From assembly GCA_017555765.1 (NCBI GenBank), contig JAFZFT010000062.1:1-37279 (forward strand): a DNA stretch of 37,279 nt, in the 5' to 3' direction. The first letter of the stretch is position 1. Every line of letters begins with the position of its first letter. A program made the position numbers and the translations under genes. The notes beneath the pieces were generated by a model. It made no database searches and was not told the DNA's origin. It was given only the letters and a program-made list of their open reading frames with translations. Of this stretch, positions 1-37,279 are shown piece by piece. Source of the DNA: Clostridia bacterium. Lineage in GTDB: Bacteria; Bacillota; Clostridia; Oscillospirales; Acutalibacteraceae.

Positions 1-343
1 CGATTTCCTCTTCGGGTGAAAGAAGGGGTACTCTGCCGATATCCTTAAGGTACACCTTAACGGGGTCGTCGATAACACTCTTTGCGTCAGCGGCAATAAC
101 TGCACCGTCATAGTCCTTAGGAAGGTCGATATCAACGGAAATTGAGTCGAGAATTTCATCGCTGAGGTCGTCAACGATTTCTACGCCGTAGCTTTCAAGC
201 TTTGCGTATACCTTTTCCATTTCCTCCATATCAACGTCAGCTTCAACGAGTACGGCATCAATCTCGGTTGAGTTGAGCTTACCTGTTGAAATACCTCTGT
301 CAACAAGAGCTTTGAGTAAAGCATTTTTTTCCTGGTTTTCCAT
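1..343 (-). CDS. rpoD: RNA polymerase primary sigma factor, N-terminal part (cut by window edge)
   Basis: Only the first 114 codons are present; the gene runs off the left edge. The start is ATG at 343 behind an AAGGAAG ribosome binding site. Translation begins MENQEKNALLKALVDRGIS, resembling the helical sigma region 1.1, and later reads DDPVKVYLKDIGRVPLLSPE, the hallmark of region 1.2 in housekeeping sigma-70 factors. It lies 44 bases after dnaG on the same strand, the conserved dnaG-rpoD order of Firmicutes, so it is probably co-transcribed. The core-binding and promoter-recognition regions 2 to 4 are outside the window. The call is secure from region 1.2 and gene order. Confidence 0.95.
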   Translation of the reverse strand, partial: MENQEKNALLKALVDRGISTGKLNSTEIDAVLVEADVDMEEMEKVYAKLESYGVEIVDDLSDEILDSISVDIDLPKDYDGAVIAADAKSVIDDPVKVYLKDIGRVPLLSPEEEI

Positions 344-387
344 AATTACTTCCTTGCCTTTCTGCCTTTTTATTTTAGGGAAATTTG

Positions 388-2151
388 TTACTTTTTATTT
401 TTGAACAGTGCCGCAAACTCCTCGTCGGATAAGCTTTCTATTGACGGCAGCTGTTGTTTTTTGATTTTTTCTTCTCTCATAACGCTTACACAGTCAGCAC
501 ATACTGTAAGCCCGAAGTTTAAGCCTTCATTCTGCTTACATATCTTCACAAGAAGATTCATCTGCTCTGCTGTCAGCTCCTGAGAGAAAAGAGTCAGCTC
601 AAGGGCTCTGCGGTCATCAATTTTTTCCGTTATTACCTCGAAAAGCCTTACGTGCTCAGCTACTGTGAAATCCTCTTTTTTGAGGCTGTCCTTCATTCTT
701 TCATAAAACTCGGGATTTTTCATCAGCGCCGCTATAAGCATCTGCTCAGCCTTTATCGCCTTGATATTAGTACCGCTTGCAACGGCCTCTTTAGTATTTT
801 CGGTCATTGCCTGCTGCTGAATTTTAGTGAAATACTGCTTTTTCTCGCTTGTCTGCTTACGTCTTGCGAGCTGCTCGATTCTTATCATAATCGACTGTTT
901 ACTGACTCCGAGCTCCTCGGAAAGTCTTGAAGCGTATATTTCCTGAGGTATCTTACTTGAAAGCCCTGCAAGCACCTCTGCAGCCTTTTCAAGGAATTTC
1001 ATCTTTCCGTCGCTCGTCTGTAAATCGTACTGACCTCTGAGACGTACGATAGCAAACTCAATATCGTTTGCCGCACCGTCAACAAGACTCTGAAACCTTT
1101 CGGGGCCGTACTTGCGGAGAATTTCGTCCGGGTCCTTACCGCCGGTAAGATGCACAACGCGGATTTTCATACCGATTGAATTGAAAATTCCGATTGCTCT
1201 CTGCGTTGCCTTCTGTCCCGCCTCGTCAGCATCGTAGGACAGTATTATTTCGTCAGCGTACCGCGAAAGAAGGTGTGCCATTTCACCCGTCAGTGCAGTG
1301 CCGAGACACGCAATTGCATTGGTAAAGCCCGCCTGATGAAGAGATATGGCATCCATATAGCCTTCCACGAGGATAAGACTTTTATCCGTGGAATTTTTTG
1401 CAAAGTTGAGTCCGAAAACGCCGAGACTCTTCTTGTAAATAAGTGTATCCGAGGTGTTGATATATTTAGGCTTACTGTCGTCAAGTACTCTGCCGCCGAA
1501 GGCAACCACATTGCCTCTTGCATCAATAATCGGTACCATAACACGGTTACGGAAGGAATCGTAAAAGCTTACTCTGCCGTCCTTCTCGCTCTTGTTTGCG
1601 AGGTTGGCTTCGTATGCCTCCTCGTAGGAATAGCCCTTCTCTCTCAGGTGATTGAGAAGCTTTCGCCAGTCGTTGGGTGCATATCCCATACCGAATTTTG
1701 TTATCGTACTCTTTTTGTAGCCTCGGGATTTGAAATACTCGAGACCTGCCTTGCCCTCCTCGGTGAAAAGGCAGGAATTGAAAAATCTTGCCGCTTCCTT
1801 GTTTATTTCGTACATTCTCTTACGCTTGACCGCAAGAGAATCGTCCACACCGTCGGACGGCATAACAAGGGAGTATCTGTCGCACAGAAATCTTACAGCC
1901 TCGTAGAAGTCGAGATTTTCTGCACGCCGTATAAAGTTTATAACCTCGCCTCCCGCACCGCAGCCGAAGCAGAAATAGCTCTGACTGTCGGGGTACACGG
2001 TGAAGGACGGTGTTTTTTCGTTATGGAAGGGACAAAGACCCACAAGATTTTTGCCTCTTCTTTTCAGCTGAACATATGATGATATGGTCTGCTCAATATC
2101 ACAGCGCATATGAAGCTCTGTGAGAAATTCATCTGAAAAACGCTGCGCCAT
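388..2151 (-). CDS. dnaG: DNA primase
   Basis: 587 codons, a normal length for bacterial DnaG, which makes RNA primers at the replication fork. The N-terminal CHC2 zinc-binding domain shows C40, H43, C61 and C64 within CPFHNEKTPSF and YFCFGCGAGG. The catalytic core and TOPRIM domain follow, with LVEGYMDAISLHQAGF (acidic E of TOPRIM) and SYDADEAGQKA (the DxD pair). The C-terminal ~150 residues are the divergent DnaB-helicase-interacting region. The start is ATG at 2151 after GAAAGGAG. It sits between dgt and rpoD in the same direction. The gap before it (2152-2370) is filled by a heptamer-bounded repeat and I found no convincing promoter there, so transcription may come from upstream of dgt. 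Confidence 0.98.
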   Translation of the reverse strand: MAQRFSDEFLTELHMRCDIEQTISSYVQLKRRGKNLVGLCPFHNEKTPSFTVYPDSQSYFCFGCGAGGEVINFIRRAENLDFYEAVRFLCDRYSLVMPSDGVDDSLAVKRKRMYEINKEAARFFNSCLFTEEGKAGLEYFKSRGYKKSTITKFGMGYAPNDWRKLLNHLREKGYSYEEAYEANLANKSEKDGRVSFYDSFRNRVMVPIIDARGNVVAFGGRVLDDSKPKYINTSDTLIYKKSLGVFGLNFAKNSTDKSLILVEGYMDAISLHQAGFTNAIACLGTALTGEMAHLLSRYADEIILSYDADEAGQKATQRAIGIFNSIGMKIRVVHLTGGKDPDEILRKYGPERFQSLVDGAANDIEFAIVRLRGQYDLQTSDGKMKFLEKAAEVLAGLSSKIPQEIYASRLSEELGVSKQSIMIRIEQLARRKQTSEKKQYFTKIQQQAMTENTKEAVASGTNIKAIKAEQMLIAALMKNPEFYERMKDSLKKEDFTVAEHVRLFEVITEKIDDRRALELTLFSQELTAEQMNLLVKICKQNEGLNFGLTVCADCVSVMREEKIKKQQLPSIESLSDEEFAALFKNKK

Positions 2152-2178
2152 AGGCTTTGTCTCCTTTCGTAGATTGAA

Positions 2179-2372
2179 GGGCCGAGGGCCGAGGGCCGAG
2201 GGCCAAGCATAGTTAAGATGAAAATATGTTTTACTTTGTCAGCTATATTGAAGCTGAAGAGCTTAATCCCTGAAGTATAAATCAAATATATTTACATTCT
2301 GTAAAATTCTTCGCGGGTACAGATTATCTGATTATCCTTTGTAAGCGCGTCGGCCCTTGGCCCTTGGCCCTT
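2179..2372. repeat. Heptamer-array inverted pair between dgt and dnaG
   Basis: On the plus strand 2179-2206 is four 7-bp units, GGGCCGA three times then GGGCCAA. At 2352-2372 there are three units of GGCCCTT, the reverse complement of AAGGGCC. The two arrays face each other across about 145 bases of A+T-rich sequence with no gene. The right array overlaps the dgt stop codon (2371-2373): on the minus strand the stop TAA is T followed by the AA of the first AAGGGCC unit. The left array ends about 27 bases before the dnaG start, just upstream of its ribosome binding site. The element therefore fills the whole gap between the two genes. Confidence 0.85.
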
Positions 2373-3369
2373 ACTTGCTCCAGCCGCTGGGGATGAAGTA
2401 ATCGTTATATACCTTAAGGGCATAGGAGTCGCTCATACCGGCTATGTAGTCGCAGGCGGCTCTCTGAGCACCGTCACGCCAGGCTATTTCTATGTACTCA
2501 TTGGGAAGCTCATTGGGATTTTCCTCGAAGAAGTGGTAAAGGCGCTGAATCATTGCCATTGCCTTACCCTCCTCGCTTTTGCAAACGGGATTTGTGTATA
2601 CTCTGTCAAACATAAACTCGTGGAGTATATCGAAGGCACTCTGCACATTACTGTCAAAGGCGACCTCTCCGTATGTATTCTCTATAACTGATGTAACCAT
2701 TGTATCGATGCGCTGACTCTTTCTTTCGCCGAGATATTTTCTCGCTTCAACGGGTATGTTGCCCTCGGTGATTACTCCCGCACGGACTGCATCGTCGATA
2801 TCGTGGTTTATGTATGCAATTTTATCGGCAAGCTTTACTATTCTGCCCTCAAGAGTCTGAGCCTCCTCACCTCTTGTGTGGCAGACAATTCCGTTTCTTA
2901 CCTCGTAGGTAAGGTTAAGTCCCTTGCCCTTGTTTTCGATATAATCAACTACTCTCAGGCTCTGCTCATAGTGCTTGAAGCCGCCGGGTACAACCTCATT
3001 GAGGGCTCTTTCACCCGCATGGCCGAAGGGAGTATGTCCAAGGTCGTGACCGAGTGCGATTGCTTCAGTTAAATCCTCGTTGAGACCGAGTCCCACTGCA
3101 ATTGTTCTTGCAATCTGTGAAACCTCGAGAGTATGGGTAAGTCTTGTTCTGTAATGCTCACTGTCGGGAGCAAGGAAAACCTGAGTTTTGTGCATAAGAC
3201 GTCTGAATGCGGCGCAGTGGATGATTCTGTCCCTGTCACGCTGATAAGCTGTCCTTATAGGACACTCAGGCTCGAAGGTCTGTCTGCCTTTCGTATTTTC
3301 GCAAAGCATAGCATACTCCGAAAGAGTGTTTCTTTCGTTAAGGAGAGTTCTTTCTCTTATCTGTGCCAC
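2371..3369 (-). CDS. dgt: dGTP triphosphohydrolase-like HD-domain protein
   Basis: 332 codons. An HD-superfamily phosphohydrolase that in characterised relatives cleaves dGTP or other dNTPs to the nucleoside and tripolyphosphate. The N-terminus has the family signature RDRIIHCAAFRRLMHKTQVF, then YRTRLTHTLEVSQIAR with the first metal-binding His and GHDLGHTPFGHAGE with the HD pair. Length matches the short Gram-positive Dgt class. The start is a GTG at 3369 with AAAGGCGG upstream. Substrate preference cannot be read from sequence. It is the first gene of the dgt-dnaG-rpoD cluster, whose order is conserved in many Clostridia. Its stop codon is overlapped by a heptamer repeat. Confidence 0.92.
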   Translation of the reverse strand: MAQIRERTLLNERNTLSEYAMLCENTKGRQTFEPECPIRTAYQRDRDRIIHCAAFRRLMHKTQVFLAPDSEHYRTRLTHTLEVSQIARTIAVGLGLNEDLTEAIALGHDLGHTPFGHAGERALNEVVPGGFKHYEQSLRVVDYIENKGKGLNLTYEVRNGIVCHTRGEEAQTLEGRIVKLADKIAYINHDIDDAVRAGVITEGNIPVEARKYLGERKSQRIDTMVTSVIENTYGEVAFDSNVQSAFDILHEFMFDRVYTNPVCKSEEGKAMAMIQRLYHFFEENPNELPNEYIEIAWRDGAQRAACDYIAGMSDSYALKVYNDYFIPSGWSK

Positions 3370-3447
3370 AAAAACCGCCGCCTTTCGTACTGATTTCTGA
3401 CGTGTTGAATATATATACGCTTATTTTTGTGTTTTCCCTCTTTTAAA

Positions 3448-4068
3448 TTATATTTCGCAATATTTTTCGTCCATTACCTCGCAGGAGAATTTTCCGCAGG
3501 ACACATCTATGAGCCTTGCTTCAAAGTAAGGAAGCTTTTCCTCAGGGATTCTGAAGATAACCTCCACCGCATCGGTGAATACTGTATCCTCGACGATGCC
3601 GCCCTCCTCACAGATTAAAGGTACGAGTCTGCCGTAGAAGTTATAGTCGGACTTGACGCTGACTATCTTGCAAAGGGACATTGTTATAACCTGTCCCGCA
3701 TCGAGAGCAATTTTCGAGCCGTGAGAGTAGGCTCTTACAAGTCCGCCCGCACCGAGCATTATACCGCCGAAGTAACGGGTAACAACAACGCAGCAGTCAA
3801 CTACCTCCTGCTTGATGATTACATCAAGAGCGGGCATACCTGCAGTGCCTGAAGGCTCACCATCATCGCTGAAGCGCTTTATCTGACCTTCCTTAAGGCT
3901 GTAGGCATAGACATTGTGGGTAGCATCCCAGTGCTTTGATTTTATCTCGGATATAAAGGCGGTTGCTTCCTCAACTGTCTTGACCGGCTTTACATAACCT
4001 ATGAAGCGGGATTTCTTGGTGATGAATTCGTCGCTTGATTCGTACTTTACGGTTTTGTAGCTTGCCAC
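3448..4068 (-). CDS. yigZ: YigZ/IMPACT family protein
   Basis: 206 codons from a GTG start at 4068, preceded by the ribosome binding site AAGGGGG. An upstream in-frame ATG at 4113 lies inside the rpmE terminator and is rejected as the start. The family signature RFSDDGEPSGTAGMPAL is present, and KKSRFIGYVKPV and TRYFGGIMLGAGGLVRAYS match the N-terminal UPF0029/IMPACT domain; the remainder is the small C-terminal ferredoxin-like domain. Eukaryotic IMPACT regulates GCN2; the role of the bacterial protein is unsettled, with ribosome or nucleic-acid links proposed. It follows rpmE closely, with an apparent terminator between them, so expression may depend on readthrough. Confidence 0.9.
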   Translation of the reverse strand: MASYKTVKYESSDEFITKKSRFIGYVKPVKTVEEATAFISEIKSKHWDATHNVYAYSLKEGQIKRFSDDGEPSGTAGMPALDVIIKQEVVDCCVVVTRYFGGIMLGAGGLVRAYSHGSKIALDAGQVITMSLCKIVSVKSDYNFYGRLVPLICEEGGIVEDTVFTDAVEVIFRIPEEKLPYFEARLIDVSCGKFSCEVMDEKYCEI

Positions 4069-4093
4069 GGCGTTACCCCCTTTTCGTAAATAA

Positions 4094-4129
4094 ATGAAAA
4101 TAAGACGGAACAAAAAATTTGTACCGTCT
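4094..4129 (-). terminator. Intrinsic terminator after rpmE
   Basis: The arms 4103-4111 and 4121-4129 (AGACGGTAC on the minus strand against GTTCCGTCT) pair over nine positions with one mismatch around an A/T loop. Read on the minus strand the stem is followed by the U-rich run TTATTTT. It lies 20 bases past the rpmE stop and ends only about 30 bases before the yigZ start. Confidence 0.75.
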
Positions 4130-4149
4130 AAATTCTTTAATTAAGCCAA

Positions 4150-4359
4150 TTATTTGTTCTTTGCAAGATTGATACGCTTATTGAACTTATCAACACGTCC
4201 GCCTGTATCTACAAGCTTCTGCTTACCTGTGAAGTAGGGATGGCAGTTTGAGCAGATATCAACGTGCATATCCTTCTTTGTTGAACCAGTCTTGATGATT
4301 GCACCGCAAGCGCACTTTACTTCTGTCTGTTCGTAACCGGGATGAATACCGTTTTTCAT
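4150..4359 (-). CDS. rpmE: 50S ribosomal protein L31
   Basis: 69 codons, typical for L31. It begins [20 protein letters not shown] and contains the four-cysteine zinc motif (CAC near residues 16-18 and CSNC near 36-39), so it is the zinc-binding C+ type. It also has the conserved HPYFTGKQK segment. L31 bridges the 50S and 30S subunits at the central protuberance. The start is ATG at 4359 after AGAGGTG. It has its own promoter upstream and a terminator downstream, so it is probably a monocistronic unit or weakly linked to yigZ. Confidence 0.98.
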
Positions 4360-4405
4360 TATGTGTCACCTCTTTCGGACATTATTATTTACATTAACGC
4401 AAGGC

Positions 4406-4434
4406 ATTGTATCACATCGAGAATGAAAAATCAA
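4406..4434 (-). promoter_or_regulatory. Vegetative promoter for rpmE
   Basis: On the minus strand a -35 TTGATT (4434-4429) is separated by exactly 17 bases from a -10 TACAAT (4411-4406). The -10 is about 47 bases upstream of the rpmE start codon. Spacing and hexamers fit the sigma-A consensus. Confidence 0.7.
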
Positions 4435-4463
4435 CATTTTTTTGAAAATTCTTTATTTTATTT

Positions 4464-7400
4464 TCAATTTTTTTCTTTAATCTCGATTTCACGTGATAAA
4501 TGGAAGGAATAAAGCAGGGTCTGCTTCACCTCCAGACCCGTACAAAGCTCAAGAGCCTTCTTGTAAAGAAGCACCTGAGAGCTGTACTTTTCTCTGAATT
4601 CCTCTTCGCTGTCGATAAGGTCGGTTTTGTAGTCGATGACAACAAGCTTACCATCCTCCTCAAAGGCACAGTCGCATGCACCCTGAATCATAACCTTTTC
4701 ATCGGAGAATTCATCAACGTTTTCATATATATCATTTATGGGTACCTCAATGATAAAACGCTTTTCCCTGAGCACTCTGTCGGAGGCGAGAATTCTTGAA
4801 AGAAGTCCGCTCTTAAGGAATTCGCCCACATTTCTGCGGTTGATTGCCTTTGCCTCAGCTTCGGAGATAAGTCCCTTTTCGAGAAGGCTCTGTATCTCAC
4901 CCTCAAGGTCTGTCTTTGCCCTTTCATAGTCAGCGTACTGTGCAAAGCGGTGGGTCGCAGTACCCTTCTGTGCACCCGTAAGTCCGCCCTCACAAAGGAA
5001 TGCAGGCTTTGAGGAAGCAAAATACTCCCTGTCTATGCTGCCCTTGTCAACCGAGGAGGCAGTCCTCTTCATATTTATACCTGAGAGAGCTTCGTACTTA
5101 TATCTGAAGCTTCCTCTTTCTCTGAGCATTGTGAGGAAGCCTTCATCGATGCCACTCTTACCTGATTCTTCCGCAGAAGGTACACAAAGAGGCTCACCCT
5201 CACTTATAAACACCTTTATCGGGGATTCGCAGGGAAGTACGAAGCTGTCATCTATGTTTGCAATTTCACGAAGAGCCTCACTGTCCTTATGTCTTAAAAG
5301 AGCGGTGAGCATCCACTGACCGAAGCCGCTTGCCTGAGAAATAGCATAGGGCATTACGCTCTTGCTTTCACGCACAAGGTCAACTCCGCACTTTGCAACG
5401 GAGGAAGCAATATTCTTACCCGCATAAACAAGCATAAGCTTTTCCTTTGCTCTTGTAAGGGCAACGTAAAGCACACGAAGCTCCTCACTGAGCATATCAC
5501 GGTGCATTGCAAGCTTTACCGCAGTACGGGGAAGAGTTTCAAACTGCTCGTAGGTGTCTATGTCACGGTGTCTTATGGCGATGCCCGCCTTTTTGCTCAT
5601 GATAAGGCTCTGCGCCTCGTCCTTTATGTTGAATTTTCCGTTGCAGTTTGCAAGAATGCACACAGGGAATTCAAGTCCCTTTGATTTGTGGATTGTCATA
5701 ATTCTGACAACATCAGCATTACTGCATGCATTGAGAGCACCTGTAAGATCCTGCTTCTGCGAGGAGAGGCGGTCGATAAAGCGGATAAAGCCGCTAAGGC
5801 CCATATAGCCTGACTTTTCGTACACTGACGAGTAGTCGAGCATAAGGCGGAGATTCGCACTGCCGGCACCGGATTTATCCACTGCGTCAAATATGCAGGG
5901 AAGTGCGGTCTGCCCGTATATTTCGTTAAGAAGCTCCCCTACGCCGAGGCAGATACTCATTGAACGCCATTCCCTGAGCTTTTCAAGGAAGGCGGTACAT
6001 TCTGCGTCCGACCTTCTTTCGCTTTCAAGAAGGCAGGAATATACACTTGCCTTGCGGTTGAACTTCTTTATTTCTGCCACCTTATCGGTAGTGAAGCCGA
6101 AAACGGGAGACATCATTACACTTAAAAGAGGAATATCCTGAGCGGGATTATCGATGATTCTGAGGATATTCAGTACGAGAGCAATTTCGTTGGAGGCAAG
6201 GAAGTTGTCGGACACCTCGATAAAGCAGGGTATCCCTTCCCTTCTGAAGGTCTCGGCATATACAGTACCGTTTGTGGAGATTCCACGCATAAGTACGGCA
6301 AAATCTCTGTAGCTGACGGGTCTTTCAATGCTTCCGTCCCTGACGGTGTAGCCCTCTGCCATAAGTCTTTTTATCTGTGAGGCTATGTACCTTGCCTGAT
6401 ATTCGTGGGCGGTTTCCTCGTTTTCGTCGGCGGCACCCGTATCAAGAAGATGTATCTCTGTTGCCGCTTCGTCCTTTTCACTGTAAGCGGCACTTGCGGT
6501 GAGCCTTTCCTCACTGCCGTACTCAATATCGCCACTCTCACGGCTCATAATCTGCTCAAAAATAAAGTTGATTATATCTGTTACACCCTTGCGGCTACGG
6601 AAATTATTCGCAAGGATTATCTTCGCAGGATAGTTGTCCCTTTCGGGGTCATAGATATCAAGCTTATCCTTGAGACCCATAAAGATTTCAGGCATAGCCT
6701 GTCTGAAGGAATAGATGCTCTGCTTGACATCGCCTACCCTGAAAAGATTGTTGCGGGAAATGGACTCGAAAAGAAGCGACTGTGCCGCATTGGTATCCTG
6801 ATATTCGTCTATGAGGATTTCATCGTAGCACTCGCTTGTCCTTGCGGCGAGCTCTGTCCTCTCATAGCCTTCTTCCGTACTCTTTACAAAAAGAGACAGA
6901 GTCATATGCATTATATCGGAAAAGTCTGCGACCTTTCTGCTCTTTTTCATACGGGAATATATATCGGAATAAAGCTGTGTTGCCTCGGTAAGGCTCTTAA
7001 TCGCACCCGAGAAATATTCTATATCATCCTTGTAGTCCTTTTCACTGCAGCAGAGAAGCTCTTTTATCTTTTTGGTTATGTTTTCCTTACCATGGTCTCT
7101 GAGTGCCGCAAAATAAACTATCTGCGGCTCTTCCTTCATTTCCTTGGGGGTTTTTCCCTTGGTTGCCGCCTTGAAACGAAGAAGTGCGGAGCGCACATCG
7201 TCCCAGCTGCCCTCTTCTATTCTCGAAAGGATATACTCACACTGTGCTATATCGGTGCTTACTGCGGTGTTGTAGATTTTTTCAAGCACCTCGTCACCTG
7301 CTATATCCTCAAGGAGGCGTCTGAAAACGGAAAGGCTGTATTCTATACCCTGTCTTACCCTTTCAAGAACTATTTTACCGTGTATGCTTTCCTTCACATC

Positions 7401-8009
7401 GCTGTCGGGATTATAGTTATCGCAAAGCTCACTGAGCCACTTTTCAGGGAATGCAAAGGAGCGGGATACCTCGTAAAGTCTGTCTATTGCCGATTCAATT
7501 TCTGAATCGTCTGAGCCGCTGAAAAGCATTTCGATAAGTCTCCTGAAATCCGCTGAGCCGCTTTCGTACATTTTTTCAACGGTTAAGGCAAGAGCCTCCT
7601 TTTTTATAACTGCAAGCTCGCCTGAGTCCGCAGTACGGAAATCGGAGGATATGTCGAGAAGCTCGAAGTTTTCCTTTACTACCGAGGAGCAGAAGCTGTC
7701 AATGGTACATATTTTAGCATCGGCAAGAAGCATCTGCTGCTTTATGAGTCTTAAGTCCGAGGGGTCTTTTCTGATAAGCTCAGATATTGCGGCAGCGATT
7801 CTTTCGCGCATTTCCTGAGCCGCAAGCTTTGTGAAGGTTACGATGAGAAGTCTGTCCGCATCGGTAGGATTTTTCGGGTCGGTTATGCGCTCGATAACTC
7901 TTTGCACGAGTACGGCGGTTTTACCTGAGCCCGCTGCCGCTGAAACGAGCACTGAGCCCTTTCTTGCTTCTATAGCATTTTTCTGCTGAGGTGTCCAGTT
8001 TCTGCCCAT
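4464..8009 (-). CDS. addA: ATP-dependent helicase/nuclease subunit A
   Basis: 1181 codons from ATG at 8009, chosen because GGAGGG precedes it and it overlaps the addB stop as TAATG; an in-frame ATG 33 bases upstream lies inside addB without such a site. AddA is the 3'-to-5' UvrD-family helicase and one nuclease of the AddAB complex that processes double-strand breaks for RecA. Visible motifs are QQKNAIEA, Walker A AAAGSGKT (residues 24-31), helicase motif II DEYQDTN, VGDVKQSIYSFR, TIHKSKGLEFPV and the C-terminal RecB-type nuclease motif VVIDYKTD. Length is standard for the family. It is translationally coupled to addB. Confidence 0.97.
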   Translation of the reverse strand: MGRNWTPQQKNAIEARKGSVLVSAAAGSGKTAVLVQRVIERITDPKNPTDADRLLIVTFTKLAAQEMRERIAAAISELIRKDPSDLRLIKQQMLLADAKICTIDSFCSSVVKENFELLDISSDFRTADSGELAVIKKEALALTVEKMYESGSADFRRLIEMLFSGSDDSEIESAIDRLYEVSRSFAFPEKWLSELCDNYNPDSDVKESIHGKIVLERVRQGIEYSLSVFRRLLEDIAGDEVLEKIYNTAVSTDIAQCEYILSRIEEGSWDDVRSALLRFKAATKGKTPKEMKEEPQIVYFAALRDHGKENITKKIKELLCCSEKDYKDDIEYFSGAIKSLTEATQLYSDIYSRMKKSRKVADFSDIMHMTLSLFVKSTEEGYERTELAARTSECYDEILIDEYQDTNAAQSLLFESISRNNLFRVGDVKQSIYSFRQAMPEIFMGLKDKLDIYDPERDNYPAKIILANNFRSRKGVTDIINFIFEQIMSRESGDIEYGSEERLTASAAYSEKDEAATEIHLLDTGAADENEETAHEYQARYIASQIKRLMAEGYTVRDGSIERPVSYRDFAVLMRGISTNGTVYAETFRREGIPCFIEVSDNFLASNEIALVLNILRIIDNPAQDIPLLSVMMSPVFGFTTDKVAEIKKFNRKASVYSCLLESERRSDAECTAFLEKLREWRSMSICLGVGELLNEIYGQTALPCIFDAVDKSGAGSANLRLMLDYSSVYEKSGYMGLSGFIRFIDRLSSQKQDLTGALNACSNADVVRIMTIHKSKGLEFPVCILANCNGKFNIKDEAQSLIMSKKAGIAIRHRDIDTYEQFETLPRTAVKLAMHRDMLSEELRVLYVALTRAKEKLMLVYAGKNIASSVAKCGVDLVRESKSVMPYAISQASGFGQWMLTALLRHKDSEALREIANIDDSFVLPCESPIKVFISEGEPLCVPSAEESGKSGIDEGFLTMLRERGSFRYKYEALSGINMKRTASSVDKGSIDREYFASSKPAFLCEGGLTGAQKGTATHRFAQYADYERAKTDLEGEIQSLLEKGLISEAEAKAINRRNVGEFLKSGLLSRILASDRVLREKRFIIEVPINDIYENVDEFSDEKVMIQGACDCAFEEDGKLVVIDYKTDLIDSEEEFREKYSSQVLLYKKALELCTGLEVKQTLLYSFHLSREIEIKEKN

Positions 8010-11000
8010 TATTCTCCCTCCTTCATAAGCTTTTCTATGCACTCATTATGCTTGAGGCTTTCAATGTATCTGTATGTAGGCTTTCTGAGCATACATACCT
8101 CTTTGTAATCACAGTAGAGGCAGGTATTTGTGTGCCCGCCGCCCATAAGCGGTCTTGCGTCAACGCTACCCTCGTGAAGGCTGTCACCCATATCCTTTAT
8201 TATGCCGTCCATTCTTTCGGCAAGCTTTCCGAGAGCGGGAAGGCTTATCATATTACCCTTGAGCTCTCCCGTCTTCTTATCAAAGCTTACGGGGAGAAAA
8301 AGTCCCTCGCTCTTTTTATCCATTCGGCGGATAATCTGCTCATCCTCAACAAGAAGCCCCTTCATTTTGGTATTCATAAGTCTCTTGCGAAGTCTTGTTT
8401 CCTCGTCCGCCTCTCTGTCAGCCTTGAGCGGCTCTATTTTAGCGGGGTAATAAAGTACGCCCGCAGGAGTGATGTTTTCATACTCACCCTTGCCGTTACG
8501 CCATATACTCACAAGATAAAGAAGCATCTGCATATTCATTCCGTTGAGCACATCGTTAAGGACAAAATCCTTTGAGCCGGTTTTATAGTCAACTATTCTT
8601 ATATACCGCTTTCCGTCGGCATCAAGCTTGTCAACACGGTCGATTTTGCCGCAGAATATTACAGTACCCTTATCAAGCTCAACCGTAAAGGGCGGTACAT
8701 CACCGTCTGTGCCTATGTTAAGCTCAAAGTCACAGGGCTCGAAATCACTTTCGGAAAATTCACCCCTGAGTCTTCCGACTATATCGGAAATAACCTTATT
8801 CATTCTGAAATAAAGATAGGTAAAGCGTTCGGTTTTATCGTCTGTACCTGAAAGAGCAAGATTTATGTACTCTGTAAGAAGGCGGTTGATTTCCATATCA
8901 ATTTCCGTCTTGGAAAGAGCAAGAAACTCTCTGCCCTTATATTTTTTAAGCAGCATTTCAAGCACATAGTGTACTGCAGTGCCTATCTGTCGGGAATTGA
9001 ACTCCGCCTTTTCTCTCGGTCTTGCCTTGATGGAGTGACGGCAGAAGTATTTGAAGGGACAGGTGCCGTAATCGTCAAGCTGAGTGGCGGAAAAATAAAG
9101 CTTTTCGCCGAAAAATTCTCTTGCCTTACCGCTGTCTCTGAAGCTGAGATTTCTCTTGCCTACCGCTTCCTTTATGCTTGCAATTCTACCCGAATATTCC
9201 TCCTCATCGGCGAAGTATTCCTTTAAGGCCCTTACTCTCGGGTCGTCCGCATTCCAGTTTTTAGCCATTATTTCAAAGGCTGACTGCTTACTCTCTATAA
9301 GCTCGGACATATCCGCATCGGAGGTGTATTTATCCTTGAGAAGCGGAAAAACGCTCTGTACTGCATCAATATATTCACTCTTTGAAAGGTCATTTTCACC
9401 CGGGTCGGAAAGGCTGTAGCTGAGGTAAAGCTTCTCTGTTGCACAGCAGAAGGTGTTATAGGCGAGGAAGCGCTCAAAAAGTACTGCGTCTTCACTGCCG
9501 TTCAGACCCTCAATGCCGCCGAGAGCCATCTTTGCCTTTTCTCTGCGGGAGAAAATACCCGCCTCACTGTGCTTCATAGGGAATATATCACTGTTGAGAC
9601 CTACCGCAAAAACAACCTTCTGATTTTTTGTGAGTATTCTCTGTGCGGGACAAAGTGAAATCTCATCAAAGCCGTCGGGGATTTTACCGAGGCTCTTGCT
9701 TCCTATACAAAGGTCGAAAAGCTCGGCAAATCTCTTGAGAGCTATATGTCTGTCACCTACGGTTTCGGCAAGCTCATTGAGACTTTCCATAAGGAAATCC
9801 CATATCTGCTCCTGCTCGAGTGCAAGATCGGTAAAGCCCTTTTCTTCAAGAGAAAGAGCGTATTTCTTAAGTTGCTCATCGATACCGTTTTCGGTAAGGA
9901 AGAAGTATATATTACTTGCAATTTCTCTGCCGCTTGCTCCGTTGCACTGCTCTTTGAAGCTTATAATCGGTACAACTGTGCTTTCTCTGAGAGAGTTTAT
10001 CTTATCAAGTCTCTTCTCTCTTGCTTCGTTCATTTCTATGCCGAAGCCGTCAGGATTGCCCGTGAAGGGAGAAATCCATTTGGTGCCGTCGATATCCCAT
10101 ATGTAGGTATAATTCTCAAGCTCGGAGATGTCCTTTTCCTCCATAGGAGTAAGACCTGTTTTGAGATATCTGAAAATGCCGTCGGAGGAATATCCCTCGC
10201 TGCAGATACCCAGAAGAGCGGAAACGAAGCAGACAAGAGGCTGATTACATATAGGCTGACGCTTATCCTCGAAAAGAGGTACGCCGTATTTTTTCATAGA
10301 AAGTCTGAGAGCCTTTTCGTATGCACCCTCACTTCTGAAAACTACTGCAATGTCACGGCAACGGTACTCACCCTTGCGGATAAGTGACTTGATTTCAGCA
10401 GCAACTCTGTCACATTCGGCGTGCATTGTGTTACTGACACTGATCTTTACATTTTCGGGTACTGACGCATATTTTTCTCCGTTGTGAAGGAAGATGCTCT
10501 TCTGAAGAAAAGCAAGGTCGTCGGGATAATTATTCTGCCTTTCAGTATGAAGAGTACTGCCGACAGGTACACCGTTATTGCCCGCAAGAAGCCTCAGCCT
10601 TCTGTAGGTCTTTGCAACAATCGCAAAGGGACTGAGAGTGTCAGTGGTTTCGGGATTATCAATACAGAGGGTGATATAAACCTGCTCTGCCTGAGTGAGT
10701 ATCTGCTCGATAATTTTAAGCTCACCGAAGCTGAATTCGGAATAGCCGTCTATGATAACGGTTTTGCTCTTGAAATAATCCGTACCTGAAAGCACCCTTG
10801 CAACATATCTGAAAAGGTTTGCTTCATCGAAAAATTCCGCAGAAAGAAGAGCCTCGTAAGCATCGTACACGAGAGCAGTTTCCTTCATTTTATCTCTTAA
10901 AAGTCTGTCATCGGTATCTGAAGCAAAGCTGAGAAGCCTTTCGGAGGTCACGCCCGAGTTTTTCATCTCCTCAATGCTCAGAAGAAGCTTACGTGACAGA

Positions 11001-11341
11001 GCTATATCGTTTTTATGCCTTGAAAAGGTGGTAAGACTTTCCCCTACCTCCTCAACTGCCATCGACATAAGTATATTCTTCACACCTGCAGTGGCAACGG
11101 GCTTACCCGTACCGCCGTGGCTTTTCACTACCTCATCGCAGAGCCTTCTGAAGGAATATACCTCTGTTTCACTTGCGAGCTTCGGCCCTAAAAGTGAAAG
11201 TATACTTCTGTCGCTTTCAAAGCTGAACTGTCTTGGTACGATAAGCATTACGCTTTTACCCTCCGAGACCGCTTCGCCTGTTATTTTGTGGGCAAGAGCC
11301 GTCTTGCCGCTACCCTTTACGCCTGTTATAAAATTGAGCAT
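8009..11341 (-). CDS. addB: ATP-dependent helicase/nuclease subunit B
   Basis: 1110 codons from ATG at 11341, chosen because AAAGGAGAG lies 7 bases upstream; the earlier in-frame ATG at 11374 sits next to the promoter -10 and would leave no leader. AddB carries an inactivated helicase fold used for Chi scanning and a nuclease domain with a 4Fe-4S cluster. The N-terminus has Walker A GVKGSGKT (residues 7-14). The C-terminal part shows the nuclease motif IVDYKTGSKDF and the cluster cysteines, one in YGTCPFKYFC and three in CLYCDYKEVC. It is first of the addBA operon, with a strong promoter in the divergent intergenic region. Confidence 0.96.
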   Translation of the reverse strand: MLNFITGVKGSGKTALAHKITGEAVSEGKSVMLIVPRQFSFESDRSILSLLGPKLASETEVYSFRRLCDEVVKSHGGTGKPVATAGVKNILMSMAVEEVGESLTTFSRHKNDIALSRKLLLSIEEMKNSGVTSERLLSFASDTDDRLLRDKMKETALVYDAYEALLSAEFFDEANLFRYVARVLSGTDYFKSKTVIIDGYSEFSFGELKIIEQILTQAEQVYITLCIDNPETTDTLSPFAIVAKTYRRLRLLAGNNGVPVGSTLHTERQNNYPDDLAFLQKSIFLHNGEKYASVPENVKISVSNTMHAECDRVAAEIKSLIRKGEYRCRDIAVVFRSEGAYEKALRLSMKKYGVPLFEDKRQPICNQPLVCFVSALLGICSEGYSSDGIFRYLKTGLTPMEEKDISELENYTYIWDIDGTKWISPFTGNPDGFGIEMNEAREKRLDKINSLRESTVVPIISFKEQCNGASGREIASNIYFFLTENGIDEQLKKYALSLEEKGFTDLALEQEQIWDFLMESLNELAETVGDRHIALKRFAELFDLCIGSKSLGKIPDGFDEISLCPAQRILTKNQKVVFAVGLNSDIFPMKHSEAGIFSRREKAKMALGGIEGLNGSEDAVLFERFLAYNTFCCATEKLYLSYSLSDPGENDLSKSEYIDAVQSVFPLLKDKYTSDADMSELIESKQSAFEIMAKNWNADDPRVRALKEYFADEEEYSGRIASIKEAVGKRNLSFRDSGKAREFFGEKLYFSATQLDDYGTCPFKYFCRHSIKARPREKAEFNSRQIGTAVHYVLEMLLKKYKGREFLALSKTEIDMEINRLLTEYINLALSGTDDKTERFTYLYFRMNKVISDIVGRLRGEFSESDFEPCDFELNIGTDGDVPPFTVELDKGTVIFCGKIDRVDKLDADGKRYIRIVDYKTGSKDFVLNDVLNGMNMQMLLYLVSIWRNGKGEYENITPAGVLYYPAKIEPLKADREADEETRLRKRLMNTKMKGLLVEDEQIIRRMDKKSEGLFLPVSFDKKTGELKGNMISLPALGKLAERMDGIIKDMGDSLHEGSVDARPLMGGGHTNTCLYCDYKEVCMLRKPTYRYIESLKHNECIEKLMKEGE

Positions 11342-11383
11342 ACTTATCTCTCCTTTCCTAGTGCGCAAGTACATTATACACTA

Positions 11384-11412
11384 ATTATACATCCAAATTT
11401 GCCTTTTTTCAA
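11384..11412 (-). promoter_or_regulatory. Vegetative promoter for addBA
   Basis: On the minus strand TTGAAA (11412-11407), a 17-base spacer and TATAAT (11389-11384) form a near-consensus sigma-A promoter. The -10 lies about 42 bases before the addB start codon. It diverges from another near-consensus promoter 17 bases away on the plus strand. Confidence 0.8.
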
Positions 11413-11429
11413 TTGAGTTCCTATTTTTA

Positions 11430-11458
11430 TTGAAATTTCCGTCGGTTTATTATATAAT
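11430..11458 (+). promoter_or_regulatory. Vegetative promoter for the phosphatase-ymdB operon
   Basis: TTGAAA (11430-11435), a 17-base spacer and TATAAT (11453-11458). It is 35 bases upstream of the histidine-phosphatase start codon and is the divergent partner of the addBA promoter. Confidence 0.8.
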
Positions 11459-11493
11459 AAGAGATATTATAATTATAATGGAGCTGTTTTACT

Positions 11494-12201
11494 ATGAAAA
11501 CATATAAAATACATCTCATAAGACACGGTCTTACCGAGGATAATCTCAAGGGAATATACGCAGGTCACACCGACACCTCTCTTTGCGAGGAAGGAAAAGC
11601 TCAGCTTCTTCAGCTCAAGGAGGAATATGTTTATCCTCACGCAGATTTTGTTTTCACCTCTCCCCTTAAAAGATGCAAGGAAACAGCGGAGCTTATCTAC
11701 CCCGGAATACAGAGCGTGGAAATCGATGCTCTTACAGAATACAACTTCGGTGAATTTGAAGGCAAAACCGCTGAGGAGCTTCACGAAAAGCAGCCTCTTT
11801 TCGACCGCTGGATAAGAGGTGAAGAGGGTGTTGCACCTCCCTTCGGTGAAAGCAATGAGGAGTTTACCTCGAGAATATGCACTGCCTTTGCAAAGATAGT
11901 TGACGGTATTATCAAAAGTGACAGCGACAATGTTGTCATTGTCACTCACGGCGGTGTTATCTCAACACTTATGGCTAACTTTGCAATCCCTGAGGCTTCC
12001 GCTACCGAGTGGCTTACTCCCTCAGGCTGCGGATATACACTTCTCGCTTCACATTTTCTCTGGATGTCAGGCAGAAAGCTTGAGGCTATAAGAGAAATCC
12101 CCGACCTTCCCGAGGAAAAGAAGGAAGGCAACTACTACGACGGCTGGGATTATTATCCCAACGACGATGACTTCGACATAAGCGAATATCTTAACGACTG
12201 A
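11494..12201 (+). CDS. Histidine phosphatase family protein
   Basis: 235 codons. The N-terminal LIRHG motif (R10, H11, G12) carries the phosphorylated histidine of the phosphoglycerate-mutase-like superfamily. TSPLKR (R60), TEYNFGEFEG and VTHGG (H152) complete the active site. Best relatives are CobC/PhoE/GpmB-like phosphatases; no cobalamin genes are nearby, so the substrate is unknown. The last ~25 residues are an acidic, aromatic tail (WDYYPNDDDFDISEYLND) not seen in minimal family members. The start is supported by GGAG ten bases upstream. It heads an apparent three-gene operon, with the ymdB-like gene 12 bases downstream. Confidence 0.88.
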   Translation: MKTYKIHLIRHGLTEDNLKGIYAGHTDTSLCEEGKAQLLQLKEEYVYPHADFVFTSPLKRCKETAELIYPGIQSVEIDALTEYNFGEFEGKTAEELHEKQPLFDRWIRGEEGVAPPFGESNEEFTSRICTAFAKIVDGIIKSDSDNVVIVTHGGVISTLMANFAIPEASATEWLTPSGCGYTLLASHFLWMSGRKLEAIREIPDLPEEKKEGNYYDGWDYYPNDDDFDISEYLND

Positions 12202-12213
12202 AAGAGGTAAAAG

Positions 12214-12987
12214 ATGAACATATTGGTTCTCGGCGATGTTGTAAGCGACATCGGATGTGCATTTTTAAGAAAAAAGCTTCCCGCACTCAAAAAGCTCAAG
12301 GCTATTGATTTCTGCATAGCCAACGGCGAAAACTCGGCGGCTGGAAACGGTATTACTCCCCTTTCCGCTCAGCAGCTTTTCACAAGCGGAGTTGACTTTA
12401 TAACCACGGGCAATCACGTTTTCAGACGCAAGGAGGTATACGACCTTCTCGATGAAAGTGAGTTTATCATAAGACCCGCCAATTTCCCTGAGGAAAATCC
12501 CGGTAAGGGATATGCAATTGTTGACCTCGGAAGAACCTCCGTTGCGGTTATAAATCTTATGGGTACGATGTTTATGGAAAATCTCGAAAATCCCTTCCGT
12601 ACCGCTGACAGAGTACTTGAGAAAATAAAGGGTAAGACTAACATCGTGCTTGTTGACTTTCACGCTGAAACAACCTCGGAGAAGCAGGCCCTCGCCTACT
12701 ACCTCGACGGCAGAATCACCGCTCTTTTCGGTACTCATACCCACGTTCTCACTGCAGATGAAAGAGTACTTTCCGGCGGAACCGGATACATAACCGATAT
12801 CGGTATGTGCGGAGTACAGGACAGTGTGCTCGGCGTCAAGAAAGAGGTTGTAATTGAAAAATTCATGACCAATATGCCCGTACGCTTCGATGCCGCAACC
12901 GGCGAATGTATGCTCAACGGATGCATCTTCACTGTTGATGAAAAAAGCGGAAAATGTACTGCGGCAGAAGCAGTACGGATTTTATAA
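12214..12987 (+). CDS. YmdB-like metallophosphoesterase (TIGR00282 family)
   Basis: 257 codons, matching the family. The dinuclear-metal ligands of Bacillus YmdB appear at the same residue numbers: D8 in LVLGDVV, E39 and N40 in NGENSA, N67 and H68 in TGNHVF, H150 in DFHAETTSEK, and H175 and H177 in FGTHTHV. Characterised members hydrolyse 2',3'-cyclic nucleotides and influence biofilm and motility decisions; the substrate in this organism is inferred. GAAAGAGG precedes the ATG. It lies between the phosphatase and the lipoprotein gene with short gaps, probably one transcript. Confidence 0.93.
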   Translation: MNILVLGDVVSDIGCAFLRKKLPALKKLKAIDFCIANGENSAAGNGITPLSAQQLFTSGVDFITTGNHVFRRKEVYDLLDESEFIIRPANFPEENPGKGYAIVDLGRTSVAVINLMGTMFMENLENPFRTADRVLEKIKGKTNIVLVDFHAETTSEKQALAYYLDGRITALFGTHTHVLTADERVLSGGTGYITDIGMCGVQDSVLGVKKEVVIEKFMTNMPVRFDAATGECMLNGCIFTVDEKSGKCTAAEAVRIL

Positions 12988-13009
12988 GCTGACTTAAAGG
13001 ATGATACGG

Positions 13010-14536
13010 ATGAAAAAATATATTTGTATCCTCATTGCACTTCTTATCTGTTTTTCCTTCTTCGGCTGCTCAAAGCCCGAAAAAGTGGAGGAAGAGCCTG
13101 AAGAAACAACCGCACCGGTAACAGAAGAGCCGACATACGAGAAGAAAATCACTCTCGGCTACTATGAGGATAAATCGTTTAACCCATATACCACCGACAG
13201 CCCCACCAACAGAAATATTTCAACGCTGATTTATGACCCTCTGTATACTCTTGACAAGAGCTATGCACCGACGGGAGTAATTGCAGAAAGCTGTGAAATC
13301 ACCGCAACAACAGTTACGGTAAAAATCAAAAGCGGGCTCACCTTCTCAAACGGTGCAGAGCTTTCCGCTTACGATGTTGCCTATTCCTTCAACCAGGCAA
13401 AGGAAAGTAGCTTTTACAGCGCACGTTTGGAAAACATTTCCTACGTAACCCCGCTTTCGGACAGTGTTGTATTTACTCTCGATAAGCCTGATGTACACTG
13501 TGAAGCGGTACTGACCTTCCCGATAGTACAGTCATACACCGCTGAAAGTGACACTCCCATAGGCTCAGGCAGATATACTCTCTCTCAAACAAGTGAGGGT
13601 AAGGTACTCAGAGCTAATCCCAACAACTCACGCGGAGAAACAGTTACAACAAATTCTGTTTATCTTGCTCCTATATCCTCTCACTCAGCAGAGCTCTACC
13701 TTCTTCAGAGCGGCGACCTTTCCTACTTCTTCGATGACCTGAGTGACAGTGAATACATCAAAATCGGTGCAAACATAAAGCAGGTACCGATGAATAATCT
13801 TGTTTATGTGGGCATAAACAGTTTTTCTCCCGTTATGGGCGACAGCTATGTAAAGGATGCTGTCACCACGGCGATAAATCCGAAAACTGTTGCCGATGCA
13901 GTGTTCAGCGGCATGTGCAGATACGCTCCCACACCCTTCAACCCTGACTGGTACAACTGCGAAAAGCTCGACTTCCAGGGAACTGTATCTTCACTGCAGA
14001 GAGCTCAGGAGCTTCTCAATGAGGGTAATTACATCTACGCATACGAAGGCAACACTTACCTTTCCAAGGATTTCGAGTATCTCGTTATCCGTCTCGTTGT
14101 AAACGAGGATAATACCGACAAGCTTCACTGTGCCGAGTACATTCACGACACACTTGAGTCTATAGGCATAGATGTTGAGCTTGAGGCACTGCCCTACGAT
14201 GACTATGTGAAGGCGATAAAATCAAAGGAATACGACCTTTATATCGGCGAGGTAAAGCTTCCCGCAAATATGGATCTTTCCTGCTTCTTCAGTGAGGGCG
14301 GAAATCTTTCATACGGTATTGATACATCTTCAACCGTTGCCGCTTCTTACAGAGATTTTATGGCGGGTACAACAGATATTTCAACCTTCGTTCAGGTTTT
14401 TGATACCTATAAGCCCTTTATTCCTTTGTGCTACCGTGACGGCGTGGCTTACTTCTCAAGGGAGTTCACCTTTGAGGGCGATATAACAGAATATGAGCCG
14501 TTTCTTAATGCAAGCACATGGAGGACGGTGGAGTGA
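13010..14536 (+). CDS. Peptide/nickel-type ABC transporter substrate-binding lipoprotein (SBP family 5)
   Basis: 508 codons from ATG at 13010; AAAGGA lies 8 bases upstream, whereas the in-frame ATG at 13001 overlaps that site and is rejected. A lipoprotein signal is clear: MKKYICILIALLICF followed by lipobox FFGC with the acylated cysteine at residue 20, then an acidic linker. The body fits family 5 solute-binding proteins (ITLGYYEDKSFNPY, then LIYDPLYTLDKSYAPTGVIA and LSAYDVAYSFNQAKES). Ligand is unknown; oligopeptides are the commonest. No permease or ATPase gene is nearby, so it is an orphan binding protein or serves transporters encoded elsewhere. A heptamer repeat begins at the base after its TGA. 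Confidence 0.88.
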   Translation: MKKYICILIALLICFSFFGCSKPEKVEEEPEETTAPVTEEPTYEKKITLGYYEDKSFNPYTTDSPTNRNISTLIYDPLYTLDKSYAPTGVIAESCEITATTVTVKIKSGLTFSNGAELSAYDVAYSFNQAKESSFYSARLENISYVTPLSDSVVFTLDKPDVHCEAVLTFPIVQSYTAESDTPIGSGRYTLSQTSEGKVLRANPNNSRGETVTTNSVYLAPISSHSAELYLLQSGDLSYFFDDLSDSEYIKIGANIKQVPMNNLVYVGINSFSPVMGDSYVKDAVTTAINPKTVADAVFSGMCRYAPTPFNPDWYNCEKLDFQGTVSSLQRAQELLNEGNYIYAYEGNTYLSKDFEYLVIRLVVNEDNTDKLHCAEYIHDTLESIGIDVELEALPYDDYVKAIKSKEYDLYIGEVKLPANMDLSCFFSEGGNLSYGIDTSSTVAASYRDFMAGTTDISTFVQVFDTYKPFIPLCYRDGVAYFSREFTFEGDITEYEPFLNASTWRTVE

Positions 14537-14776
14537 CAATGCGCAATGCCCAATTCGCAATGCGCAATTGCGGGCAACCTCCGTATAATCGGAAGGTCAA
14601 TCGCCGCCCAATAAACATTGCTATAAAAAATCTTTTCAGATTATCAGCTTGACAGAAACATAACAATTTTAAAAGCGGAATTTTATCAGCTTTACTTGGT
14701 GGGAAGCGCGCAAATCATTGATTGATGCTATCCCGCAATTGCGCATTGCGAATTGCGAATTGCGAATTGCGAATTG
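14537..14776. repeat. MITE-like heptamer-bounded inverted repeat element between the lipoprotein gene and recG
   Basis: Starting directly after the stop codon, 14537-14571 is a run of 7-bp units of the CAATGCG/CAATTCG type. At 14735-14776 the opposite strand carries the same type, four copies of CGAATTG among them. Perfect 24-base inverted arms lie at 14551-14574 and 14732-14755. The ~157-base interior is A+T-rich and has no ORF of note. The element ends about 10 bases before the recG ribosome binding site, so it occupies the whole 259-base gap. No transposase is present; whether it moves is unknown. Confidence 0.85.
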
Positions 14777-14795
14777 ATTTAAAGGAGGGAAGAAA

Positions 14796-16832
14796 ATGAA
14801 TACACCTGTAAAGTATATCAAGGGTGTGGGTGAAAAGAGAGCTGAGCTTCTCAACAAGCAGGGCATCTTTACCCTTAATGACCTTCTTCATTTCTTTCCC
14901 CGCAGCTATATTGATTTTTCGGCACTCACTCCCATAAATGAGATAATTCCCGACACGGTGTGCTGCTTCAGTGCAATTGTGGGCTACACTCCAGTAAAGC
15001 ACACAATAAGAAAGAATATGACCCTTTATAAAACAATGGTCACTGACGGCACTGCGGGAGTAAATATCACAATTTTCAATAATACCTACCTTGCAGAAGC
15101 TCTTGAGGTAGGCGCGGAGTATATTTTCTACGGCAAGGTTACCGCTTCTCACGGAAGCTTCGAGATGTCAAACCCGATTATCGAGCCGACCGGAAGCGAC
15201 TGCCCCGTAAGACCCATATACCCCCGTATTTCAACACTCACCTCGGGTATAATGCAAAGAGTTATGTCAAATGCCGTAGGTATATACAGCACAAAAACAC
15301 CCGAGGATATTATACCGGACGATATAAGACACACCTTCCGCCTCTGCCATCAGCAGTTTGCGGTAAAGAATATACATTTCCCTGCAAGCAGTAAGGATAT
15401 AGAAACTGCAAGGCACCGCTTTATTTTCGAGGAGCTTCTGACTCTTCAGCTCGGTATGAAAAGGCTTAAAAATGCCGCGAGAAAAAGCACTGCCTTCACG
15501 GTGACGGAGGATTTCTCCGAGGAGTTTATAAAAAAGCTCCCCTTTGAGCTGACCTCGGCGCAGAAAAGAGCCATTGACGATGCCGTCAACGACATGAAAA
15601 GCGGCAGAGCAATGAACAGACTTATTCAGGGCGACGTAGGAAGCGGAAAAACCGCAGTTGCCGCCTGCCTTATTTATGTAGCCGCAAGAAACGGCTTCCA
15701 GAGTGCTTTTATGGCACCGACGGAAATACTTGCAAAGCAGCATTACGAATCTCTCTCGGCTCTTCTTAAGGGAAGCGGGATAGAAATCACCCTTCTCACG
15801 GGCTCGGTAACCGCCGCCAACAAGAGGAAAATCAAGGAAAAGCTCAGAAGCGGAGAGATATCCATTGCGGTGGGCACCCATGCTCTTCTCAGTGAAGATG
15901 TGGAATTCTGCCGTCTCGGTCTTGCCGTTACAGACGAGCAGCACCGCTTCGGTGTTTCCCAAAGAGGTACCCTTGTATTCAAGGGTGAAAATCCCCACAC
16001 GCTTGTTATGAGTGCGACACCTATCCCCCGTACTCTTTCACTTATCATTTACGGCGACCTTGACCTTACGGTTATAGACGAGCTTCCCAAGGGCAGACAG
16101 AAGATTTCTACCTACTGTGTGGACACCTCCTACCGCCCGAGAATTTACAGCTTTATCAAAAAACACCTTGATATGGGTCTTCAGGCCTATATCGTATGTC
16201 CTGCCGTTGAGGAGAACGAGGAGTACGAAATAACAAGCGCAACAGAGTATTACGAAAGACTGTGTAAGGATGAATTTGTCGGCTACAGAGTCGGTCTGCT
16301 TCACGGCAAGATGAAGGCTAAGGACAAGGAAAAAGTTATGTCCGACTTTCTCAGTGGCGAAATTCAGCTTCTTGTTTCTACAACTGTTATCGAGGTCGGA
16401 GTTGATGTGCCGAATTCGGTTATAATGGTAATTGAGGACGCTGACCGCTTCGGTCTTTCTCAGCTTCATCAGCTCAGAGGCAGAGTCGGAAGAGGCAAGG
16501 AGAAATCCTACTGCGTGCTTATAAGCGATAATACAGGCGAGGAAACAAAGGCCCGCCTTTCAATTATGTGCCGTACGAATAACGGCTTTCTCATAGCCGA
16601 CGAGGACCTTAAAATACGAGGCCCCGGTGACTTTTTCGGTGCCCGTCAGCACGGTCTTCCCGATATGAAAATCGCAGACCTTACGGGTAACATGGATATA
16701 GTACGGCAAACAAAAAAGGCCTGTGATATGATTCTCGCAAGAGACCCCCTTCTCACCTCAAGAGAAAACCGTCCTCTTGCAGAGGCAGTCGACAGACTTT
16801 TCTCACGCGAAAAACATTTATCTTTAAATTAG
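14796..16832 (+). CDS. recG: ATP-dependent DNA helicase RecG
   Basis: 678 codons, standard for RecG, which regresses stalled forks and branch-migrates Holliday junctions. The N-terminus PVKYIKGVGEKRAELL matches the family start and precedes the OB-fold wedge domain. Helicase motifs follow: LTSAQKRAIDD, Walker A GDVGSGKT, MAPTEILAKQHY, motif II variant TDEQHRFGVSQR, VMSATPIPRTL, VIEVGVDVPN and QLRGRVGRG. The TRG-type C-terminal segment FGARQHGLPD is also present. AGGAGGG precedes the ATG. luxS follows after 14 bases, so the two are probably co-transcribed. The upstream gap is filled by a heptamer-bounded repeat and no clear promoter is seen there. Confidence 0.98.
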   Translation: MNTPVKYIKGVGEKRAELLNKQGIFTLNDLLHFFPRSYIDFSALTPINEIIPDTVCCFSAIVGYTPVKHTIRKNMTLYKTMVTDGTAGVNITIFNNTYLAEALEVGAEYIFYGKVTASHGSFEMSNPIIEPTGSDCPVRPIYPRISTLTSGIMQRVMSNAVGIYSTKTPEDIIPDDIRHTFRLCHQQFAVKNIHFPASSKDIETARHRFIFEELLTLQLGMKRLKNAARKSTAFTVTEDFSEEFIKKLPFELTSAQKRAIDDAVNDMKSGRAMNRLIQGDVGSGKTAVAACLIYVAARNGFQSAFMAPTEILAKQHYESLSALLKGSGIEITLLTGSVTAANKRKIKEKLRSGEISIAVGTHALLSEDVEFCRLGLAVTDEQHRFGVSQRGTLVFKGENPHTLVMSATPIPRTLSLIIYGDLDLTVIDELPKGRQKISTYCVDTSYRPRIYSFIKKHLDMGLQAYIVCPAVEENEEYEITSATEYYERLCKDEFVGYRVGLLHGKMKAKDKEKVMSDFLSGEIQLLVSTTVIEVGVDVPNSVIMVIEDADRFGLSQLHQLRGRVGRGKEKSYCVLISDNTGEETKARLSIMCRTNNGFLIADEDLKIRGPGDFFGARQHGLPDMKIADLTGNMDIVRQTKKACDMILARDPLLTSRENRPLAEAVDRLFSREKHLSLN

Positions 16833-16846
16833 AAAGGATTTTTATT

Positions 16847-17311
16847 ATGGAAAAAATTGCAAGCTTCACAATCGACCACACAATTCTCCCCAAGGGTATG
16901 TATCTTTCAAGAAAAGATGCTAACACCGTTACCTATGATATACGCTTCCGCAGACCTAACCTCGAAAGCGTTATGAATAACGGCGCCATCCACACTCTTG
17001 AGCATCTTTTTGCTACCTTCGTAAGAAACAGTGACGTTTCGGATAAAATCGTTTATTTCGGCCCTATGGGTTGCAGAACAGGCTTCTATTTCATCACAAC
17101 AGATACTCTTTCAGCTAATGATGCAGTTGAGCTTACAAAGAAGGCTCTTCGCTTCTGTGCTGACTTCGAGGGTGAGGTACCCGGTGTTTCAGCAAAGGAA
17201 TGCGGCAACTATCTCGATCACGACCTTTTCGGTGCAAAGCAGGAAAGTGCTTTTATGTGTGATGTGCTCGAAAACTGGAATGAGGATATGCTCGCTTATC
17301 CCACAAAATAA
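16847..17311 (+). CDS. luxS: S-ribosylhomocysteine lyase
   Basis: 154 codons, normal for LuxS. It cleaves S-ribosylhomocysteine to homocysteine and DPD, the AI-2 precursor, in the activated methyl cycle. Metal ligands are visible as H49 and H53 in HTLEHLFA and C119 in ECGNYLDH; the catalytic cysteine is C76 in MGCRTGFY and E52 is the general base. AGAAAGGA lies upstream of the ATG. No pfs or other methyl-cycle gene is in the window, so its partner enzyme is elsewhere. Pairing with recG suggests shared transcription rather than a functional link. Confidence 0.97.
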   Translation: MEKIASFTIDHTILPKGMYLSRKDANTVTYDIRFRRPNLESVMNNGAIHTLEHLFATFVRNSDVSDKIVYFGPMGCRTGFYFITTDTLSANDAVELTKKALRFCADFEGEVPGVSAKECGNYLDHDLFGAKQESAFMCDVLENWNEDMLAYPTK

Positions 17312-17316
17312 GAAAG

Positions 17317-17345
17317 TTGCAAACTTCATTACTTTATGATATAAT
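17317..17345 (+). promoter_or_regulatory. Vegetative promoter for the M23 peptidase gene
   Basis: TTGCAA (17317-17322), a 17-base spacer and TATAAT (17340-17345), starting six bases after the luxS stop and 36 bases before the next start codon. It separates the M23 gene from recG-luxS. Confidence 0.75.
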
Positions 17346-17380
17346 GTTATGCAGATTTTTACGGAAAGGCAGGTGAGCAA

Positions 17381-19366
17381 ATGGAAGAAAGCAAAGAGCA
17401 GAAAAAAACACCCGAGGCAACAGACAGTACTATAACCTTCAGGCTTGACGATGCTTATTTTGAGGATGAAATACAGTATCCTCAATACGCCGAAGCGGAA
17501 GCAATAGAAATTATTACTCCCGTGGAGGAAGCAGAGGAAGATACAGTTACTTCCGACGAAGGGGAAGGTTCTCCCGTACCGGATAAAAAGCGTAAAAAGA
17601 AAAAGCCACTCATCATAAGGCTCTTTAATGCACTGATAAATCTCATATTCCTTACCGGTGACAGTACTATAGCTCTTATCCGTTGGCTCATCAGAAAGCC
17701 TCTACCGCTTATTTTACTGCCCCTCAGGCTGTGGCTGAGACTTGTACGCACTCAGATTTCAGAAACAGCTCAGAGCATCAAAAACAGACCTACCTCAGTT
17801 ACAGGTAAGATAAAGGAAATCGCAAAGAAAAAGGCAGAAGAAAAGAGTAAGGACGGAAAAGAACATAAGCCCGCCTATATACCCGCCTTCTTCAGCTATA
17901 TTTTCAGCGAGAAGAGACTTATAAAGACGGTAGTAAATATTACATTCCCGCTTATAGTGATTTTTGCAGTGTATAATCTCTACTCACTGAACAGAAATCA
18001 GGTCTTCGCTCTTGAGGTTTACTATAACGGACATAGTCTCGGATATATCGAAAACAAAGAGGTTTTTGAAGAGGCAAAGCAGGACGCTATGATGCTTCTT
18101 GCAGACACCGAAAACGATGTGCTCACCACAGAGCCGGTGTACAAGACCGCTTATGTAGAGCTCAATGAGCTCAGCAACCCGAAAATGATAAGTGAAAATC
18201 TTATCGCCTCCTCGGATACGGAATATATAAGAGCCTGCGGTATTTACGTTGACGGTGAATTCCTTTGTGCGGTTAAAAATGAATCCGATGCAATCACCGT
18301 TTTCGAATATCTGCTTGAGCCCTATAAAAAAGAGGTTGAAGAAACCGCCACGGTTGCTTTCGTTGAAGAAATAGAGTACGTTTCGGGACTTTATCCCGCT
18401 GACAGTGAGCTTATCTACGACTCCTATGCATTGCGTACTCTCCTTTCAAATCCCAAGTCGGAGGCGGTATATCACACCTTCACTGCAAACGACACTGTTC
18501 AGGCAGTACGTAAAAAGTACGGTCTTACACTCAGTGAGCTTAAGGCTCTCAATCCCCATGTTGACTTTGATACACTTGAGGCTTCCTTCATCACAGTACC
18601 CGAGACAGAGGGTGAGGCAGAAGGCGAAGAGACTCCCGAAGCAGAGGTACAGCCACCCAAGGAGGTTAAGCTTCTCGTTTCACGTCAGGTGAATTTCGTA
18701 CGTGTAAAGGTTATGAGAACAAAGGTAACCACAAAGGATATCCCCTATCAGGTAATAGAGAAAAATTCCTCAACCCTTGCCAAGGGTACCAAAAAGACCT
18801 CACAGGAAGGCTCCTACGGTAAAAAAGAGGTAACTGAGCTTGAAACCTATATCGACGGAAAGCTTTCTTACACAACGTTAATTTCGGAAAAGACTGTAAA
18901 GAATCCCGTTGATAAGATTGTCCTCATCGGTACAAAGACATATACAAGCTCTTCATCAGGATGGACCTGGCCCACAAGAGGCGCATACTCCATTTCATCA
19001 CCCTACGGCTACAGAAGCGCAAGTATATCAGGCTGGGCATTCCACGGCGGTATCGATATCGTTATCGGCGGTATGAGTTCATCAGGTGTACCCGTTGTTG
19101 CAGCAGCATCAGGTACTGTTGAAGTCGTACAGAGAGGCTACAGCGGATACGGACATATGGTGCTTATCAACCACGGAAACGGCATTAAATCAAGATACGC
19201 TCATATGCAGGCCGGCTCTATAAGCGTCTATACAGGACAGAAGGTATCCAAGGGTCAGCAAATCGGCAGAATCGGTTCAACCGGTAACTCAACGGGCCCC
19301 CACCTTCACTTTGAGGTTATTGTCAACGGTGCAAAGGTTGACCCGCAGAAGTATGTCAGCAGATAA
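17381..19366 (+). CDS. Membrane-anchored LysM/G5/M23 peptidase-family protein
   Basis: 661 codons. The first ~70 residues are acidic and low complexity, then a KKRKKKK cluster and a hydrophobic, basic stretch (77-122). A transmembrane helix at about 182-203 probably puts the remainder outside the cell. Residues ~362-406 resemble a LysM domain (ending SELKALNPHVDFDTL), ~427-515 a G5 domain, and 527-660 an M23 metallopeptidase with H555 and D559 in HGGID, H608, and H641 and H643 in HLHFE. All zinc ligands are kept, so it may cut peptidoglycan cross-links. The order anchor-LysM-G5-M23 is common in sporulating Firmicutes. AGGTGAG precedes the ATG; a strong terminator follows. Confidence 0.92.
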   Translation: MEESKEQKKTPEATDSTITFRLDDAYFEDEIQYPQYAEAEAIEIITPVEEAEEDTVTSDEGEGSPVPDKKRKKKKPLIIRLFNALINLIFLTGDSTIALIRWLIRKPLPLILLPLRLWLRLVRTQISETAQSIKNRPTSVTGKIKEIAKKKAEEKSKDGKEHKPAYIPAFFSYIFSEKRLIKTVVNITFPLIVIFAVYNLYSLNRNQVFALEVYYNGHSLGYIENKEVFEEAKQDAMMLLADTENDVLTTEPVYKTAYVELNELSNPKMISENLIASSDTEYIRACGIYVDGEFLCAVKNESDAITVFEYLLEPYKKEVEETATVAFVEEIEYVSGLYPADSELIYDSYALRTLLSNPKSEAVYHTFTANDTVQAVRKKYGLTLSELKALNPHVDFDTLEASFITVPETEGEAEGEETPEAEVQPPKEVKLLVSRQVNFVRVKVMRTKVTTKDIPYQVIEKNSSTLAKGTKKTSQEGSYGKKEVTELETYIDGKLSYTTLISEKTVKNPVDKIVLIGTKTYTSSSSGWTWPTRGAYSISSPYGYRSASISGWAFHGGIDIVIGGMSSSGVPVVAAASGTVEVVQRGYSGYGHMVLINHGNGIKSRYAHMQAGSISVYTGQKVSKGQQIGRIGSTGNSTGPHLHFEVIVNGAKVDPQKYVSR

Positions 19367-19370
19367 AAAA

Positions 19371-19397
19371 GACTCCCTTGATTGGGAGTCTTTTTTT
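19371..19397 (+). terminator. Intrinsic terminator after the M23 gene
   Basis: Perfect 7-bp stem GACTCCC (19371-19377) / GGGAGTC (19384-19390), 6-base loop, then seven T residues. It is flanked by A's on the left, so it could also stop minus-strand transcription coming from the SGNH gene. Confidence 0.92.
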
Positions 19398-19474
19398 AGG
19401 GATTATGGACTAGGGAATAGGGGCTGACTACTGTACGTTGCCGAAGGCACCCCCGATTCCTGATTACTGGCTAC
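19398..19474. repeat. Degenerate heptamer-array inverted pair between M23 and SGNH genes
   Basis: Right after the terminator the plus strand reads in 7-bp steps (GGGATTA, TGGACTA, GGGAATA, GGGGCTG). The facing right arm (19452-19474), read on the minus strand, steps as TAGCCAG, TAATCAG, GAATCGG. The small centre contains GTTGCCGAAGGCAC, a short hairpin. The right arm covers the SGNH stop codon (19464-19466) and its last codons (S-S-Q). The units are more diverged than in the other elements, so the call is less certain. Confidence 0.55.
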
Positions 19475-20588
19475 TTGTCTCCTCTTCTTTTCTCTTTTCG
19501 TCAGCTCTCTGCCAGCCTTCTTTGCTCATTGCAAAGTAGTTTTCAGATGCCTTTGCCCACATTTCGTAGCCTTCCTCGCCTCTGTGGTCAACAGTGGAGT
19601 AGCCGTTTTCAACAAGGAAGCGGCACACATAATCGGTCATCTTTTCACCGCCTGCGAGATTCATATGACCGTCGTCGTAAAAGTCCTTTGTGGGGTCAAT
19701 ACCCGCCTCTTCGAACATTTCTCTTGAGCCGAAGTCTATTGTGTCATAGCCTCTGTCGGAACAGTACTTGAGAATAGTTGTAAGCTCCTGCTGAATTTCG
19801 AGATTTCTCAGTGAAGGTATGCTGATGAATACTACCTTTAAGTTTTCCTCTTCGCAGAATTCGAATACTCTTTCAAGCTCACTTTTCTGGAAATCGTCGA
19901 GGTAGTTATAGCCTTCAAAATCAAGATTGGGCATACGGGGAGTCATATCCGCTATATTGAATGCATCATTTGATTTATGCGCTCCGAGATAGTCCTCCAT
20001 AAGACCTACTGTTCTGTCAGCGGCGGAGAAGCCGTCAATCCAGCCGCCGTGTATATCAAGAAGCCTTGTGTAGATTGAGGGATCATATCTGTTTATCTTG
20101 CCGTCTTCAGGCTCACCGTAGTATTCGTATATTCTGTCGGCATAACCGAGAAGACTCTCAAAGGTTTTGAACTTTGCTTCAACAGAGCACATTGCGGTAC
20201 ATGCGCCAACAAGATGAGAATCGCCTACACTTCCGTAAAGGTTTTCTCTTCTGAGGGAATGTACGTCAAAAACGATGTATTTAAGATCGTGATTCTGCTT
20301 TATGTAATCAACATAAGGGTATATTGCCGCAAAGGGCTGCATCGCAGTACCCATATGATAGGTTGCGACTCCGTAATTTTCGAAGCCGACTGCACTTACC
20401 CACGCCGCCGTTACGGTACTCGGGCCTAAGACTATACCGTCAATTGTACCTGCGGGTACTGATTCAACGGTGTTTATATTCATAACCTCCATAACCTCAG
20501 GTACCTGGAGAGCGTAAACCACACCTGAAAAAGTAAGTGCAAAAACAAGTATAAGAGCTATTAACTGAAACCAAAGCTTATTTTTCAT
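19464..20588 (-). CDS. SGNH-hydrolase-like exported protein, probable acyltransferase partner of the MBOAT
   Basis: 374 codons. A signal anchor is visible at residues 3-27 (LWFQLIALILVFALTFSGVVY). The following domain resembles SGNH/GDSL folds of the AlgX/AlgJ/DltD kind: IVLGPSTVTAAW puts a serine (S57) at the nucleophile position and D305-x-x-H308 in FYDDGHMN matches the C-terminal catalytic dyad block. Immediately upstream (14-base gap) is an AlgI-like MBOAT. By analogy with AlgI/AlgX and PatA/PatB pairs, the MBOAT passes an acyl group across the membrane and this protein transfers it to a cell-surface glycan. Acceptor and acyl group are not readable from the sequence. The final codons lie in a heptamer-type repeat. 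Confidence 0.75.
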   Translation of the reverse strand: MKNKLWFQLIALILVFALTFSGVVYALQVPEVMEVMNINTVESVPAGTIDGIVLGPSTVTAAWVSAVGFENYGVATYHMGTAMQPFAAIYPYVDYIKQNHDLKYIVFDVHSLRRENLYGSVGDSHLVGACTAMCSVEAKFKTFESLLGYADRIYEYYGEPEDGKINRYDPSIYTRLLDIHGGWIDGFSAADRTVGLMEDYLGAHKSNDAFNIADMTPRMPNLDFEGYNYLDDFQKSELERVFEFCEEENLKVVFISIPSLRNLEIQQELTTILKYCSDRGYDTIDFGSREMFEEAGIDPTKDFYDDGHMNLAGGEKMTDYVCRFLVENGYSTVDHRGEEGYEMWAKASENYFAMSKEGWQRADEKRKEEETSSQ

Positions 20589-20603
20589 TTTACAGGTACC
20601 TCC

Positions 20604-22184
20604 TTAGAACTTCTGATATACGAAATCCGAGCCGTATGCTCCGAAAACGAGTATGAAGCATATTGCAAGGGAAACAAGGAAAAGCTGAAGTATAAGAGGA
20701 CACTTGTCAAGAGTCTCTCTTATCTTTACTCCCCTTTCCTGAAGAATACTTACAACAAAGAGTATTGCTACAACGAAGAGCAGTACCATAATCGCCCTGA
20801 GCATAAGACCGAGCTTTAAGATTGTACCGTCAAAGAAAATCTGCGGATTAAAGTCTGAGAACATATTGCCTATCATCTTAAGTGCTACTGTGAGATTATC
20901 CGCACGGGAGAAGATTCTGCCGATGCTTACAAGCATAAAGGTACGGAAAATCTGGAAAAGCTTCCACAGTACGTTATCTTCCTTTATGTGAAGCCTTGTG
21001 AGTGTCTTTTTGTAAATAGGCTCAAGCAGAATACTGCCTGAAATGATAATGCTGTTCCATAAGCCGTAGCCTACGTACTTCATATTTGAGCCGTGCCAGA
21101 TACCTACGAGCATAAATGCAATGAAGGATGCAAGAAAGGTGGGGAGAAGTCTGCCGACCGTATTTCCGAAGACCTTTCTTGTCTTTTTGCCCATAGCCGC
21201 AAACTTCTTTGAAAGTGACAAGGGATAGAACACATAGTCTCTCATCCATGCGCCGAGAGTAATGTGCCAGCGACGCCAGAATTCCGATACGGAGCGTGCA
21301 AAATAGGGACGCTCGAAGTTTATTGCCATTTCAATGCCGAAGACCTGAGCAACACCGCGGATAAGATCCATACCGCCTGAGAAGTCGGCATAAACCTGAA
21401 GACCGTAGGCAATCGCACCCACAAGAATTACAAAGCCGCTGTATTTTTCATGGCCGTTGAAGACCTCGTTGGCTATAACTCCCGCATACTCGGCAAGGGT
21501 AAGCTTCTTTACGAGACCCCAGAGCAAAAGCTCAAGTCCGTGCTTGACATTTTTCTCGTTAAAGCGGTTTCCTTCGAAAAGCTGAGGTGCCATACGGTCA
21601 AAACGACCTATGGGGCCCTGTACCATCTGCGGAAAGAAGGATACGAAAAGAGCAACCCTGAGAGGGTTCTTTTCCGCACGCTGTTTACCTCTGTATACAT
21701 CAATAATATAGCTTGTTGCCTGAAGGGTGTAAAAGGAAATACCCAAGGGCATATACATATCTATGTAAGGTGCGTCCTTATTAAGACCGAGGAAATTGAG
21801 CACATTGAAGGACAACTCAAGGGTAGTATTAAGATATTTGAAAATGAAAAGAAGCACAAAGCAGATAACAAGTCCGAGAGAGAGTACCTTCCTCTTATCC
21901 TTCTGCAAGGTAGCCTTCAGCGCTTTTTTCTCATCCCTTGTGATATCGGGATGCTCATTCAGGTACAGCTTATTAGCTTCCGTCTTTTTATCAAGCTGAA
22001 GAGCCACAAACCACACAACAAGTGCCGCAGAGTACATAACTCCGGTGCCTATAAGACCCGACTTAACATAGAAATATACACTAGAAGCAAGAAGCACAAG
22101 CCAGCGGTGCTTCAAGGGGAAAATATAGTATACCACTGCGGCAATGAGCCACAGGAAGGTAAACTCAAGTGATACAATATCCAT
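20604..22184 (-). CDS. AlgI-type MBOAT family O-acyltransferase
   Basis: 526 codons, typical of AlgI-like membrane-bound O-acyltransferases. It has around ten hydrophobic segments. Family signatures are MPLGISFYTLQATSYIIDVYRG, FPQMVQGPIGRF, YADFSGGMDLIRG, FWRRWHITLGAWMRDYVFYP (H307) and LVGIWHGSN with the proposed catalytic H364. It moves acyl groups, usually acetyl, from a cytoplasmic donor to an exported acceptor together with the downstream SGNH protein. AGGAGG is 14 bases from the ATG, an unusually long spacing; AGGTT and AACCT between them can form a small hairpin. The leader also holds a TCGGA/TCCGA hairpin. It is first in a two-gene operon with a clear promoter. Confidence 0.93.
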   Translation of the reverse strand: MDIVSLEFTFLWLIAAVVYYIFPLKHRWLVLLASSVYFYVKSGLIGTGVMYSAALVVWFVALQLDKKTEANKLYLNEHPDITRDEKKALKATLQKDKRKVLSLGLVICFVLLFIFKYLNTTLELSFNVLNFLGLNKDAPYIDMYMPLGISFYTLQATSYIIDVYRGKQRAEKNPLRVALFVSFFPQMVQGPIGRFDRMAPQLFEGNRFNEKNVKHGLELLLWGLVKKLTLAEYAGVIANEVFNGHEKYSGFVILVGAIAYGLQVYADFSGGMDLIRGVAQVFGIEMAINFERPYFARSVSEFWRRWHITLGAWMRDYVFYPLSLSKKFAAMGKKTRKVFGNTVGRLLPTFLASFIAFMLVGIWHGSNMKYVGYGLWNSIIISGSILLEPIYKKTLTRLHIKEDNVLWKLFQIFRTFMLVSIGRIFSRADNLTVALKMIGNMFSDFNPQIFFDGTILKLGLMLRAIMVLLFVVAILFVVSILQERGVKIRETLDKCPLILQLFLVSLAICFILVFGAYGSDFVYQKF

Positions 22185-22254
22185 ACAGGTTTCCGTAACC
22201 TCCTGATTTATTTCTCATCGGACAGAATCCGACCTTTTTCAACACGACCCGCCA

Positions 22255-22283
22255 ATTATAGCAAAGTGATTTATCAAAGTCAA
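22255..22283 (-). promoter_or_regulatory. Vegetative promoter for the MBOAT-SGNH operon
   Basis: On the minus strand TTGACT (22283-22278), a 17-base spacer and TATAAT (22260-22255). The leader of about 65 bases contains a TCGGA/TCCGA hairpin before the ribosome binding site. The rest of the 22185-22445 gap is A+T-rich with no gene seen. Confidence 0.8.
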
Positions 22284-22384
22284 TCTTGCTTACATTTTTT
22301 TAACTATTTTATAAAACTGACTTTTTATGCTTCATTTTTTTGTATTTTTTAACGCAGATATTTTCTTTTATAGTATATAGAAGT

Positions 22385-22413
22385 TGACATAAAGTGCTAT
22401 TCGTGATATCCTT
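22385..22413 (+). promoter_or_regulatory. Promoter for the GtaA-like gene
   Basis: TTGACA (22385-22390) with a 17-base spacer to TATCCT (22408-22413), 33 bases before the start codon. The -35 is perfect and the -10 keeps TAT and the final T, so moderate strength is expected. Confidence 0.6.
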
Positions 22414-22445
22414 AACTGAATAGAATTTTTCAGGGAGGATTTATC

Positions 22446-24368
22446 ATGTTATTACCCGCATATCCCATCGTAACCGTTGACCCTCATTTCAGTATCTGGT
22501 CAAAGGCTGAGCGTCTCACTTCAGATGATACCAAGCAGTGGTACGGACAGAAAAAACGTATCGAAGGTACTGTAAGCGTTGATGCTGATACATACCGCTT
22601 CCTCGGAAACGGCAAGGAAACTGCTCTTTTCCAGGTTTCGGAAAAAATCGAGCCTTATGTAAGTACATATACATTTGAAAATGCCGCAATCCGTCTTAAG
22701 CTCACAACCTGGTCACCCTTCCTTTTCTGTGACCTCCATCTTTTAAGCCTTCCCGTTGCATTCCTTGACACTGAGGTTGAGGTACTTGACGGCAAGGAGC
22801 ATACAATCAGCGTTAAATTCACTGCTTTTGACGAGCTTTGCTACAACAACAAAAAGAAGCAGATTACTAAATATACAGACTCCTACGAAAACGTACGCCT
22901 TGTTAAAATGGGCTGTACAAAGCAGACTCCGCTCAGAGATTCAGGCGACGAATTCTCCGCTGACTGGGGCTATTACGCTTTCATGGGCGGCGAATGTACT
23001 GTATGCAAGGAAGGTATCAGCACGAAGAGCCGTACTGTATTCGGAAAAGGTCTCACCTTCAACACAGTTATCGGCTATGATGACGTTTACTCAATCGAGT
23101 ACTTCGGCGAACAGCTCAAGGGTCTCTGGACAGAGAAATTCAAGAGCATTGATGAAGGTATGAAGTACTGCCTTGACAACAAGGACGAAATCTTCACAAA
23201 GCTTATGGCTCAGCAGGAAATGATTCTTGCAGACAGCGAGAAATTCGGCAAGGATTATCAGAACATCCTCACCGCAGCTGCTAGACAGGTGCTTGCAGCT
23301 CACAAGCTCGTAAGAAGCAGCAAGGGCGACCTTCTTTATATGTCAAAGGAATGCCATTCAAACGGCTGTATTAATACCGTTGACGTTTCATACCCCGCTA
23401 TGCCCATGTATCTTATTTATACTCCCGAGCTTGTTAAGGCTATGCTTGTCGGTATCTTCGAATTTGCCTCTATGCCCTTATGGACTGCGGATTTCGCTCC
23501 CCACGATATAGGCAGATACCCCATCGCAAACGGTCAGGTTTATGCTCTTAACATTCACAACCACCTTCTCCCCCACTCATATACCTACAGAAAGGTATAT
23601 AAGAGCAACAAGTTCGGCATGTATATGCCTCAGTTCCAGATGCCCGTTGAGGAATGCGGTAATATGATTCTTCTGACCTATGCTTACTATATGGTATCAA
23701 AGGATATCGACTTCCTTAAGGAAAATTCCGCAACTCTTAAGAAGTGGGCCGATTACCTCATAATGAAGGGTGTAGTGCTTGACAATCAGCTTTGCACCGA
23801 CGACTTCGCAGGTCACAGCAAGAAGAATGTTAACCTTGCTATCAAGGCTGTTATGGGTATTGCGGCTTACAGCAGAATCGCTGATATTCTCGGTGAGGAA
23901 AACACCTATATGACAAAGGCAAAGGAATATGCAGACGAGCTTGTTTCCGTATGCGGCAAGGGCCTCGACTTCCTTCCCTTCAGCGTTGACAAGAAGGATT
24001 CATGGAGCCTTAAGTACAACCTCGTATGGGATATTCTCTTCGACTTCAACCTCTTCGACAAGGCCATCTATAAGGCAGAAAGCGAGAAGTACCGCATTGA
24101 AATGAACACCTACGGTACTCCCCTCGACTATCGCCGTACCTTCACAAAAACTGACTGGGAGCTCTGGGCAGCATGTCTTGATGAAACTCAGGAAAATATC
24201 GGTCTTCTTTCAAAGTGTATCTGCGACTATCTTGCAGACACCGAGGACAGAAACTGCTTCTCTGACTGGGTTGAGACAAAGAAGCCCAAGCAGAGCGGAT
24301 TCGATCACAGAACTGTTCAGGCAGGCTTATGGATGCCGGTGCTTTTCTCAAAATTCGGAAAGTTTTAA
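22446..24368 (+). CDS. GtaA/DUF4965-type glutaminase-family protein
   Basis: 640 codons. The N-terminus PAYPIVTVDPHFSIWSKAE and the later blocks TADFAPHDIGRYPIANGQ, MPVEECGNMILLTYAY, CTDDFAGHSKKNVNLA and SLKYNLVWDILFDFNLF match the DUF5127/DUF4965/DUF1793 architecture shared with fungal glutaminase A. The segment YGTPLDYRRTFTKTDWELW is especially characteristic. The fold is an alpha/alpha toroid related to glycoside hydrolases, so a carbohydrate substrate is as plausible as glutamine. There is no signal peptide, unlike secreted fungal GtaA, so it should be cytoplasmic. AGGGAGG precedes the ATG. It is monocistronic and ends two bases before a repeat. Family call is good; reaction uncertain. 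Confidence 0.85.
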   Translation: MLLPAYPIVTVDPHFSIWSKAERLTSDDTKQWYGQKKRIEGTVSVDADTYRFLGNGKETALFQVSEKIEPYVSTYTFENAAIRLKLTTWSPFLFCDLHLLSLPVAFLDTEVEVLDGKEHTISVKFTAFDELCYNNKKKQITKYTDSYENVRLVKMGCTKQTPLRDSGDEFSADWGYYAFMGGECTVCKEGISTKSRTVFGKGLTFNTVIGYDDVYSIEYFGEQLKGLWTEKFKSIDEGMKYCLDNKDEIFTKLMAQQEMILADSEKFGKDYQNILTAAARQVLAAHKLVRSSKGDLLYMSKECHSNGCINTVDVSYPAMPMYLIYTPELVKAMLVGIFEFASMPLWTADFAPHDIGRYPIANGQVYALNIHNHLLPHSYTYRKVYKSNKFGMYMPQFQMPVEECGNMILLTYAYYMVSKDIDFLKENSATLKKWADYLIMKGVVLDNQLCTDDFAGHSKKNVNLAIKAVMGIAAYSRIADILGEENTYMTKAKEYADELVSVCGKGLDFLPFSVDKKDSWSLKYNLVWDILFDFNLFDKAIYKAESEKYRIEMNTYGTPLDYRRTFTKTDWELWAACLDETQENIGLLSKCICDYLADTEDRNCFSDWVETKKPKQSGFDHRTVQAGLWMPVLFSKFGKF

Positions 24369-24370
24369 TC

Positions 24371-24585
24371 AATGCGCAATTCGCAATGCGCAGAACCTCT
24401 CCGTCACCCTTCGGGTGCCACCTTTTCCTCCGGAAACGGGCACACCCTCGTCACTTCGTGACACTCCCTCTAACAGAGGGAATTACCTTTCAGGAGAGGC
24501 AAGGTTAAGGGTTGCACCTTCGGTGCTATTATATCGCAATCGCGGGGAACAATTCAGTAACAGAAAAGTTATACCCGCCGGGTAA
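24371..24585 (+). repeat. Hairpin-rich ~215-bp repeat, left copy (after the GtaA-like gene)
   Basis: It begins two bases after the stop codon with heptamers AATGCGC, AATTCGC, AATGCGC, then carries short stems with 3-base loops: CACCC-TTC-GGGTG (near 24405-24417), GTCAC-TTC-GTGAC (24450-24462), CCCTCT-AAC-AGAGGG (24466-24480) and GCACC-TTC-GGTGC (24514-24526). It ends near a CCGCCGGGTAA segment. The reverse complement of 26801-27013 matches it closely along its whole length. The apparent open reading frame through it is a shadow of the repeat. No terminal protein gene or transposase is inside. Confidence 0.93.
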
Positions 24586-24605
24586 GGTATTACAACATAC
24601 AACAA

Positions 24606-24645
24606 AAAGTCGTCCGAAGAAAATCGGGCGACTTTATTTTTTGTA
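24606..24645. terminator. Terminator-like hairpin, probably bidirectional
   Basis: AAAGTCGTCCGA (24606-24617) pairs with TCGGGCGACTTT (24624-24635), one G-T type mismatch, with T-rich sequence on the right and A-rich on the left. It would stop minus-strand transcripts of the 125-codon gene and plus-strand readthrough of the GtaA-like gene. Its stem is nearly the same as that at 25332-25363. Confidence 0.75.
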
Positions 24646-24658
24646 TGAATTCATTCGG

Positions 24659-25036
24659 TCATTTTATTATATTAAACAATACAGAATCTGATATAAGATA
24701 GCAACTGCTTTCCTTGTGCCAACCATATACACATTCAAATAAAGCTTCGTTGCTTTGTGCGTTAAAACTGAAAAGCTTCATATTTTTTGTTTTTCGTATA
24801 ATATCAAAGTTTGTGAAGCCATATAAAAGCTTATAATTTTCATATCGGTTTAAGACCTGAAAGCCAAAACTGAAACCTATATTATCAACACAGTTCAGAA
24901 AAGATAAAAGCTCATCGAATTCATTGTCGGGAACAGAAATTTCCCAAAAGTATTTTAATTTTCCGATTTTTTGATTAGTAACATAATATCTCATATAGGA
25001 TTCAAATCTTTTCTCACTGAAGGGCTTTTCAATCAT
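24659..25036 (-). CDS. Hypothetical protein (125 codons), accessory island
   Basis: I do not recognise this family. The ATG at 25036 is preceded by AGAGAGG nine bases away and by a well-formed promoter. The product is soluble, without a signal peptide or membrane helix, and rich in Phe, Tyr and Asn (for instance NIGFSFGFQVLNRYENYKLLYGF). It carries a few scattered cysteines and no obvious catalytic motif. Base composition is clearly more A+T-rich than the flanking housekeeping genes. It faces a small Cro/CI-type regulator gene across an 11-bp direct repeat that overlaps its own promoter, so repression by that regulator is likely. Possible roles such as an effector or immunity-type protein are speculation. 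Confidence 0.7.
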   Translation of the reverse strand: MIEKPFSEKRFESYMRYYVTNQKIGKLKYFWEISVPDNEFDELLSFLNCVDNIGFSFGFQVLNRYENYKLLYGFTNFDIIRKTKNMKLFSFNAQSNEALFECVYGWHKESSCYLISDSVLFNIIK

Positions 25037-25066
25037 TATATATTACCTCTCTGTTTTAATAGATAA

Positions 25067-25097
25067 ATTATAGTCAATATATTAAGTATAGTCAATA
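25067..25097 (-). promoter_or_regulatory. Promoter of the 125-codon gene with embedded direct-repeat operator
   Basis: On the minus strand TTGACT (25095-25090), a 17-base spacer and TATAAT (25072-25067). On the plus strand the 11-mer TATAGTCAATA occurs at 25069-25079 and again at 25087-25097, an 18-bp period. One copy covers the -35 and the other the -10, as expected for an operator bound by the adjacent helix-turn-helix protein. A possible plus-strand -10, TATGAT, lies near 25105. Confidence 0.65.
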
Positions 25098-25122
25098 GGC
25101 AACATATGATAAAATTTATTCG

Positions 25123-25332
25123 GTGATTGATTTGATTAGTTATAAGCCTTTCTTTCAGACCTTACTGAAAAGAAACATTACAGAATATAACTTAATATAT
25201 AAGCAGGGCTTTTCTGCAAACACAATTCACAGAATGAAAAAAGGTCTGCCCATAAGCACAAAGACGATTGATGCCTTGTGCTATGCTTTGGATTGTGAAA
25301 TATCCGATATAATAAAATTTGAAAAAGAATAA
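25123..25332 (+). CDS. Small Cro/CI-type helix-turn-helix regulator (HTH_26-like)
   Basis: 69 codons from GTG at 25123; a TTG at 25132 with GGTGA five bases upstream is an alternative start. The pattern YKPFFQTLLKRNITEYNLI, then FSANTIHRMKKGLPISTKTI, then DALCYALDCEISDIIKF, is that of the small single-domain YozG/HTH_26 regulators. No other domain is present. It diverges from the 125-codon gene and probably represses it, and perhaps itself, through the repeated TATAGTCAATA site. A terminator overlaps its stop codon. Confidence 0.82.
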   Translation: MIDLISYKPFFQTLLKRNITEYNLIYKQGFSANTIHRMKKGLPISTKTIDALCYALDCEISDIIKFEKE

Positions 25333-25364
25333 AAGTCGTCTGATTTTCTCAGGCGACTTTTTTG
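25332..25364 (+). terminator. Intrinsic terminator after the HTH_26 gene
   Basis: AAAGTCGTCTGA pairs with TCAGGCGACTTT around a short T-rich loop, followed by a run of T's. It begins inside the stop region of the regulator gene. A-rich sequence on its left means it can also terminate the converging secreted-protein gene. Confidence 0.85.
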
Positions 25365-25375
25365 TATATTCTATG

Positions 25376-26422
25376 TTATTTCTGAATAACTGTTTCAATA
25401 AAGCTATTAACTAGTGCTATAAACATTTTGATGAACTCATATAAATCATCGGAAATTTTTGTGAAGGTGTCTTCAAGCTTGCTTCCTTCATCAACTATTG
25501 TATTGGTTGCATTACATTCGATACATTTTGCAGTTTTTGTTCCGTCTTTTCTTGTTGTGGCATTATTATCGGAAATATATTCTCCCCAATTATGAGCAAC
25601 TGCTTCATCGCTTGTTTTGAAGCAAAAGCTACAGCTGATACTGTGAGTTCCGTCGAAATTGTCTTTCACAGATGTAAAATCATGATCGTCATATATACAA
25701 CAATTATAAATATTGCTCCAATAGTTTATATAATCCGATGCTATAAGGTCAAACTCACTCTGTGAAACCTCTGCAGGATTCTCATAGCCCTTTCCGAGGT
25801 AGCCATCTGCTGCCCAAAAAGACTCATATGCCGCTTTTTTCTTCTCATTGAGAATTGACATTTCTTCTTCGCTGAGACCCTTGGAATAATTCTCTAATCT
25901 GTATGCAAAATCCGGATTTATAATTTCAAACTTATAACAATCATATACGTCTATAACCGTGGTTAAGCCTAATCCTTCATAGAAGGCTTTATATTCATCA
26001 ACATAGAACGAAAGTTCCTTAATTATAGAGTCAAGTTCATCCTGCTCTGTTTCTATATATACTTTTGAATACAGTTTTTCAATCATGTCTCTAGTAGAAA
26101 TATTTTTATCCTCAATAAAACGACTAAAACGCACATTATCAAAAGCTTTTCCGTTTAAAGAATAAACACTACACTCTATCGTCATACCACCAATCAGAGC
26201 TTCATAATACCCGCTGTAATCTGCCCTTCTAACCTCAACTCTTCCGTTGCAGGAAGGGCAAATATAATAACCGGTGTCTCCCATTACGCTATCTATATCA
26301 CCCTCGGGTCTTACGAGCGTGCTTTCATTGAAAATATGTGCACACTCCTCATGAGCAAAAGCTACAGGAATAGCAGATATAACTATAATGACTGCGACTA
26401 AAATTGTTAATAATTTTTTCAT
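25376..26422 (-). CDS. Secreted protein with repeated CxxC pairs, function unknown
   Basis: 348 codons from ATG at 26422, chosen because GAAAGGAG precedes it and a signal peptide follows (MKKLLTILVAVIIVISAIPV, cleavage likely after AFA near residue 23). The longer in-frame ORF to 26548 would put the start beyond its own promoter. The mature protein has a CPSC pair near residues 55-58, a mainly acidic helical middle, and a C-terminal part with CSFC, HNWGEYISDNNATTRKDG and CIEC. That last arrangement resembles short zinc-ribbon-like repeats in clostridial surface proteins (inference). The end (YEFIKMFIALVNSFIETVIQ) is amphipathic. It diverges from an XRE regulator over a double palindrome. No enzymatic motif recognised. 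Confidence 0.8.
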   Translation of the reverse strand: MKKLLTILVAVIIVISAIPVAFAHEECAHIFNESTLVRPEGDIDSVMGDTGYYICPSCNGRVEVRRADYSGYYEALIGGMTIECSVYSLNGKAFDNVRFSRFIEDKNISTRDMIEKLYSKVYIETEQDELDSIIKELSFYVDEYKAFYEGLGLTTVIDVYDCYKFEIINPDFAYRLENYSKGLSEEEMSILNEKKKAAYESFWAADGYLGKGYENPAEVSQSEFDLIASDYINYWSNIYNCCIYDDHDFTSVKDNFDGTHSISCSFCFKTSDEAVAHNWGEYISDNNATTRKDGTKTAKCIECNATNTIVDEGSKLEDTFTKISDDLYEFIKMFIALVNSFIETVIQK

Positions 26423-26443
26423 TTTATTTTCTCCTTTCAAGCA

Positions 26444-26491
26444 GATGTTACGAAATGTAACATCTTTATTGTAACAAACTGTTACAATAAA
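26444..26491. promoter_or_regulatory. Double-palindrome operator between the secreted protein gene and its XRE regulator
   Basis: Two abutting inverted repeats. 26444-26464 is GATGTTAC-N5-GTAACATC. 26465-26491 is TTTATTGTAACA-AAC-TGTTACAATAAA, perfect over 12-base arms. All four half-sites share GTAAC/GTTAC, and the two centres are about 24 bp apart. The second palindrome lies inside the minus-strand promoter. This is the layout of a cooperative autoregulatory operator for the regulator encoded 17 bases to the right. Confidence 0.85.
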
Positions 26492-26496
26492 GTCAA
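26468..26496 (-). promoter_or_regulatory. Promoter of the secreted protein gene
   Basis: On the minus strand TTGACT (26496-26491), a 17-base spacer and TACAAT (26473-26468). The palindrome 26465-26491 fills the spacer and touches both hexamers, so a bound regulator would block RNA polymerase. Confidence 0.75.
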
Positions 26497-26507
26497 GGGG
26501 TGATGCT

Positions 26508-26711
26508 ATGAAAGGATTAAAGCTGATAAGAAAAAGTCGCAATCTCAATCAGCAAAAAGTTGCGATGGACTTAAACATCTCCCGCGAGGCACTCTCACAT
26601 TATGAAAACGGCAAGCGAGAGCCGAGCCTCGATATGCTCAACAAGCTCTCCGAATATTTTAACGTTTCAATAGATTTTTTGATAAACGGAGAAGAATTCA
26701 ATAAGAAATAA
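26508..26711 (+). CDS. XRE-family transcriptional regulator
   Basis: 67 codons, a single helix-turn-helix domain. KGLKLIRKSRNLNQQKVAMD, then ISREALSHYENGKREPSLDM, then KLSEYFNVSIDFLINGE, is a textbook Cro/CI-type domain with the recognition helix at about residues 24-33. AGGGGTGA lies five bases before the ATG. It diverges from the secreted protein gene over a double palindrome with GTAAC half-sites, so autoregulation and repression of the neighbour are likely. Ligand sensing is not evident, since there is no second domain. A terminator follows directly. Confidence 0.93.
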   Translation: MKGLKLIRKSRNLNQQKVAMDLNISREALSHYENGKREPSLDMLNKLSEYFNVSIDFLINGEEFNKK

Positions 26712-26752
26712 ACGACAGACCTTCCTGATGTGGATTGTCTGTCGTTTTTATT
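26710..26752 (+). terminator. Intrinsic terminator after the XRE gene
   Basis: AAACGACAGAC (26710-26720) pairs perfectly with GTCTGTCGTTT (26737-26747) around a 16-base loop and ends in a T run. Confidence 0.88.
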
Positions 26753-26800
26753 ATGGTTTTAAAAAGCAAGGACGCCCGATGGGCGCCCCTACGTAATTAT

Positions 26801-27013
26801 TTACTCGGCGGGTACAGCTTTTCTGTTACTGAACTGTTCCCCGCGATCGCGATATAATAGCACCGAAGGTGCAACCCTTAACCTTGCCTGCCCTGAAAGG
26901 TAATTCCCTCTGTTAGAGGGAGTGTCACGAAGTGACGAGGGTGTGCCCGTTTTCGGAGAAAAAGGGGGACCGCGTTAGCGGTGGAAGGGTCTGCGAATTG
27001 CGAATTGCGCATT
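26801..27013 (-). repeat. Hairpin-rich ~215-bp repeat, right copy (after pheT), inverted relative to the left copy
   Basis: Read on the minus strand it starts at the pheT stop codon with AATGCGC, AATTCGC, AATTCGC and continues with the same GTCAC-TTC-GTGAC, CCCTCT-AAC-AGAGGG and GCACC-TTC-GGTGC hairpins as 24371-24585. The first hairpin differs: here it is ACCGC-TAAC-GCGGT. The pheT stop TAA (27012-27014) includes the AA of the first heptamer. Just beyond its inner end, 26771-26790 holds another G+C-rich hairpin (GACGCCCGATGGGCGCCCC) not found beside the left copy. The rest of the gap 26753-26800 holds nothing I can identify. Confidence 0.93.
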
Positions 27014-29372
27014 ATTTCTTCAGTTCAATTTCCTTTGCTGAGAGCTCGTCGATGATGCCGTTAACTACGTTCATTACTTCCTCTCTCGTGAGGGTCTTTT
27101 CGGGATGTGCGAAGTAGATTCTTACGGTGATTGACTTGCCGTTTTCGTCACGGTAAAGGTCAACTACCTCTGCGCCCTTGATGAGTGAGCAGTTTGCATT
27201 CTTGATTGCTTCACCGATGGGAGCATATTTTTCGGTAACGAATGAAAGGTCGATTTCAATACCGGGGAACTTTGAAGGCTCCGCATATTTGATTTCTGCA
27301 GAAGCGGTTTCTGCAAAATCAGTTACGTCGATTTCAGCAAAGACGATGTTTGCCTTCTTGTCAACCTTCTTAGAAACAACGGGGTGAACAATACCGATCT
27401 TACCGATTTCCTTGCCGCCGAGAATGATAGCGTTAAGGTTTCTGGGATGCTCGTAGTTGTGAGCAGCCTCAACAGCCTTGTATGAAAGCTCAAGATGGCG
27501 AAGATCACCTGTAATTGTTGCAAGAATGTCACGAAGCTCGAAGTAAAGAGTCTCCATTGACTTTGTCTTTGAGAAGAGAGTGATTGCAAGCTTCTTTCTT
27601 TCGTTGCAAAGACCGTTATCCTTGAGACCTTCAACAACTCTGCCTATCTCGAAGATACCAAAGTCGGGAGCGTAGGTGTTGTTGATTCTTACCTGGCAAA
27701 GCTGTGTGGGAATAATTGACTTTCTGATAACCTCAATGTTGGGGTTGGTTGCATTTACAAGTCTGATGTTATCTTCAATATCAATGCCGAGAGCCTTGCA
27801 CTCATCGTAGTACATCCATACATATGAATGTGACTCGTGAAGTGAGAAGCGCTTAACAAGCATATCCTTGATTCTGTCTTCTACTGTCTTTTCCTCAGCG
27901 GGACGTACGGGATAAACGGGGCTCTGAGTTGTATGGATATCGAAGTTATCGTAGCCGTAAATTCTTGTGATTTCTTCGATGATGTCAGCCTTGATTGTAA
28001 CGTCCTTTGTTGCTCTCCATGAGGGTACTGTTACTGTGAAATCGTCGTCTGCGAGTTCAACGCCGAAGCCGAGTGACTCGAGTGTGTTTACGATTGTATC
28101 GTTGCTGATTTCAATACCTGTGTAGCGGTCAACGAAGCTCTTATCGAAGGAAAGAGTTACTTCATCATACTTGAATGCCTCTTCGTCGGTAAGTGAGGAA
28201 ACAACCTCAACTCCTGAGTCGATATCTGTGAGAAGCTTAACGAAACGAGCGATAGCGGGTACTGTCATAGCGGGGTCAAGGCACTTTTCATAGCGCTGTG
28301 AAGCGTCGGTACGGTGTGCGAGACGTACTGTTGACTTTCTGATCGAAACTGCATCGAAGGTAGCACTTTCAAGAGTAAGTCTTGTGGTGTCCTCAACAAT
28401 TTCACTGTCAAGACCGCCCATAATACCTGCAATAGCAACGGGTGTGTCACCGTTACAGATCATAAGTGTGTTTTCGTCGATGTTTCTGTCAATACCGTCA
28501 AGAGTACGGAAGGTGAAGGCAGCATCGAAGCGCTTGATGCGGAGCTTTTCAACCTTTCTTGAGTCGAAAGCGTGCATGGGCTGACCCATTTCAAGCATAA
28601 GGTAGTTTGTAAGGTCAGCAAGAAGGTTGATGCCTCTCATACCGCAATAGAAAAGTCTGATTCTCATATTTACGGGGCTGACATTTTTTGTGATATTCTC
28701 AACCTGAAGGCATGAGTATCTCTGACAGAGAGGATCCTCAATCTTCATATCGATTTTGGGAAGGCTTTCGTACATCTTAAGGTCAACAGTCTCAAGGGGC
28801 TTGAGAGGTCTGCCTGCAATTGCGGCAAATTCTCTTGCAATACCGTAGTGACCCCAGAGGTCGGGACGGTTTGTGAGTGACTTGTTATCAACCTCGAATA
28901 CGATATCCTCGATTTCGTATACATCCTTGATATCGGTACCGTTAACGAGCTCATAGGGAAGATCCATAATACCTGAGTTATCTTCGCTGATGCCTACTTC
29001 CTTTTCACTGCAGCACATACCGTAGGAGGTATAGCCTGCAAGTGCTCTGGGAGCGATATCGATTTCACCAATCTTTGCGCCAACCTTTGCAAAAGCGGTC
29101 TTCATACCTACTCTTACATTGGGTGCACCGCAGACAACATCAGTAAGCTGACCGTCGCCTGCATCAACCTTAAGAAGATGGAGCTTCTTTGATTCGGGAT
29201 GATCTGCAACTTCCTTGATTTCGGCAACAACGATACCTGAAATGTCGCTGCCCTTGAAGAAAATTTCGTTTTCTACCTCAGCAGTTGAAAGTGAAAAGCG
29301 TTTGATAAGCTCAAGCTTGTCAAGGCCTTCAAAGTCAACAAAATCTGAAATCCAATTCATTGATAAAAACAT
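27012..29372 (-). CDS. pheT: Phenylalanyl-tRNA synthetase beta subunit
   Basis: 786 codons, standard for bacterial PheT. It begins MFLSMNWISDFVDFEGLDKL, followed by the EMAP-like tRNA-binding domain (about 40-150, with VVAEIKEVADHPESKKLHLL). B3/B4 editing and B5 domains follow, with GGLDSEIVEDTTRLTLESA and SQRYEKCLDP. The catalytic-like B6/B7 module comes next, and a C-terminal FDX-ACB anticodon-binding domain (about 695-786, SKFPGIEIDLSFVTEKYAPI). AGGAGG lies nine bases before the ATG. It lies 18 bases after pheS, one operon under T-box control. Its stop codon merges into the ~215-bp repeat. Confidence 0.98.
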   Translation of the reverse strand: MFLSMNWISDFVDFEGLDKLELIKRFSLSTAEVENEIFFKGSDISGIVVAEIKEVADHPESKKLHLLKVDAGDGQLTDVVCGAPNVRVGMKTAFAKVGAKIGEIDIAPRALAGYTSYGMCCSEKEVGISEDNSGIMDLPYELVNGTDIKDVYEIEDIVFEVDNKSLTNRPDLWGHYGIAREFAAIAGRPLKPLETVDLKMYESLPKIDMKIEDPLCQRYSCLQVENITKNVSPVNMRIRLFYCGMRGINLLADLTNYLMLEMGQPMHAFDSRKVEKLRIKRFDAAFTFRTLDGIDRNIDENTLMICNGDTPVAIAGIMGGLDSEIVEDTTRLTLESATFDAVSIRKSTVRLAHRTDASQRYEKCLDPAMTVPAIARFVKLLTDIDSGVEVVSSLTDEEAFKYDEVTLSFDKSFVDRYTGIEISNDTIVNTLESLGFGVELADDDFTVTVPSWRATKDVTIKADIIEEITRIYGYDNFDIHTTQSPVYPVRPAEEKTVEDRIKDMLVKRFSLHESHSYVWMYYDECKALGIDIEDNIRLVNATNPNIEVIRKSIIPTQLCQVRINNTYAPDFGIFEIGRVVEGLKDNGLCNERKKLAITLFSKTKSMETLYFELRDILATITGDLRHLELSYKAVEAAHNYEHPRNLNAIILGGKEIGKIGIVHPVVSKKVDKKANIVFAEIDVTDFAETASAEIKYAEPSKFPGIEIDLSFVTEKYAPIGEAIKNANCSLIKGAEVVDLYRDENGKSITVRIYFAHPEKTLTREEVMNVVNGIIDELSAKEIELKK

Positions 29373-29390
29373 ATTTCTGCTCCTCCTTCC

Positions 29391-30440
29391 TTATTCGTCG
29401 ATAAACTGTGTGAGTGTTTTAAGTGAACCTGAGTTGAGGTCACGGATATCCTTGATACCGTACTTCATCATAACAAGTCTTGTAAGACCGAGACCGAATG
29501 CGAAGCCTGTGTATTCGTCGGGATCAATGCCGCCTGCCTTGAGTACCTCGGGATGAATCATACCGCAGGGGCAAAGCTCAAGCCAGCCGCTGTGCTTACA
29601 TGAGGGACAGCCTTCACCACCACAGATAAGGCAGCTGATGTCAAGCTCAAAACCGGGCTCAACGAAGGGGAAGAAGCCGGGACGGAGTCTTACCTTAAGA
29701 TCCTTCTTGAACACCTCTGAAAGCATTGTTTTCATAAAGTAGATAAGGTTTGAAATTGAAATGTCCTTGTCAACCATAACGCCTTCCATCTGGAAGAAGG
29801 TGTTTTCGTGACAAGCATCGGTTGCCTCGTTTCTGAAGCAACGGCCGGGGAAAATAGCCTTGATGGGTACACCGTCATTAATGAGTGCATCCTTATACTT
29901 CTTATAGATAGCATTCTGAGCAGCTGAAGTATGGCTCTTGAGAAGCTGACCGTTATCGAGATAGTAGGTATCCTGCATATCTCTTGCGGGGTGGTGCTTG
30001 GGGATATTGAGAGCCTCAAAGCACTCGTAGTCTGTTACGATTTCTGAGTAATCCTCAACTGCGAAGCCCATTGACTTGAAGATATTCTCAACCTGACGCT
30101 GAACAAGTGTCACGGGGTGGTATGAGCCTTCGTTGATTGCGGGGGGCATTGAAATATCGAAATCAGGCATTGAGTCGATTTCCTTCTGTATTTCAAGCTC
30201 CTTGAGCTCCTTTGTTCTTTCTGCGAGACAGTCGGTTACCTCACCCTTAAGTGTGTTAACCTCCTGACCGAAGGACTTCTTTTCCTCATTGGAAAGATCC
30301 TTCATTTCCTTCATAAGCTCGGTTACAAGACCCTTTTTACCGAGGTACTTAACTCTGAGCGCCTCAAGGTCCTGGGTGTTTTCTGAGCTTTTTAATTCTT
30401 CAAGAAACTGTTCTTTAACTTCAAGAATTTTACTGTTCAT
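29391..30440 (-). CDS. pheS: Phenylalanyl-tRNA synthetase alpha subunit
   Basis: 349 codons from ATG at 30440, preceded by CAGGAGGT. The longer open frame to 30617 runs through the T-box leader and is rejected. The N-terminal coiled coil (about 1-85) contains EALRVKYLGKKGLVTELMKE. Class II synthetase motifs follow: HPARDMQDTYYLDNGQLL (motif 1/2 area), PGRCFRNEATDACHENTFFQ with the motif 2 arginine, and FAFGLGLTRLVMMKYGI (motif 3). CPCGMIHPEVLKAGGID is also characteristic. It pairs with PheT to form the alpha2-beta2 enzyme that charges tRNA-Phe. Confidence 0.98.
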   Translation of the reverse strand: MNSKILEVKEQFLEELKSSENTQDLEALRVKYLGKKGLVTELMKEMKDLSNEEKKSFGQEVNTLKGEVTDCLAERTKELKELEIQKEIDSMPDFDISMPPAINEGSYHPVTLVQRQVENIFKSMGFAVEDYSEIVTDYECFEALNIPKHHPARDMQDTYYLDNGQLLKSHTSAAQNAIYKKYKDALINDGVPIKAIFPGRCFRNEATDACHENTFFQMEGVMVDKDISISNLIYFMKTMLSEVFKKDLKVRLRPGFFPFVEPGFELDISCLICGGEGCPSCKHSGWLELCPCGMIHPEVLKAGGIDPDEYTGFAFGLGLTRLVMMKYGIKDIRDLNSGSLKTLTQFIDE

Positions 30441-30465
30441 AAACTTACCTCCTGTTGATTTTCGA

Positions 30466-30503
30466 TAAAAATAAAAAATCGTCTCACCAATAAAGATGAG
30501 ACG
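30466..30503 (-). terminator. T-box conditional terminator before pheS
   Basis: Minus-strand stem CGTCTCATC / GGTGAGACG (30503-30480; one G-T pair) with a TTTATT loop, followed by ATTTTTTATTTT. It lies 11 bases after the conserved T-box sequence, the normal position for the regulated terminator. Confidence 0.9.
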
Positions 30504-30717
30504 AAAATAAATTCCGCGGTACCACTCAAATTGCAAGGGTATTCCCCTGCCGCTTTCTTGCCTTAATGCGACAAACACAGTCTGCTTTTCACAGACAGCT
30601 CCTGAGGCGAAATTCACTTACGGGGACGGTAGGATTCTTTCAGCCGATGAAATCCCTCTCTTTAAAGGTCTTATCCGTAAATTACTGTTTTCTCAATCAC
30701 AGCCTTTAAACAATATC
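30466..30717 (-). promoter_or_regulatory. T-box riboswitch leader, phenylalanine-specific
   Basis: On the minus strand the ~275-base pheS leader has AGAGAGGGAT, GGCTGAAAGAATCC and CAGGAGC-type stem I elements. The T-box sequence TGAGTGGTACCGCGG (about 30528-30514) pairs with the tRNA acceptor end. The bases before GCCTC in the specifier loop read TTC (30611-30609), a phenylalanine codon, matching the downstream genes. A competing terminator stem lies at 30480-30503. Uncharged tRNA-Phe should favour the antiterminator and raise pheST expression. Confidence 0.93.
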
Positions 30718-30723
30718 CATAGG

Positions 30724-30752
30724 ATTATACTATTAAACGACAGATATGTCAA
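30724..30752 (-). promoter_or_regulatory. Perfect-consensus sigma-A promoter for pheST
   Basis: On the minus strand TTGACA (30752-30747), a 17-base spacer and TATAAT (30729-30724), an exact consensus match. The -35 covers the stop codon of the anti-sigma gene (30751-30749). It fits a constitutive strong promoter whose output is controlled by the T-box downstream. Confidence 0.92.
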
Positions 30753-32149
30753 GGGGTTTGTGCAAGTTCAAATCCATTTTCAAAATCGCCAGTAAGAGTG
30801 TAGTCATAAACCGCTCCCGAAAATGCACTGACATTGACAGGTTTTTTTAAAGAATACACATTTTCGTTGAAATCATAAATCTGAACATCTAATGTCATCT
30901 CTCCCAGACGCTTTTCATCGTAGGCATTTTCTGACAGTAATTCAAGAGAAAAGCTATGCTCACTGACCGTTACAGCCGGTCTCCTTGCGTTACCCGTATA
31001 TGAAACCTCGAAGCCTGTTGCACTACCCTGAGTTGTTTGTCTGCATACTACTGCAATTCTTTTTATCCCGGACTCACTTGAGTTAAAAACCCTAAGCTTT
31101 ATCGTTTCATTTATACTCGCTTCAAAGCTTTCCGTATCATCAGAGTTAATATAGGGAATTTTGGAAAGACCGGTCTTTTCGGCAAGAGACTGAAGAATAT
31201 TTACATCCTCAGAGCATTTTTTGATATCAGTCCCCAAAAAATCTGATGCTTCTTTTTCAGACACCGTAAAAGAGCGGGTCTGTTCTTCACCGTCCGAATC
31301 TATAACCTCATATGTGAATGCAACCTGACCTAAATTACCTATAAGCCCAAGCAATACATATCCGTAATTCCTCATCAGTGTCTCTTTTTCAGATATCTGC
31401 TTTTCCATAAAAGGCAGACTGAATATAAGCTCCCAACCGTAAGGCTCTTTTAATGTAGCAAGCTTATTTGTAAAGCTTCCCAGATTATCTCTTATTCCAA
31501 GAGCACCGGCTATAAGCGAATTATGCGACATGTCACCTATATAAGGTGTTCTGTATTTAAATACTGAAGAAACAACAGGTGCAATATACTCTCCGTTCTC
31601 CCATATAATTTTCCCCTGAAGTGTAACTGTTTTTATCTTGTCGGAGGTATAACTTTCCGAAATCAGCCTGTTTTTTTCAATTTCGGTCTTTTCTCTGCCT
31701 TTAAAAGAGATGTCCAATATACCGCTATCACTCTCATAAAAATTTATATCAGTTATAACACACTCCTTATGGTCAGCGGTTGCTCTGACATTGAAAGTAT
31801 CACCGTTAACATCGAAACTATATAAAACCATAGAAGCACCAAGATCGTGCGTAATAAAATAAGGAAAAGAGAAGACAACAAGCAACACTGCAAGAATAAC
31901 GCTGATAACACCGAAAACAATTTTTCTTCTGTTTCTTTTTCTCGTCTTCTTGAGAAAATCGATTTCCTTTTTCTCACAGGCTATTTTTTCTTCGTTGTAA
32001 GGCTCTTTCATATTTTCAAGTATTGCTTTGCATTTGTCACAACGAGAGATGTGCTCACGAATAGCACTGTCAGTAACCGTCGAAGTGAGTCCGTCTATAT
32101 AAGACGGCAATAAATCTTCAATAATTTCACAATTAAGATTATTATTCAT
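30749..32149 (-). CDS. Membrane anti-sigma factor with zinc-finger (ZAS-like) domain
   Basis: 466 codons. The cytoplasmic N-terminus carries the H-x3-C-x2-C zinc motif (H33, C37, C40 in EHISRCDKC) of anti-sigma factors, following LPSYIDGLTS. A transmembrane helix spans about residues 77-99 (VFGVISVILAVLLVVFSFPYF). The external part is large, about 365 residues and mainly beta-rich, with no domain I can name; it may be the signal sensor. It overlaps the sigma gene by 8 bases, so the two are translationally coupled in about equal amounts. No regulated-proteolysis protease is nearby. Confidence 0.87.
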   Translation of the reverse strand: MNNNLNCEIIEDLLPSYIDGLTSTVTDSAIREHISRCDKCKAILENMKEPYNEEKIACEKKEIDFLKKTRKRNRRKIVFGVISVILAVLLVVFSFPYFITHDLGASMVLYSFDVNGDTFNVRATADHKECVITDINFYESDSGILDISFKGREKTEIEKNRLISESYTSDKIKTVTLQGKIIWENGEYIAPVVSSVFKYRTPYIGDMSHNSLIAGALGIRDNLGSFTNKLATLKEPYGWELIFSLPFMEKQISEKETLMRNYGYVLLGLIGNLGQVAFTYEVIDSDGEEQTRSFTVSEKEASDFLGTDIKKCSEDVNILQSLAEKTGLSKIPYINSDDTESFEASINETIKLRVFNSSESGIKRIAVVCRQTTQGSATGFEVSYTGNARRPAVTVSEHSFSLELLSENAYDEKRLGEMTLDVQIYDFNENVYSLKKPVNVSAFSGAVYDYTLTGDFENGFELAQTP

Positions 32150-32621
32150 TTTCGTTAAGCTCCTTTCTCAGCTTTTCTTTACCTCGATAAAATGTTACTC
32201 TCGCCCAGTTTTCAGTTTTCCCGAGAATATCCCCTATTTCTTTAAAGGATAAATCGCCGAAAATCCTCAGATACAGAATCTCACGGTAAGGCTCAGGACA
32301 TAAATGCAGTCTTCTTAAAAGCTCAACCCGATTTTCGTAGGCGACCGTTTCCTCCTCTGCCGAAAGAGTAATATTATCATTAAGTTCTATTTCCTGCAAT
32401 TTCGAGTGCTTGCGACAGTATGAGCGATACTGATTTTTTGCTATAGCACAAAGCCAGGTTGATATGTGGCATGACCCATCAAAACGTTTAATACTTTTAA
32501 TTGCCTGATAAAAGGTTTCCTGAGTCAGCTCTTCAGCAATATCGTCACTGTGGCATAGGCTTAAAAGATATTTATACACCGTCAATGCATAGCTCTGATA
32601 AATCTCTTCCATAGACTGCAT
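32142..32621 (-). CDS. ECF-subfamily RNA polymerase sigma factor
   Basis: 159 codons, typical of ECF sigma factors, containing only regions 2 and 4. Region 2 includes DDIAEELTQETFYQAIKSIKRF and STWLCAIAKNQYRSYCRK. Region 4 includes LCPEPYREILYLRIFGDLSF followed by KEIGDILGKTENWARVTFYR, a helix-turn-helix. AGGAGATGG precedes the ATG at 32621; a second ATG three codons later is possible. It is held inactive by the overlapping membrane anti-sigma factor until an envelope signal. A candidate ECF-type autoregulatory promoter lies upstream. The regulon cannot be deduced from this window. Confidence 0.95.
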   Translation of the reverse strand: MQSMEEIYQSYALTVYKYLLSLCHSDDIAEELTQETFYQAIKSIKRFDGSCHISTWLCAIAKNQYRSYCRKHSKLQEIELNDNITLSAEEETVAYENRVELLRRLHLCPEPYREILYLRIFGDLSFKEIGDILGKTENWARVTFYRGKEKLRKELNENE

Positions 32622-32657
32622 CTCACCATCTCCTTTCCATTGGTCTATATGTTAATG

Positions 32658-32680
32658 CGTATTATCTCTCTTTCGTTACA
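32658..32680 (-). promoter_or_regulatory. Candidate ECF-dependent promoter for the sigma/anti-sigma operon
   Basis: On the minus strand TGTAAC (32680-32675) is followed after 15 bases by CGCA, resembling the AAC ... CG pattern of ECF promoters such as SigW (TGAAAC-N16-CGTA). No good sigma-A promoter is seen at this position. The match is short and could be chance. Confidence 0.35.
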
Positions 32681-32732
32681 ACTGTTTTCGTAATATTTTT
32701 ATTATAAAGTTAAATTTAAAAATTTCAACACT

Positions 32733-32765
32733 AAAAAGTCGGTACGGTCTCAAATCCGTACCGAC
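32733..32765 (-). terminator. Intrinsic terminator after the YhhN gene
   Basis: Perfect 10-bp stem GTCGGTACGG (32765-32756) / CCGTACCGAC (32747-32738) with an 8-base loop, then TTTTT on the minus strand. It closes the GDPD-hydrolase-YhhN operon. Confidence 0.92.
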
Positions 32766-32771
32766 AGTATG

Positions 32772-33752
32772 TTATGAATAGAAGCCGAGCATGGGATAGA
32801 TATCTTCAACCCACTCGAAGCCGAGAGGAATTACGAGGATACTGAGTGCAAGAACAATCTGTGCTACATAATATGTATAGATGTTGATTATTCTGAGGCT
32901 TCTCTTGGGAGCCTTGTTGAAGCCCTTTTCTCTTGCAATCATAAAGCCTAAGAGAAGGTCTGATGTGATGAAAAGGAGTGCGCCGACAACGATTACAACT
33001 GAAGCTATCTGCCAGCTTTCACAGCCACCGAGAAGCTTCTGACCGGTTATCATCCAGCCGGGTCTCGGGTCATGAGAAGCAGTTGCATAAAAGAGGTTAC
33101 CCCAGGGTGATGATACACCGGGCTCGGAATATTCAACAAAGGTCATAGCGGCTGAAACTGCCTTTGACACCATTGTGAAAAGCACAACACCATAAATGGC
33201 TGCGGCGGCAAGAACAGGCTCTCTGCCCTTTATTTTCTTGGTTATGATTGACGTTGCAAGAATTGCAATAACAAAAGCAACACCGATGCTGATGATTATC
33301 TTGCCTACTGTTTCTGCCTTATCGTAAACAAAGTCGCCCTTGGCAACATCAAATGCCATAATGTAGAAAATATGACCTGCAAGGAAAAGGAGCATACCGA
33401 TGATAAAGCTGAGATTGTTGGGCTTCAGCTTATGAAGTACAACGTCGCCGAGCATACCGAAGATGAGACCGAGAATAATATACCTCGGGTAGTCGAGCAT
33501 ATTGCCTGTAAACTTGAAGAAGTTGAAGGTAGCGCCGTGGAAGAATTCTGTGTTGAGTACATAGCACAGCTGAGCTGAGAATATACCGCAGAGAATGAAA
33601 ATGATTGAAGAAACTGTCTTCATTGTGAATGACTTATATGTTCTGTCAGGCCAGTAGAAATGAAGGAATATGGGTACACATATCATTTCAAGGACTATCA
33701 TAACAAGTATAAGTATCGAATTGGTACTGATTTTATCTAAAAGCTGTTCCAT
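32772..33752 (-). CDS. YhhN/TMEM86-family (lysoplasmalogenase-like) membrane protein
   Basis: 326 codons with about eight hydrophobic segments. The family blocks are FGMLGDVVLH, FLAGHIFYIMAF and GALLFITSDLLLG, which carry the conserved Asp and His residues of YhhN/TMEM86 proteins. Human TMEM86B hydrolyses the vinyl-ether bond of lysoplasmalogens; bacterial members are little studied. Plasmalogens occur in anaerobic Clostridia, so such an activity would be biologically sensible here (inference). It follows the serine hydrolase by 18 bases and ends the operon before a strong terminator. It is longer than the usual ~210-230 residues, mainly through a central insert (about 205-245). Confidence 0.75.
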   Translation of the reverse strand: MEQLLDKISTNSILILVMIVLEMICVPIFLHFYWPDRTYKSFTMKTVSSIIFILCGIFSAQLCYVLNTEFFHGATFNFFKFTGNMLDYPRYIILGLIFGMLGDVVLHKLKPNNLSFIIGMLLFLAGHIFYIMAFDVAKGDFVYDKAETVGKIIISIGVAFVIAILATSIITKKIKGREPVLAAAAIYGVVLFTMVSKAVSAAMTFVEYSEPGVSSPWGNLFYATASHDPRPGWMITGQKLLGGCESWQIASVVIVVGALLFITSDLLLGFMIAREKGFNKAPKRSLRIINIYTYYVAQIVLALSILVIPLGFEWVEDIYPMLGFYS

Positions 33753-33770
33753 AAAAATTCTCCTGATTTT

Positions 33771-35360
33771 TTAATCTTTAATTTTGCCTCTCTGTGCCGC
33801 ATCGACAAGAGGTACTATCTTGGGAAGTGCCTTGCTGATTACATTCTGTACCATAGGCTGCTTGATAATGCTCTTGACTGATTCCTTCAAGGTTTCTGCC
33901 ATTTCGGAAACGGGCGGATTTGATGAAGGACGCATCACAACATTATCACCGTTAAATTTGAAGGTGAGTACTCTTTCTGCAACAACCTCGATGCAACGGA
34001 TTCTCACCTCAAGCTCTCTGTCTGTATTCCAGCAGGCAGTTGAGCATGTGTGATAAGGTATCTTGCCGATGACTATTTCATCCCAACGGTATTCACCGTC
34101 CATACCGACCATAATGCTGTTGGACTCGTCACCCTCTGTCCAGCTGAAGTTCATCTCGTTTTCGTAGAACCTGAAGCAGATATCACTTATGTTACCCGCC
34201 TTATCGCTTTCCATAAAAAGAGCGGGAAGAGGTACGACACTTGTGGGATAACCCGCAATATTTATCATAATGGGCTTCATAAGCCAGATTTTCTTACCGT
34301 CGAGGAAATCTTCGATAGCTGAGCGGCTCTTTGCGGGAAGTCTCTCGTACTCGCCCATTGTGACCTCGACGCTTTCGCCCTCGTTCTTTTCAAGAAAGGC
34401 TCTCGGGAAGTAATCCCAGAGTACGTCACGAAGACCCTGCTCATTAACCTCACCCGCGGTGATTATAAGACAAGCATCAAGATCCTCAAACACAATACCG
34501 AACTGACAGAACATACCGTCGGCACGGTAGGAGTTTTTGTAGCCCTCATTTCTCCAGAAGCAGTATCCGTAGCCCTCCTTACAGTCGGAGTCAATGCTTG
34601 TTACGCTACTGTCTGCGTGATACTTCGTAGCTTCCTTTACCCATTCCTCGGGGATAACCTGCTTGCCACCGAACTTGCCGCCCTGACTGTAGCAGTAGGT
34701 GAACTTTGCAAGATCCTCGGTTGTAATCATAAGTCCCCAGCCGCCTGCCTCGATGCCTCTCGGGCAGGTTTCCCAGAAGGGATGCTCGATTCCGAGGGGT
34801 TCAAAAAGACGGGGCTTCAGATATTCCATAACACTCATACCGCATACCTTGTGGATAATGCAGCAGAGAAGATACATATTCTCACTGATGTAAAGGAATT
34901 CGGTTCCCGGCTCGCTAACCCAGGGGGAATTGATAATATCCTTGAACCATCTGTCCTTTGTTCTGTCGAGGAAAACGCTTACTGCCTTGCCGCTTCTCAT
35001 TGTAAGAAGGTCTTCGACTGTCATTTCCTCAAGGAATTCGTCATATTTTTCAGGTCTTGCCTCAGGGAAAATCTCAAGGAAGCGTGTATGCACATCGAAA
35101 TATCCCTCGTGGACTGCAAAGCCGATTGCCGTTGAAGTAAAGGACTTACTTACAGAGTACATCATATGATTGTGCTCTCTGCCGAAGGGTGCCTTATAAA
35201 CCTCGCATGCAAGCTTGTTATTTCTTATAACAACCATTGAGTGAACTTCCTTGCCGAGCTCATCGCACTTATCGATAAACTCCTGAAGTACTCTTGAGTT
35301 GACGCCTGCAGTTTCCGGCTTCTTAGCTCTTGTTATCCAGGCCTTCTGTTTTGTTGCCAT
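33771..35360 (-). CDS. Class C beta-lactamase-like serine hydrolase
   Basis: 529 codons. The S-x-x-K nucleophile motif is S69-V-S-K72 in MMYSVSKSFTST, with the Tyr motif YISENMY near 152-158; the third motif is not clear-cut. The C-terminal ~180 residues are an added beta-rich domain seen in esterase/peptidase-type relatives. There is no signal peptide, so it should be cytoplasmic and an esterase or amidase rather than a true beta-lactamase. GGAGGAG precedes the ATG at 35360. That ribosome binding site and the first 13 codons lie inside the end of the GDPD gene, giving a 38-base overlap and likely translational coupling. Confidence 0.85.
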   Translation of the reverse strand: MATKQKAWITRAKKPETAGVNSRVLQEFIDKCDELGKEVHSMVVIRNNKLACEVYKAPFGREHNHMMYSVSKSFTSTAIGFAVHEGYFDVHTRFLEIFPEARPEKYDEFLEEMTVEDLLTMRSGKAVSVFLDRTKDRWFKDIINSPWVSEPGTEFLYISENMYLLCCIIHKVCGMSVMEYLKPRLFEPLGIEHPFWETCPRGIEAGGWGLMITTEDLAKFTYCYSQGGKFGGKQVIPEEWVKEATKYHADSSVTSIDSDCKEGYGYCFWRNEGYKNSYRADGMFCQFGIVFEDLDACLIITAGEVNEQGLRDVLWDYFPRAFLEKNEGESVEVTMGEYERLPAKSRSAIEDFLDGKKIWLMKPIMINIAGYPTSVVPLPALFMESDKAGNISDICFRFYENEMNFSWTEGDESNSIMVGMDGEYRWDEIVIGKIPYHTCSTACWNTDRELEVRIRCIEVVAERVLTFKFNGDNVVMRPSSNPPVSEMAETLKESVKSIIKQPMVQNVISKALPKIVPLVDAAQRGKIKD

Positions 35361-36588
35361 TATTCTTCTCCTCCGTTTCTGTATTTTTCTCCTTTTTTAA
35401 CCTTTCAATAAATATCTGCACTGCGATAAATGCCGCACCTATAAGCAGTACAACAATAATCTTTCCCGCAGTAATATTAAGCGCGCCCTTTGCCTGCTCC
35501 TCGCCGTCAGCAATCATTTTACTGTTAAGGCTCTGTGCAAGGGAGGAATAAGCCTTTTCGTATTCGGCAAGGGATTTCGCTCTGCCCTCGAGTACTTCCT
35601 CTGCAAACTCCAGAGCGGTGGATATATTCTTTCGGCTGACCTCGGAATAAGCCGAGAAATCTGTTTTCTTCACCTTATCGGTAAGCACTGCAAGTGATTC
35701 GCGTACTGTTTCAGATGTGCTTATATAATCACTGAGTGATGCTATATTGTTGGTTTCTATAACTGTAAAGCCGTTTTTGATAAGCTCATTCCAGCCGTTT
35801 GTATCGTCTGTTCTTTTGCCGCATAAATCGGGATCGTAGGCGGCGGCTACTGCTCTCGCCTTACCGTCAGCGGAGAAGTTATCACCCACAAGAGCACCGT
35901 AGCAGACATTGAAATAATTCTTTGTGCGGTACTCTGCCATCATCATACCCGCTTCGGAAAGCTTACCTATATGTCCGATACTGTTCCAGATGATGTTACC
36001 TGTATATACACCGATTACATCGGCATCAAGGGAGCTGAATTTTTTTATCTCGGAGGTCTTCACCTTACATCTTAAGGATACATAAGAATATGCACCGTAC
36101 TTATCGAGAATGCTGCAGACATCTTCAATATCCTCATACTTTATATCGAGGATAAGATATGTACTGCCGCCAAGAGACTCAAGAGCCTCACCGAGAGATA
36201 CGGGATAAATGTCTGTGGGATTTCCGTAGCAATCATAAAGTCTGCACTGCTTAAGAGCATCAAGGCTTATGCCACTGAGCGAAGCGGCTGTTGTTTCGCA
36301 GATGTTGCTGAGAGTAACATCCTCACAGAGTACGAATTTGCCGTCAGCGGTTTTATTGACCGCCACACTTACTGCATCGGCACCCTTATCGGAGGCGGCT
36401 TCTATTGCCTCGAGGGAGTTAGCGGGGTAAAGCACTGTATCTCCCCGGTGGGAAACTGCCACCACTCTGCCAAGGGAGTCCGCCATAATGTCACGGGCTT
36501 TCTCCGCCGCTGCAGATGAGGGTAAAGCCGCAAGACTTACAAGGATACACAGTAATAATATATAGGAAATTATCTTTATTTTTCTCAT
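35323..36588 (-). CDS. GDPD-like membrane-anchored protein with degenerate active site
   Basis: 421 codons. A signal sequence (about 4-27) and a C-terminal transmembrane helix (about 369-390, IIVVLLIGAAFIAVQIFIERL) with a charged tail suggest an external domain anchored at its C-terminus. Residues 43-300 follow glycerophosphodiester phosphodiesterases: AVSHRGD (H47, R48), then PANSLEAIEAASDKGADAV and NKTADGKFVL. The usual metal and catalytic residues are missing: the ExD pair is S74 and A76, the HD pair is E89-D90, and the later Glu is D148. It is probably not an active phosphodiesterase and may bind a lipid or glycan. It overlaps the downstream serine hydrolase gene by 38 bases. Confidence 0.82.
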   Translation of the reverse strand: MRKIKIISYILLLCILVSLAALPSSAAAEKARDIMADSLGRVVAVSHRGDTVLYPANSLEAIEAASDKGADAVSVAVNKTADGKFVLCEDVTLSNICETTAASLSGISLDALKQCRLYDCYGNPTDIYPVSLGEALESLGGSTYLILDIKYEDIEDVCSILDKYGAYSYVSLRCKVKTSEIKKFSSLDADVIGVYTGNIIWNSIGHIGKLSEAGMMMAEYRTKNYFNVCYGALVGDNFSADGKARAVAAAYDPDLCGKRTDDTNGWNELIKNGFTVIETNNIASLSDYISTSETVRESLAVLTDKVKKTDFSAYSEVSRKNISTALEFAEEVLEGRAKSLAEYEKAYSSLAQSLNSKMIADGEEQAKGALNITAGKIIVVLLIGAAFIAVQIFIERLKKEKNTETEEKNNGNKTEGLDNKS

Positions 36589-36626
36589 TTGAAAATACCT
36601 TTCAAGGTTATTCTGTTACAACTTTA

Positions 36627-36655
36627 ATGATAGCATAAAAAAAGCCTCTTGGCAA
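36627..36655 (-). promoter_or_regulatory. Promoter for the GDPD-hydrolase-YhhN operon
   Basis: On the minus strand TTGCCA (36655-36650), a 17-base spacer and TATCAT (36632-36627), about 38 bases before the start codon. It overlaps the sfsA terminator, so the new transcript begins just where the previous one ends. Confidence 0.55.
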
Positions 36656-36689
36656 TCTTTTTTTAACAAGATTTGCTCATCAGAGGCTT
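36637..36689 (-). terminator. Intrinsic terminator overlapping the end of sfsA
   Basis: On the minus strand AAGCCTCT (36689-36682) pairs with AGAGGCTT (36649-36642), with a weaker inner pairing, followed by seven T's. The first arm contains the last sense codons of sfsA and the T of its stop codon. Confidence 0.75.
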
Positions 36690-37279
36690 ACTTTTACGGG
36701 ATTTTTTATTATCATTTCATCCTTTTTGATTTCACAGTCGTAGCAGAGTATTTTTACCCCCTCGGACTTTGCTTTTTTGAGTGCTTTTTCAAAGGCGGGG
36801 TCATTTTTTCCGTTGGCGGTGAAGTAAAGCACATCCTTCATCTGCGCAACAAATATCACATAGGCTTCATATCCGTCTTTAAGGCAATCACAAAGCTCAT
36901 TGAGGTGCTTTACTCCCCTGGTCGTAGGAGAATCGGGAAAGGAAACAACACCCTCATTCTCGAGAGTCACACCCTTAACCTCCATATATGCCTTTTTGTC
37001 ATTATGTTCAAAATAGAAATCGAATCTTGACTTGCCGTAGGTGCTTTCAGGCTTTATGAGAGTGACGTTTTTAAAGTACTCCTCTTTTTTCAGCCACTCG
37101 TAAACCGCCTTATTGGGTGCGGAGGAATCCATATTGACAAGTCTTCCCCCCTTTTCGACAGTAACGAGGGAATACTGATATTTTCTCGCGGGGTTATCCG
37201 CCTTTTCAAGATAAACAGTAACACCCTCCTGCAATAATTCTCTGCATCTGCCCGTATTTTTTACGTGGCAAAGCACCGC
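36680..37279 (-). CDS. sfsA: SfsA family protein (DNA-binding/nuclease-like), N-terminus cut by window edge
   Basis: About 199 codons are present; the frame is open to the window edge and the first ~30 residues are missing. HVKNTGRCRELL is the SfsA signature near the N-terminus, and STYGKSRFDFYFE, YMEVKGVTLENEGVVSFPDS and TTRGVKHLNEL are the conserved catalytic-like core with the D ... ExK arrangement of restriction-endonuclease-like folds. E. coli SfsA was named for maltose-related sugar fermentation stimulation and binds DNA nonspecifically; its physiological role is unsettled. The GTG at 37276 is only an internal codon. It is followed by a terminator that overlaps its end. Confidence 0.95.
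   Translation of the reverse strand, partial: AVLCHVKNTGRCRELLQEGVTVYLEKADNPARKYQYSLVTVEKGGRLVNMDSSAPNKAVYEWLKKEEYFKNVTLIKPESTYGKSRFDFYFEHNDKKAYMEVKGVTLENEGVVSFPDSPTTRGVKHLNELCDCLKDGYEAYVIFVAQMKDVLYFTANGKNDPAFEKALKKAKSEGVKILCYDCEIKKDEMIIKNPVKVSL

What the first reader, a model, noticed from the sequence alone, without database searches (positions are those of the whole stretch)
2179..27013. Heptamer arrays of unrelated sequence begin at the stop codon of five genes
7-bp tandem arrays start at or inside the stop codon of dgt (AAGGGCC), the lipoprotein gene (CAATGCG, directly after TGA), the SGNH gene (TAATCAG), the GtaA-like gene (AATGCGC, two bases after TAA) and pheT (AATGCGC). In dgt and pheT the AA of the TAA stop is the first two bases of the first unit. 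Unit sequence differs but unit length, position and orientation relative to the gene are constant. This suggests a process acting at gene 3' ends, such as targeted insertion or slippage expansion at former terminators, rather than one inherited sequence.
Basis: partly seen in the sequence, partly recalled or inferred. Interest (0 to 1): 0.8.

Follow-up and report, generated by a model that had tools for sequence, protein, structure and literature searches.

The report
Heptamer-ended mobile elements behind stop codons
The short 7-letter repeats at these gene ends look like the ends of a small mobile DNA element whose full-length copies carry the same protein gene as the insertions that split bacterial 23S ribosomal RNA, and the same layout turns up in several bacterial phyla.

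Summary
Partly confirmed. Four arrays are as described; the one at the SGNH gene is degenerate, and three of five share a unit family. Period 7 stands out in a 29% genome sample. Family A arrays begin within 3 nt of a stop in 10 of 12 elements (0.9 expected); other families less clearly. The arrays are not solitary repeats but the ends, usually inverted, of small elements. In this genome three array families each have a full-length member carrying one gene: the 23S rRNA intervening-sequence protein, PF05635/TIGR02436. Arrays flank this gene on both sides in 22 of 30 loci of relatives, 18 of 30 across the phylum and 18 of 19 on plasmids, mostly cyanobacterial, but only 4 of 9 in a second plasmid set; Y1-transposase loci 0 of 30. 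The dgt-dnaG gap holds arrays in 17 of 29 genomes, 16 of them starting at the dgt stop, with differing units. No target duplication was found; reverse transcriptases and Y1 transposases are patchy. Movement was not observed; what moves the elements is open.

The parts
2352..2372 (-). family C array (AAGGGCC x3) at the dgt stop codon; outer end of a gene-less element
2177..2207 (+). inverted partner array (AGGGCCG units) 25 nt before the dnaG start
2177..2372 (.). whole gene-less family C element filling the dgt-dnaG gap; folds as RNA into a structure closed by the two arrays
14537..14568 (+). family A array (AATGCGC/AATTCGC) directly after the lipoprotein TGA
14570..14608 (+). subterminal module GCGGG-N-CCGCC behind the array, as at the ends of the coding copy L203
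14737..14776 (-). inverted partner family A array, 19 nt before the recG start
14537..14776 (.). whole gene-less family A element (240 bp) in the lipoprotein-recG gap; gap is 43 bp or less without arrays in 16 of 30 loci of the genus
19407..19422 (+). weak family E array (TAGGGAA type; degenerate units extend back to about 19397) behind the terminator of the 17381-19366 gene
19450..19477 (-). two to three degenerate units spanning the stop codon of the 19464-20588 gene; judged by eye, below the thresholds of the scans
24370..24392 (+). family A array one base after the gtaA TAA; single end of an element
24541..24579 (+). CGCGGG-N-CCCGCC module of that end, displaced from its array by another repeat
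26992..27013 (-). family A array opening with the AA of the pheT TAA; single end of an element
26807..26845 (-). CGCGGG-N-CCCGCC module of that end, likewise displaced

Best explanation
The arrays are the terminal repeats, usually inverted, of a family of small mobile elements. A full-length member is about 400-600 bp: a heptamer array of roughly 4.5 units, in family A followed by a GCGGG-N30-CCCGCC module, then one gene for a four-helix-bundle protein (PF05635 / TIGR02436, the protein of 23S rRNA intervening sequences), then the same end inverted. The copies in this window lack the gene: two keep both ends (dgt-dnaG, lipoprotein-recG) and two are single ends (gtaA, pheT). Shown: this architecture; coding copies bracketed by family A, B and D arrays in the same genome; array-free gaps in congeners; different arrays at the same stop codon in different species; recurrence on plasmids of other phyla. 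Inferred: (i) the elements move as units; (ii) the protein, or a machinery it serves, recognises the array and stem, since unit and protein diverge together; (iii) the arrays pair in RNA as a terminal stem, as described for rRNA intervening sequences, which would help a transcript tolerate the insert; (iv) entry is into AT-rich sequence without target duplication, and copies right behind a stop codon or terminator are favoured by target choice, selection, or both.
For: Inverted array pairs and the dispersed family B element. The gene between arrays in three congeners and its identity. In this genome L203, L201 and L199 between family A, B and D arrays. Both-side arrays in 22 of 30 loci of relatives, 18 of 30 genes in the phylum sample and 18 of 19 plasmid genes. 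Array in windows next to the gene against windows 500-830 bp away: 46/58 v 1/57, 40/59 v 6/59, 37/38 v 1/38, 9/18 v 1/18. Periods 5, 6, 8, 9, 10 give 0 of 30 and at most 1 of 19; Y1 loci 0 of 30. The two units of an element differ by at most one base in inverted orientation in 59 of 72 (56 of 69 without loci first picked for arrays), units of different elements in 7%; unit distance follows protein distance, Mantel r 0.40, 0 of 5000 permutations. Different arrays at the dgt stop in 17 of 29 genomes. Terminal stems in RNA folds.
Against: No insertion was seen to happen, and no strain-level empty site was available. Five of the nine PF05635 genes in this genome lack a bracket of arrays; 7 of 30 in the phylum sample have none, nor have 4 of 9 in the second plasmid set, among them Gemmatirosa and Azospirillum. 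The Bacteroidota plasmid example has one array only. In 8 of 72 elements the units match in direct orientation instead or as well, for instance Treponema L248. G010 has 55 matches to family B but no PF05635 match (genome 82% complete). No coding copy with family C or E arrays was found in this genome. The single-end copies at gtaA and pheT are not explained. The Mantel correlation can come from shared descent. Window genome is a draft with 4.69% estimated contamination.
Confidence: 0.88

Rival explanations
1. The elements are MITE-like copies moved by an ordinary transposase encoded elsewhere; the intervening-sequence protein is a passenger with another role.
For: Many copies are gene-less with conserved ends. 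G010 has family B ends but no PF05635 match. Single-gene elements without a known recombinase would be unusual (general knowledge).
Against: The gene is the only one found repeatedly between the arrays, over several phyla; its sequence and the heptamer diverge together; no target duplication in 100 paired elements; Y1 transposases are missing from several genomes with the elements and carry no arrays. I did not search for DDE transposases.
Confidence: 0.3
2. Reverse-transcribed elements: a reverse transcriptase primes at gene 3' ends or terminators, and the heptamers are copied repeatedly from a short template.
For: Insertions behind stop codons and terminator T-runs, no target duplication, both ends rewritten together, distant similarity of the protein to Avd of diversity-generating retroelements (E 4e-4, 20.5 bits, below the family cut-off of 80; one of three proteins).
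Against: PF00078 reverse transcriptase matches occur in 6 of 33 genus genomes, this one included, and not in G002, G005, G007, G010, G013 or G016, which carry the elements. These genomes are incomplete, so the absence is soft.
Confidence: 0.08
3. REP-type elements: solo and paired array-plus-stem units moved by a RAYT (Y1) transposase.
For: Singles and inverted doublets behind genes resemble REP/REPIN layout (recalled); one Y1 gene in this genome.
Against: The Y1 genes inspected here are flanked by other palindromes; no heptamer array within 450 bp of 30 Y1 loci; no Y1 match in G003, G007, G008, G010 and G017, which have family B matches.
Confidence: 0.03
4. Independent simple-sequence repeats grown by replication slippage at gene ends, with or without selection for a regulatory role.
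For: Tandem units with small variants; some arrays outside this genus are long.
Against: Peaked array length, matched partner arrays, a shared subterminal module directly behind 11 of 17 family A arrays, the enclosed gene, and insertion relative to short gaps in congeners.
Confidence: 0.02

Closest known systems
23S rRNA intervening sequences (IVS) with the S23 protein, e.g. that of Coxiella burnetii (PMC4990558; passages and section 16 read)
   Same: Same protein family; terminal inverted repeats that form a stem (28 bp there); similar size (428 nt); tandem heptamers (GACAGAT) upstream of the S23 start, differing in number between strains; called a selfish element in the paper.
   Different: Ours lie between protein genes, not in 23S rRNA; heptamer arrays at both ends in most; many gene-less copies. 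In the paper the heptamers are noted on the 5' side and are not tied to mobility.
Heptamer repeats of Xanthomonas (GGGAATC) and Nostoc (GGGGA(C/T)T) (PMC4692102; passages and section 13 read)
   Same: Intergenic heptamers; [quoted passage not shown] 70 and 75 convergent pairs in the two Xanthomonas genomes.
   Different: The authors did not tie them to a protein and generally found no association with mobile elements; few paired repeats in their Nostoc genome. I did not test these genomes.
TAACTGA direct repeats of Beggiatoaceae, Cyanobacteria and Bacteroidetes (PMC4679880; abstract and passages read)
   Same: Intergenic heptamer arrays in unrelated phyla, some overlapping stop codons.
   Different: Read there as possible regulatory sites, mostly just before start codons in one genome; the terms S23, four helix and intervening do not occur in its main text. 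Not tested here.
MITEs
   Same: Short gene-less copies with conserved ends and a full-length relative.
   Different: Ends are tandem heptamers; no target duplication found; no known transposase identified.
Avd protein of diversity-generating retroelements
   Same: Distant four-helix relative (one of three proteins, E 4e-4, 20.5 bits against a cut-off of 80).
   Different: No template or variable repeat was sought, and most congeners have no reverse-transcriptase match.

Membership tests
23S rRNA intervening sequence (IVS) | Encodes the S23 / PF05635 protein (full-length copies) | tested here: met
23S rRNA intervening sequence (IVS) | Terminal inverted repeats able to form a closing stem | tested here: met
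   (predicted folds only)
23S rRNA intervening sequence (IVS) | Lies inside a 23S rRNA gene | tested here: not met
   The elements examined lie between protein genes or at contig edges; so they are IVS-like, not rRNA IVS
23S rRNA intervening sequence (IVS) | Cut from the transcript by RNase III | not testable with these tools
   -
MITE / DNA transposon with a DDE transposase | Target-site duplication | tested here: not met
   observed at or below shuffled pairs for lengths 3-10 in 100 paired elements
MITE / DNA transposon with a DDE transposase | Transposase gene between the same ends | not tested
   No DDE family was searched for; the gene seen between ends is PF05635
REP / RAYT | Y1 (RAYT) transposase flanked by the repeats | tested here: not met
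   0 of 30 Y1 loci have heptamer arrays within 450 bp
Reverse-transcribed element | A reverse transcriptase in the genomes that carry it | tested here: not met
   6 of 33 genus genomes; draft genomes, so soft
Slippage-generated simple-sequence repeat | Free spread of copy number, no partner array, no fixed neighbour sequence | tested here: not met

The most novel reading that the evidence does not exclude
Heptamer-ended S23/IVP elements are a separate class of autonomous mobile element spread over several phyla: the four-helix-bundle protein is the mobility protein or its specificity part, it reads the heptamer array, and the two arrays are rewritten together as the element evolves. Much of the long-noted excess of heptamer repeats in bacterial intergenic DNA, perhaps including the Xanthomonas, Nostoc and TAACTGA repeats, would be their debris, and rRNA intervening sequences would be the members that landed in 23S genes.
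Probability: 0.43. Interest if true: 0.93.

Novelty: new variant of a known kind. Interest (0 to 1): 0.85.

Why it matters
It joins three puzzles that the papers I saw treat apart: what the S23 / four-helix-bundle (TIGR02436) genes do and why they are scattered, how rRNA intervening sequences spread, and why seven-base tandem repeats are common between bacterial genes. It offers a testable candidate mobility protein with its cognate ends. It also warns that such a gene inside a cas or defence operon may be an insert rather than a working part, and that an annotated gene end can fall inside repeat sequence.

Tried and rejected
RAYT/REP idea: tested and dropped. Reverse transcriptase: rare in the genus. 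Rfam at gathering threshold: a T-box in the window; a Gut-1 RNA and two tRNAs in six other stretches of this genome. Large family D/E blocks were read in six frames by eye; no gene recognised, none searched. Target-site duplication: none. Inward pairs 1.6-1.7 kb apart (L164, L166) enclose ordinary-looking genes and may be two separate elements. An exact family A module pattern over 84,980 genomes found 14 stretches in two MAGs only, so that module looks narrow; records of this genome may be left out there. The fold of the single-end copy at gtaA is not closed by its array (2 of 200 shuffles fold as well).

Rows dropped before counts. One search left out duplicate loci L171 and L174 and includes four loci first chosen for their arrays (L153, L157, L167, L168); without these the inverted match is 56 of 69. 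In one search, 27 of 60 elements were not used: 11 at contig edges, 2 inside ORF 3' ends, 14 with no outer end facing a stop; its null takes 80 bp for the body of single-end copies. One search used pairs already matched in inverted orientation. One of 20 fetched plasmid loci (L254) gave no hit to my profile and is outside the 19. I fetched 20 of 26 records of the first plasmid search and 9 of 29 of the second. Orthologous gaps: 30 loci fetched of 33 genus genomes for each of the two sites. Genes in this genome were called by my own hexamer script. The listed matches were cut by the tool, and only 23 of 64 candidates of this genome were scored.

No report of the link was found in ten library searches, of which I saw listings and opened five papers in part. 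Subscription papers and preprints are largely not held, so this is weak evidence of novelty.
Full report
What was reported. Four arrays are as described: dgt, a family-5 solute-binding protein, the GtaA-like gene and pheT. The fifth, at the gene at 19464-20588, is two or three degenerate units that the repeat finder does not list. Three of the five use one unit family, AATGCGC/AATTCGC. Two of the arrays have an inverted partner just before the next gene's start: 2177-2207 before dnaG and 14737-14776 before recG.

Not chance. I sampled the window's genome: 61 stretches with the window, 712,985 of 2,420,390 bp (the draft is 94.57% complete with 4.69% contamination). Exact period-7 runs with at least 14 matches number 21 against 0 in a Markov simulation; other periods from 4 to 24 give 0 to 3. 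A tolerant scan finds 70 arrays against 0 to 20 for periods 5, 6 and 8-13. I group the units in five families: A AATKCGC, B AATGCAR, C RAGGGCC, D CAGTAGY, E TAGGGAH.

Not solitary repeats. Arrays pair in inverted orientation around cores of mostly 150-185 bp, and the family B core is a dispersed repeat, about 245 bp with its arrays. A genome search with one family B element lists 20 near-full-length places in this genome (230 bp or more) and 63 matches in all; 12 of 33 genomes, this one included, have a match; G005 has a few long matches, and in G002, G007, G010, G013, G016 and G017 the listed matches cover only the ends. Array length is peaked: 74 of 108 family B arrays, congeners included, and 27 of 70 arrays of all families in this genome are 31-33 bp. 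In family A a GCGGG-N-CCCGCC type module follows the array directly in 11 of 17 arrays, is displaced by another insert in 3 and was not found in 3.

The gene. Inward pairs 555-595 bp apart in three congeners (G002, G013, G016) each hold one gene, the 23S rRNA intervening-sequence protein, PF05635 / TIGR02436; the only solved chain matched at E 0.01 with the L203 protein is 2rld. One of these elements sits in the dgt-dnaG gap right behind the dgt stop, another in the solute-binding protein-recG gap. PF05635 was found in 47 of 59 genomes, this one included, and nine times in this one. In this genome the copy L203:835-1402 (568 bp) lies between family A arrays, with GCGGG-N30-CCCGCC behind the left array and an inverted counterpart before the right one; L201 lies between family B arrays and L199 between family D arrays; L200 has a family A array on one side and a contig edge on the other. 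Ends of the window element 14537-14776 match the L203 ends (up to 95% over 38 nt). The other five of the nine genes have no such bracket: L024 twice, L048, L204 near a contig edge, and L202, which has an array 416 bp upstream.

How general. Thirty loci, one per genome and chosen by profile score: 22 have arrays on both sides within 450 bp, 3 on one, 5 on none, two of these five near contig ends. In a phylum sample 57 of 299 genomes, this one included, have a match; of 30 genes in 29 loci, 18 have both sides, 5 one, 7 none. A plasmid search with the L203 protein gave 26 records, of which I fetched 20: 15 Cyanobacteriota, 2 Chloroflexota, and one each of Spirochaetota, Bacteroidota and Bacillota. 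My profile found the gene in 19 of them (not in the Bacillota record); 18 have both sides and the Bacteroidota one has a single side. A second search with the L199 protein gave 29 records; of 9 fetched, 4 have both sides, 1 one, 4 none, among them the Gemmatimonadota and Alphaproteobacteria examples. Controls: periods 5, 6, 8, 9 and 10 give 0 of 30 in the phylum set and at most 1 of 19 on plasmids; 30 Y1 transposase loci give 0. Windows next to the gene against windows 500-830 bp away hold an array in 46/58 v 1/57, 40/59 v 6/59, 37/38 v 1/38 and 9/18 v 1/18. Nostoc plasmid elements L258 and L259 use the same unit as family A here.

Each element its own heptamer, the same at both ends. In 72 elements with both arrays the two units, read in inverted orientation, differ by at most one base in 59 and are identical in 34; units of different elements do so in about 7% of pairings. 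Eight match within one base in direct orientation, among them L248, L261 and L264 exactly and not in inverted orientation, so the inverted layout has exceptions. Protein distance and unit distance correlate (r 0.40, 0 of 5000 permutations), and units approach random beyond about 40% protein divergence. The unit thus turns over while the two ends stay matched, which asks for a mechanism that rewrites both together. The correlation alone could be shared descent.

The stop codon. Of 33 elements in the genome sample with an outer end facing a stop, 15 lie within 3 nt (2.16 expected on uniform sliding, 0 of 4000 simulations reach 15) and 28 within 40 nt (13.2 expected). Family A carries the 3-nt effect, 10 of 12 against 0.88; B (2 of 11), C (1 of 1), D (0 of 3) and E (2 of 6) are not significant there. 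Two further family A arrays lie inside ORF 3' ends. Several other arrays follow the T-run of a terminator (by eye, not tested). On plasmids, 8 of 13 arrays behind a same-direction gene overlap or abut its stop (-38 to +5 nt), and in 5 the stop lies within the array. Orthologous gaps show what happened. Between dgt and dnaG I fetched 30 of 33 genus genomes, 29 assessable: 17, this one included, have arrays and 12 do not. In 16 of the 17 the array begins -2 to +6 nt from the dgt stop (one at +23), with several different units; three enclose a PF05635 gene. Array-free gaps are 21-118 bp, with one of 345 bp; one 35-bp gap holds what looks like a remnant (G008). The closest species, G005 (dgt 95% identical), has another unit and a core that does not align; cores align only among G016, G017 and G021 and between G018 and G028, apart from short matches; the dgt C-terminus is similar whether or not an element follows. 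Between the solute-binding protein and recG, of 30 loci 5 have arrays within 8 nt of the stop, 2 have arrays elsewhere in the gap, 16 have gaps of 43 bp or less without arrays, 6 have longer array-free gaps and 1 could not be read. Repeated independent insertion is the simplest reading; full turnover of core and unit at an old insertion is not excluded. Short gaps limit where an insert can survive, so selection explains part of the bias; the bias of family A in long gaps suggests more.

Mechanism. One hundred paired elements show no target-site duplication of 3-10 bp, and the last six bases outside the array are AT-rich. The window element 14537-14776, the dgt-dnaG element and L203 fold as RNA into structures closed by the two arrays, more stable than every shuffle; the single-end copy at gtaA does not close this way. 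The Coxiella 23S intervening sequence has a 28-bp terminal stem, is cut by RNase III, carries the same protein family, and has tandem heptamers before the gene that vary in number between strains (PMC4990558, passages and section 16). I therefore read our elements as relatives of rRNA intervening sequences that sit between protein genes. What moves them is open. Reverse transcriptases occur in 6 of 33 genus genomes and Y1 transposases in 19 of 33 relatives, both counts with this genome, and each is missing from several genomes that carry the elements; the genomes are drafts. DDE transposases were not searched. The gene seen repeatedly between the arrays is the four-helix protein; that it takes part in mobility is inference.

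Prior work. Xanthomonas GGGAATC and Nostoc GGGGA(C/T)T repeats were reported to lie close to stop codons on the coding strand, with convergent pairs in Xanthomonas, without a link to mobile elements (PMC4692102, passages and section 13). TAACTGA repeats of several phyla were read as possible regulatory sites (PMC4679880, abstract and passages). A figure legend in PMC10910872 explains 23S rRNA IVP as a domain name in a CRISPR paper (one passage seen); plasmid loci here with the gene next to or between cas genes suggest it can be an insert there. Ten searches listed no paper whose title or abstract joins heptamer arrays to this gene as a rule.

Verdict. The arrays are best read as ends of gene-less copies of a heptamer-ended element that carries an intervening-sequence protein. 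The identity is well supported; how it moves, and why it sits behind stop codons, remain to be shown.

Noticed in passing
window 24393-24540 and 26846-26991: Another repeat (inverted copies; arms of 176 nt, 93% complementary, at 24418-24593 and 26793-26968) separates the family A array from its module at both gtaA and pheT.
   Followed up: partly
L088 61-552 and flanks: The one Y1 transposase match of this genome lies between GGGGAGACC..GGTCTCCCC hairpins; Y1 matches in G011, G012 and G019 have related palindromes nearby, a layout like RAYT and REP (the RAYT likeness is recalled).
   Followed up: partly
L042 461-538; also L007 1596, L031 5313, L008 9381: Rfam Gut-1 RNA next to a family E array in L042, and a repeated stretch without an evident gene behind family D or E arrays in these loci.
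   Followed up: no
L261, L265, L268, L254, L262, L264, L266: On plasmids the PF05635 gene, or its match, lies beside or between cas genes, restriction genes, and helicase or DUF1156 and methylase or HEPN genes.
   Followed up: partly
L008 4207-4552: Nested family B ends: array plus a short stretch is doubled on both sides, as if one element entered another at a T-run.
   Followed up: no
window 30494-30709: T-box leader (RF00230) on the minus strand.
   Followed up: no
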